Positions 1-64,000 of a stretch of 64,000 bases of DNA are shown one piece after another. Both the position numbers and the translations under genes were made by a program. Within the stretch, counting starts at the first letter, position 1, and each line of letters starts with the position of its first letter. The notes below the pieces were generated by a model that did no database searches, had not been told where the DNA came from, and saw only the letters and a program-made list of their open reading frames with translations. Origin of the DNA: Salvelinus alpinus (taxonomy: Eukaryota; Chordata; Actinopteri; Salmoniformes; Salmonidae); assembly GCF_045679555.1 (NCBI RefSeq), contig NC_092092.1, positions 7,309,643 through 7,373,642 of the forward strand, in the 5' to 3' direction.

Positions 1-236
1 GATTTTGGCCCTTATCAAACAAAATCTCTTTCTCTGAGCAATTGTATTATAAAATAATATAATTTTCCATTTTTTGTTTGCATATCATATAACTCAGTAC
101 TTGAATTGTTTATTTTATACAGTAATTTTTGCTGATCTTTTTCAAGGATGTCAATAATTTCGGACCCCATCGTAGCTATGAGCTGCCTGTCAGAACTTAA
201 ACCTAAACATTTGCAATGCTAACTAACTAGCCTATG

Positions 237-440
237 TGTAACCACGGTGAAATGGCTGGCTAGTTTGCGATGCAAGCTAGTAGTGTTTCAATCGGTGACG
301 TCACTCGATCTGAGACATTTGAATTAGTTGTTTCCCTTCCCACGAGCTAGGTAATGATGATCCGTGGGTGACTGTTGTCGATGTGTTCAGCGGGTGCTTG
401 GTTCGAGCCCAGGTTTGGACAAGGAAGTAATACTGTTACA
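237..440 (+). mobile_element. Small TIR element with 4-bp TSD and pol III B-box-like motif (older copy)
   Basis: The 204-bp element begins TGTAAC and ends GTTACA (short inverted ends) and is flanked on both sides by TATG (233-236 and 441-444), a 4-bp target duplication. It contains GGTTCGAGCCC at 400-410, which matches a tRNA/pol III B box. A related, less diverged copy lies in reverse orientation at 18613-18849 (and in units C and D), flanked by TAGG. The family resembles a common salmonid repeat. Its transposase class is not evident. Confidence 0.65.
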
Positions 441-492
441 TATGTAGCTTGATAGTTACTGCTACATCATTGTCCAATTAATTTGTTTAGGC

Positions 493-633
493 CAGGGCTG
501 TTCAATGTCAGTCATGTAGGGCCAAAACCCTTCTGGTTTGCCATGTAATCAGGGACTCAAACCTGGGACACCGTTTGAGTGCTAATAACTGCCGGGTAGA
601 AACAAAAAACAGAAGTGTTTTGAACAGCTCTGG
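493..633. mobile_element. Short hAT-like MITE
   Basis: A 141-bp element has imperfect terminal inverted repeats (CAGGGCTGTTCAA at the left, TTGAACAGCTCTG at the right). It is flanked by the 8-mers GTTTAGGC and GTTTATGC, which look like an 8-bp target duplication with one mismatch, as expected for hAT elements. There is no coding capacity. Confidence 0.5.
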
Positions 634-641
634 TTTATGCT

Positions 642-1790
642 ATACACAACTCTGTTCATATGACCATAAGAGACAATACTTTCCACTTCCCCATTTACAC
701 CAATAAATTATCTCCTGGTGCCGGTGATGTGGTGATGTCAAACTCGGCAAAAACATCAGTCTCGAAAGACAATTACTTGAATCATTCAATGGATAGTTTT
801 GGGGACAAAAGTGATAACGAAAGTCTCTTATTTGGAATTTTCAAATGTGACTTCTCGCCATCAATGAGAATTGTCTTTCTGGGCCAGATTTGAGATAAAC
901 TGTAATACCGAAGTTGTCCTCTGAGTCCAGTCGAAAGCATGCTTCCAGACCAGAACCCTGGGTCCTTGGCTGGTAGAGGTGTAGAATGATTGGGAGTGAT
1001 TGCTGCTTAGACTTCCCCTCCTGAATCATGCTAGGCACTCAGCATTTTCCGGTGTGAGGTAAGGTGAAACTTTGCATTTAAGACTTGTGTTTATAAGCAG
1101 TGCACAAATTCTTGTGTCAATGCACAACCTGATCGTGTAACCCTGGCATTAAAGACAAGAATGTTTTCATGTGGTGAGTCAAAAACATACAGTCATATTC
1201 ACACAGTCGTCATCGATCATCAGTCAGTTATCCAGGGTAGCTGTATATCCGGTTCAGTGAGGTATTGCATGTCAAGGTGATGTCCTTGGTTGAACGTTAA
1301 CAAGATGCATAACAAGCATTGTTAAAAGTCACTTCAATGAGATGGAACTTTTAAGTACATCTTTTTAACAATATTTGTGCATTGAAACTCTGCTTTCAGT
1401 AAATCTAAACTTACCAGTTTTTATGTGTGTGCTGAGAGATCAATTTGATTCCTAAGTGACTTCTGGAATTGAATCTGAAACTAGGTTTTAATTTGATCTG
1501 AACATTCCATTAAATACTAGTTCTTTGGATATCATTTGTTTTTAATTTTTGAATTAAACATTTAAAAATGTTCCCCTAAAACAAGACAATGTTCGAATCT
1601 AGTTAATGACGAGGTGTTAGGAATTGTACATAATTATTGTTTTTCAGCTTGCATCCCGGCCGTGGCCCTTAGTCTACCTATATCTTTTGCATGCTAGCTA
1701 CTGAGTAAAGCTTTCTCTTGTCACTATCACCCATGGATGGCTATTGTGAAATTAGGGCAGAGTTTTAAGCATGCTGTATTTAGAAGGGGA
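642..1790. other. Non-genic stretch, no feature recognised
   Basis: AT-rich sequence with only short open frames on either strand, no splice-consistent gene structure and no repeat family recognised by eye. Confidence 0.5.
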
Positions 1791-1799
1791 AAAAAGCAT

Positions 1800-3080
1800 T
1801 TGTTAAAGGTGCAATGCACATACAATTTGATACTGTGAACCATCAGATCCTCCTCTCCACCCTCTCCGAGCTGGGCATCTCCGGCGCGGCCCACGCTTGG
1901 ATTGCGTCCTACCTGACAGGTCGCTCCTACCAGGTGGCGTGGCGAGAATCTGTCTCCGCACCATGTGCTCTCACCACTGGTGTCCCTCAGGGCTCTGTTC
2001 TAGGCCCTCTCCTATTCTCGCTATACACCAAGTCACTTGGCTCTGTCATATCCTCACATGGTCTCTCCTATCATTGCTATGCAGACGACACACAATTAAT
2101 CTTCTCCTTTCCCCCCTCTGATAACCAGGTGGTGAATCGCATCTCTGCATGTCTGGCAGACATATCAGTGTGGATGACGGATCACCACCTCAAGCTGAAC
2201 CTCGGCAAGACGGAGCTGCTCTTCCTCCCGGGGAAGGACTGCCCGTTCCATGATCTCGCCATCACGGTTGACAACTCCATTGTGTCCTCCTCCCAGAGTG
2301 CTAAGAACCTTGGCGTGATCCTGGACAACACCCTGTCGTTCTCAACTAACATCAAGGCGGTGACCCGTTCCTGTAGGTTCATGCTCTACAACATTCGCAG
2401 AGTACGACCCTGCCTCACGCAGGAAGCGGCGCAGGTCCTAATCCAGGCACTTGTCATCTCCCGTCTGGATTACTGCAACTCGCTGTTGGCTGGGCTCCCT
2501 GCCTGTGCCATTAAACCCCTACAACTCATCCAGAACGCCGCAGCCCGTCTGGTGTTCAACTTTCCCAAGTTCTCTCACGTCACCCCGCTCCTCCGCTCTC
2601 TCCACTGGCTTCCAGTTGAAGCTCGCATCCGCTACAAGACCATGGTGCTTGCCTACGGAGCTGTGAGGGGAACGGCACCTCCGTACCTTCAGGCTCTGAT
2701 CAGGCCCTACACCCAAACAAGGGCACTGCGTTCATCCACCTCTGGCCTGCTCGCCTCCCTACCTCTGAGGAAGTACAGTTCCCGCTCAGCCCAGTCAAAA
2801 CTGTTCGCTGCTCTGGCACCCCAATGGTGGAACAAACTCCCTCACGACGCCAGGTCAGCGGAGTCAATCACCACCTTCCGGAGACACCTGAAACCCCACC
2901 TCTTTAAGGAATACCTAGGATAGGATAAAGTAATCCTTCTAACCCCCCCCCCCCCTTAAAAGAGTTAGATGCACTATTGTAAAGTGGTTGTTCCACTGGA
3001 TATCATAAGGTGAATGCACCAATTTGTAAGTCGCTCTGGATAAGAGCGTCTGCTAAATGACTTAAATGTAAATGTATATA
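1800..3080 (+). mobile_element. 5'-truncated non-LTR retrotransposon (L2/CR1-like) with 3' tail
   Basis: The element starts abruptly inside the reverse transcriptase domain. It continues through an open reading frame (1814-2923), a C-tract and a 3' UTR ending in TAAGTCGCTCTGGATAAGAG and the GCGTCTGCTAAATGAC tail typical of fish L2-type LINEs and the SINEs that borrow their tail. The same tail occurs in the small SINE-like repeats near 23600, 39500 and 51650. Loss of the 5' part is the usual result of incomplete target-primed reverse transcription. The clade is a by-eye assignment. Confidence 0.75.
1814..2923 (+). CDS. Partial LINE reverse transcriptase ORF (369 aa, 5'-truncated)
   Basis: This is an open frame for the C-terminal part of a non-LTR retrotransposon ORF2. 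RT domain A is visible at the extreme N-terminus (FDTVNH, residues 5-10). It is followed by the GVPQGSVLGP block (56-65) and the catalytic YADD box (89-92), then thumb and C-terminal sequence ending at an HLKPHLF-type motif. No endonuclease domain is present, so it cannot be an autonomous element. The annotated ATG lies just upstream of domain A and is probably fortuitous. Codon composition is GC-richer than the flanks, as expected of a recent LINE insertion. It has no internal stop, which suggests a young insertion. Confidence 0.75.
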   Translation: MHIQFDTVNHQILLSTLSELGISGAAHAWIASYLTGRSYQVAWRESVSAPCALTTGVPQGSVLGPLLFSLYTKSLGSVISSHGLSYHCYADDTQLIFSFPPSDNQVVNRISACLADISVWMTDHHLKLNLGKTELLFLPGKDCPFHDLAITVDNSIVSSSQSAKNLGVILDNTLSFSTNIKAVTRSCRFMLYNIRRVRPCLTQEAAQVLIQALVISRLDYCNSLLAGLPACAIKPLQLIQNAAARLVFNFPKFSHVTPLLRSLHWLPVEARIRYKTMVLAYGAVRGTAPPYLQALIRPYTQTRALRSSTSGLLASLPLRKYSSRSAQSKLFAALAPQWWNKLPHDARSAESITTFRRHLKPHLFKEYLG

Positions 3081-3184
3081 TTTTTATATTAGTTGCTAGA
3101 CGATTAATCAGGTGTGCACAATTTTGATGTATCCTTGTAGCGACAACGCGACAAAGTCTTTTTACTGTTGTTTTATTTCTTTAC

Positions 3185-3186
<2 letters not shown>

Positions 3187-3232
<46 letters not shown>
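3187..3232. repeat. (AC)n microsatellite
   Basis: About 23 uninterrupted AC dinucleotides followed by a T-tract. Confidence 0.95.
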
Positions 3233-3234
<2 letters not shown>

Positions 3235-3263
3235 TTTTTTTCTCACACTATTGGTTAGAGCCT

Positions 3264-3337
3264 GTAAGTAAGTATTTCACTGTAAGGTCTACACCTGTGG
3301 TATTCGGCGCACGTGACAAATACACTTTGATTTGACA
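3264..3337 (+). repeat. LINE 3'-end remnant
   Basis: The string ending in ACAAATACACTTTGATTTGA is a recurrent salmonid LINE 3' terminus. The same sequence appears in reverse at about 6765-6840 and in altered form near 32408-32470. Confidence 0.55.
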
Positions 3338-3504
3338 ACGTTGGAGCTTTACTGTCCATTTTCTTTTGATAGCATAGCTAAATCTTAAATATACTCCAGA
3401 GAGGGAGGGGTTGTTAAGTTAGTAGCAAGGTAGGCTACAGCCTCATGATAATCTTCTGGTTTAATTTCTCAGAGGAATTTAAAATATGTATTTATCAGCA
3501 TTGG

Positions 3505-3625
3505 TCACGCATCATGTACCATCTAATCCATCGTTCTTTCTTTTGTCAAAGCTGTCATCCAAGAAGATCAAGATTCTTAACACGAACAAACAATGTATTG
3601 TTAGTCATCGTAGCTACATTTCCAC
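3505..3625 (+). repeat. Single arm of a hairpin repeat
   Basis: The segment matches one arm of the inverted-repeat element found at 8880-9215 and in the other units (CTAATCCATCGTTCTT, then CAAGATTCTTAACA and ACAATGTATT). The partner arm is missing here, and the sequence runs instead into non-homologous flank. Confidence 0.5.
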
Positions 3626-3795
3626 CTTATTTACCTGGCTGTAGTACTGTACATACGGTTTCAAAGATTATTTGTGACATGCAAAGGATACAGCCAGTGT
3701 AAAACCTTAGCTATGTCCCTTCCATGTAGTACAGGGTCAGTGCCAGTACCATAGCTACAATGTGCAGGGAGACTGGAGTGGCTAAACTGTATGTA

Positions 3796-4488
<693 letters not shown>

Positions 4489-4660
4489 GAAAGAAGGAGA
4501 CGACTCCTGAACAGCTAAACAATGGCTGCCCACCCTCACCCACAGACTATATGCACTGTCTATCTGCACTGACTCTATGCACATTCACAGGTGTCTACCC
4601 ACACATTCACACTCACCTACACGGACACTCTTAAACACACACACACTTACTGACGCCAAC
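4489..4660 (+). repeat. LINE 3'-UTR-like fragment
   Basis: The sequence beginning near GACTCCTGAACAGCTAAACA and continuing through CA-rich text resembles the 3' region of the LINE whose fragment lies at 19177-20290. There is no coding content. Confidence 0.45.
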
Positions 4661-4663
4661 ATA

Positions 4664-4874
4664 CAGTTGAAGTCGGAAGTTTACATACACCATACACCTC
4701 AGTTTTTCACAATTCCTGACATTTAATCCTAGTAAAAATTCCCTGTCTTAGACCAGTTAGGATAACCACTATATTTTAATAATGTGAAATGTCAGAATAA
4801 GAGTAGAGAGAATGATTTATTTCATAATTTTATTTCTTTCATCCCATTCCCAGTGGGTCAGAAGTTTACATAGG
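4664..4874. mobile_element. Solo Sleeping Beauty-like left IR/DR
   Basis: A second copy of the outer repeat (CAGTTGAAGTCGGAAGTTTA, 4664) and inner repeat (CAGTGGGTCAGAAGTTTACA, near 4850) has no transposase between or after them. It abuts LINE-derived sequence at about 4875. Confidence 0.7.
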
Positions 4875-5330
4875 GTTGGCATCCAATTGTTAAGGTACAA
4901 CACACCTTGTAAATTTTATTCAGTAAAACCCTCATACACCCAAGTTCTTCTCTGCAGCTACCACAACATCTATTTTCTGATATTTAAATCCATTTTTGTG
5001 GTGCAGGTGATAACCATGGCAACGAATGGTAAGAAGACGAGTACTCCTATTAATCAGCCTTGACCAATCATCATCCTCCACCCTATTCACTGTCTCAGCA
5101 TATGACACCTTCTGTTCTATTCTGACCCTGGCAACCCCTGGCAATCCTTTCCAATCCCTGGCAGTCTCTCTCGCACCGGACACTTCTGATCCCCAGCGAT
5201 ATGGGCACCACCACAATTGACACAGACATGTTTTTTTTTCTTTGTCCCATGCCTTCCTGTACACTTCTCACATCTCTGAATCTCCCTCCTACACACTGCT
5301 GCAACATGACCATAAACTATATACATATAA
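4875..5330 (-). pseudogene. LINE ORF1 (gag-like, zinc-knuckle) remnant, Nimb/I-like
   Basis: Read on the minus strand, overlapping frames show two Cys/His-rich blocks (CRREIQRCEKCTGRHG, then CVNCGGAHIAGDQKCP). They resemble the nucleic-acid-binding zinc knuckles of LINE ORF1 proteins of the I/Nimb group. Downstream in a shifted frame is KVSYAETVNRVE, the usual continuation of such proteins. At least one frameshift separates the parts and neither end is complete, so it is a decayed fragment. Clade assignment is from memory of fish LINE proteins. Confidence 0.6.
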
Positions 5331-5504
5331 TAGTGTGTATAGACAGTATGGACAGTATATGAATAGAAAAGGTATGTACAGCAGTAGTTATAAAAGATTA
5401 GCCATGATGACTAGAATACAGTATATACATATAAATTGGGTAAAACATTATGTAAACATTATTCAAATGACCAGTGTTCAATGACTAGAATACAGTATAC
5501 ACAT
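5331..5504 (+). repeat. Fragment related to the hairpin/LINE UTR repeat
   Basis: GGGTAAAACATTATGTAAAC and AATGACTAGAATACAGTATA match the sequence at 8987-9055 and its counterparts in units B-D. Confidence 0.45.
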
Positions 5505-5990
5505 TGCATTCGGAAAGTATTGAGACCCCTTGACTTTTTCCACATTTTGTTACATTACAGCCTTATTCTGAAATGGATTAAATTGTTTTTCCTCCCTCAT
5601 CAATCTACACGCAATACCTCCTAATTGTCAGGTCCACTCCCACTCCAGTGCTCGACATCACCGGTCTACTAACTATTGGTCCTGGCAACCCATCTCGAAG
5701 CGTACCTGGCAACCATCATTTCGCACTCCTATGTCTCATCAACATCAGTCACACCAGGACTTCATTATTCCCTTGATTACCTACCCTTTATATAGTACTC
5801 TTTGGTTATCAGTCATCAGGTAGTATTGTTTGTTTCCATGTCATACACGGCTCTTGTTTTGTATTGTTCCATTTTCATTGTTATTAAACTCACTAACTGC
5901 ACCTGCTTCCTGACTCCCTGAATATATGTTAAAATAATGACAAAGAAAAAACAGGTTTTTGACTTTTTTGCAAATGTATTAAAAATAAAA
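5505..5990. mobile_element. Tc1-like terminal sequence, interrupted
   Basis: The sequence around CATTCGGAAAGTATTGAGAC and CCACATTTTGTTACATTACA, resuming at AATAATGACAAAGAAAAAAC, is the end of a common salmonid Tc1-like element. It is split by the inserted segment 5613-5935. No transposase is present. Confidence 0.5.
5613..5935 (+). repeat. Inserted segment, possibly a solo retrotransposon LTR
   Basis: The segment interrupts the Tc1-like end. It has a TATA-like TTTATATAG near 5790 and a late ATTAAAC (near 5883) as in fish retrotransposon LTRs. Clear LTR ends and a target duplication were not resolved, so this is tentative. Confidence 0.3.
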
Positions 5991-6760
5991 ACGGCAATTT
6001 CACATAAATACGTTGTATGGAGTACACCTAGCTGAAATGACTACAGTAAAGCCTGCAAAAACACTACAGTGAATACTATAGTATGCTATAGTATTTTTTC
6101 ATGTGGGTTGTTTGGGGAAACGTGTTTCGTTCACGAATCAAACTAAGAAACCCTTTGGTGTCTAACCTCGGTCCATTTATCTTGTCGTGCTCCCCATGTC
6201 GTTTTGTCCCATAAGCAGTAGACACGTAGAGTGAAATGTGGAGCTTTATTGTTACGTGATGACAACACGTTGCCAGGATACTGCTTCAGTATGATATGTT
6301 CGATAAAAGAATGAAAACAGACAACAATGTCAAGTTCAATAGCCTTGTTCAAACATTGTACAAGTACCTACACACGGAGTCCGGGGAACAGCCCAGCTAG
6401 TCGATTACCTATCAACTAGACTCCGTAACACATACCTTCAAAAAATATTAAACAATTATTATTTATTTGACCAACGCCGTTTCCATCACCATTTTTCACA
6501 AAGTTGCCGAAAGAGAAATCCACAATGTCGAACAGATCAGTCTTTTTGTTGTTGTCGAACTTTAGTACATTTCTCCTAGATCTGCCATTCACATTACATA
6601 TGTCGCATACATTTTTTTGTGACACTGCTTTTATCAAATTAACCTGGGTCAATGGAAACCTGCCCACTGACTTCCGAATGTCAAAGCGACAAATCAAAGT
6701 GCATCAGGATCGAGCCTTGCTTGTGTATTTTGCTGTTCATTCTTAGCCTAAAGCGTAACA
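5991..6760. other. Unassigned sequence, no gene recognised
   Basis: Only short open frames on both strands and no domain recognised. It is absent from units B-D, so it belongs to the unit A-specific 5' rearrangement. Confidence 0.4.
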
Positions 6761-6761
6761 A

Positions 6762-7008
6762 ATAAAATAAAATTGTATTTGTCACGTGCGCCGAATACAA
6801 CAGGTGTAAACCTTACAGTGAAATGCTCACTGTCAAGCCCTTAACCAACAATACAGTTTTAAGAAAAGTAAGAGTTAAGAAAATATTTACTAAATAAACT
6901 AAAGTAAACAATACAAGAGCAACAATAAAATAACAATAAATACAGGGGTACCGATTCAATGTGCGGGGGTACAGGTTAGTCGAGGTAATTGAGGTAATAC
7001 TGCACATA
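6762..7008 (-). repeat. Reversed LINE 3' end (left part, split by Tc1)
   Basis: The reverse complement shows the same LINE 3' terminus as at 3264-3337. The sequence continues at 8621-8760 after the Tc1 insertion. The equivalent uninterrupted segment lies at 25416-25750, 41307-41640 and 53459-53790. Confidence 0.6.
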
Positions 7009-7010
7009 TA

Positions 7011-8618
7011 CAGTGGGGAGAACAAGTATTTGATACACTGCCGATTTTGCAGGTTTTACTACTTACAAAGCATGTAGAGGTCTGTAATTTTTATCATAGG
7101 TATACTTCAACTGTGAGAGACGGAATCTAAAACAAAAATCCAGAAAATCACATTGTATGATTTTTAAGTAATTAATTTGCATTTTATTGCATGACATAAG
7201 TATTTGATACATCAGAAAAGCAGAACTTCATATTTGGTACAGAAACCTTTGTTTGCAATTACAGAGATCATACGTTTCCTGTAGTTCTTGACCAGGTTTG
7301 CACACACTGCAGCAGGGTTTTTTGGCCCACTCCTCCATACAGACCTTCTCCAGCTCCTTTAGGTTTCGGGGCTGTCGCTGGGCAATACGGCCTTTCAGCT
7401 CCCTCCAAAGATTTTCTATTCGGTTCAGGTCTGGAGACTGGCTAGGCCACTCCAGGACCTTGAGATGCTTCTTACGGAGCCACTCCTTAGTTGCCCTGGC
7501 TGTATGTTTCGGGTCGTTGTCATGCTGGAAGACCCAGTCACGACCCATCTTCAATGCTCTTACTGAGGGAAGGAGGTTGTTGGCCAAGATCTCGCGATAC
7601 ATGGCCCCATCCATCCTCCCCTCAATACGGTGCAGTCGTCCTGTCCCCTTTAGAGAAAAGCATCCCCAGAGAATGATGTTTCTACCTCCATGCTTCACGG
7701 TTGGGATGGTGTTCTTGGGGTTGTACTCATCCGTCATCTTCCTCCAAACAGGGCGAGTAGAGTTTAGACCAAAAAGCTCTATTTTTGTCTCATCAGACCA
7801 CATGACCTTCTCCCATTCCTCCTCTGGATCATCCAGATGGTCATTGGCAAACTTCAGACGGGCCTGGACATGCGCTGGCTTGAGCAGGGGGACCTTGCAT
7901 GCGCTGCAGGATTTTAATCCATGACGGCGTAGTGTGTTACTAATGGTTTTCTTTGAGACTGTGGTCCCAGCTCTCTTCAGGTCATTGACCAGGTCCTGCC
8001 GTGTAGTTCTGGGCTGATCCCTCACCTTCCTCATGATCATTGATGCCCCACGAGGTGAGATCTTGCGTGGAGCCCCAGACCGAGGGTGATTGACCGTCAT
8101 CTTGAACTTCTTCCATCTTCTAATAATTGCGCCAACAGTTGTTGCCTTCTCACCAAGCTGCTTGCCTATTGTCCTGTAGCCCATCCCAGCCTTGTGCAGG
8201 TCTACAATTTTATCCCTGATGTCCTTACACAGCTCTCTGGTCTTGGCCATTGTGGAGAGGTTGGAGTCTGTTTGATTGAGTGTGTGGACAGGTGTCTTTT
8301 ATACAGGTAACGAGTTCAAACAGGTGCAGTTAATACAGGTAATGAGTGGAGAACAGGAGGGCTTCTTAAAGAAAAACTAACAGGTCTGTGAGAGCCGGAA
8401 TTCTTACTGGTTGGTAGGTGATCAAATACTTATGTCATGCAATAAAATGCAAATTAATTACTTAAAAATCATACAATGTGATTTTCTGGATTTTTGTTTT
8501 AGATTCCGTCTCTCACAGTTGAAGTGTACCTATGATAAAAATTACACACCTCTACATGCTTTGTAAGTAGGAAAACCTGCAAAATCATCAGTGTATCAAA
8601 TACTTGTTCTCCCCACTG
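7011..8618 (-). mobile_element. Near-intact Tc1/mariner transposon (1608 bp) with TA duplication
   Basis: The ends CAGTGGGGAGAACAAGTATT and its inverted partner at 8599-8618 are complete, and TA flanks both sides (7009-7010, 8619-8620). Units B, C and D hold the empty site (CATATAGGTAGGGG), so the insertion is specific to unit A and came after the duplication or was lost elsewhere. Long terminal regions of about 200 bp are inverted copies of each other. One transposase ORF fills the minus strand. Confidence 0.93.
7228..8250 (-). CDS. Tc1-like transposase with C-terminal frameshift (340 aa)
   Basis: This is a DDE transposase of the Tc1 family, about the usual 340 aa. The N-terminal paired-like helix-turn-helix region (residues 1-110, with GRPR-like GAPRK) binds the inverted repeats. 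The catalytic triad is visible: Asp in MWSDETK, Asp in [10 protein letters not shown] and Glu in NRIENLW, with 34 residues between the last two (DD34E). The reading frame changes at a six-A run (minus strand, just after EEWAK). The tail therefore ends in a Cys/Gln-rich string, while the alternative frame over the same bases gives the usual [15 protein letters not shown]-type end. A single extra A explains this. Whether the altered tail abolishes activity cannot be told from sequence; the catalytic core is intact. Confidence 0.9.
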
Positions 8619-8620
8619 TA

Positions 8621-8760
8621 GGTAGGGGTAAAGTAATGGAAATAGTCCGGGTAACCATCTGATCAGCTCTTCTGCAGTCTTGGCCTGGGGGGAGGAAGCT
8701 GTTTAGAAGTCTTTTGAACGTAGACTTGGCGCTGCGGTTACAAGCGAACATGCTGATCCT
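8621..8760 (-). repeat. Reversed LINE 3' end (right part)
   Basis: Continuation of 6762-7008 after the Tc1 insertion. Relative to units B-D it lacks the A-rich and poly(G) stretch that separates GGTAGGGGTAAAG from AATAGTCCGGGTAACC. Confidence 0.6.
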
Positions 8761-8879
8761 TTGTACTCCCACACCTCTAATTTACCTCTTGTTATGCAAC
8801 AGCTGTGTTTCAGTTTGTATTCTGGTTCAGAAGAATAATCTCCGGGTATAATCTCCGAGATCCACTGTCACGCATCACG

Positions 8880-9293
8880 TACCGTCTAATCCATCGTTCT
8901 TCTTCTTTTTTTCCAAAGCTGCCATCCAAGAATGTCAAGATTCTTAACATGAACAAACAATGTATTCAGTATATTATACATGTAAAGTGGGTAAAACATT
9001 ATGTAAACATTTTTTAAGTGACCAGTGTTCAATGACTAGAATACAGTATACACATAGAACAATATAGTACAAAAAATATATATATGTACTACAGCCAAGT
9101 AAATAAGTTGTAAAAGTAGCTACGATGACTAAGAATACATTGGTTGTTCATGTTAAGAATCTTTACATTCATGAATGACAGCTATGACAACAACAACAAA
9201 ATGATGGATTGCACTGCATTGTTGAAGACAGTTATGCAAGCAAACATTTCACTCTGCCTTGTGCACCTGACCAATAAACTTTGATTTGATATA
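8880..9293. repeat. Hairpin repeat plus LINE-like 3' terminus
   Basis: Arms at about 8880-8965 (CCAAGAATGTCAAGATTCTT) and 9134-9215 are inverted copies of each other, separated by about 170 bp. The block ends with ACCAATAAACTTTGATTTGA, a LINE-type 3' end. The same block is at 25856-26278, 41745-42168 and 53896-54319. Confidence 0.65.
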
Positions 9294-9935
9294 CACTCAA
9301 AACCATATGTATTTGTATAGTGAAGCTAAGATGTTTAATTTGCCTCTATACTCCAGCATTTTCTTTTTCGATTTAAGAGCAAATGTTTTATATGAAGCGA
9401 CCGTAGAGAATGTAAGCTTTTATTTTAGGGTATTTTGTAGAGGTGGGCACCAATATTGATATTCTTATTTTTTTATTTTTTTATTTAACCTTTATTTAAC
9501 CAGGTAGGCAAATTGAGAACACGTTCTCATTTACAATTGCGACCTGGCCAAGATAAAGCAAAGCAGTTCGACACATACAACAACACATAGTTACACATGG
9601 AGTAAAACAAACATATAGTCAATAATACAGTGAAAAAAAAATAAGTCTATATACAATGTGAGCAAGTGAGGTGAGATAAGGGAGGTGAAGGCAAACAAAT
9701 ATATGTATAAATAAATAAAATAAATAAATAAAAATATAAAAGGCCATGGAGGTGAACCAAACACAACACAGCAAGTAAAATAAAACTAAAAAAAAAAACC
9801 CTGGAATGGTTGGTTTGCAGCGGAAGAAAGTGCAAAGTAGAGACAGAAAATAATGGGGTGCAAAGGAGCAAAATAAATTAATAAAATAAATACAGTAGGT
9901 AAAGAGGTAGTTGTTTGGGCTAAATTGTAGATGGG

Positions 9936-12900
9936 TTATGTACAGGTGCAGTAATCTATGAGCTGCTCTGACAGCTGGTGCTTAAAGCTAGTGAGGGAGA
10001 TAGGTGTTTCCAATTTCAGAGATTTTTGTAGTTCGTTCCAGTCATTGGCAGCAGAGAACTGGAAGGAGAGGCGTCCAAAGGAAGAATTGGTTTTGGGGGT
10101 GACTAGAGAGATATACCTGCTGGAGCGCGTGCTACAGATAGGTGCTGCTATGGTGACCAGCGAGCAGAGATAAGGGGGGACTTTACCTAGCAGGGTCTTG
10201 TAGATGACCTGGAACCAGTGGGTTTGGCGACGAGTATGAAGCGAGGGCCAGCCAACGAGAGTGTACAGGTCGCAGTGGTGGGTAGTATATGGGGCTTTGG
10301 TGACAAAACGGATGGCACTGTGATAGACTGCATCCAATTTATTGAGTAGGGTTTTGGAGGCTATTTTGTAAATGACATCACCGAAGTCGAGGATTGGTAG
10401 GATGGTCAGTTTTACAAGGGTATGTTTGGCAGCATGAGTAAAGGATGCTTTGTTGCGGAATAGGAAGCCAATTCTAGATTTGACTTTGGATTGGAGATGT
10501 TTGATGTGAGTCTGGAAGGAGAGTTTACAGTCTAACCAGACACCTAGGTATTTGTAGTTGTCCACATATTCTAAGTCAGAACCGTCCAAAGTAGTGATGT
10601 TGGACAGGCGGGCAGGGGCAGGCAGCGATCGGTTGAAGAGCATGCATTTGGTTTTACTTGTATTTAAGAGCAGTTGGAGGCCACGGAAGGAGAGTTGTAT
10701 GGCATTGAAGCTCGCCTGGAGAGTTGTTAACACAGTGTCAAAAGAAGGGCCAGAAGTATACAGAATAGTGTCGTCTGCGTAGAGGTGGATCAGAGAATCA
10801 CCAGCAGCAAGAGCGACATCATTGATGTATACAGAGAAGAGAGTCGGTCCAAGAATTGAACCCTGTGGCACCCCCATAGAGACTGCCAGAGGCCCGGACA
10901 ACAGACCCTCCGATTTGACACACTGAACTCGATCAGAGAAGTAGTTGGTGAACCAGGCGAGGCAATCATTAGAGAAACCAAGGCTGTCGAGTCTGCCAAT
11001 GAGGATGTGGTGATTGACAGAGTCAAAAGCCTTGGCCAGGTCAATGAATACGGCTGCACAGTATTGTTTCCTATCGATGGCGGTTACGATGTCGTTTATG
11101 ACCTTGAGCGTGGCTGAGGTGCACCCATGACCAGCTCTGAAACCAGATTGCATAGCGGAGAAGGTGTGGTGGGATTCGAAATGGTCGGTAATCTGTTTGT
11201 TGACTTGGCTTTCGAAGACCTTAGAAAGGCAGGGTAGGATAGATATAGGTCTGTAGCAGTTAGGGTCAAGGGTGTCCCCCCCTTTGAAGAGGGGGATAAC
11301 CGCAGCTGCTTTCCAATCTTTGGGGATCTCGGACGACACGAAAGAGAGGTTGAAGAGGCTAGTAATAGGGGTGGCAACAATTTCAGCAGATAGTTTTAGA
11401 AAGAAAGGGTCCAGATTATCTAGCCCGGCTGATTTGTAAGGGTCCAGATTTTGCAGCTCATTTAGGACATCAGCTGACTGTATTTGGGAGAAAGAGAAAT
11501 GGGGGAAGCTTGGGCGAGTAGCAGAGGGGAGGGCAGTGCTGTTGTCCGGGGTAGGGGCAGCCAGATGGAAAGCATGGCCAGCCGTGGAAAAATGCTTATT
11601 GAAATTCTCAATTATAGTGGATTTGTCGGTGGTGACAGTGTTTCCTATCTTCAGAGCGGTTGGAAGCTGGGAGGAGGTGTTCTTATTCTCCATGGACTTT
11701 ACGGTGTCCCAGAACTTTTTTGAATTTGTGTTGCAGGAAGCAAATTTCTGCTTGAAAAAGCTAGCCTTGGCTGTTCTAACTGCCTGTGTATATTGGTTTC
11801 TGGCTTCCCTGAAAAGTTGCATATCACGGGGGCTGTTCGATGCTAATGCAGAACGCCATAGGATGTTTTTCTGTTGGTTAAGGGCAGTCAGGTCAGGAGA
11901 GAACCAAGGGCTATATCTGTTCCTGGTTCTAAATTTCTTGAATGGGGCATGCTTATTCAAGATGGTGAGGAAGGCATTTTAAAAAAATGACCAGGCATCC
12001 TCTACTGACGGGATGAGATCGATATCCTTCCAGGATACCCCGGCCAGGTCGATTAGAAAGGCCTGCTCGCTGAAGTGTTTCAGGGAGCGTTTGACAGTGA
12101 TGAGTGGAGGTCGTTTGACCGCTGACCCATTACGGATACAGGCAATGAGGCAGTGATCGCTGAGATCTTGGTTGAAAACAGCAGAGGTGTATTTGGAGGG
12201 CAAGTTTGTTAGGATGATATCTATGAGGGTACCCGAGTTTACGGAATTGGGGTGGTACCTGGTAGGTTCATTGATAATTTGTGTGAGATTGAGGGCATCA
12301 AGCTTAGATTGTAGGGTGGCTGGGGTTTTGAGCATGTTCAAATTTAGGTCGCCTAGCAGCACGAACTCTGAAGATAGATGGGGGGCAATCAGTTCACATA
12401 TAGTGTCCAGAGCACAGCTGGGGGCAGAGGGTGGTCTATAGCAGGCGGCAACGGTGAGAGACTTGTTTTTAGAGAGGTGGATTTTTAAAAGTAGAAGTTC
12501 AAATTGTTTGGGAACAGACCTGGATATTAAGACAGAACTCTGCAGGCAGTCTTTGCAGTAGATTGCAACACCGCCCCCTTTGGCCGTTCTATCTTGTCTG
12601 AAAATCTTGTAATTGGGGATGAAAATATCTGAGTTTTTGGTGGTCTTTCTAAGCCAGGATTCAGACACGGCTAAAACATCCGGGTTGGCAGAGTGTGCTA
12701 AAGCAGTGAACAAAACAAACTTAGGGAGGAGGCTTCTAATGTTAACATGCATGAAGCCAAGGCTATTACGGTTACAGAAGTCATCAAAAGAGAGCGCCTG
12801 GGGAATAGGAGTGGAGCCAGGTACTGCAGGGCCTGGATTCACCTCTACATCACCAGAGGAACAGAGGAGGAGTAGGATAAGGGTACGGCTAAAAGCTATG

Positions 12901-13325
12901 AGAATTGGTCGCCTAGAGCTACTGGAGCAGAGAGTAAGAGGAGGTTTCTGGGGGCGATAAAATAGTTTAAAGGAATAATGTACAGACAAAGGTATGGTAG
13001 GATGTGAATACAGTGGAGGTAGACCTAGGTATTGAGTGATGATGAGAGAGATATTGTCTCTAGAAACATCATTGAAACCAGGTGATGTCATCGCATATGT
13101 GGGTGGTGGAACTGAGAGGTTGGATATGGTATAGTGAACAGGGCTAGAATCTCTACAGTGAAATAAGCCAATAAACATTAACCAGAACAGCAATGAACAA
13201 GGCATATTTACATTAAGGAGAGGCATGCTTAATCGGGTGATCAATAAGGGTCCAGTGAGTAGAGGTTGGTTGGGGTCGTGGCGATCCAGACAGCTGGCCG
13301 GGTATGTGGCTCTCGGTAGCAGCAT
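9936..13325 (-). pseudogene. LINE ORF2 (APE endonuclease + reverse transcriptase), one nonsense codon
   Basis: The frame is about 1130 codons, interrupted only by an in-frame TAA at 11981-11979; the two halves (13325-11979 and 11960-9936) share the same frame. The N-terminal part has a hydrophobic stretch and a 2A-like motif (residues 158-166). The APE endonuclease follows, with MHVNIRSL, SESWL, YRPPSAP, GDLNLNML and SDHCL motifs. The RT half shows FIDLAKAFDSVNH (domain A), GVPQGSILGP and LYADDTILY (catalytic YADD). No separate ORF1 was seen upstream. The stop sits in a T7A4 run, where AAA to TAA would explain it. L2/CR1-type or related clade; not placed more finely. Confidence 0.85.
12828..12854 (-). 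other. 2A-like ribosome-skipping motif in LINE ORF
   Basis: The bases encode GDVEVNPGP, fitting the D(V/I)ExNPGP consensus at which ribosomes skip a peptide bond. It sits directly after a Leu-rich hydrophobic stretch and about 30 residues before the endonuclease domain. Skipping would release a 165-residue N-terminal peptide from the enzyme. 2A-like motifs are known from APE-type non-LTR elements of several animals. Confidence 0.85.
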
Positions 13326-14293
13326 GGGATGGAGGTCTGTTTGTAGATACCTCGTGCGTTTCCGTCGGTAAGTTAGTGGGGTTCCGTGTAGTGGGGTTCC
13401 GTGTGGAAGAGGGGATCAATCCAAATTGGCAGAATAGATATAGTGACCCAAGGAGAAAAAAAATAAAAAATAAATAAAAATAAAAATAAATAATAGTTGT
13501 CCGGTATGCTTATTCAGGTAGCAGCCGATAAGACAGCTAACGATTAGCGGGCCTCAGGTGAGCGTTCAGGTAACGTCGGGACGGAGGTGCCAGTTGGATA
13601 AATCCCTCGGGCAGATAACGTCGGCAGTCAGACGTGAAGGCCCGGTGGGGTTCCGTATCTGCAGCAGCAACAAAAGAAACGTGTCCGGATGGTGATGGAA
13701 CTCCTCAGCTGGCTAGCTCCAGGATGATTTGAGTATGCTCCGGGGTCGACGTAAGCCAATCGTCACACGGTTTGCAGCTAGCTAGCTGCGAAGTCAAGGT
13801 GCAAGTGACCAGAGCCTGCGGCTGGAATCCGGGGAAACTGAGAGAGAAGAAAAGTCCCGGAATGCTCCGGTCCGAGTCGCGTTGCACAAAAGTGCCGGTA
13901 GATTATCGAGCTAGAGGAATAGCTGATGACCACAACACGAGGGCAGCTGAAAACCAACGCTAGCCAGCAAACCGGCTAATTTCGGGGCAGCTACAGATTA
14001 GCTTCTGGCTAGCTATCGGAGTAGCTACTGGTTAGCTTTCAGGCTAGCTTCTGAATTAGCCCCTGGCTGGCTTCCACGATGGATTTTCAGTTTGAGGTAA
14101 ATATTACTTTTTAGTAATTGGTGAAGCGGGTTGCAGGAAAGCTTTTGCAGGAAAGCTTTTGTAGTTGAGTTCTTGGATAATAAAATAAATAAAAGATAAG
14201 TGAAGAGAGGTGTAAATATATATACAGGACACAAACAATACGGAACAGAAAAAGACGTCTGAACTGCTAAGCAACCTTGGGGGAAGTTGATAT

Positions 14294-15713
14294 GATATTG
14301 AAAGCCACCCTTTGCCTTGATGACAGCTTTGCACACTCTTGGCATTCTCTCAATCAGCTTCGTGAGGTAGTCACCTGGAATGCATTTCAATTAACAGGTG
14401 TGCCTTGTTCAAAGTTAATTTGTGGAATTTCTTTCCTTCCTAATGCGTTTGAGCCAATCAGTTGTGTTGTGACAAGGTAGGGGTGGTATACAGAAGATAG
14501 CCCTATTTGGTAAAAGACCAAGTCCATATTATGGAAAGAACAGCTCAAATAAGCAAAGAGAAATGACAGTCAATCAGTACTTTAAGACATGAAGATCAGT
14601 CAATTCGGAAAATTTCAAGAACTTTGAAAGTTTCTTCAAGTGCCGTTGCAAAAACCATCAGGGGCTATAATGAAACTGTCTCTCATGAGGACCGCCACAG
14701 GAAAGGAAGACCCAGAGCTTCCTCTGCTGCAGAGGATAAGTTCATTAGAGTTACCAGCATCAGAAATTGCAGCCCAAATAAATGCTTCACAGAGTTCAAG
14801 TTACAGACACAACTCAACATCAACTGTTCAGAGGAGACTGTGTGAATCAGGCCTTCATGGTCGAATTGCTGCAAAGAAACCACTACTAAAGGACAAGAAT
14901 AATAAGAAGAGACTTACTTGGGCCAGGAAACATGAGCAAAGGACATTAGACCGGTGGAAATCTGTTCTTTGGTCTGGTGAGTCCAAATTTGAGATTTTTG
15001 GTTCCAACTACCGTGTCTGTGTGAGATGCAGAGTAGGTGAACAGATGATCTCTGCATGTGTGGTTCCCACCGTGAAGCATGGAGGAGGAGGGGTGATGAT
15101 GAGGGGGTGCTTTGCTGGTGACACCGTCTGTGATTTATTTAGAATTCAAGGCACACTTAACCAGCATGTCTACCACAGCATTCTGCAGCGATACGCCATC
15201 CTATTTGGTTTGCACTTAGTGGGGACAATCATTTGTTTTTCAACAGGACAATGACCCAACACAGCTCCAGGCTGTGTAAGGGCTATTTGACCAAGAAGGA
15301 GAGTGATGGAGTACTGCATCAGATGACCTGACCTCAGCAATCACCCAACCTCGACCCAATTGAGATGGTTTGGGATGAGTTGGACCGCAGAGTGAAGCTA
15401 AAGCAGCCAACAAGTGCTCAGCAATTTGTGGGAACTCCTTCAAGACTGTTGGAAAAGCATTCCAGGTGAAGCTGGTTGAGAGAATGCCAAGAGTGTACAA
15501 AGCTGTCACCAAGGCAAAGGGTAGCTACTTTGAAGAATCTAAAATCTAAAATACTTTTTGATTTGTTTAACACCTTTTTGGGTTACTACATGATTCCATA
15601 TGTGTTATTTCATATTTTTGATGCATTCACTATTATTCTACAATGTAGAAAATAGTAAAAATTAAGACAAACCTTTGAGTCAGTAGGTGTGTCCAAACGT
15701 TTGACTGGTAGTG
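14294..15713 (+). mobile_element. Tc1-like remnant (unit A copy), 5' inverted repeat lost
   Basis: It starts abruptly at GATATTGAAAGCCACCCTTT and ends with an intact right end (CAAACGTTTGACTGGTAGTG followed by TA). The transposase is readable in pieces: KHEQRTLDRWKSVLWSGESK (a Gly-Glu where Asp-Glu is expected), [12 protein letters not shown], then frameshifts and stops before a PNLDPIEMVWDELD-like Glu motif. Catalytically dead. Present at the same place in every unit. Confidence 0.8.
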
Positions 15714-15874
15714 TATTTGAGCATATCAAGATATTGGTTTATTCTTACAGTTAATCTACACTATTCTGCTTTTTTTTAAATGCATACATTACTGCATGAA
15801 CAAAAACCTGTCACAGACCCTTAACTTAGCATAGCACCTTTTTGTCCTGAAGAGTGTATCTAGAATCTAAACGT

Positions 15875-16067
15875 GTTCTTCGGCTGTCCCCATAGGAGAA
15901 CCCTTTGAAGAACCCTTTTTGGTTCCAGGTAGAACCCTTTTGGGTTCCATGTAGAACCCTTTCCCGCAGAGAACTCTACATGTAACCCAAAAATGGTTCT
16001 ACCTGGAACAAAAAAGGTTTGTACCTAGACCCCAAAAAGTGTTCTCCTATGGGGACAGTCGAAGAAC
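15875..16067. mobile_element. Palindromic MITE (unit A)
   Basis: The ends GTTCTTCGGCTGTCCCCATA and its inverted partner at 16041-16067 enclose nested GGTTCCAGGTAGAACC-type arms, so the 193 bp can fold into one long hairpin. It is a familiar salmonid repeat. It lies about 300 bp upstream of the TATA-like box of the protease gene, in all four units. Confidence 0.7.
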
Positions 16068-16350
16068 CATTTTGGAACCCTTTTTTCTAAGAGTGTACCT
16101 AATTGCCCTGCTGATGGCCCATCAACGGTGGGAGGTGTATTCAAACTGGTTAGGTAGGTATTTTCTACCAGAACATTCAGAGACATACTGTATGCCTAGT
16201 TCCAACTATCCGGATAAAAGAAAGAACCAGAGAAACAGGATAGCTATTCTTAGATACAACATATAATTGTGTGGGTGCACTTGTCACAATGACAGTACAT
16301 GTCATAGAGATCATTCGTTGTTGTCATTGACCAGCCCCCATTGTCTACAG

Positions 16351-16358
16351 TATATAAG
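16351..16358 (+). promoter_or_regulatory. TATA box of protease gene A
   Basis: TATATAAG lies about 228 bp upstream of the predicted start codon. A putative 5' UTR follows, with a possible donor at 16425 (ACAG|GTGAGC) and an AG acceptor shortly before the ATG. Units B-D read TAAATAAG here. Confidence 0.5.
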
Positions 16359-16578
16359 AGTCGTACATGTATAGGGCCAACCCAACAGAGCTACACAGAA
16401 GAAAGGTTGAATGCACAGATACAGGTGAGCTCGTCTAACATATTTGTGAATGAAGCCAGTTTTGAAGAAGGGGATAATGATATTCGTGGGTATGACGATA
16501 ATGATAATCATGATGATAAACATAATGATAAACATGATAATCATGTTATGATAATCATGTTATAAGGAGATTCTGACA

Positions 16579-19500
16579 ATGAGGAGTCAAAGGACACTTT
16601 CCGTGTTGCTTCTGTTGATGATGGGTAAGTACTTCATCCATTTTGTTTGATGCTGATTGTGCTACTATTTTAAATGTGAATGTCATTTGGCTGACCTTGA
16701 TCCCACCCTGTTGTTTCACAAGGTATGGTGACCACTGCGGTTCCTGGTGAGTTTACATTGTGTCCAATTCCACTTTTCAACTCTGACTGAATTATAGAAG
16801 ACTGAAAACATCATGTTGATACTTATAGATAACAGGAAACAAGCAGAGATCAGATCACTTCGTAGTGAATGAACTAGCACAGATAAATCAATTTACTTCC
16901 TTATTCTACAGAAAGAATGCATGGGAATGCAAGTTAACTTGCACACTTAAATTAATATTGCCACAATATCACTCGAGATGATCTGTGATTTAGAATTAAA
17001 GATTTTTGGAACATAACTGTTTTCATAGTGTTTTAGTGTAGTTTCTATACACACATTCCATGCATTGTTTAATTTAGAGAATTAGCTAATCTTTATCTAC
17101 TTTGTTGGTTAAAACCACATGATGCACATTAGATGATGTCAAAAGTGTTTGAATCGCTCTAGAAGTATTATCTTCAGTAAATACAATATATATGGCCTAA
17201 GTAGCCATGATTGCTAACATTACCTAGCCTTAGTCAGATGACTTATAAACAGTGGTGGAAAAAGTACCCAAATCATCATACTTGAGTAAAAGTAAAGATA
17301 CCTTAATAGAAAATGACTCAAGTAAAAGTGCAAGTCACCCAGTAAAATACATCTTGAGTAAAAGTCTAACAGTATTTGGTTTTAAATATACTTAAGTATC
17401 AAAAGTAAATGTAATTGCTAAAATATACTTAAGTATCAAAAGTATCACGAATAATTTTGTGATATTATATTAAAACCTCTTAAGGATCTGCGCCTTTTTA
17501 TCAATTTTCGCCTAAAATGACAAACCCAAATCTAACTGCCTGTAGCTCAGACCCTGAAGCAAGGATATGCATTTTCTTGGAAACACTTTGAAGTTTGTGG
17601 AGATGTGAAAGGAATGTAGGAGAATATAACACTTTAGATCTGGTAAAAGCTAATACAATGAAAAAACCAACAGTTCTTTTGTATTTTTTTGTACCATCAT
17701 CTTTGAAATGCAAGAGAAAGGCCATAATATATTATTCCAGCCCGGGTGCAATTTAGATTTTGGCCACTAGATGGCAGCAGTGTATGTGCAAAGTTTTAGA
17801 CTGATCCAATTAGCCATTGCATTTATGTATAAAAAATGCTGTATCAAGACTGCCCAAATGTGTCTAATTTGTTTATTTAACCTCCTGGCTAGATGATGAA
17901 TTTCGAGTGGATCACGAGCAGAATGGTTTTGGGGGTGCTTAGCACTTTCTCATTCAAACAACTAGCAAAAGTCTAAATGCTGAAACCCTGTTTTGTTATT
18001 ATGTAGCAGTTATAGTTTCTGTCTGGTTTATAATTACTATCAAAATGTCCCAAAATAATATACATCAACCAGTGGTTGCAGCATGGTACAACACAACACA
18101 TTGCTCTTAAAATGTCACAAAATAAGTTTAAAAATCAACTGGTGGTTGCCGCATGATACAACGTAACAAACAAGCGCTTAAATAAAAAAGGAAATCTCAT
18201 ATTTTGGGGTTACAGGGCTTTATACAGGAAGTGCTCGTGCTTGGTTTTCAACCTCTTTGTCTATTCCCTCCAGCAACTACTGCTGATGCAGCCATCACTT
18301 CAACGGTTGGCCATTCATCAGCCACTGGTGAGTTTACATTAAGTCCAATAAGTGATTTTCAACCCACTTCTCAATCCTCTCTGACTGACTGAATTGTAAC
18401 CATCTCTCATCTTAATCATATAGTATGTTATATATACAACCGTTCAAAACTTTGGGGTCAATTAGAAATGTCCTTGTTTTTGAAAGAAAAGCAATTTTTT
18501 TGTCCATTAAAATAACATTAAATTGATCAGAGATACAGTGTTGACATTGTTAATGTTGTAAATGACTATTCTAGCTGGAAACGGCAGATTTTTTAATGGA
18601 TATCTACATAGGTGTAACAGTATAACTTTAAACCGTCCCCTCGCCCCGACACGGGCGCGAACCAGGGACTCTCTGCACACATCAACAACTGACACCCACG
18701 AAGCGTCGTTACCCATCGCTCCACAAAAGCCGCGGCCCTTGCAGAGCAAGGTGCAACACTACTTCTAGGTTTCAGAGCAAGTGACGTAACTGATTGAAAC
18801 GCTAGTAGAGCGTACCCGCTAACTAGCTAGCCATTTCACATCCGTTACATAGGCGTACAGGGGCCCATTATCAGCAACCATCACTTCTGTGTTCCAATGG
18901 CACGTTGTGTTAGCTAATCCAAGTTTATCATTTTAAAAGGCTAACTGATCATTAGAAAGCACTTTTGCTATTATGTTAGCACAGCTGAAAACCGATGTTC
19001 TGGTTAAAGAAGCAATACAACTGTCCTTATTTAGACTATTTGAGTATCTGGAGCATCAGCATTTGTGGGTTCGATTACAGGCTCAAAATGGCCAGAAACA
19101 AAGAACTTTCTTCTGAAACTCATCAGTCTATTTTTGTTCTGAGAAATGAAGGCTATTCCATGTGAGAATTTGCGTCCCTCTGCAACTGGATCTTCGACAT
19201 CCTGACGGGTCACCCCTAGGTGGCAAGGGTAGGTAACAACACATCTGCCATGCTGACCGTCAACACAGGGGCCCCTCAGGGGTGCATGCTTAGTCCCCTC
19301 ATGTACTCCCAGTTCAGTGCATAGCCTCGCCCGACTCCAACACCATCATTAAGTTTGCTGATGACACGACGGTGCTAGGCCTGATCACTGACAATGATGA
19401 GACAGCCTATAGGGAGGAGGTCAGTGACCGGGCACTGTGGTGCCATGACAACATCCTCTCCCTCAATGTCAGCCAGACAAAGGAGCTGATCGTGGTCTAC

Positions 19501-22500
19501 AGGAAATGAAGGGCCGAGCATGCCCCCTGGGCTTTAGTGGAGCGGGTCAAGAACTTCAAGTTCCTCGGTGTCCCCATCACTAAGGATTTAACATGGTCCA
19601 GACACACCAAGACAGTCATGAAGAGGGCACGACAACAACTTTTCCTCCCCAGGAGACTGAAAATATTTGGCATGGGTCCCCCCAGATCCTCAAAAAGTTC
19701 TACAGCTGCACCATTGAGAGCATATTGACCGGTTGCATCACCGCCTGGTATGGCTAATGTTCGACATCTGACCGTAAGGCCCTACAGAGGGTAGTGCATA
19801 CGGCCCAGCACATCACTGGGGCCAAGCTTCCTGCCATCCAGGACCTAAATACTAGGCGTGTCCGAGGAAGGCCTTAAAACATTGGCAAAGACTCCAGCCA
19901 CCCAAGTCATAGACTGTTCTCTCTACTACCGCATGGCAAGCGGTACCTGAGCGCCAAGTCCAGGTCCAAAAGGCTCCTTAACAGCTTCTACCCCCAAGAC
20001 AAAAGACTCCTGAACAATTAATGAAATGGCCACCTGGACTATTTACATTTTACACTGCTGCTACTCGCTGTTTATTATCTATGCATAGTCACTTTATCCC
20101 TACCTACATGTACAAATTACCTCAGCTAACCTGTACCCAGCACATTGACTCGGTACCGGTACCCCCTGTATATAGTCTAGTTATTGTTAATTTATGATGT
20201 TATTTTTTAATTTTTTAAACTTTAGTTTATTTAGAAATATTTTCTTAACTCTATTTATTGAATGGCATTGTTGGTCAAGGCCTTGTAAGTAAGCAGGTAG
20301 CCTAGTGGTTAGAGCTTTGGGCTAGTAACCCAAAGGTTGCTGGATTGAATCCCTGAGCTGACAAGGTAAAAATCTGTCGCGTAACATGCATTTTTCTCTC
20401 CTTTACTTGACTCAAATGAGAAAGTATATATTTCGCAGTCGTTTTGCATATTGCGCCCTACTTTCTGACTCACCTGAACCCCGGACAAGAATTCCATCTG
20501 TGTGTGGGAATTCGGGAAACTCAGTACCGAGCCGCCCACTGTTGACATACTTCCAAAATGACAAAGTGCAAAGAACCTTTGAAGGTCTCAAAGGGTTCTT
20601 TGGATCAGTATGGTTCTACATAGAACCATCACCCTTCCTACAGAACCCTTGAGGAACCTTCCAAGTGCTAAACATGAGTTTCTGACATTGTATTTTCATC
20701 TAAAATCAGTTTGGCTGAGATCCCGGTGCAGATATCACACGATAGGTTTCCAATATAAATTGTTGATATAATACCAATGGCAAATGTGGAGTATTTAATT
20801 CCAATAATCTCTATTTTTATGTTAGTGTGTGGCATCTCTCCACTCAACAACAAAATAGTGGGAGGTGAAAATGCCCCTGCAGGAAGTTGGCCCTGGCAGG
20901 CAAGTCTCCAAACTTCTGACGGACATGTTTGCGGTGGGTCCCTCGTCAACAAGGTGTGGGTGATGTCTGCAGCCCACTGCTTCACCAGGTGAGTTAGCGT
21001 TAGATAACAGGTGCTTCTACACCTGCATTGCTTTCTGTTTGGGGTTTTAGGCTGGGTTTCTGTACAGCACTTCGAGATATTAGCTGATGTACGAAGGGCT
21101 ATATAAAATAAACTTGATTTGATTTGAGATACAGGGGACATAAAAGTTGTAATACAAATAGATAATTATGTCAGTTATTTGTGATGCAGCTGAGCGCAAC
21201 TCTTGAAATAAGTTTTCCAAAATGTAACTGTCCATTAATTCCATGTTAATCTTATATTTCATCACTTTGATCCATCTTAATTTAGTTACATTTTTCATTC
21301 CAACAAAAAGCTCAGACCCAAATGGTTGGAACATTAGCCTTGGTCGTCAGACCCTGGAGGGAATTAACCCCAACGAAGTGTCCAGAACTGTGGCTGAGAT
21401 CATTATACATCCAGATTACAACGAGTTCACAAAGGACAACGACATCGCTCTGCTCAAACTCTCCTCGCCGGTCAGCTTCACAAACTACATCCGCCCCGTC
21501 TGTCTGGCAGCAAATGATAGTGTTTTCAACAATGGTACTGATAGCTGGGTGACCGGCTGGGGTAACATCAATGAAGGAGGTGAGGACACATTCATGATCC
21601 ATTGTAGGAGATGTTGATGAGATTATGTTTTATGTGAAACAGTATCCCCAGTGGTCACAATGCAGGTGCACACGGAAAAAAATAGTTTCTTATTCTGATG
21701 GAAATTGACAACCTGATGAAAACTGTCCTGAAGTTGTTACCTCCCATTTTTAATCTCCCATCACACATCACTTTATTTCCTTCAGTTCCCCTCCCATCCC
21801 CCCAGGATCTGCAAGAAGTGGAGGTTACAGTTGTGGGGAACAGACAGTGTGACTGCCTCTATTGGGCCGGTTCAATCACAGACAACATGCTCTGTGCTGG
21901 TGATCTGGCAGGGGGCAAGGACTCGTGTCAGGTAAAGTTCACGCTAACCCATCTTGTTCTACTACAGGGCCCAGTTTTTCAAAAGTTATCGATTCGGATT
22001 TCGGCAAGCGGACAGGATTAAACGCATAGAAATAGAATGAATAGAACGGGCGTCCCCATTCAGGTCAATGATACGCCTGTTCTACTCAATATATTCATAT
22101 GCTTTTAATCCGATTGCAGAAATCTGATCAGATAAGTTTTGAAAAACTGGGCCCTGTTCCATTTCATTTCCTAGAGCCTTCTTTTAATGACCTTGCTCCA
22201 TCTTCTCAGGGTGACTCAGGAGGTCCACTGGTGATTCAACAGAACTCTGTCTGGGTCCAGTCTGGGGTTGTTAGTTGGGGTCAGGGCTGCGCTCGGCCTA
22301 ATCTCCCTGGGATCTACACCAGAGTGTCCAGTTACCAGTACTGGATCGACTCCCATATCAGGACCGACAAGCCAGGCTTTGTCCAATTTACCTCCAGTGG
22401 GGTAGATGCTGACAGCGATTACATCTGTTCTGATGTCCCAACAACTACTGTCGACCCCAACCCCTACCCCTCCACCTACTATTACCCTTACCCCTACCCT

Positions 22501-22617
22501 TACCCCTACCCTTACCCCTACCAACACCCCGACCCTTACCCCTACCCTTATACCCTTACCCTTACGAATCCATTTTTGATCATGGGCACAGTTTGTTCAG
22601 CTCCCTTTATTTGCTGA
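16579..22617 (+). CDS. Trypsin-like serine protease (S1A, prostasin/testisin-like), copy A, altered C-terminus
   Basis: Seven exons with GT-AG borders and consistent phases: 16579-16624, 16723-16746, 18274-18327, 20826-20988, 21311-21579, 21786-21931 and 22210-22617, giving 369 aa. Exon 1 encodes a signal peptide ([16 protein letters not shown]). Exons 2-3 encode a Thr/Ser-rich linker (residues 17-41). The propeptide Cys43 and the activation site NNK|IVGG (51/52) follow. Triad His92 (SAAHC), Asp140 (DNDIALL) and Ser237 (GDSGG). Asp231 in KDSCQ at the S1 base and Gly258/Gly268 predict cleavage after Arg/Lys. Sequons at Asn103, Asn164 and Asn170. A Tyr-Pro repeat follows Cys-containing YICSD. 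Compared with copies B-D, 8 extra nucleotides in this repeat shift the frame; the tail ends [17 protein letters not shown] and the hydrophobic anchor is lost. Probably secreted (inference). Exons 1-3 rest on splice logic and four-fold conservation, without transcript evidence. Confidence 0.85.
17250..17882. repeat. Two dispersed teleost repeats in intron 2 (unit A)
   Basis: 17250-17470 starts CAGTGGTGGAAAAAGTACCC and is rich in AAGTAAAAGT motifs, a widespread teleost DNA repeat. 17476-17882 starts CCTCTTAAGGATCTGCGCCT and is a common salmonid repeat that carries the CTCF-like motif. Neither has a gene. Confidence 0.6.
17764..17782. promoter_or_regulatory. CTCF-like motif in intron 2 (unit A)
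   Basis: CCACTAGATGGCAGCAGTG matches the core CTCF consensus (CCACYAGRTGGCRG). It lies inside a dispersed repeat. The counterparts in C and D are intact; in B a 24-bp deletion removes it. Confidence 0.55.
18435..19176 (+). mobile_element. Tc1-like 5' half in intron 3 (unit A)
   Basis: The left end (CAACCGTTCAAAACTTTGGG) and about 650 bp of leader are followed by a transposase start, [20 protein letters not shown], which hits a stop after NEGYSM. The rest is missing, replaced by LINE sequence at about 19177. The 18613-18849 element is inserted in it. Confidence 0.75.
18613..18849 (-). mobile_element. 237-bp TIR element with TAGG duplication (unit A)
   Basis: Begins TGTAAC and ends GTTACA, flanked by TAGG on both sides. 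Unit B has the uninterrupted site (CTACATAGGCGTAC). On the minus strand it contains GGTTCGCGCCC, a pol III B-box-like motif. Same family as 237-440. Confidence 0.8.
19177..20290 (+). pseudogene. Decayed LINE reverse transcriptase remnant in intron 3 (unit A)
   Basis: RT domain blocks are readable across frames: [17 protein letters not shown], then [20 protein letters not shown] (the FADD catalytic box), [15 protein letters not shown] and [14 protein letters not shown], followed by a 3' UTR ending at TTGTAAGTAAGC. Several stops and frameshifts make it non-functional. Rex1/CR1-like by eye. Confidence 0.75.
20293..20379 (+). mobile_element. 3'-truncated tRNA-derived SINE (unit A)
   Basis: An A-box-like TAGCCTAGTGG and a B-box-like GGATTGAATCC mark the tRNA-related head. 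The SINE stops at AAAATCTGTCG and joins CGTAACATGC directly. Unit B has the complete SINE (32208-32406), so this is a deletion endpoint. Confidence 0.75.
20569..20660. repeat. MITE fragment with AAGGGTTCTTTGG arms (unit A)
   Basis: GAACCTTTGAAGG, GGGTTCTTTGGATC and GGTTCTACATAGAACC are related to the palindromic MITE at 15875-16067. Located just upstream of exon 4. Confidence 0.5.
21010..21128. repeat. Dispersed repeat in intron 4 (unit A)
   Basis: GTGCTTCTACACCTGCATTG to ATAAACTTGATTTGATTTGA is a recurrent salmonid SINE/LINE-type end fragment. Present in all four genes. Confidence 0.5.
21964..22157. mobile_element. Hairpin MITE in intron 6 (unit A)
   Basis: ACAGGGCCCAGTTTTTCAAA at the left and its inverted copy at the right (one mismatch over about 27 bp) enclose further self-complementary sequence, making a 194-bp stem-loop element. 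It lies between exon 6 and the exon carrying the catalytic Ser, 52 bp before the acceptor. Confidence 0.75.
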
Positions 22618-23848
22618 GCACCTTGTTCATTCTGATGTTTCTTACCATTTAAATTCTTTCCGTGATGCAGTCAAGGGCAAGGTTTTATTGGCAGTCTGAG
22701 TGCAAGTGCTATTCGTTGGGGAGATGTATCTTTTAAAGTAATGGCTGGCGTGCTCTGGAAGAACGAGAGTTGGGAAGGAGGTATCCTATGGCTGCATATC
22801 CTATCTAGTATATTGTGTGTTCACTTTTCCCTGGGCACATCCGGCTGAGTGAGTGTTGTTTTCAATGGGCCTTACTGTTGTCTTGATTTATTTGTGAAGA
22901 TGGATAACCTGAAATATATTTACTTATTTATTAAAGGGGCAATATGGGATTCAAACCAACAGAGACCATGACACTTTTTTTGTAAAACGCTTAGGGATAG
23001 AGCTGAAGAAATGTATCTCTTAAATTCATAGACAGAGGTTTGGGTACAATGACTGTCTGATAGCATTAACAATGTTTTGTAAGCTTTACAATTTTTTACA
23101 ATTACATTGTTTACAAAAAACATAGTAAAACAAGCTTATATTTTGGCTTGTGTTGAAGTAGGACAGCACTAAGCTCATGAGACATTTTAAGTTACATTCT
23201 TCAAGAATTAATGGCTATATATCATTAAAGATGCACTTTAGTCTCATTTTCATCTCATTTATCACATGATTTATTTAACAAAAGTCATGACATGTCACAA
23301 GTGGGAGAGGCCTTTCCTCTTCTGTTCTCTATTGGTCCTCTAACCACTAATTTGCACAAAACATATATGTTATACCCTTAAGTGGGTGTACATTAATTGG
23401 GATAGATATTGTTTCAACAAGAACGTTTTTTTTTAAAGCTGGAGTGTGTCTAATTTAAAAGTAAAATAATGGTTGTACCGTTCCCAGATTGCCATTTTAA
23501 TATTTGAGAAATGACAAATCCTTTTGCTATGAAAGCTGTATAATAAAAATAAAAAATAAAATGTTCTTTATGGAGCGGCCTGCAGTGGTCTAGTGGTTAG
23601 TGCCACAGCCGACTGGATAAGAGCGTCTGCTAAATGACTAACATGTAAAACGTCTCCTGTCTTTCTTGTCTCTTCTTCTATCTTTCCTATCAATGGGTAA
23701 CACTATGCTTTAAATACACATATGAACCTTTCCTAAAGAAGGCACTGCATTGTGAAACTTTGGTGGAGGTTTACTCATTAAAATGTTGTGAACACATATA
23801 GAGTGTGCGACTTTATTCACATATTAGCCACTATTAAGTAGTTTATAA

Positions 23849-23883
<35 letters not shown>

Positions 23884-24076
23884 AGTAGTAAATAAGGCCT
23901 TTATTATGTCGTATATCAATATATTCTACCTTAATTAAGGGTTCAATTATTAATAAATAAGTCATGTGTTACTGGCCAGTCCTCAATAACATAATTCTAA
24001 TTATTATTAGGCAGTAAATCAATATCATCCGGAGAATATTGAGATTATTGATTTCAGCTTTTATATATTATCATAT
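22618..24076. other. 3' flank of gene A up to the unit boundary
   Basis: No gene. ATTAAA occurs near 22929 and could serve as a polyadenylation signal. A short SINE-like repeat (23571-23640) joins a tRNA-like TGGTCTAGTGG box to the L2-type tail GGATAAGAGCGTCTGCTAAA. A (TA)n tract of 28 nt is at 23856-23883. Confidence 0.6.
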
Positions 24077-24150
24077 CCATGTAGTACAGGGTCAGTGCCA
24101 GTACCATAGCTACAATGTGCAGGGAGACTGGAGTGGCTAAACTGTATGTA

Positions 24151-25415
24151 CAGTTGAAGTCGGAAGTTTACATACACCTTAGCCAAATACATTTAAACTC
24201 AGTTTTTAACAATTCCTGACATTTGATCCTAGTAAAAATTCCCTGTCTTAGGTCAGTTAGGATCACCACTTTATTTTAAGAATGTGAAATTTCAGAATAA
24301 TAGTAGAGAGAATGATTTATTTCAGCTTTTACTTCTTTCATCACATTCCCAGTGGGTCAGAAGTTTACATACACACAATTAGTATTTGGTAGCATTGCCC
24401 TTTAAATTGTTTAACTTGGGTCAAACATTTCAGGTTGCCTTCCACAAGCTTCCCACAATAAGTTGGGTGAATTGTGACCCATTCCTCCTGACAGAGCTGG
24501 TGTAACTGAGTCAGGTTTGTAGGCCTCCTTGCTCGCACACGCTTTTTCAGTTCTGCCCACTAATTCAGATCAGGGCTTTGTGATGGCCACTCCAATACCT
24601 TGACTTTGTTGTCCATAAGCCATTTTGCCACAACTTTGGAAGTATGCTTGGGGTCATTGTCCATTTGGAATACCCATTTGCGACCAAGCTTTAACTTCCT
24701 GACTGATGTCTTGATGTTTCTTCAATTTATCCACATAATTTTCTTTCCTCATGATGCCATCTATTTTGTGAAGTGCACCAGTCCCTCCTGCAGCAAAGCA
24801 CCCCACAACATGATGCTGCCACCCTTGTGCTTCATGGTTGGGATGGTGTTCTTCGGCTTGCAAGCCTCCCCCTTTTTCCTTCAAACATAATGATGGCCAA
24901 ACAGTTCTATTTTTGTTTCATCAGACCAGAGGACATTTCTCCAAAAAGTATGATCTTTGTCCCCATGTGCAGTTGCAAATTGTAGTCTGGCTTTTTTTAT
25001 GGCGGTTTTGGAGCAGTTGATTCTTCCTTGCTGAGCAGCCTTTCAGGTTATGTCGATTTAGGACTCGTTTTACTGTGGATATAGATACTTTTATACCTGT
25101 TTCCTCCAGCATCTTCACAAGGTCCTTTGCTGCTGTTCTGGGATTGATTTGCACTTTTCGTACCAAAGTACATTCATCTCTAGGAGACAGAACGCATCTC
25201 GTTCCTGAGCGGTATGACAGCTATGTGGTCCCATGGTGTTTATACTTGCATACTATTGTTTGTACAGATGAACATGGTACCTTCAGGCATTTGGAAATTG
25301 ATCTCAAGGATGAAACAGACTTGTGGAGGTCTACAATTGTTTTTCTAAGGTCTTGACTGATTTCTTTATGATTTTCTGATGATGTCAAGCAAAGAGGCAC
25401 TGAGTTTGAAGGTAG
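24151..25415 (-). mobile_element. Sleeping Beauty-like Tc1 remnant (unit B)
   Basis: The left IR/DR is complete (outer repeat at 24151, inner repeat near 24354). A minus-strand transposase follows, with [14 protein letters not shown]-like, VKHGGGSIM-like and VRKVQINPRTAAKDLVKMLE (near 25166) segments broken by frameshifts. The right end is missing: the sequence switches to LINE at about 25415. Confidence 0.8.
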
Positions 25416-25750
25416 ACCTTACAATACAAGAGCAACAATAAAATAACAATAAGGAGGCTATACAGGGGTACCGATTCAATGTGCGGGGGTACAGGTTAGT
25501 CGAGGTAATTGAGGTAATACTGTACATATAGGTAGGGGTAAAGTGACTATGCATAGATAAAAAAACAGCGAGTAGCAGCAGCGTAAAAAAAGGGGGGGGG
25601 GGGGGGGGGTCAATGCAAATAGTCCGGGTAACCATCTGATCAGCTCTTCTTCAGTCTTGGCCTGGGGGGAGGAAGCTGTTTAGAAGTCTTTTGAACATAG
25701 ACTTGGCGCTGCGGTTACAAGCGAACATGCTGATCCTTTGTACTCCCACA
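25416..25750 (-). repeat. Reversed LINE 3' end with poly(G) tract (unit B)
   Basis: Reverse complement of LINE 3' sequence like that at about 20040-20180. It includes an 18-G run at 25592-25609 preceded by an A-run. Confidence 0.65.
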
Positions 25751-25855
25751 CCTCTAATTTACCTCTTGTTATGCAACAGCTGTGTTTCAGTTTGTATTCT
25801 GGTTCAGAAGAATAATCTCCAACATGCTCTACGAGATCCACTGTCACGCATCACG

Positions 25856-26278
25856 TACCGTCTAATCCATCGTTCTTCTTCTTTTTTTCCAAAGCTGCCA
25901 TCCAAGAATGTCAAGATTCTTAACATGAACAAACAATGTATTCAGTATATTATACATGTAAAGTGGGTAAAACATTATGTAAACATTTTTAAGTGACCAG
26001 TGTTCAATGACTAGAATACAGTATACACATACTGTATATGACTAAGACCAATATAGTACAAAAACAAATATATGTACTACAGCCAAGTAAATAAGTTGTA
26101 AAAGTAGCTACGATGACTAAGAATACATTGTTTGTTCATGTTAAGAATCTTGACATTCATGAATGACAGCTATGACAACAACAACAAAATGATGGATTGC
26201 ACTGCATTGTTGAAGACAGTTCTGCAAGCAAGAATTTCACTCTGCCTTGTGCACCTGACCAATAAACTTTGATTTGAT
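25856..26278. repeat. Hairpin repeat plus LINE-like 3' terminus (unit B)
   Basis: Inverted arms around CCAAGAATGTCAAGATTCTT (near 25909) and its complement near 26150, ending in CAATAAACTTTGATTTGAT. Confidence 0.65.
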
Positions 26279-26448
26279 ATACACTCAACACCATATGTAT
26301 TTTTATAGTGAAGCTAAGATGTTTAATTTGCCTCTATACTCCAGCATTTTCTTTTCTCGATTTAAGAGCAAATGTTTTATATGAAGCGACCGTAAGCTTT
26401 TATTTTAGGGTATTTTGTAGAGGTGGGCACCAATATTGATATTCTTAT

Positions 26449-27868
26449 GATATTGAAAGCCACCCTTTGCCTTGATGACAGCTTTGCACACTCTTGGCAT
26501 TCTCTCAACCAGCTTCGTGAGGTAGTCACCTGGAATACATTTCAATAAACAGGTGTGCGTTGTTCAAAGTTAATTTGTGGAATTTCTTTCCTTCCTAATG
26601 CGTTTGAGCCAATCAGTTGTGTTGTGACAAGGTAGGGGTGGTATACAGAAGATAGCCCTATTTGGTAAAAGACCAAGTCCATATTATGGAAAGAACAGCT
26701 CAAATAAGCAAAGAGAAATGACAGTCAATCAGTACTTTAAGACATGAAGATCAGTCAATTCGGAAAATTTCAAGAACTTTGAAAGTTTCTTCAAGTGCCG
26801 TTGCAAAAACCATCAGGGGCTATAATGAAACTGTCTCTCATGACGACCGCCACAGGAAAGGAAGACCCAGAGCTTCTTTTGCTGCAGAAGACAAGTTCAT
26901 TAGAGTTACCAGCCTCAGAAATTGCAGCCCAAATAAATGCTTCACAGAGTTCAAGTTACAGACACATCTCAACATCAACTGTTCAGAGGAGACTGTGTGA
27001 ATCAGTCCTTCATGGTCGAATTGCAGCAAAGAAACCACTACTAAAGGACAACAATAATAAGAAGAGACTTACTTGGGCCAGGAAACATGAGCAAAGGACA
27101 TTAGACCGGTGGAAATCTGTTCTTTGGTCTGGTGAGTCCAAATTTGAGATTTTTGGTTCCAACTACCGTGTCTGTGTGAGATGCAGAGTAGGTGAACAGA
27201 TGATCTCTGCATGTGTGGTTCCCACCGTGAAGCATGGAGGAGGAGGGGTGATGGTGTGGGGGTGCTTTGCTGGTGACACCGTCTGTGATTTATTTAGAAT
27301 TCAAGGCACACTTAACCAGCATGTCTACCACAGCATTCTGAAGCGATACGCCATCCTCTCTGGTTTGCACTTAGTGGGGACAATCATTTGTTTTTCAACA
27401 GGACAATGACCCAACACAGCTCCAGGCTGTGTAAGGGCTATTTGACCAAGAAGGAGAGTGATGGAGTACTGCATCAGATGACCTGACCTCCACAATCACC
27501 CAACCTCGACCCAATTGAGATGGTTTGGGATGAGTTGGACCACAGAGTGAAGGAAAAGCAGTCAACAAGTGCTCAGCAATTTGTGGGAACTCCTTCAAGA
27601 CTGTTGGAAAAGCATTCCAGGTGAAGCTGGTTGAGAGAATGCCAAGAGTGTACAAAGCTGTCACCAAGGCAAAGGGTAGCTACTTTGAAGAATCTAAAAT
27701 ATAAAATACTTTTTGATTTGTTTAACACCTTTTTGGGTTACTACATGATTCCATATGTGATATTTCATATTTTTGATGCCTTCAATATTATTCTACAATG
27801 TAGAAAATAGTAAAAATAAAGACAAACCTTTGAGTGAGTAGGTGTGTCCAAACGTTTGACTGGTAGTG
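26449..27868 (+). mobile_element. Tc1-like remnant (unit B)
   Basis: Same truncated start and intact right end as the unit A copy, with [17 protein letters not shown] better preserved. The transposase is still broken by frameshift and stop codons after CFSTGQ. Confidence 0.8.
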
Positions 27869-28029
27869 TATTTGAGCATATCAAGATATTGGTTTATTCT
27901 TACAGTTAATCTACACTATTCTGCATTTTATAAAATGCATACATTACTGCATGAACAAAACCCTGTCACAGACCCTTAACTTAGCATAGCACCTTTTTTT
28001 CCTGGAGAATGTATCTAGAATCTAAACGT

Positions 28030-28222
28030 GTTCTTCGGCTGTCCCCATAGGAGAACCCTTTGAAGAACCCTTTTTGGTTCCAGGTAGAACCCTTTTGGGT
28101 TCCATGTAGAACCCTTTCCCGCAGAGAACTCTACATGTAACCCAAAAATGGTTCTACCTGGAACAAAAAACGGTTGTACCTAGACCCCAAAAAGTGTTCT
28201 CCTATGGGGACACTCGAAGAAC
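28030..28222. mobile_element. Palindromic MITE (unit B)
   Basis: Same hairpin element as 15875-16067 with few substitutions. Confidence 0.7.
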
Positions 28223-28504
28223 CATTTTGGAACCCTTTTTTCTAAGAGTGTACCTAATTGCCCTGCTGATGGCCCATCAACGGTGGGAGGTGTATTCCAA
28301 CTGGTTAGGTAGGTATTTTCTACCAGAACATTCAGAGACATACTGTATGCCTAGTTCCAACTATCCGGATAAAAGAAAGAACCAGAGAAACAGGATAGCT
28401 ATTCTTAGATACAACATATAATAGTGTGGGTGCACTTGTCACAACGACAGTACATGTCATAGAGATCATTCGTTGTTGTCATTGACCAGCCCCATTGTCT
28501 ACAG

Positions 28505-28512
28505 TAAATAAG
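28505..28512 (+). promoter_or_regulatory. TATA-like box of protease gene B
   Basis: TAAATAAG stands in place of the TATATAAG of unit A, 228 bp upstream of the predicted ATG. Confidence 0.4.
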
Positions 28513-28732
28513 AGTCGTACATGTATAGGGCCAACCCAACAGAGCTACACAGAAGAAAGGTTGAATGCACAGATACAGGTGAGCTCGTCTAACATATTTG
28601 TGAATGAAGCCAGTTTTGAAGAAGGGGATAATGATATTCGTGGGTATGACGATAATGATAATCATGATGATAAACATAATGATAAACATGATAATCATGT
28701 TATGATAATCATGTTATAAGGAGCTTCTGACA

Positions 28733-31700
28733 ATGAGGAGTCAAAGGACGCTTTCCGTGTTGCTTCTGTTGATGATGGGTAAGTACTTCATCCATTTTGT
28801 TTGATGCTGATTGTGCTACTATTTTAAATGTGAATGTCATTTGGCTGACCTTGATTCCACCCTGTTGTTTCACAAGGTATGGTGACCACTGCGGTTCCTG
28901 GTGAGTTTACATTGTGTCCAATTCCACTTTTCAACTCTGACTGAATTATAGAAGACTGAAACCATCATGTTGATACTTATAGATAACAGGAAACAAGCAG
29001 AGATCAGATCACTTTGTAGTGAATGAACTAGCACAGATAAATCAATTTACTTCCTTATTCAACAGAAAGAATGCATGGGAATGCAAGTTAACTTGCACAC
29101 TTAAATTTAATTAATATTGCCACAATATCACTCGAGATGATCTGTGATTTAGAATTAAAGATTTTTGGAACATAACTGTTTTCATAGTGTTTTAGTGTAG
29201 ATTCTATACACACATTCCATACATTGTTTAATTTAGAGAATTAGCTAATCTTTATCTACTTTGTTGGTTAAAACCCCATGATGCACCTTAGATGATGTCA
29301 AAAGTGTTTGAATCGCTCTAGAAGTATTATCTTCAGTAAATACAATATAATACAATATATATGGCCTAAGTAGCCATGATTCCTAACATTAGCTAGCCTT
29401 AGTCTGATAACTTATAAACAGTGGTGGAAAAAGTACCCAATCGTCATACTTGAGTAAAAGTAAAGATACCTTAATAGAAAATGACTCAAGTAAAAGTGCA
29501 AGTCACCCAGTAAAATACTTCTTGAGTAAAAGTCTAACAGTATTTGGTTTAAAATATACTTAAGTATCAAAAGTAAATGTAATTGCTAAAATATACTTAA
29601 GTATCAAAAGTATCACGAATAATTTTGTGATATTATATTAAAACCTCTTAAGGATCTGCGCCTTTTTATCAATTTTCGCCTAAAATGACAAACCCAAATC
29701 TAACTGCCTGTAGCTCAGACCCTGAAGCAAGGATATGCATTTTCTTGGTACCATTTGAAAGGAAACACTTTGAAGTTTGTGGAGATGTGAAAGGAATGTA
29801 GGATAATATAACACATTAGATCTGGTAAAAGATAATACAAAGAAAAAAACAACAGTTCTTTTGTATTTTTTTGTACCATCATCTTTGAAATGCAAGAGAA
29901 AGGCCATAATGTATAATTCCAGCCCGGGTGCAATTTAGTGTATGTGCAAAGTTTTAGACTGATCCAATTAGCCGTTGCATTTATGTATACAAAATATTGT
30001 ATCAAGACTGCCCAAATGTGCCTAATTTGTTTATTTAACCTCCTGGCTAGATGATTAATTTCGAGTGGATCACGAGCAGAATGGTTTTGGGGGTGCTTAG
30101 CACTTTCTCATTCAAACAACTAGCAAAAGTCTAAATTCTGAAACCCTGTTTTGTTATTATGTGGCAGTTATAGTTTCTGTCTGGTTTATAATTACTATCA
30201 AAATGTCCCAAAATAATATACATCAACCAGTGGCTGCAGCATGGTACAACACAACACATTACTCTTAAATTGTCACAAAATAAGTTTAAAAATCAACTGG
30301 TGGTTGCCGCATGATACAACGTAACAAACAAGCGCTTAAATAAAAAAGGAAACCTCATATTTTGGGGCTACAGGGCTTTACAGGAAGTGCTCGTGCTTGG
30401 TTTTCAACCTCTTTGTCTATTCCCTCCAGCAACTACTGCCTATGCAGACATCACTTCAACGGTTGGCCATTCATCAGCCACTGGTGAGTTTACATTAAGT
30501 CCAATAAGTGATTTTCAACCCACTTCTCAATCCTCTCTGACTGACTGAATTGTAACCATCTCTCATCTTAATCATATAGTATGTTATATACACTACCGTT
30601 CAAAACTTTGGGATCAATTAGAAATGTCCTTGTTTTTGAAAGAAAAGCAAATTTTTTGTCCATTAAAATAACAATAAATTGATCAGAGATACAGTGTTGA
30701 CATTGTTAATGTTGTAAATTACTATTGTAGCTGGAAACGGCAGATTTTTTTATGGATATCTACATAGGCGTACAGAGGCCCATTGTCAGCAACCATCACT
30801 CCTGTGTTCCAATGGCACGTTATGTTAGCTAATCCAAGTTTATCATTTTAAAAGGCTAACTGATCATTAGAAAGCACTTTTGCTATTATGTTAGCACAAC
30901 TGAAATCCGATGTTCTGGTTAAAGAAGCAATACAACTGTCCTTATTTAGACTATTTGAGTATCTGGAGCATCAGCATTTGTGGGTTCGATTACAGGCTCA
31001 AAATGGCCAGAAACAAAGAACTTTCTTCTGAAACTCATCAGTCTATTTTTGTTCTGAGAAATGAAGGCTATTCCATGTGAGAATTTGCGTCCCTCTGAAA
31101 CTGGATCTTCGACATCCTGACGGGTCACCCCTAGGTGGTAAGGGTAGGTAACAACACATCTGCCACGCTGACCGTCAACACGGGGGCCCCTCAGGGGTGC
31201 ATGCTTAGTCCCCTCATGTACTCCCAGTTCAGTGCATAGCCTCGCCCGACTCCAACACCATCATTAAGTTTGCTGATGACACGACGGTGCTAGGCCTGAT
31301 CACTGACAATGATGAGACAGCCTATAGGGAGGAGGTCAGTGACCGGGCACTGTGGTGCCATGACAACATCCTCTCCCTCAATGTCAGCCAGACAAAGGAG
31401 CTGATCGTGGTTTACAGGAAATAAAGGGCCGAGCATGCCCCCTGGGCTTTAGTGGAGCGGGTCAAGAACTTCAAGTTCCTCGGTGTCCCCGTCACTAAGG
31501 ATTTAACATGGTCCAGACACACCAAGACAGTCATGAAGAGGGCACGACAACAACTTTTCCTCCCCAGGAGACTGAAAAGATTTGGCATGGGTCCCCCCAG
31601 ATCTTCAAAAAGTTCTACAGCTGCACCATTGAGAGCATATTGACCAGTTGCATCACCGCCTGGTATGGCTAATGTTCGACATCTGACTGTAAGGCCCTAC

Positions 31701-34700
31701 AGAGGGTAGTGCATACGGCCCAGCACATCACTGGGGCCAAGCTTCCTGCCATCCAGGACCTAAATACTAGGCGTTTCTGAGGAAGGCCTTAAAACATTGG
31801 CAAAGACTCCAGCCACCCAAGTCATAGACTGTTCTTTCTACTACCGCATGGCAAGCGGTACCTGAGCGCCAAGTCCAGGTCCAAAAGGCTCCTTAACAGC
31901 TTCTACCCTCAAGACAAAAGACTCCTGAACAATTAATGAAATGGCCACCCGGACTATTTACATTTTACACTGCTGCTACTCGCTGTTTATTATCTATGCA
32001 TAGTCACTTTATCCCTACCTACATGTACAAATTACCTCGGCTAACCTGTACCCAGCACATTGACTCGGTACCGGTACCCCCTGTATATAGTCTCGTTATT
32101 GTTAATTTATTGTGTTATTTTTTAATTTTTTAAACTTTAGTTTATTTAGAAATATTTTCTTAACTCTATTTATTGAATGGCATTGTTGGTTAAGGCCTTG
32201 TAAGTAAGCAGGTAGCCTAGTGGTTAGAGCTTTGGGCCAGTAACCGAAAGGTTGCTGGATTGAATCCCTGAGCTGACAAGGTAAAAATATGTCGTTCTGC
32301 CCCTGAACAAGACAGTTAACCCACTGTTCCCTGGTAGGCCGTCATTGTAAATAAGAATTTGTTCTTAACTGACTTGCTGGTTAAAATAAATTAAAAATTA
32401 AAAAGAAAATTCACGGTAAGGTGAACCGTTGTATTCGGTTGATGTGACAATAAATTAGATTAGATTTGAATTGCCTCAAGGCTTAAAAATCCTTCTTTAA
32501 CCTGTCTCCTCCCCTTCATCTACACTGATTGAAGTGGATTTAACAAGTGACATCAATAAGGAATGATAGCTTTCACATGGATTCACCTGGTCAGTCTATA
32601 TCATGGAAAAAGCAGGTGTTCCTAATGTTTTGTACACTCAGTGTATATAACATGTAATCTTCGTCTGGCTTTCCGGCAGAGAAGACGCTTTGTTACTTAT
32701 TGTATCCTTTCAAAGTTTGAAAAGTGCATTGCACATTTCAAACTTTGGGGAATTGGGGAAATTGTTTGTTCACAAAAAAAGGAAATAGCACCGCCCTCTA
32801 ACCCTACATACTCTATATACCTACATATACATACTCTATATACCTACATATACATACTCTATATACCTACATATACATACTCTATATACCTACATACTCT
32901 ATATACCTACATACTCTATATACCTACATACTCTATATACCTACATACTCTATATACCTACATATACATACTCTATATACCTACATATACATACTCTATA
33001 TACCTACATATACATACTCTATATACCTACATATACATACTCTATATACCTACATATACATACTCTATATACCTACATACTCTATATACCTACATACTCT
33101 ATATACCTACATATCCATACTCTATATTCCTACATACTCTATATACCTACATACTCTATATACCTACATACTCTATATACCTACATACTCTATATACATA
33201 CATACTCTATATACCTACATATACATACTCTATATACCTACATACTCTATATACCTACATACTCTATATACCAACATATACATACTCTATATACCTACAA
33301 ACTCTATATACCTACATATACATACTCTATATACCTACATACTCTATATACCTACATACTCTATATACCTACATACTCTATATACCTACATACTCTATAT
33401 ACCTACATACACTATATACCTACATACTCTATATACCTACATACTCTATATACCTACATACTCTATATACCTACATACTCTATATACCTACATACTCTAT
33501 ATACCTACATACTCTATATACCTACATACTCTAACCCTACATACTCTATATACCTACATACTCTAACCCTACATACTCTATTTACCTACATACTCTATAT
33601 ACCTACATACTCTAACCCTACATACTCTATATACCTACATACTCTATATACCTACATACTCTAACCCTACATACTCTATATACCTACATACTCTATATAC
33701 CTACATACTCTATATACCTACATACTCTATATACCTACATACTCTATATACCTACATACTCTAACCCTACATACTCTATATACCTACATACTCTAACCCT
33801 ACATACTCTATATACCTACATACTCTATATACCTACATACTCTAACCCTACATACTCTATATACCTACATACTCTATATACCTACATACTCTAACCCTAC
33901 ATACTCTATATACCTACATACTCTAACCCTACATACTCTATATACCTACATACTGTATATACCTACATACTCTATATACCTACATACTCTATATACCTAC
34001 ATACTCTATATACCTACATACTCTAACCCTACATACTATATATACCTACATACTCTAACCCTACATACTCTATTTACCTACATACTCTATATACCTACAT
34101 ACTCTAACCCTACATACTCTATATACCTACATACTCTATATACCTACATACTCTAACCCTACATACTCTATATACCTACATACTCTAACCCTACATACTC
34201 TATATACCTACATACTCTATATAGCTACATACTCTATATACCTACATACACTATATACCTACATACTCTATATACCTACATACTCTATATACCTACATAT
34301 ACATACTCTATATACCTACATACTCTATATACCTACATACTCTATATACCTACATACTCTATATACCTACATACTCTATATACCTACATACTCTATATAC
34401 CTACATACTCTATATACCTACATACTCTATATACCTACAGACACTATATACCTACATACTCTATATACCTACGTACTCTATATACCTACATACTCTATAT
34501 ACCTACATACTCTATATACCTACATACTCTATATACCTACATACTCTATATACCTACATACACTATATACCTACATACTCTATATACCTACATACTCTAT
34601 ATACCTACATACTCTATATACCTACATACTCTATATACCTACATACTCTATATACCTACATATACATACTCTATATACCTACATACTCTATATACCTACA

Positions 34701-37700
34701 TACTCTATATACCTACATACTCTATATACCTACATACTCTATATACCTACATACTCTATATACCTACATACTCTATATACTTACATACTCTATCTACCTA
34801 TATACTCTATATACCTACATACTCTATATACCTACATACTCTATATACCTATATACTCTATATACCTACATACTCTATATACCTACATACTCTATATACC
34901 TACATACTCTATATACCTACATACTCTATATACCTACATACTCTATATACCTACATATACATACTCTATATACCTACATACTCTATATACCTACATACTC
35001 TATATACCTACATACTCTATATACCTACATACTCTATATACCTACATACTCTATATACCTACATACTCTATATACCTACATACTCTATATACCTACATAC
35101 TCTATATACCTACATACTCTATATACCTACATACACTATATACCTACATACTCTATATACCTACATACTCTATATACCTACATACTCTATATACCTACAT
35201 ACTCTATATACCTACATACTCTATATACCTACATATACATACTCTATATACCTACATACTCTATATACCTACCTACTCTATATACCTACATACTCTATAT
35301 ACCTACATTCTCTATATACCTACATACTCTATATACCTACATACTCTATATACCTACATATACATACTCCATATACCTACATACTCTATATACCTACATA
35401 CTCTATATACCTACATACTCTATATACCTACATACTCTATATACCTACATACTCTATATACCTACATACTCTATATACCTACATACTCTATATACCTACA
35501 TACTCTATCTACCTACATACTCTATATACCTACATACTCTATATACCTACATACTCTATATACCTACATACTCTATATACCTACATACTCTATCTACCTA
35601 TATACTCTATATACCTACATACTCTATATACCTACATACTCTATATACCTACATACTCTATATACCTACATACTCTATCTACCTATATACTCTATATACC
35701 TACATACTCTATATACCTACATACTGTATATACCTACATACTCTATATACCTACATACTCTATATACCTACATACTCTAACCCTACATACTCTATATACC
35801 TACATACTGTATATACCGCTATCCCCAAACACCATAGTGGGTTCGGAACAAAAGCAGGACACCGCTTTGGTCCCCGAGTCTTGAAACGCCGTATGAGCAG
35901 CACAAAAAGTTCACCTCTGGATACTCTGATGGAATTGACAGAACAGAGCTACTTCTTCACCACAAATGGATCGGCCAAAAGGCAGGGATCCACTTTCTCC
36001 ACCAATCATACTCACTTTTGTCAGGATCAAATTTCAAATTCACTATCCCTCATCTGCTCCGGGTTTTCAGGCTCGTAACATGCATTTCTCTCCTTTACTT
36101 GACTCAAATGAGAAAGTATATATTTCGCAGTCGTTTTGCATATTGCGCCCTACTTTCTGACTCACCTGAGCCCCGGACAAGAATTCCATCTGTGTGTGGG
36201 AATTCGGGAAACTCAGTACCGAGCCGCCCACTGTTGACATGCTTCCAAAATGACAAGCCCGGCCTGCTTGCCAGGTCGCCTCTTCCTGTGGTTTTCCGGC
36301 CTTAGGTCACATCTATAACATGTAATTGCATAACACAACAGATTAGATAAACTGGCATGACACACTCACTCACACATTCACCAAAAACAGCTGTGAGCAA
36401 ACCACTCCCCAAAATATTCTAATGAGCCACCGCCCCTTCAAAAGAGGAAATAATAATTTTCTGCAAAGTGCGAAGAACCTTTGAAGGGCTCAAAGGGTTC
36501 TTTGGATCAGTATGGTTCTACATAGAACCATCCCCCTTCCCACAAATCCCTTGAGGAACCCTCCAAGTGCTAAACATGAGTTTCTGACATTGTATCTTCA
36601 TCTAAAATCAGTTTGGCTGAGATCCCGGTGCAGATATCACACTATAGGTTTCCAATATAAATTGTTGATCTAATACCAATGGCAAATGTGGAGTATTTAA
36701 TTCCAATAATCTCTATTTTTATGTTAGTGTGTGGCATCTCTCCACTCAACAACAAAATAGTGGGAGGTGAAAATGCCCCTGCAGGAAGTTGGCCCTGGCA
36801 GGCAAGTCTCCAAACTTCTGACGGACATGTTTGCGGTGGGTCCCTCGTCAACAAGGTGTGGGTGATGTCTGCAGCCCACTGCTTCACCAGGTGAGTTAGC
36901 GTTAGATAACAGGTGCTTCTACACCTGCATTGCTTTCTGTTTGGGGTTATAGGCTGGGTTTCTGTACAGCACTTCGAGATATTAGCTGATGTACGAAGGG
37001 CTATATAAAATAAACTTGATTTGATTTGAGATACAGGGGACATAAAAGTTGTAATACAAATAGATAATTATGTCAGTTATTTGTGATGCAGCTGAGCGCA
37101 ACTCTTGAAATAAGTTTTCCAAAATGTAACTGTCCATTAATTCCATGTTAATCTTATATTTCATCACTTTGATCCATCTTAATTTAATTAAACATTTTTC
37201 ATTCCAACAAAAAGCTCAGACCCAAATGGTTGGAACATTAGCCTTGGTCGTCAGACCCTGGAGGGAATTAACCCCAACGAAGTGTCCAGAACTGTGGCTG
37301 AGATCATTATACATCCAGATTACAACGAGTTCACAAAGGACAACGACATCGCTCTGCTCAAACTCTCCTCGCCGGTCAGCTTCACAAACTACATCCGCCC
37401 CGTCTGTCTGGCAGCAAATGATAGTGTTTTCAACAATGGTACTGATAGCTGGGTGACCGGCTGGGGTAACATCAATGAAGGAGGTGAGGACACATTCATG
37501 ATCCATTGTAGGAGATGTTGATGAGATTATGTTTTATGTGAAACAGTATCCCCAGTGGTCACAATGCAGGTGCACACGGAAAAAAATAGTTTCTTATTCT
37601 GATGGAAATTGACAACCTGATGAAAACTGTCCTGAAGTTGTTACCTCCCATTTTTAATCTCCCATCACACATCACTTTATTTCCTTCAGTTCCCCTCCCA

Positions 37701-38548
37701 TCCCCCCAGGATCTGCAAGAAGTGGAGGTTACAGTTGTGGGGAACAGACAGTGTGAATGCCTCTATCGGGCCAGCTCAATCACAGACAACATGCTCTGTG
37801 CTGGTGATCTGGCAGGGGGCAAGGACTCGTGTCAGGTAAAGTTCACGCTAACCCATCTTGTTCTACTACAGGGCCCAGTTTTTCAAAAGTTATCGATTCG
37901 GATTTCGGCAAGCGGACAGGATTAAACGCATAGAAATAGAATGAATAGAACGGGCGTCCCCATTCAGGTCAATGATACGCCTGTTCTACTCAATATATTC
38001 ATATGCTTTTAATCCGATTGCAGAAATCTGATCAGATAAGTTTTGAAAAACTGGGCCCTGTTCCATTTCATTTCCTAGAGCCTTCTTTTAATGACCTTGC
38101 TCCATCTTCTCAGGGTGACTCAGGAGGTCCACTGGTGATTCAACAGAACTCTGTCTGGGTCCAGTCTGGGGTTGTTAGTTGGGGTCAGGGCTGCGCTCGG
38201 CCTAATCTCCCTGGGATCTACACCAGAGTGTCCAGTTACCAGTACTGGATCGACTCCCATATCAGGACCGACAAGCCAGGCTTTGTCCAATTTACCTCCA
38301 GTGGGGTAGATGCTGACAGCGATTACATCTGTTCTGATGTCCCAACAACTACTGTCGACCCCAACCCCTACCCCTCCACCTACTATTACCCTTACCCCTA
38401 CCCTTACCCCTACCCTTACCCCTACCAACACCCCGACCCTTACCAATACCCTTACCCTTACGAATCCATTTTTGATCATGGGCACAGTTTGTTCAGCTCC
38501 CTTTATTTGCTGAGCACCTTGTTCATTCTGATGTTTCTTACCATTTAA
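28733..38548 (+). CDS. Trypsin-like serine protease, copy B, with C-terminal hydrophobic anchor
   Basis: Exons 28733-28778, 28877-28900, 30430-30483, 36728-36890, 37215-37483, 37690-37835 and 38114-38548 give 378 aa. Layout and residue numbers are as in copy A: signal peptide, Thr/Ser linker, NNK|IVGG activation site at 51/52, triad His92/Asp140/Ser237, S1 Asp231. The linker reads [10 protein letters not shown] where the others read [10 protein letters not shown]. Loop residues 207-215 read CECLYRASS. After six Tyr-Pro repeats the tail continues ESIFDHGHS and ends in [16 protein letters not shown]. This hydrophobic end has no following charged tail, as expected of a GPI-attachment signal or a short membrane anchor. 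Intron 3 is 6.2 kb because of the minisatellite. Likely an extracellular membrane-bound trypsin-like protease (inference from fold and tail). Confidence 0.87.
29419..30040. repeat. Two dispersed teleost repeats in intron 2 (unit B)
   Basis: Counterpart of 17250-17882. The second repeat lacks the 24 bp that contain the CTCF-like motif (AATTTAG joins TGTATGTGC at about 29939) and keeps GTACCATTTGAAAG, which is missing in A, C and D. Confidence 0.6.
30591..31084 (+). mobile_element. Tc1-like 5' half in intron 3 (unit B)
   Basis: Left end CACTACCGTTCAAAACTTTG after TA, with the transposase start at [13 protein letters not shown] and a stop shortly after. It lacks the 237-bp insertion seen in A, C and D. 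Confidence 0.75.
31085..32207 (+). pseudogene. Decayed LINE reverse transcriptase remnant (unit B)
   Basis: Same remnant as 19177-20290: [20 protein letters not shown] and [14 protein letters not shown] blocks in broken frames. Confidence 0.75.
32208..32406 (+). mobile_element. Complete tRNA-derived SINE (unit B)
   Basis: A-box TAGCCTAGTGG, B-box-like GGATTGAATCC, then the conserved body GTCGTTCTGCCCCTGAACAA and the tail GAATTTGTTCTTAACTGAC with an A-rich end. This is the intact form of the SINE truncated in units A, C and D. Confidence 0.8.
32408..32645. repeat. LINE 3' end and Tc1-like terminus (unit B only)
   Basis: 32408-32470 ends ATAAATTAGATTAGATTTGA, a LINE-type terminus. 32475-32645 ends TTTTGTACACTCAGTGTATA and is the end of a common salmonid Tc1-like element. 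Both lie in the part deleted from the other units. Confidence 0.5.
32796..35816. repeat. 3-kb minisatellite, 17-bp unit, intron 3 of gene B
   Basis: About 175 copies of ACATACTCTATATACCT. Variants are a 23-bp form with an extra ACATAT and a 15-bp form ACATACTCTAACCCT, concentrated at 33530-34200. The 15-bp form contains CTAACCCT, identical to one and a third telomeric hexamers. Long stop-free frames across the array follow from its composition and are not genes. Absent from units A, C and D. Confidence 0.95.
35817..36472. other. Intron 3 sequence between minisatellite and exon 4 (unit B)
   Basis: 35817-36075 and about 36262-36470 occur only in unit B; the stretch between matches 20380-20560 of unit A. 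No gene recognised. Confidence 0.5.
36473..36563. repeat. MITE fragment (unit B)
   Basis: GGGTTCTTTGGATC and GGTTCTACATAGAACC, as at 20569-20660. Confidence 0.5.
36912..37030. repeat. Dispersed repeat in intron 4 (unit B)
   Basis: Same fragment as 21010-21128. Confidence 0.5.
37868..38061. mobile_element. Hairpin MITE in intron 6 (unit B)
   Basis: Same stem-loop element as 21964-22157. Confidence 0.75.
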
Positions 38549-39743
38549 ATTATTTCCATGATGCAGTCAAGGGCAAGGTTTTATTGGCAGTCTGAGTGCA
38601 AGTGCTATTCGTTGGGGAGATGTATCTTTTAAAGTAATGGCTGGCGTGCTCTGGAAGAACGAGAGTTGGGAAGGAGGTATCCTATGGCTGCATATCCTAT
38701 CTAGTATATTGTGTGTTCACTTTTCCCTGGGCACATCCGGCTGAGTGAGTGTTGTTTTCAATGGGCCTTACTGTTGTCTTGATTTATTTGTGAAGATGGA
38801 TAACCTGAAATAAATTTACTTATTTATTAAAGGGGCAATATGGGATTCAAACAAACAGAGACCATGACACTTTTTTTGTAAAACTCTTAGGGATAGAGCT
38901 GAAGAAATGTATCTCTTAAATTCATAGACAGAGGTTTGGGTACAATGACTGTCTGATAGCATTAACAATGTTTTGTAAGCTTTACAATTTTTTACAATTA
39001 CATTGTTTACAAAAAACACAGTAAAACAAGCTTATATTTTGGCTTGTGGTGAAGTAGGACAGCACTAAGCTCATGAGACATTTTAAGTTACATTCTTCAA
39101 GAATTAATGGCTATATATCATTAAAGATGCACTTTAGTCTCATTTTCATCTCATTTATCACATGATTTATTTAACAAAAGTCATGACATGTCACAAGTGG
39201 GAGGGGCCTTTCCTCTTCTGTTCTCTATTGGTCCTCTAACCACTAATTTGCACAAAACATATATGTTATACCCTTAAGTGGGTGTACATTAATTGGGATA
39301 GATATTGTTTCAACAAGAAAGTTTTTTTTTTTTAAGCTGGAGTGTGTCTAATTTAAAAGTAAAATAATGGGTGTACCGTTCCCAGATTGCCATTTTAATA
39401 TTTGAGAAATGACAAATCCTTTTGCTATGAAAGCTGTATAATAAAAAAATAATCAAATGTCTTTATGGAGCGGCCTGCAGTGGTCTAGTGGTTAGTGCCA
39501 CAGCCGACTGGATAAGAGCGTCTGCTAAATGACTAACATGTAAAACGTCTCCTGTCTTTCTTGTCTCTTCTTCTATCTTTCCTATCAATGGGTAACACTA
39601 TGCTTTAAATACACATATGAACCTTTCCTAAAGAAGGCACTGCATTGTGAAACTTTGGTGGAGGTTTACTCATTAAATTGTTGTGAACACATATAGAGTG
39701 TGCCACTTTATTCACATATTAGCCACTATTAAGTAGTTTATAA

Positions 39744-39775
<32 letters not shown>

Positions 39776-39967
39776 GTAGTAAATAAGGCCTTTATTATGT
39801 CGTATATCAATATATTCTACCTTAATTAAGGGTTCAATTATTAATAAATAAGTCATGTGTTACTGGCCAGTCCTCAATAACATAATTCTAATTATTATTA
39901 GGCAGTAAATCAATATCATCCGGAGAATATTGAGATTATTGATTTCAGCTTTTATATATTATCATAT
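38549..39967. other. 3' flank of gene B
   Basis: No gene. SINE-like repeat at 39467-39536 and a (TA)12 tract at 39751-39774. Confidence 0.6.
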
Positions 39968-40041
39968 CCATGTAGTACAGGGTCAGTGCCAGTACCATAG
40001 CTACAATGTGCAGGGAGACTGGAGTGGCTAAACTGTATGTA

Positions 40042-41306
40042 CAGTTGAAGTCGGAAGTTTACATACACCTTAGCCAAATACATTTAAACTCAGTTTTTAA
40101 CAATTCCTGACATTTGATCCTAGTAAAAATTCCCTGTCTTAGGTCAGTTAGGATCACCACTTTATTTTAAGAATGTGAAATTTCAGAATAATAGTAGAGA
40201 GAATGATTTATTTCAGCTTTTACTTCTTTCATCACATTCCCAGTGGGTCAGAAGTTTACATACACACAATTAGTATTTGGTAGCATTGCCCTTTAAATTG
40301 TTTAACTTGGGTCAAACATTTCAGGTTGCCTTCCACAAGCTTCCCACAATAAGTTGGGTGAATTGTGACCCATTCCTCCTGACAGAGCTGGTGTAACTGA
40401 GTCAGGTTTGTAGGCCTCCTTGCTAGCACACGCTTTTTCAGTTCTGCCCACTAATTCAGATCAGGGCTTTGTGATGGCCACTCCAATACCTTGACTTTGT
40501 TGTCCATAAGCCATTTTGCCACAACTTTGGAAGTATGCTTGGGGTCATTGTCCATTTGGAATACCCATTTGCGACCAAGCTTTAACTTCCTGACTGATGT
40601 CTTGATGTTTCTTCAATTTATCCACATCATTTTCTTTCCTCATGATGCCATCTATTTTGTGAAGTGCACCAGTCCCTCCTGCAGCAAAGCACCCCACAAC
40701 ATGATGCTGCCACCCTTGTGCTTCATGGTTGGGATGGTGTTCTTCGGCTTGCAAGCCTCCCCCTTTTTCCTTCAAACATAATGATGGCCAAACAGTTCTA
40801 TTTTTGTTTCATCAGACCAGAGGACATTTCTCCAAAAAGTATGATCTTTGTCCCCATGTGCAGTTGCAAATTGTAGTCTGGCTTTTTTTATGGCGGTTTT
40901 GGAGCAGTTGATTCTTCCTTGCTGAGCAGCCTTTCAGGTTATGTCGATTTAGGACTCGTTTTACTGTGGATATAGATACTTTTATACCTGTTTCCTCCAG
41001 CATCTTCACAAGGTCCTTTGCTGCTGTTCTGGGATTGATTTGCACTTTTCGTACCAAAGTACATTCATCTCTAGGAGACAGAACGCATCTCGTTCCTGAG
41101 CGGTATGACAGCTATGTGGTCCCATGGTGTTTATACTTGCATACTATTGTTTGTACAGATGAACATGGTACCTTCAGGCATTTGGAAATTGATCTCAAGG
41201 ATGAAACAGACTTGTGGAGGTCTACAATTGTTTTTCTAAGGTCTTGACTGATTTCTTTATGATTTTCTGATGATGTCAAGCAAAGAGGCACTGAGTTTGA
41301 AGGTAG
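40042..41306 (-). mobile_element. Sleeping Beauty-like Tc1 remnant (unit C)
   Basis: Left IR/DR (outer repeat at 40042, inner near 40245) and broken minus-strand transposase, as in unit B. Right end missing. Confidence 0.8.
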
Positions 41307-41640
41307 ACCTTACAATACAAGAGCAACAATAAAATAACAATAAGGAGGCTATACAGGGGTACCGATTCAATGTGCGGGGGTACAGGTTAGTCGAGGTAAT
41401 TGAGGTAATACTGTACATATAGGTAGGGGTAAAGTGACTATGCATAGATAAAAAAACAGCGAGTAGCAGCAGCGTAAAAAAGGGGGGGGGGGGGGGGGTC
41501 AATGCAAATAGTCCGGGTAACCATCTGATCAGCTCTTCTGCAGTCTTGGCCTGGGGGGAGGAAGCTGTTTAGAAGTCTTTTGAACATAGACTTGGCGCTG
41601 CGGTTACAAGCGAACATGCTGATCCTTTGTACTCCCACAC
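41307..41640 (-). repeat. Reversed LINE 3' end with poly(G) tract (unit C)
   Basis: As 25416-25750, with a 17-G run at 41482-41498. Confidence 0.65.
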
Positions 41641-41744
41641 CTCTAATTTACCTCTTGTTATGCAACAGCTGTGTTTCAGTTTGTATTCTGGTTCAGAAGA
41701 ATAATCTCCAACATGCTCTACGAGATCCACTGTCACGCATCACG

Positions 41745-42168
41745 TACCGTCTAATCCATCGTTCTTCTTCTTTTTTTCCAAAGCTGCCATCCAAGAATGT
41801 CAAGATTCTTAACATGAACAAACAATGTATTCAGTATATTATACATGTAATGTGGGTAAAACATTATGTAAACATTTTTAAGTGACCAGTGTTCAATGAC
41901 TAGAATACAGTATACACATACTGTATATGACTAAGACCAATATAGTACAAAAACAAATATATGTACTACAGCCAAGTAAATAAGTTGTAAAAGTAGCTAC
42001 GATGACTAAGAATACATTGTTTGTTCATGTTAAGAATCTTGACATTCATGAATGACAGCTATGACAACAACAACAAAATGATGGATTGCACTGCATTGTT
42101 GAAGACAGTTCTGCAAGCAAGAATTTCACTCTGCCTTGTGCACCTGACCAATAAACTTTGATTTGATA
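41745..42168. repeat. Hairpin repeat plus LINE-like 3' terminus (unit C)
   Basis: As 25856-26278. Confidence 0.65.
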
Positions 42169-42345
42169 TACACTCAACACCATATGTATTTTTATAGTGA
42201 AGCTAAGATGTTTAATTTGCCTCTATACTCCAGCATTTTTTTTTCTCGATTTAAGAGCAAATGTTTTATATGAAGCGACCGTAGAGAATGTAAGCTTTTA
42301 TTTTAGGGTATTTTGTAGAGGTGGGCACCAATATTGATATTCTTA

Positions 42346-43766
42346 TGATATTGAAAGCCACCCTTTGCCTTGATGACAGCTTTGCACACTCTTGGCATTC
42401 TCTCAACCAGCTTCGTGAGGTAGTCACCTGGAATACATTTCAATAAACAGGTGTGCGTTGTTCAAAGTTAATTTGTGGAATTTCTTTCCTTCCTAATGCG
42501 TTCGAGCCAATCAGTTGTGTTGTGACAAGGTAGGGGTGGTATACAGAAGATAGCCCTATTTGGTAAAAGACCAAGTCCATATTATGGAAAGAACAGCTCA
42601 AATAAGCAAAGAGAAATGACAGTCAATCAGTACTTTAAGACATGAAGATCAGTCAATTCGGAAAATTTCAAGAACTTTGAAAGTTTCTTCAAGTGCCGTT
42701 GCAAAAACCATCAGGGGCTATAATGAAACTGTCTCTCATGAGGACCGCCACAGGAAAGGAAGACCCAGAGCTTCCTCTGCTGCAGAAGACAAGTTCATTA
42801 GAGTTACCAGCCTCAGAAATTGCAGCCCAAATAAATGCTTCACAGAGTTCAAGTTACAGACACATCTCAACATCAACTGTTCAGAGGAGACTGTGTGAAT
42901 CAGTCCTTCATGGTCGAATTGCAGCAAAGAAACCACTACTAAAGGACAACAATAATAAGAAGAGACTTACTTGGGCCAGGAAACATGAGCAAAGGACATT
43001 AGACCGGTGGAAATCTGTTCTTTGGTCTGGTGAGTCCAAATTTGAGATTTTTGGTTCCAACTACCGTGTCTGTGTGAGATGCAGAGTAGGTGAACAGATG
43101 ATCTCTGCATGTGTGGTTCCCACCGTGAAGCATGGAGGAGGAGGGGTGATGGTGTGGGGGTGCCTTGCTGGTGACACCGTCTGTGATTTATTTAGAATTC
43201 AAGGCACACTTAACCAGCATGTCTACCACAGCATTCTGAAGCGATACGCCATCCTCTCTGGTTTGCACTTAGTGGGGACAATCATTTGTTTTTCAACAGG
43301 ACAATGACCCAACACAGCTCCAGGCTGTGTAAGGGCTATTTGACCAAGAAGGAGCGTGATGGAGTACTGCATCAGATGACCTGACCTCCACAATCACCCA
43401 ACCTCGACCCAATTGAGATGGTTTGGGATGAGTTGGACCACAGAGTGAAGGAAAAGCAGTCAACAAGTGCTCAGCAATTTGTGGGAACTCCTTCAAGACT
43501 GTTGGAAAAGCATTCCAGGTGAAGCTGGTTGAGAGAATGCCAAGAGTGTACAAAGCTGTCACCAAGGCAAAGGGTAGCTACTTTGAAGAATCTAAAATCT
43601 AAAATACTTTTTGATTTGTTTAACACCTTTTTGGGTTACTACATGATTCCATATGTGATATTTCATATTTTTGATGCCTTCAATATTATTCTACAATGTA
43701 GAAAATAGTAAAAATAAAGACAAACCTTTGAGTGAGTAGGTGTGTCCAAACGTTTGACTGGTAGTG
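42346..43766 (+). mobile_element. Tc1-like remnant (unit C)
   Basis: As 26449-27868. It contains the uninterrupted GGAATACATTTC site into which the Tigger-like element of unit D inserted. Confidence 0.8.
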
Positions 43767-43927
43767 TATTTGAGCATATCAAGATATTGGTTTATTCTTA
43801 CAGTTAATCTACACTATTCTGCATTTTATAAAATGCATACATTACTGCATGAACAAAACCCTGTCACAGACCCTTAACTTAGCATAGCACCTTTTTTTCC
43901 TGGAGAATGTATCTAGAATCTAAACGT

Positions 43928-44120
43928 GTTCTTCGGCTGTCCCCATAGGAGAACCCTTTGAAGAACCCTTTTTGGTTCCAGGTAGAACCCTTTTGGGTTC
44001 CATGTAGAACCCTTTCCCGCAGAGAACTCTACATGTAACCCAAAAATGGTTCTACCTGGAACAAAAAACGGTTGTACCTAGACCCCAAAAAGTGTTCTCC
44101 TATGGGGACACTCGAAGAAC
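43928..44120. mobile_element. Palindromic MITE (unit C)
   Basis: Same hairpin element as 28030-28222. Confidence 0.7.
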
Positions 44121-44402
44121 CATTTTGGAACCCTTTTTTCTAAGAGTGTACCTAATTGCCCTGCTGATGGCCCATCAACGGTGGGAGGTGTATTCCAACT
44201 GGTTAGGTAGGTATTTTCTACCAGAACATTCAGAGACATACTGTATGCCTAGTTCCAACTATCCGGATAAAAGAAAGAACCAGAGAAACAGGATAGCTAT
44301 TCTTAGATACAACATATAATAGTGTGGGTGCACTTGTCACAACGACAGTACATGTCATAGAGATCATTCGTTGTTGTCATTGACCAGCCCCATTGTCTAC
44401 AG

Positions 44403-44410
44403 TAAATAAG
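44403..44410 (+). promoter_or_regulatory. TATA-like box of protease gene C
   Basis: TAAATAAG, 228 bp upstream of the predicted ATG. Confidence 0.4.
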
Positions 44411-44630
44411 AGTCGTACATGTATAGGGCCAACCCAACAGAGCTACACAGAAGAAAGGTTGAATGCACAGATACAGGTGAGCTCGTCTAACATATTTGTG
44501 AATGAAGCCAGTTTTGAAGAAGGGGATAATGATATTCGTGGGTATGACGATAATGATAATCATGATGATAAACATAATGATAAACATGATAATCATGTTA
44601 TGATAATCATGTTATAAGGAGCTTCTGACA

Positions 44631-47600
44631 ATGAGGAGTCAAAGGACGCTTTCCGTGTTGCTTCTGTTGATGATGGGTAAGTACTTCATCCATTTTGTTT
44701 GATGCTGATTGTGCTACTATTTTAAATGTGAATGTCATTTGGCTGACCTTGATTCCACCCTGTTGTTTCACAAGGTATGGTGACCACTGCGGTTCCTGGT
44801 GAGTTTACATTGTGTCCAATTCCACTTTTCAACTCTGACTGAATTATAGAAGACTGAAACCATCATGTTGATACTTATAGATAACAGGAAACAAGCAGAG
44901 ATCAGATCACTTTGTAGTGAATGAACTAGCACAGATAAATCAATTTACTTCCTTATTCAACAGAAAGAATGCATGGGAATGCAAGTTAACTTGCACACTT
45001 AAATTTAATTAATATTGCCACAATATCACTCGAGATGATCTGTGATTTAGAATTAAAGATTTTTGGAACATAACTGTTTTCATAGTGTTTTAGTGTAGAT
45101 TCTATACACACATTCCATACATTGTTTAATTTAGAGAATTAGCTAATCTTTATCTACTTTGTTGGTTAAAACCACATGATGCACATTAGATGATGTCAAA
45201 AGTGTTTGAATCGCTCTAGAAGTATTATCTTCAGTAAATACAATATATATGGCCTAAGTAGCCATGATTGCTAACATTACCTAGCCTTAGTCAGATGACT
45301 TATAAACAGTGGTGGAAAAAGTACCCAAATCATCATACTTGAGTAAAAGTAAAGATACCTTAATAGAAAATGACTCAAGTAAAAGTGCAAGTCACCCAGT
45401 AAAATACTTCTTGAGTAAAAGTCTAACAGTATTTGGTTTTAAATATACTTAAGTATCAAAAGTAAATGTAATTGCTAAAATATACTTAAGTATCAAAAGT
45501 ATCACGAATAATTTTGTGATATTATATTAAAACCTCTTAAGGATCTGCGCCTTTTTATCAATTTTCGCCTAAAATGACAAACCCAAATCTAACTGCCTGT
45601 AGCTCAGACCCTGAAGCAAGGATATGCATTTTCTTGGAAACACTTTGAAGTTTGTGGAGATGTGAAAGGAATGTAGGAGAATATAACACTTTAGATCTGG
45701 TAAAAGCTAATACAATGAAAAAACCAACAGTTCTTTTGTATTTTTTTGTACCATCATCTTTGAAATGCAAGAGAAAGGCCATAATATATTATTCCAGCCC
45801 GGGTTCAATTTAGATTTTGGCCACTAGATGGCAGCAGTGTATGTGCAAAGTTTTAGACTGATCCAATTAGCCATTGCATTTATGTATAAAAAATGCTGTA
45901 TCAAGACTGCCCAAATGTGTCTAATTTGTTTATTTAACCTCCTGGCTAGATGATGAATTTCGAGTGGATCACGAGCAGAATGGTTTTGGGGGTGCTTAGC
46001 ACTTTCTCATTCAAACAACTAGCAAAAGTCTAAATGCTGAAACCCTGTTTTGTTATTATGTAGCAGTTATAGTTTCTGTCTGGTTTATAATTACTATCAA
46101 AATGTCCCAAAATAATATACATCAACCAGTGGTTGCAGCATGGTACAACACAACACATTGCTCTTAAAATGTCACAAAATAAGTTTAAAAATCAACTGGT
46201 GGTTGCCGCATGATACAACGTAACAAACAAGCGCTTAAATAAAAAAGGAAATCTCATATTTTGGGGTTACAGGGCTTTATACAGGAAGTGCTCGTGCTTG
46301 GTTTTCAACCTCTTTGTCTATTCCCTCCAGCAACTACTGCTGATGCAGCCATCACTTCAACGGTTGGCCATTCATCAGCCACTGGTGAGTTTACATTAAG
46401 TCCAATAAGTGATTTTCAACCCACTTCTCAATCCTCTCTGACTGACTGAATTGTAACCATCTCTCATCTTAATCATATAGTATGTTATATATACAACCGT
46501 TCAAAACTTTGGGGTCAATTAGAAATGTCCTTGTTTTTGAAAGAAAAGCAATTTTTTTGTCCATTAAAATAACATTAAATTGATCAGAGATACAGTGTTG
46601 ACATTGTTAATGTTGTAAATGACTATTCTAGCTGGAAACGGCAGATTTTTTAATGGATATCTACATAGGTGTAACAGTATAACTTTAAACCGTCCCCTCG
46701 CCCCGACACGGGCGCGAACCAGGGACTCTCTGCACACATCAACAACTGACACCCACGAAGCGTCGTTACCCATCGCTCCACAAAAGCCGCGGCCCTTGCA
46801 GAGCAAGGTGCAACACTACTTCTAGGTTTCAGAGCAAGTGACGTAACTGATTGAAACGCTAGTAGAGCGTACCCGCTAACTAGCTAGCCATTTCACATCC
46901 GTTACATAGGCGTACAGGGGCCCATTATCAGCAACCATCACTTCTGTGTTCCAATGGCACGTTGTGTTAGCTAATCCAAGTTTATCATTTTAAAAGGCTA
47001 ACTGATCATTAGAAAGCACTTTTGCTATTATGTTAGCACAGCTGAAAACCGATGTTCTGGTTAAAGAAGCAATACAACTGTCCTTATTTAGACTATTTGA
47101 GTATCTGGAGCATCAGCATTTGTGGGTTCGATTACAGGCTCAAAATGGCCAGAAACAAAGAACTTTCTTCTGAAACTCATCAGTCTATTTTTGTTCTGAG
47201 AAATGAAGGCTATTCCATGTGAGAATTTGCGTCCCTCTGCAACTGGATCTTCGACATCCTGACGGGTCACCCCTAGGTGGCAAGGGTAGGTAACAACACA
47301 TCTGCCATGCTGACCGTCAACACAGGGGCCCCTCAGGGGTGCATGCTTAGTCCCCTCATGTACTCCCAGTTCAGTGCATAGCCTCGCCCGACTCCAACAC
47401 CATCATTAAGTTTGCTGATGACACGACGGTGCTAGGTCTGATCACTGACAATGATGAGACAGCCTATAGGGAGGAGGTCAGTGACCGGGCACTGTGGTGC
47501 CATGACAACATCCTCTCCCTCAATGTCAGCCAGACAAAGGAGCTGATCGTGGTCTACAGGAAATGAAGGGCCGAGCATGCCCCCTGGGCTTTAGTGGAGC

Positions 47601-50600
47601 GGGTCAAGAACTTCAAGTTCCTCGGTGTCCCCATCACTAAGGATTTAACATGGTCCAGACACACCAAGACAGTCATGAAGAGGGCACGACAACAACTTTT
47701 CCTCCCCAGGAGACTGAAAATATTTGGCATGGGTCCCCCCAGATCCTCAAAAAGTTCTACAGCTGCACCATTGAGAGCATATTGACCGGTTGCATCACCG
47801 CCTGGTATGGCTAATGTTCGACATCTGACCGTAAGGCCCTACAGAGGGTAGTGCATACGGCCCAGCACATCACTGGGGCCAAGCTTCCTGCCATCCAGGA
47901 CCTAAATACTAGGCGTGTCCGAGGAAGGCCTTAAAACATTGGCAAAGACTCCAGCCACCCAAGTCATAGACTGTTCTCTCTACTACCGCATGGCAAGCGG
48001 TACCTGAGCGCCAAGTCCAGGTCCAAAAGGCTCCTTAACAGCTTCTACCCCCAAGACAAAAGACTCCTGAACAATTAATGAAATGGCCACCTGGACTATT
48101 TACATTTTACACTGCTGCTACTCGCTGTTTATTATCTATGCATAGTCACTTTATCCCTACCTACATGTACAAATTACCTCAGCTAACCTGTACCCAGCAC
48201 ATTGACTCGGTACCGGTACCCCCTGTATATAGTCTAGTTATTGTTAATTTATGATGTTATTTTTTAATTTTTTAAACTTTAGTTTATTTAGAAATATTTT
48301 CTTAACTCTATTTATTGAATGGCATTGTTGGTCAAGGCCTTGTAAGTAAGCAGGTAGCCTAGTGGTTAGAGCTTTGGGCTAGTAACCCAAAGGTTGCTGG
48401 ATTGAATCCCTGAGCTGACAAGGTAAAAATCTGTCGCGTAACATGCATTTTTCTCTCCTTTACTTGACTCAAATGAGAAAGTATATATTTCGCAGTCGTT
48501 TTGCATATTGCGCCCTACTTTCTGACTCACCTGAACCCCGGACAAGAATTCCATCTGTGTGTGGGAATTCGGGAAACTCAGTACCGAGCCGCCCACTGTT
48601 GACATACTTCCAAAATGACAAAGTGCAAAGAACCTTTGAAGGTCTCAAAGGGTTCTTTGGATCAGTATGGTTCTACATAGAACCATCACCCTTCCTACAG
48701 AACCCTTGAGGAACCTTCCAAGTGCTAAACATGAGTTTCTGACATTGTATTTTCATCTAAAATCAGTTTGGCTGAGATCCCGGTGCAGATATCACACGAT
48801 AGGTTTCCAATATAAATTGTTGATATAATACCAATGGCAAATGTGGAGTATTTAATTCCAATAATCTCTATTTTTATGTTAGTGTGTGGCATCTCTCCAC
48901 TCAACAACAAAATAGTGGGAGGTGAAAATGCCCCTGCAGGAAGTTGGCCCTGGCAGGCAAGTCTCCAAACTTCTGACGGACATGTTTGCGGTGGGTCCCT
49001 CGTCAACAAGGTGTGGGTGATGTCTGCAGCCCACTGCTTCACCAGGTGAGTTAGCGTTAGATAACAGGTGCTTCTACACCTGCATTGCTTTCTGTTTGGG
49101 GTTTTAGGCTGGGTTTCTGTACAGCACTTCGAGATATTAGCTGATGTACGAAGGGCTATATAAAATAAACTTGATTTGATTTGAGATACAGGGGACATAA
49201 AAGTTGTAATACAAATAGATAATTATGTCAGTTATTTGTGATGCAGCTGAGCGCAACTCTTGAAATAAGTTTTCCAAAATGTAACTGTCCATTAATTCCA
49301 TGTTAATCTTATATTTCATCACTTTGATCCATCTTAATTTAGTTACATTTTTCATTCCAACAAAAAGCTCAGACCCAAATGGTTGGAACATTAGCCTTGG
49401 TCGTCAGACCCTGGAGGGAATTAACCCCAACGAAGTGTCCAGAACTGTGGCTGAGATCATTATACATCCAGATTACAACGAGTTCACAAAGGACAACGAC
49501 ATCGCTCTGCTCAAACTCTCCTCGCCGGTCAGCTTCACAAACTACATCCGCCCCGTCTGTCTGGCAGCAAATGATAGTGTTTTCAACAATGGTACTGATA
49601 GCTGGGTGACCGGCTGGGGTAACATCAATGAAGGAGGTGAGGACACATTCATGATCCATTGTAGGAGATGTTGATGAGATTATGTTTTATGTGAAACAGT
49701 ATCCCCAGTGGTCACAATGCAGGTGCACACGGAAAAAAATAGTTTCTTATTCTGATGGAAATTGACAACCTGATGAAAACTGTCCTGAAGTTGTTACCTC
49801 CCATTTTTAATCTCCCATCACACATCACTTTATTTCCTTCAGTTCCCCTCCCATCCCCCCAGGATCTGCAAGAAGTGGAGGTTACAGTTGTGGGGAACAG
49901 ACAGTGTGAATGCCTCTATCGGGCCAGCTCAATCACAGACAACATGCTCTGTGCTGGTGATCTGGCAGGGGGCAAGGACTCGTGTCAGGTAAAGTTCACG
50001 CTAACCCATCTTGTTCTACTACAGGGCCCAGTTTTTCAAAAGTTATCGATTCGGATTTCGGCAAGCGGACAGGATTAAACGCATAGAAATAGAATGAATA
50101 GAACGGGCGTCCCCATTCAGGTCAATGATACGCCTGTTCTACTCAATATATTCATATGCTTTTAATCCGATTGCAGAAATCTGATCAGATAAGTTTTGAA
50201 AAACTGGGCCCTGTTCCATTTCATTTCCTAGAGCCTTCTTTTAATGACCTTGCTCCATCTTCTCAGGGTGACTCAGGAGGTCCACTGGTGATTCAACAGA
50301 ACTCTGTCTGGGTCCAGTCTGGGGTTGTTAGTTGGGGTCAGGGCTGCGCTCGGCCTAATCTCCCTGGGATCTACACCAGAGTGTCCAGTTACCAGTACTG
50401 GATCGACTCCCATATCAGGACCGACAAGCCAGGCTTTGTCCAATTTACCTCCAGTGGGGTAGATGCTGACAGCGATTACATCTGTTCTGATGTCCCAACA
50501 ACTACTGTCGACCCCAACCCCTACCCCTCCACCTACTATTACCCTTACCCCTACCCTTACCCCTACCCTTACCCCTACCAACACCCCGACCCTTACCAAT

Positions 50601-50701
50601 ACCCTTACCCTTACGAATCCATTTTTGATCATGGGCACAGTTTGTTCAGCTCCCTTTATTTGCTGAGCACCTTGTTCATTCTGATGTTTCTTACCATTTA
50701 A
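44631..50701 (+). CDS. Trypsin-like serine protease, copy C, with C-terminal hydrophobic anchor
   Basis: Exons 44631-44676, 44775-44798, 46331-46384, 48883-49045, 49368-49636, 49843-49988 and 50267-50701 give 378 aa. Signal peptide, [10 protein letters not shown] linker, activation at Lys51|Ile52, triad His92/Asp140/Ser237, S1 Asp231 and trypsin-type Gly pair are all present. The first five exons sit in sequence that changes from B-like to A-like within intron 2. Exons 6-7 match copy B (CECLYRASS, six Tyr-Pro repeats, [15 protein letters not shown] end). The gene is therefore a natural A/B hybrid with an intact anchor. It encodes a protein nearly identical to copy B apart from the linker. Confidence 0.88.
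45307..45937. repeat. Two dispersed teleost repeats in intron 2 (unit C)
   Basis: As 17250-17882, A-like. Confidence 0.6.
45821..45839. promoter_or_regulatory. CTCF-like motif in intron 2 (unit C)
   Basis: CCACTAGATGGCAGCAGTG, identical to unit A. Confidence 0.55.
46494..47233 (+). mobile_element. Tc1-like 5' half in intron 3 (unit C)
   Basis: As 18435-19176, interrupted by 46670-46906. Confidence 0.75.
46670..46906 (-). mobile_element. 237-bp TIR element with TAGG duplication (unit C)
   Basis: Same position and sequence as 18613-18849. Confidence 0.8.
47234..48347 (+). pseudogene. Decayed LINE reverse transcriptase remnant (unit C)
   Basis: As 19177-20290; FADD box and [14 protein letters not shown] block in broken frames. 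Confidence 0.75.
48350..48436 (+). mobile_element. 3'-truncated tRNA-derived SINE (unit C)
   Basis: Same deletion junction as unit A (AAAATCTGTCG joined to CGTAACATGC). Confidence 0.75.
48626..48717. repeat. MITE fragment (unit C)
   Basis: As 20569-20660. Confidence 0.5.
49067..49185. repeat. Dispersed repeat in intron 4 (unit C)
   Basis: As 21010-21128. Confidence 0.5.
50021..50214. mobile_element. Hairpin MITE in intron 6 (unit C)
   Basis: As 21964-22157. Confidence 0.75.
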
Positions 50702-51895
50702 ATTATTTCCATGATGCAGTCAAGGGCAAGGTTTTATTGGCAGTCTGAGTGCAAGTGCTATTCGTTGGGGAGATGTATCTTTTAAAGTAATGGCTGGCGT
50801 GCTCTGGAAGAACGAGAGTTGGGAAGGAGGTATCCTATGGCTGCATATCCTATCTAGTATATTGTGTGTTCACTTTTCCCTGGGCACATCCGGCTGAGTG
50901 AGTGTTGTTTTCAATGGGCCTTACTGTTGTCTTGATTTATTTGTGAAGATGGATAACCTGAAATAAATTTACTTATTTATTAAAGGGGCAATATGGGATT
51001 CAAACAAACAGAGACCATGACACTTTTTTTGTAAAACTCTTAGGGATAGAGCTGAAGAAATGTATCTCTTAAATTCATAGACAGAGGTTTGGGTACAATG
51101 ACTGTCTGATAGCATTAACAATGTTTTGTAAGCTTTACAATTTTTTACAATTACATTGTTTACAAAAAACACAGTAAAACAAGCTTATATTTTGGCTTGT
51201 GGTGAAGTAGGACAGCACTAAGCTCATGAGACATTTTAAGTTACATTCTTCAAGAATTAATGGCTATATATCATTAAAGATGCACTTTAGTCTCATTTTC
51301 ATCTCATTTATCACATGATTTATTTAACAAAAGTCATGACATGTCACAAGTGGGAGGGGCCTTTCCTCTTCTGTTCTCTATTGGTCCTCTAACCACTAAT
51401 TTGCACAAAACATATATGTTATACCCTTAAGTGGGTGTACATTAATTGGGATAGATATTGTTTCAACAAGAAAGTTTTTTTTTTTAAGCTGGAGTGTGTC
51501 TAATTTAAAAGTAAAATAATGGGTGTACCGTTCCCAGATTGCCATTTTAATATTTGAGAAATGACAAATCCTTTTGCTATGAAAGCTGTATAATAAAAAA
51601 ATAATCAAATGTCTTTATGGAGCGGCCTGCAGTGGTCTAGTGGTTAGTGCCACAGCCGACTGGATAAGAGCGTCTGCTAAATGACTAACATGTAAAACGT
51701 CTCCTGTCTTTCTTGTCTCTTCTTCTATCTTTCCTATCAATGGGTAACACTATGCTTTAAATACACATATGAACCTTTCCTAAAGAAGGCACTGCATTGT
51801 GAAACTTTGGTGGAGGTTTACTCATTAAATTGTTGTGAACACATATAGAGTGTGCCACTTTATTCACATATTAGCCACTATTAAGTAGTTTATAA

Positions 51896-51927
<32 letters not shown>

Positions 51928-52119
51928 GTAGTAAATAAGGCCTTTATTATGTCGTATATCAATATATTCTACCTTAATTAAGGGTTCAATTATTAATAAA
52001 TAAGTCATGTGTTACTGGCCAGTCCTCAATAACATAATTCTAATTATTATTAGGCAGTAAATCAATATCATCCGGAGAATATTGAGATTATTGATTTCAG
52101 CTTTTATATATTATCATAT
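50702..52119. other. 3' flank of gene C
   Basis: No gene. B-like sequence (AAATTATTTCCATGATG after the stop). SINE-like repeat at about 51618-51687 and (TA)12 at 51903-51926. Confidence 0.6.
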
Positions 52120-52193
52120 CCATGTAGTACAGGGTCAGTGCCAGTACCATAGCTACAATGTGCAGGGAGACTGGAGTGGCTAAACTGTATGTA

Positions 52194-53458
52194 CAGTTGA
52201 AGTCGGAAGTTTACATACACCTTAGCCAAATACATTTAAACTCAGTTTTTAACAATTCCTGACATTTGATCCTAGTAAAAATTCCCTGTCTTAGGTCAGT
52301 TAGGATCACCACTTTATTTTAAGAATGTGAAATTTCAGAATAATAGTAGAGAGAATGATTTATTTCAGCTTTTACTTCTTTCATCACATTCCCAGTGGGT
52401 CAGAAGTTTACATACACACAATTAGTATTTGGTAGCATTGCCCTTTAAATTGTTTAACTTGGGTCAAACATTTCAGGTTGCCTTCCACAAGCTTCCCACA
52501 ATAAGTTGGGTGAATTGTGACCCATTCCTCCTGACAGAGCTGGTGTAACTGAGTCAGGTTTGTAGGCCTCCTTGCTAGCACACGCTTTTTCAGTTCTGCC
52601 CACTAATTCAGATCAGGGCTTTGTGATGGCCACTCCAATACCTTGACTTTGTTGTCCATAAGCCATTTTGCCACAACTTTGGAAGTATGCTTGGGGTCAT
52701 TGTCCATTTGGAATACCCATTTGCGACCAAGCTTTAACTTCCTGACTGATGTCTTGATGTTTCTTCAATTTATCCACATCATTTTCTTTCCTCATGATGC
52801 CATCTATTTTGTGAAGTGCACCAGTCCCTCCTGCAGCAAAGCACCCCACAACATGATGCTGCCACCCTTGTGCTTCATGGTTGGGATGGTGTTCTTCGGC
52901 TTGCAAGCCTCCCCCTTTTTCCTTCAAACATAATGATGGCCAAACAGTTCTATTTTTGTTTCATCAGACCAGAGGACATTTCTCCAAAAAGTATGATCTT
53001 TGTCCCCATGTGCAGTTGCAAATTGTAGTCTGGCTTTTTTTATGGCGGTTTTGGAGCAGTTGATTCTTCCTTGCTGAGCAGCCTTTCAGGTTATGTCGAT
53101 TTAGGACTCGTTTTACTGTGGATATAGATACTTTTATACCTGTTTCCTCCAGCATCTTCACAAGGTCCTTTGCTGCTGTTCTGGGATTGATTTGCACTTT
53201 TCGTACCAAAGTACATTCATCTCTAGGAGACAGAACGCATCTCGTTCCTGAGCGGTATGACAGCTATGTGGTCCCATGGTGTTTATACTTGCATACTATT
53301 GTTTGTACAGATGAACATGGTACCTTCAGGCATTTGGAAATTGATCTCAAGGATGAAACAGACTTGTGGAGGTCTACAATTGTTTTTCTAAGGTCTTGAC
53401 TGATTTCTTTATGATTTTCTGATGATGTCAAGCAAAGAGGCACTGAGTTTGAAGGTAG
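52194..53458 (-). mobile_element. Sleeping Beauty-like Tc1 remnant (unit D)
   Basis: As the unit C copy: left IR/DR, broken transposase, no right end. Confidence 0.8.
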
Positions 53459-53790
53459 ACCTTACAATACAAGAGCAACAATAAAATAACAATAAGGAGG
53501 CTATACAGGGGTACCGATTCAATGTGCGGGGGTACAGGTTAGTCGAGGTAATTGAGGTAATACTGTACATATAGGTAGGGGTAAAGTGACTATGCATAGA
53601 TAAAAAAACAGCGAGTAGCAGCAGCGTAAAAAAGGGGGGGGGGGGGGGGTCAATGCAAATAGTCCGGGTAACCATCTGATCAGCTCTTCTGCAGTCTTGG
53701 CCTGGGGGGAGGAAGCTGTTTAGAAGTCTTTTGAACATAGACTTGGCGCTGCGGTTACAAGCGAACATGCTGATCCTTTGTACTCCCACA
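53459..53790 (-). repeat. Reversed LINE 3' end with poly(G) tract (unit D)
   Basis: As unit C, with a 16-G run at 53634-53649. Confidence 0.65.
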
Positions 53791-53895
53791 CCTCTAATTT
53801 ACCTCTTGTTATGCAACAGCTGTGTTTCAGTTTGTATTCTGGTTCAGAAGAATAATCTCCAACATGCTCTACGAGATCCACTGTCACGCATCACG

Positions 53896-54319
53896 TACCG
53901 TCTAATCCATCGTTCTTCTTCTTTTTTTCCAAAGCTGCCATCCAAGAATGTCAAGATTCTTAACATGAACAAACAATGTATTCAGTATATTATACATGTA
54001 ATGTGGGTAAAACATTATGTAAACATTTTTAAGTGACCAGTGTTCAATGACTAGAATACAGTATACACATACTGTATATGACTAAGACCAATATAGTACA
54101 AAAACAAATATATGTACTACAGCCAAGTAAATAAGTTGTAAAAGTAGCTACGATGACTAAGAATACATTGTTTGTTCATGTTAAGAATCTTGACATTCAT
54201 GAATGACAGCTATGACAACAACAACAAAATGATGGATTGCACTGCATTGTTGAAGACAGTTCTGCAAGCAAGAATTTCACTCTGCCTTGTGCACCTGACC
54301 AATAAACTTTGATTTGATA
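53896..54319. repeat. Hairpin repeat plus LINE-like 3' terminus (unit D)
   Basis: As 25856-26278. Confidence 0.65.
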
Positions 54320-54586
54320 TACACTCAACACCATATGTATTTTTATAGTGAAGCTAAGATGTTTAATTTGCCTCTATACTCCAGCATTTTTTTTTCTCGA
54401 TTTAAGAGCAAATGTTTTATATGAAGCGACCGTAGAGAATGTAAGCTTTTATTTTAGGGTATTTTGTAGAGGTGGGCACCAATATTGATATTCTTATGAT
54501 ATTGAAAGCCACCCTTTGCCTTGATGACAGCTTTGCACACTCTTGGCATTCTCTCAACCAGCTTCGTGAGGTAGTCACCTGGAATA

Positions 54587-55263
54587 CAGTAATCCCTCGT
54601 TTATCGCGGGGGTTACGTTCCGAAAATGACCCGCGATAAGTGAAATCCGCGAAATAGAAAACTTCTTTTTTTTTTACAATTAGCAACTATTACATGTATA
54701 CAAATACAGTGACTCACGTGTAGGCCGTTTCACTGCTCTTCAGACTGGGCCGCTGCATCCTGACTGCGCTCTGCAGTGTTCTCTTCTTCTGAAGCCCGCG
54801 GTGCAGGTGTGTTTGTTCGGGAGAAGAGCATAGTGATAGGCAGCTGTTGTCGCTCTTTTTTCTTCTTTGCAAAAAGATCCTTGTACACCGACATGCCACC
54901 ATCGATTACGTTGGAGAACTGTAATGAACGGCTCGTCAAAGGGTCCCATTCCTCAGCTACTCGCTTAAGTTCAGTGGCCATTCGCACCATGGTTGCTAAG
55001 CGACCAAGCGTTAGTCCTTCCTTCCTTCCTGGCCAACTTAATGTAAATTTGCCAAGCTGTTTTATGTACGTACACATAACTGCACGAGACGACAAAATGA
55101 TAGCACAATTCGTAGCATGTTTTGATACAAGAAGCGGGAGTGAGTTTTTAGCGAATCAGAATGCAGAGCACAATGCACCAAAAAAAAATAAAAAATGCAT
55201 TATGAAAATCCGCGAAATAGCGAATCCGCGATAAGTGAACCGCGAAGTGGCGAGGGATCACTG
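54587..55263 (-). mobile_element. pogo/Tigger-like element (677 bp), internally deleted, unit D only
   Basis: Ends CAGTAATCCCTCGTTTATCG and the inverted GGCGAGGGATCACTG, with TA on each side (54585-54586, 55264-55265). Subterminal CCGCGATAAGTGAA repeats occur in both ends. Unit C shows the empty site. The interior encodes only the C-terminal end of a transposase on the minus strand. Confidence 0.8.
54730..55095 (-). pseudogene. C-terminal fragment of Tigger-like transposase (121 aa)
   Basis: The open frame includes FSNVIDGGMSVYKDLFAKKK, then KERQQLPITM and SRTNTPAPRASEEE. This resembles the basic and acidic tail that follows the DDE domain of vertebrate pogo/Tigger (TIGD-related) transposases. 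No catalytic residues are present, so the element would depend on a partner transposase. Family recognition is from memory. Confidence 0.55.
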
Positions 55264-56757
55264 TACATTTCAATAAACAGGTGTGCGTTGTTCAAAGTTA
55301 ATTTGTGGAATTTCTTTCCTTCCTAATGCGTTCGAGCCAATCAGTTGTGTTGTGACAAGGTAGGGGTGGTATACAGAAGATAGCCCTATTTGGTAAAAGA
55401 CCAAGTCCATATTATGGAAAGAACAGCTCAAATAAGCAAAGAGAAATGACAGTCAATCAGTACTTTAAGACATGAAGATCAGTCAATTCGGAAAATTTCA
55501 AGAACTTTGAAAGTTTCTTCAAGTGCCGTTGCAAAAACCATCAGGGGCTATAATGAAACTGTCTCTCATGAGGACCGCCACAGGAAAGGAAGACCCAGAG
55601 CTTCCTCTGCTGCAGAAGACAAGTTCATTAGAGTTACCAGCCTCAGAAATTGCAGCCCAAATAAATGCTTCACAGAGTTCAAGTTACAGACACATCTCAA
55701 CATCAACTGTTCAGAGGAGACTGTGTGAATCAGTCCTTCATGGTCGAATTGCAGCAAAGAAACCACTACTAAAGGACAACAATAATAAGAAGAGACTTAC
55801 TTGGGCCAGGAAACATGAGCAAAGGACATTAGACCGGTGGAAATCTGTTCTTTGGTCTGGTGAGTCCAAATTTGAGATTTTTGGTTCCAACTACCGTGTC
55901 TGTGTGAGATGCAGAGTAGGTGAACAGATGATCTCTGCATGTGTGGTTCCCACCGTGAAGCATGGAGGAGGAGGGGTGATGGTGTGGGGGTGCCTTGCTG
56001 GTGACACCGTCTGTGATTTATTTAGAATTCAAGGCACACTTAACCAGCATGTCTACCACAGCATTCTGAAGCGATACGCCATCCTCTCTGGTTTGCACTT
56101 AGTGGGGACAATCATTTGTTTTTCAACAGGACAATGACCCAACACAGCTCCAGGCTGTGTAAGGGCTATTTGACCAAGAAGGAGCGTGATGGAGTACTGC
56201 ATCAGATGACCTGACCTCCACAATCACCCAACCTCGACCCAATTGAGATGGTTTGGGATGAGTTGGACCACAGAGTGAAGGAAAAGCAGTCAACAAGTGC
56301 TCAGCAATTTGTGGGAACTCCTTCAAGACTGTTGGAAAAGCATTCCAGGTGAAGCTGGTTGAGAGAATGCCAAGAGTGTACAAAGCTGTCACCAAGGCAA
56401 AGGGTAGCTACTTTGAAGAATCTAAAATCTAAAATACTTTTTGATTTGTTTAACACCTTTTTGGGTTACTACATGATTCCATATGTGATATTTCATATTT
56501 TTGATGCCTTCAATATTATTCTACAATGTAGAAAATAGTAAAAATAAAGACAAACCTTTGAGTGAGTAGGTGTGTCCAAACGTTTGACTGGTAGTGTATT
56601 TGAGCATATCAAGATATTGGTTTATTCTTACAGTTAATCTACACTATTCTGCATTTTATAAAATGCATACATTACTGCATGAACAAAACCCTGTCACAGA
56701 CCCTTAACTTAGCATAGCACCTTTTTTTCCTGGAGAATGTATCTAGAATCTAAACGT

Positions 56758-56950
56758 GTTCTTCGGCTGTCCCCATAGGAGAACCCTTTGAAGAACCCTT
56801 TTTGGTTCCAGGTAGAACCCTTTTGGGTTCCATGTAGAACCCTTTCCCGCAGAGAACTCTACATGTAACCCAAAAATGGTTCTACCTGGAACAAAAAACG
56901 GTTGTACCTAGACCCCAAAAAGTGTTCTCCTATGGGGACACTCGAAGAAC
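56758..56950. mobile_element. Palindromic MITE (unit D)
   Basis: Same hairpin element as 28030-28222. Confidence 0.7.
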
Positions 56951-57232
56951 CATTTTGGAACCCTTTTTTCTAAGAGTGTACCTAATTGCCCTGCTGATGG
57001 CCCATCAACGGTGGGAGGTGTATTCCAACTGGTTAGGTAGGTATTTTCTACCAGAACATTCAGAGACATACTGTATGCCTAGTTCCAACTATCCGGATAA
57101 AAGAAAGAACCAGAGAAACAGGATAGCTATTCTTAGATACAACATATAATAGTGTGGGTGCACTTGTCACAACGACAGTACATGTCATAGAGATCATTCG
57201 TTGTTGTCATTGACCAGCCCCATTGTCTACAG

Positions 57233-57240
57233 TAAATAAG
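57233..57240 (+). promoter_or_regulatory. TATA-like box of protease gene D
   Basis: TAAATAAG, 228 bp upstream of the predicted ATG. Confidence 0.4.
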
Positions 57241-57460
57241 AGTCGTACATGTATAGGGCCAACCCAACAGAGCTACACAGAAGAAAGGTTGAATGCACAG
57301 ATACAGGTGAGCTCGTCTAACATATTTGTGAATGAAGCCAGTTTTGAAGAAGGGGATAATGATATTCGTGGGTATGACGATAATGATAATCATGATGATA
57401 AACATAATGATAAACATGATAATCATGTTATGATAATCATGTTATAAGGAGCTTCTGACA

Positions 57461-60400
57461 ATGAGGAGTCAAAGGACGCTTTCCGTGTTGCTTCTGTTGA
57501 TGATGGGTAAGTACTTCATCCATTTTGTTTGATGCTGATTGTGCTACTATTTTAAATGTGAATGTCATTTGGCTGACCTTGATTCCACCCTGTTGTTTCA
57601 CAAGGTATGGTGACCACTGCGGTTCCTGGTGAGTTTACATTGTGTCCAATTCCACTTTTCAACTCTGACTGAATTATAGAAGACTGAAACCATCATGTTG
57701 ATACTTATAGATAACAGGAAACAAGCAGAGATCAGATCACTTTGTAGTGAATGAACTAGCACAGATAAATCAATTTACTTCCTTATTCAACAGAAAGAAT
57801 GCATGGGAATGCAAGTTAACTTGCACACTTAAATTTAATTAATATTGCCACAATATCACTCGAGATGATCTGTGATTTAGAATTAAAGATTTTTGGAACA
57901 TAACTGTTTTCATAGTGTTTTAGTGTAGATTCTATACACACATTCCATACATTGTTTAATTTAGAGAATTAGCTAATCTTTATCTACTTTGTTGGTTAAA
58001 ACCACATGATGCACATTAGATGATGTCAAAAGTGTTTGAATCGCTCTAGAAGTATTATCTTCAGTAAATACAATATATATGGCCTAAGTAGCCATGATTG
58101 CTAACATTACCTAGCCTTAGTCAGATGACTTATAAACAGTGGTGGAAAAAGTACCCAAATCATCATACTTGAGTAAAAGTAAAGATACCTTAATAGAAAA
58201 TGACTCAAGTAAAAGTGCAAGTCACCCAGTAAAATACTTCTTGAGTAAAAGTCTAACAGTATTTGGTTTTAAATATACTTAAGTATCAAAAGTAAATGTA
58301 ATTGCTAAAATATACTTAAGTATCAAAAGTATCACGAATAATTTTGTGATATTATATTAAAACCTCTTAAGGATCTGCGCCTTTTTATCAATTTTCGCCT
58401 AAAATGACAAACCCAAATCTAACTGCCTGTAGCTCAGACCCTGAAGCAAGGATATGCATTTTCTTGGAAACACTTTGAAGTTTGTGGAGATGTGAAAGGA
58501 ATGTAGGAGAATATAACACTTTAGATCTGGTAAAAGCTAATACAATGAAAAAACCAACAGTTCTTTTGTATTTTTTTGTACCATCATCTTTGAAATGCAA
58601 GAGAAAGGCCATAATATATTATTCCAGCCCGGGTTCAATTTAGATTTTGGCCACTAGATGGCAGCAGTGTATGTGCAAAGTTTTAGACTGATCCAATTAG
58701 CCATTGCATTTATGTATAAAAAATGCTGTATCAAGACTGCCCAAATGTGTCTAATTTGTTTATTTAACCTCCTGGCTAGATGATGAATTTCGAGTGGATC
58801 ACGAGCAGAATGGTTTTGGGGGTGCTTAGCACTTTCTCATTCAAACAACTAGCAAAAGTCTAAATGCTGAAACCCTGTTTTGTTATTATGTAGCAGTTAT
58901 AGTTTCTGTCTGGTTTATAATTACTATCAAAATGTCCCAAAATAATATACATCAACCAGTGGTTGCAGCATGGTACAACACAACACATTGCTCTTAAAAT
59001 GTCACAAAATAAGTTTAAAAATCAACTGGTGGTTGCCGCATGATACAACGTAACAAACAAGCGCTTAAATAAAAAAGGAAATCTCATATTTTGGGGTTAC
59101 AGGGCTTTATACAGGAAGTGCTCGTGCTTGGTTTTCAACCTCTTTGTCTATTCCCTCCAGCAACTACTGCTGATGCAGCCATCACTTCAACGGTTGGCCA
59201 TTCATCAGCCACTGGTGAGTTTACATTAAGTCCAATAAGTGATTTTCAACCCACTTCTCAATCCTCTCTGACTGACTGAATTGTAACCATCTCTCATCTT
59301 AATCATATAGTATGTTATATATACAACCGTTCAAAACTTTGGGGTCAATTAGAAATGTCCTTGTTTTTGAAAGAAAAGCAATTTTTTTGTCCATTAAAAT
59401 AACATTAAATTGATCAGAGATACAGTGTTGACATTGTTAATGTTGTAAATGACTATTCTAGCTGGAAACGGCAGATTTTTTAATGGATATCTACATAGGT
59501 GTAACAGTATAACTTTAAACCGTCCCCTCGCCCCGACACGGGCGCGAACCAGGGACTCTCTGCACACATCAACAACTGACACCCACGAAGCGTCGTTACC
59601 CATCGCTCCACAAAAGCCGCGGCCCTTGCAGAGCAAGGTGCAACACTACTTCTAGGTTTCAGAGCAAGTGACGTAACTGATTGAAACGCTAGTAGAGCGT
59701 ACCCGCTAACTAGCTAGCCATTTCACATCCGTTACATAGGCGTACAGGGGCCCATTATCAGCAACCATCACTTCTGTGTTCCAATGGCACGTTGTGTTAG
59801 CTAATCCAAGTTTATCATTTTAAAAGGCTAACTGATCATTAGAAAGCACTTTTGCTATTATGTTAGCACAGCTGAAAACCGATGTTCTGGTTAAAGAAGC
59901 AATACAACTGTCCTTATTTAGACTATTTGAGTATCTGGAGCATCAGCATTTGTGGGTTCGATTACAGGCTCAAAATGGCCAGAAACAAAGAACTTTCTTC
60001 TGAAACTCATCAGTCTATTTTTGTTCTGAGAAATGAAGGCTATTCCATGTGAGAATTTGCGTCCCTCTGCAACTGGATCTTCGACATCCTGACGGGTCAC
60101 CCCTAGGTGGCAAGGGTAGGTAACAACACATCTGCCATGCTGACCGTCAACACAGGGGCCCCTCAGGGGTGCATGCTTAGTCCCCTCATGTACTCCCAGT
60201 TCAGTGCATAGCCTCGCCCGACTCCAACACCATCATTAAGTTTGCTGATGACACGACGGTGCTAGGTCTGATCACTGACAATGATGAGACAGCCTATAGG
60301 GAGGAGGTCAGTGACCGGGCACTGTGGTGCCATGACAACATCCTCTCCCTCAATGTCAGCCAGACAAAGGAGCTGATCGTGGTCTACAGGAAATGAAGGG

Positions 60401-63400
60401 CCGAGCATGCCCCCTGGGCTTTAGTGGAGCGGGTCAAGAACTTCAAGTTCCTCGGTGTCCCCATCACTAAGGATTTAACATGGTCCAGACACACCAAGAC
60501 AGTCATGAAGAGGGCACGACAACAACTTTTCCTCCCCAGGAGACTGAAAATATTTGGCATGGGTCCCCCCAGATCCTCAAAAAGTTCTACAGCTGCACCA
60601 TTGAGAGCATATTGACCGGTTGCATCACCGCCTGGTATGGCTAATGTTCGACATCTGACCGTAAGGCCCTACAGAGGGTAGTGCATACGGCCCAGCACAT
60701 CACTGGGGCCAAGCTTCCTGCCATCCAGGACCTAAATACTAGGCGTGTCCGAGGAAGGCCTTAAAACATTGGCAAAGACTCCAGCCACCCAAGTCATAGA
60801 CTGTTCTCTCTACTACCGCATGGCAAGCGGTACCTGAGCGCCAAGTCCAGGTCCAAAAGGCTCCTTAACAGCTTCTACCCCCAAGACAAAAGACTCCTGA
60901 ACAATTAATGAAATGGCCACCTGGACTATTTACATTTTACACTGCTGCTACTCGCTGTTTATTATCTATGCATAGTCACTTTATCCCTACCTACATGTAC
61001 AAATTACCTCAGCTAACCTGTACCCAGCACATTGACTCGGTACCGGTACCCCCTGTATATAGTCTAGTTATTGTTAATTTATGATGTTATTTTTTAATTT
61101 TTTAAACTTTAGTTTATTTAGAAATATTTTCTTAACTCTATTTATTGAATGGCATTGTTGGTCAAGGCCTTGTAAGTAAGCAGGTAGCCTAGTGGTTAGA
61201 GCTTTGGGCTAGTAACCCAAAGGTTGCTGGATTGAATCCCTGAGCTGACAAGGTAAAAATCTGTCGCGTAACATGCATTTTTCTCTCCTTTACTTGACTC
61301 AAATGAGAAAGTATATATTTCGCAGTCGTTTTGCATATTGCGCCCTACTTTCTGACTCACCTGAACCCCGGACAAGAATTCCATCTGTGTGTGGGAATTC
61401 GGGAAACTCAGTACCGAGCCGCCCACTGTTGACATACTTCCAAAATGACAAAGTGCAAAGAACCTTTGAAGGTCTCAAAGGGTTCTTTGGATCAGTATGG
61501 TTCTACATAGAACCATCACCCTTCCTACAGAACCCTTGAGGAACCTTCCAAGTGCTAAACATGAGTTTCTGACATTGTATTTTCATCTAAAATCAGTTTG
61601 GCTGAGATCCCGGTGCAGATATCACACGATAGGTTTCCAATATAAATTGTTGATATAATACCAATGGCAAATGTGGAGTATTTAATTCCAATAATCTCTA
61701 TTTTTATGTTAGTGTGTGGCATCTCTCCACTCAACAACAAAATAGTGGGAGGTGAAAATGCCCCTGCAGGAAGTTGGCCCTGGCAGGCAAGTCTCCAAAC
61801 TTCTGACGGACATGTTTGCGGTGGGTCCCTCGTCAACAAGGTGTGGGTGATGTCTGCAGCCCACTGCTTCACCAGGTGAGTTAGCGTTAGATAACAGGTG
61901 CTTCTACACCTGCATTGCTTTCTGTTTGGGGTTTTAGGCTGGGTTTCTGTACAGCACTTCGAGATATTAGCTGATGTACGAAGGGCTATATAAAATAAAC
62001 TTGATTTGATTTGAGATACAGGGGACATAAAAGTTGTAATACAAATAGATAATTATGTCAGTTATTTGTGATGCAGCTGAGCGCAACTCTTGAAATAAGT
62101 TTTCCAAAATGTAACTGTCCATTAATTCCATGTTAATCTTATATTTCATCACTTTGATCCATCTTAATTTAGTTACATTTTTCATTCCAACAAAAAGCTC
62201 AGACCCAAATGGTTGGAACATTAGCCTTGGTCGTCAGACCCTGGAGGGAATTAACCCCAACGAAGTGTCCAGAACTGTGGCTGAGATCATTATACATCCA
62301 GATTACAACGAGTTCACAAAGGACAACGACATTGCTCTGCTCAAACTCTCCTCGCCGGTCAACTTCACAAACTACATCCGCCCCGTCTGTCTGGCAGCAA
62401 ATGATAGTGTTTTCAACAATGGTACTGATAGCTGGGTGACCGGCTGGGGTAACATCAATGAAGGAGGTGAGGACACATTCATGATCCATTGTAGGAGATG
62501 TTGATGAGATTATGTTTTATGTGAAACAGTATCCCCAGTGGTCACAATGCAGGTGCACACGGAAAAAAATAGTTTCTTATTCTGATGGAAATTGACAACC
62601 TGATGAAAACTGTCCTGAAGTTGTTACCTCCCATTTTTAATCTCCCATCACACATCACTTTATTTCCTTCAGTTCCCCTCTCATCCCCCCAGGATCTGCA
62701 AGAAGTGGAGGTTACAGTAGTGGGGAACAGACAGTGTGAATGCCTCAATGGGGCCGGCTCAATCACAGACAACATGCTCTGTGCTGGTGATCTGGCAGGG
62801 GGCAAGGACTCGTGTCAGGTAAAGTTCACGCTAACCCATCTTGTTCTACTACAGGGCCCAGTTTTTCAAAAGTTATCGATTCGGATTTCGGCAAGCGGAC
62901 AGGATTAAACGCATAGAAATAGAATGAATAGAACGGGCGTCCCCATTCAGGTCAATGATACGCCTGTTCTACTCATTATATTTATATGCTTTTAATCCGA
63001 TTGCCGAAATCTGATCAGATAAGTTTGGAAAAACTGGGCCCTGTTCCATTTCATTTCCTAGAGCCTTCTTTTAATGACCTTGCTCCATCTTCTCAGGGTG
63101 ACTCAGGAGGTCCACTGGTGATTCAACAGAACTCTGTCTGGGTCCAGTCTGGGGTTGTTAGTTGGGGTCAGGGCTGCGCTCGGCCCAATCTCCCTGGGAA
63201 CTACACCAGAGTGTCCAGTTACCAGTACTGGATCGACTCCCATATCAGGACCGACAAGCCAGGCTTTGTCCAATTTACCTCCAGTGGGGTAGATGCTGAC
63301 AGCGATTACATCTGTTCTCATGGCCCAACAACTACTGTCGACCACAACCCCTACCCCTCCACCTACTATTACCCCTACCCTTACCCCTACCCTTACCCCT

Positions 63401-63537
63401 ACCCTTACCCCTACCAACACCCCGACCCTTACCAATACCCTTACCCTTACGAATCCATTTTTGATCATGGGCACAGTTTGTTCAGCTCCCTTTATTTGCT
63501 GAGCACCTTGTTCATTCTGATGTTTCTTACCATTTAA
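57461..63537 (+). CDS. Trypsin-like serine protease, copy D, extra glycosylation sequons and hydrophobic anchor
   Basis: Exons 57461-57506, 57605-57628, 59161-59214, 61713-61875, 62198-62466, 62673-62818 and 63097-63537 give 380 aa. Signal peptide, linker, activation site and triad (His92/Asp140/Ser237, S1 Asp231) are as in copy C. Differences start in exon 5: Ser151 becomes Asn, creating NFT; loop residues 207-215 read CECLNGAGS; Ile269 becomes Asn in the PG-x-YTR motif, creating NYT beside the S1 pocket; the post-domain segment reads [15 protein letters not shown]. The tail has seven Tyr-Pro repeats instead of six, then ESIFDHGHS and the same [15 protein letters not shown] end. The frame is open throughout. 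Likely a membrane-anchored trypsin-like protease with altered surface or pocket properties (inference). Confidence 0.87.
58137..58767. repeat. Two dispersed teleost repeats in intron 2 (unit D)
   Basis: As the unit C copy. Confidence 0.6.
58651..58669. promoter_or_regulatory. CTCF-like motif in intron 2 (unit D)
   Basis: CCACTAGATGGCAGCAGTG, identical to units A and C. Confidence 0.55.
59324..60063 (+). mobile_element. Tc1-like 5' half in intron 3 (unit D)
   Basis: As 46494-47233. Confidence 0.75.
59500..59736 (-). mobile_element. 237-bp TIR element with TAGG duplication (unit D)
   Basis: Same position and sequence as 46670-46906. Confidence 0.8.
60064..61177 (+). pseudogene. Decayed LINE reverse transcriptase remnant (unit D)
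   Basis: As 47234-48347. Confidence 0.75.
61180..61266 (+). mobile_element. 3'-truncated tRNA-derived SINE (unit D)
   Basis: Same deletion junction as units A and C. Confidence 0.75.
61456..61547. repeat. MITE fragment (unit D)
   Basis: As 20569-20660. Confidence 0.5.
61897..62015. repeat. Dispersed repeat in intron 4 (unit D)
   Basis: As 21010-21128. Confidence 0.5.
62851..63044. mobile_element. Hairpin MITE in intron 6 (unit D)
   Basis: As 21964-22157, with a few unit D-specific substitutions. Confidence 0.75.
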
Positions 63538-64000
63538 ATTCTTTCCGTGATGCAGTCAAGGGCAAGGTTTTATTGGCAGTCTGAGTGCAAGTGCTATTCG
63601 TTGGGGAGATGTATCTTTTAAAGTAATGGCTGGCGTGCTCTGGAAGAACGAGAGTTGGGAAGGAGGTATCCTATGGCTGCATATCCTATCTAGTATATTG
63701 TGTGTTCACTTTTCCCTGGGCACATCCGGCTGAGTGAGTGTTGTTTTCAATGGGCCTTACTGTTGTCTTGATTTATTTGTGAAGATGGATAACCTGAAAT
63801 ATATTTACTTATTTATTAAAGGGGCAATATGGGATACAAACAAACAGAGACCATGACACTTTTTTTGTAAAACGCTTAGGGATAGAGCTGAAGAAATGTA
63901 TCTCTTAAATTCATAGACAGAGGTTTGGGTACAATGACTGTCTGATAGCATTAACAATGTTTTGTAAGCTTTACAATTTTTTACAATTACATTGTTTACA
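63538..64000. other. Start of the 3' flank of gene D
   Basis: No gene. Resembles unit A (CTTTCCGTGATGCAG, GAAATATATTTAC) more than B or C. Confidence 0.6.

Follow-up and report, generated by a model that had tools for sequence, protein, structure and literature searches.

A tandem array of prostasin-like protease genes

The window analysed here, the whole 64,000-nucleotide stretch at positions 7309643-7373642 of NC_092092.1 in the 2.37-Gb, 928-contig genome assembly of Salvelinus alpinus, carries a trypsin-family gene in four direct copies. An earlier note on this DNA had described four such copies, and they are borne out both by a comparison of the window with itself and by gene models of seven exons each, all on the plus strand. 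Copy 1 (16579..22617) has its coding exons at 16579-16624, 16723-16746, 18274-18327, 20826-20988, 21311-21579, 21786-21931 and 22210-22617 and encodes 369 amino acids with a shifted C-terminal frame. Copy 2 (28733..38548) encodes 378 amino acids and contains a 17-bp satellite within intron 3, copy 3 (44631..50701) also encodes 378 amino acids, and copy 4 (57461..63537) encodes 380 and carries the exchange Ile269Asn. The range 16579..63537 given for the array ends on its first and last coding bases. Nucleotide and protein searches over 184 kb yielded no further copy, whether intact or degenerate; the one odd protein match, at 30372-30482, is a read-through of the exon 3 region in copy 2 and was discarded as an extra copy.

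Delimited by the junctions described below, the repeat units (all plus strand) comprise 6910..25427 (unit 1, 18,518 bp), 25428..41318 (unit 2, 15,891 bp), 41319..53470 (unit 3, 12,152 bp) and 53471..64000, continuing beyond the window to approximately 66213 (unit 4, 12,743 bp in total). The units, previously put at 12-20 kb, thereby measure 18.5, 15.9, 12.2 and 12.7 kb. The units are indeed rich in mobile elements, with Tc1-type transposase frames in the units and reverse-transcriptase and endonuclease frames in unit 1; six of the ten frames scanned had a Pfam match.

Several features are private to single units. A TA-flanked Tc1-type element (7010-8618) is inserted in the left-edge repeat, and its transposase frame (7234-8298, minus strand, 355 aa; HTH_SB, HTH_Tnp_Tc3_2 and DDE_3) is uninterrupted. 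A block at 9469-14290 is present in unit 1 only, through either insertion or deletion, and contains long adjoining LINE frames on the minus strand for a reverse transcriptase (9942-11978) and an endonuclease (11985-13415); a stretch 92% similar to this block lies to the right, at window coordinates 86298-89876. The satellite in intron 3 is found in copy 2 only and consists of 176 copies of the consensus CCTACATACTCTATATA at 32803-35817, a region whose two strands differ strongly in composition (GC skew -0.86 over 34001-36000). Unit 4 harbours a private, TA-flanked element of about 675 bp (54588-55264) with inverted ends CAGTAATCCCTCG...CGAGGGATCACTG, the 141-aa frame of which gave no match in Pfam.

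All exon borders of the four copies follow the GT-AG rule, and each copy features the K|IVGG activation site, the catalytic residues His (AAHC), Asp (DNDIALL) and Ser (GDSGG) and the S1 Asp (KDSCQGDSGG), as the earlier note had read them. The protein of copy 3 matches the Trypsin profile of Pfam (PF00089) over its full length (positions 1-220 of 220, 3.3e-73), so that the designation ‘trypsin-like’ is correct at the family level; the nearest solved relative is prostasin, which provides the top three PDB sequences (3e0n, 3gyl and 3dfj) among the best 60 of 560 matched, followed by about equal relatives. Judged by this match to solved structures, the gene product would be a prostasin-like S1A protease. 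Elsewhere in the genome there are at least 179 trypsin-family exon matches, several of them in clusters.

The encoded protein consists of a hydrophobic leader, a Thr-rich stretch encoded by exon 3, the catalytic domain and a Tyr-Pro stalk encoded by a minisatellite, followed in copies 2-4 by a hydrophobic C-terminal end that resembles a GPI signal in its hydropathy and points to a putative GPI anchor. Prostasin (PRSS8) is described as GPI-anchored in PMC3652837. The array protein has in common with it an S1A catalytic domain that includes the S1 Asp (the alignment spans residues 52-296) and a C-terminal tail with the look of a GPI signal; the Thr-rich exon 3 segment and the Tyr-Pro stalk are extra to the array protein. 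Searches for salmonid or teleost prostasin in a limited literature collection gave no paper, a result that applies to this collection. Note that all four copies have, immediately 5′ of exon 4, a methionine codon in a strong context for initiation (20773, 36675, 48830 and 61660); initiation at this position would yield a second hydrophobic leader (ACCAATGGCA...) without exons 1-3, and either this start or the one that uses exons 1-3 is possible.

Differences among the four copies

The four copies had been called intact throughout. This holds for their open frames, catalytic triads and splice borders but not for the tail of copy 1, which is out of frame, or for position 269 of copy 4. In copy 1, exon 7 exceeds that of copies 2 and 3 by 8 bp and that of copy 4 by 2 bp. 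It contains the coding minisatellite (22454..22565, plus strand; 112 bp in copy 1, rows of 104 bp in copies 2-4), which varies in length from copy to copy (by 8 and 6 bp) and determines in which frame the C-terminal tail is read. Because of the 8 extra bp in its minisatellite, copy 1 has the hydrophobic tail sequence of copies 2-4, which it retains letter for letter (22566..22649, plus strand), in another frame, and its protein has a different C-terminal end. This replacement tail keeps a moderate hydrophobicity, with a mean hydropathy over 15 residues of 1.75 compared to 2.39.

Copy 4 differs by Ser151Asn, Pro189Ser, Tyr211Asn, Ile269Asn, the last of these in the catalytic domain, and by three further exchanges in the stalk. 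Residue 269 is position 227 in chymotrypsin numbering and occupies a conserved hydrophobic place, and its exchange creates an N-glycosylation sequon (Asn-Tyr-Thr) in copy 4. A further accumulation of differences is located at residues 208-214, which carry four of the twelve nonsynonymous variable codons, including Trp/Arg/Gly at 212. The permutation P value of this cluster is 0.006 for a window picked post hoc and 0.028 if all variable codons are considered. Alignment to prostasin identifies these residues as the 170-loop beside the active site; it is shorter and variable in the array protein compared to prostasin, and residues 211, 212 and 214 are among its variable positions.

Taken from the sequence, the copies probably encode near-redundant ectoproteases of trypsin specificity. 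Copies 2 and 3 look sound, the protein of copy 1 is probably unanchored or mis-anchored, and Ile269Asn may compromise copy 4. One could imagine that the array is splitting a single surface protease into forms that differ in location and substrate preference, with copy 1 released by the frame slip in the minisatellite and other differences residing in the loop variants (Trp/Arg/Gly 212, Tyr/Asn 211, Gly/Ser 214), and that the minisatellite, being prone to slippage, would toggle the product from an anchored to a secreted form and back; we regard this as an unlikely, speculative scenario.

Founding and homogenisation of the array

A string search on the plus strand found the same 26-mer starting at exactly 25416, 41307 and 53459 (the first occurrence being 25416..25441), and a second junction, represented by a 22-mer, is common to the three inner borders at 26440, 42338 and 54489. 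The left flank of the array, a LINE-like repeat from 6910 onwards, and the right flank, a Tc1-like repeat up to 66213, each match the junction, and both contain AATACA. The flanks are otherwise unrelated, and the microhomology at the single shared junction thus amounts to 6 bp. Since the same joined sequence is present three times, the array was probably founded by one event. The unequal lengths of the units might speak for four independent events, either insertions or duplications, each with breakpoints of its own; in view of the identical junction at all three borders this is extremely improbable. Founding by recombination between long shared repeats is not preferred either, because the flanks match at the break over AATACA only.

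The edges of the array, the parts least able to exchange, are more diverged than most of its interior. On the left, segment E0 (8635..9468, plus strand) differs by 3.5% (29-30 of 838-847 positions) from its homologues at 25612-26448, 41501-42346 and 53652-54497, and the right edge differs by 4.0% (35 of 885 positions). From these edge counts the last bin, beside the break (14 of 123), was dropped. In the interior most comparisons show 0-2.2% difference, and copies 3 and 4 share an identical run of 7,069 bp. The founding therefore appears to predate the homogenisation and to be older than one would judge from how alike the genes are. The expansion had been considered recent, a view that agrees with the interior and with the long identity of copies 3 and 4 but not with the edges, from which the founding looks older.

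Between the edges the units are related in a polar manner, as assessed at two-state ungapped alignment columns (columns with gaps or three states were dropped). On the 5′ side (14291-17150), 49 sites separate units 2-4 from unit 1 and none separates units 1-3 from unit 4. On the 3′ side (21301-24269) the respective numbers are 7 and 21, with 12 further sites pairing units 2 and 3 against 1 and 4, and in the last 1.2 kb they are 0 and 48 (Fisher P = 3e-13 for the contrast, with region borders set after inspection of the data). The inner units thus resemble unit 4 in their 5′ parts and unit 1 in their 3′ parts, which is the pattern that unequal crossing-over yields. The middle block (17151-21300) departs from this simple polarity: here 81 of 84 sites separate unit 2 from the nearly identical units 1, 3 and 4, a sign of further conversion.

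It has to be considered that the copy number of four comes from one assembly and that the 7,069-bp identical run of copies 3 and 4 is of the type that can be misassembled. The additional units could in part be haplotype copies or mis-joined repeats, and the very high identity, with up to 7,069 bp free of differences, would be in agreement with such an artefact. However, the window contains no N, and the sole N run within 184 kb (100 bp) is located about 2.5 kb to the left of the window and hence outside the array. The units moreover possess private features, namely the Tc1 insertion at 7010-8618, the block at 9469-14290, the satellite of unit 2 and the 675-bp element of unit 4, and both the diverged edges and a polarity consistent with recombination argue for genuine units. 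We therefore give an assembly artefact a low probability.

With good confidence, we consider one founding duplication at a microhomology, followed by non-allelic recombination, the best explanation of the array. At the outset there would have been one copy of the gene, encoding a secreted, prostasin-like (S1A) protease of trypsin type in which a Thr-rich spacer lies towards the N-terminus and a GPI-type tail at the C-terminus. One tandem duplication would then have joined the right Tc1-like repeat (at about 66213) to the left LINE-like repeat (at about 6910) at AATACA; the junction itself is present in the sequence, and a replication or end-joining route presumably produced it. Subsequent mispairing of units would allow for unequal crossing-over and gene conversion, which would raise the count up to four and homogenise the interior. 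The homogenisation pattern is observed, and the recombination events underlying it are what we infer. The private insertions into units would have come later. The 5′ flank is repeated in every unit, and all four gene copies could therefore be transcribed.

Selection on the copies and comparison with known arrays

The open frames in all copies had been attributed either to selection or to a very recent origin. That selection for more product or for functional diversification keeps the four copies open could be argued from the absence of any stop or splice loss, from the post hoc cluster of four nonsynonymous variable codons within the seven codons 208-214 and from a pairwise dN/dS that stays below 1 for every one of the six pairs (0.46-0.92 over 320 codons, the minisatellite and tail codons past 320 being left out). 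The comparison of dN/dS between copies, which had been suggested as a check, does come out below 1 throughout, yet each value rests on 3 to 15 changes. Furthermore, 13 of the 19 exonic changes are nonsynonymous (0.68), compared to 0.72 expected in a neutral simulation, and 31% of the neutral runs with 19 exonic changes (substitutions only) remained without stop, start or splice loss. The tail frame is lost in copy 1, a core residue is substituted in copy 4, and exons are more divergent than introns 4-6 in all six pairs. Against our reading stand the dN/dS values and two further contrasts: exon divergence is lower than that of introns 1-3 whenever copy 2 is one of the pair (three pairs), and lower than that of sequence outside the gene in five of six pairs, with inflated outside counts for copy 4; the mosaic structure of the units confounds such comparisons of exons with noncoding sequence. 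Selection was rejected as the cause of the open frames, which are weak evidence of it, and we hold this explanation to be unlikely. The very recent origin offered as the alternative is sufficient. Selection as such is neither demonstrated nor excluded, and weak constraint is possible.

A comparable history has been described for the stickleback MYH3C locus, where, according to PMC12776057, the array was founded by a single tandem duplication with 4-8 bp of microhomology and then underwent non-allelic recombination, the units measure about 17.6 kb and copy number differs between populations. Both arrays show microhomology, a single junction common to the units and inner copies that are right-like in the 5′ and left-like in the 3′ part. 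They differ in the gene and in that population copy-number variation is described there, compared to one assembly here; the interior of the present array is more homogenised and its units contain private mobile elements. The CUP1 arrays of yeast (PMC4232551) are likewise tandem gene arrays whose founding and amplification mechanisms were read from junctions, in another organism and with another gene and scale. Teleosts, and zebrafish most of all, commonly have tandem duplicates of recent origin (PMC3464592). Given the three signs shared with MYH3C, the frequency of tandem duplicates in teleosts and the trypsin exon clusters elsewhere in the genome, the kind of array is already known: it is an ordinary gene array, and its mode of origin has, in MYH3C (PMC12776057), a published precedent.

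The locus represents a clean, readable example, set in a fish genome rich in transposable elements, of how a tandem array begins and later becomes homogenised. The minisatellite that sets the frame of a putative membrane-anchor signal is the one feature deserving a specialist's attention. Near-identity and open frames in arrays of this kind are not to be taken as selection.
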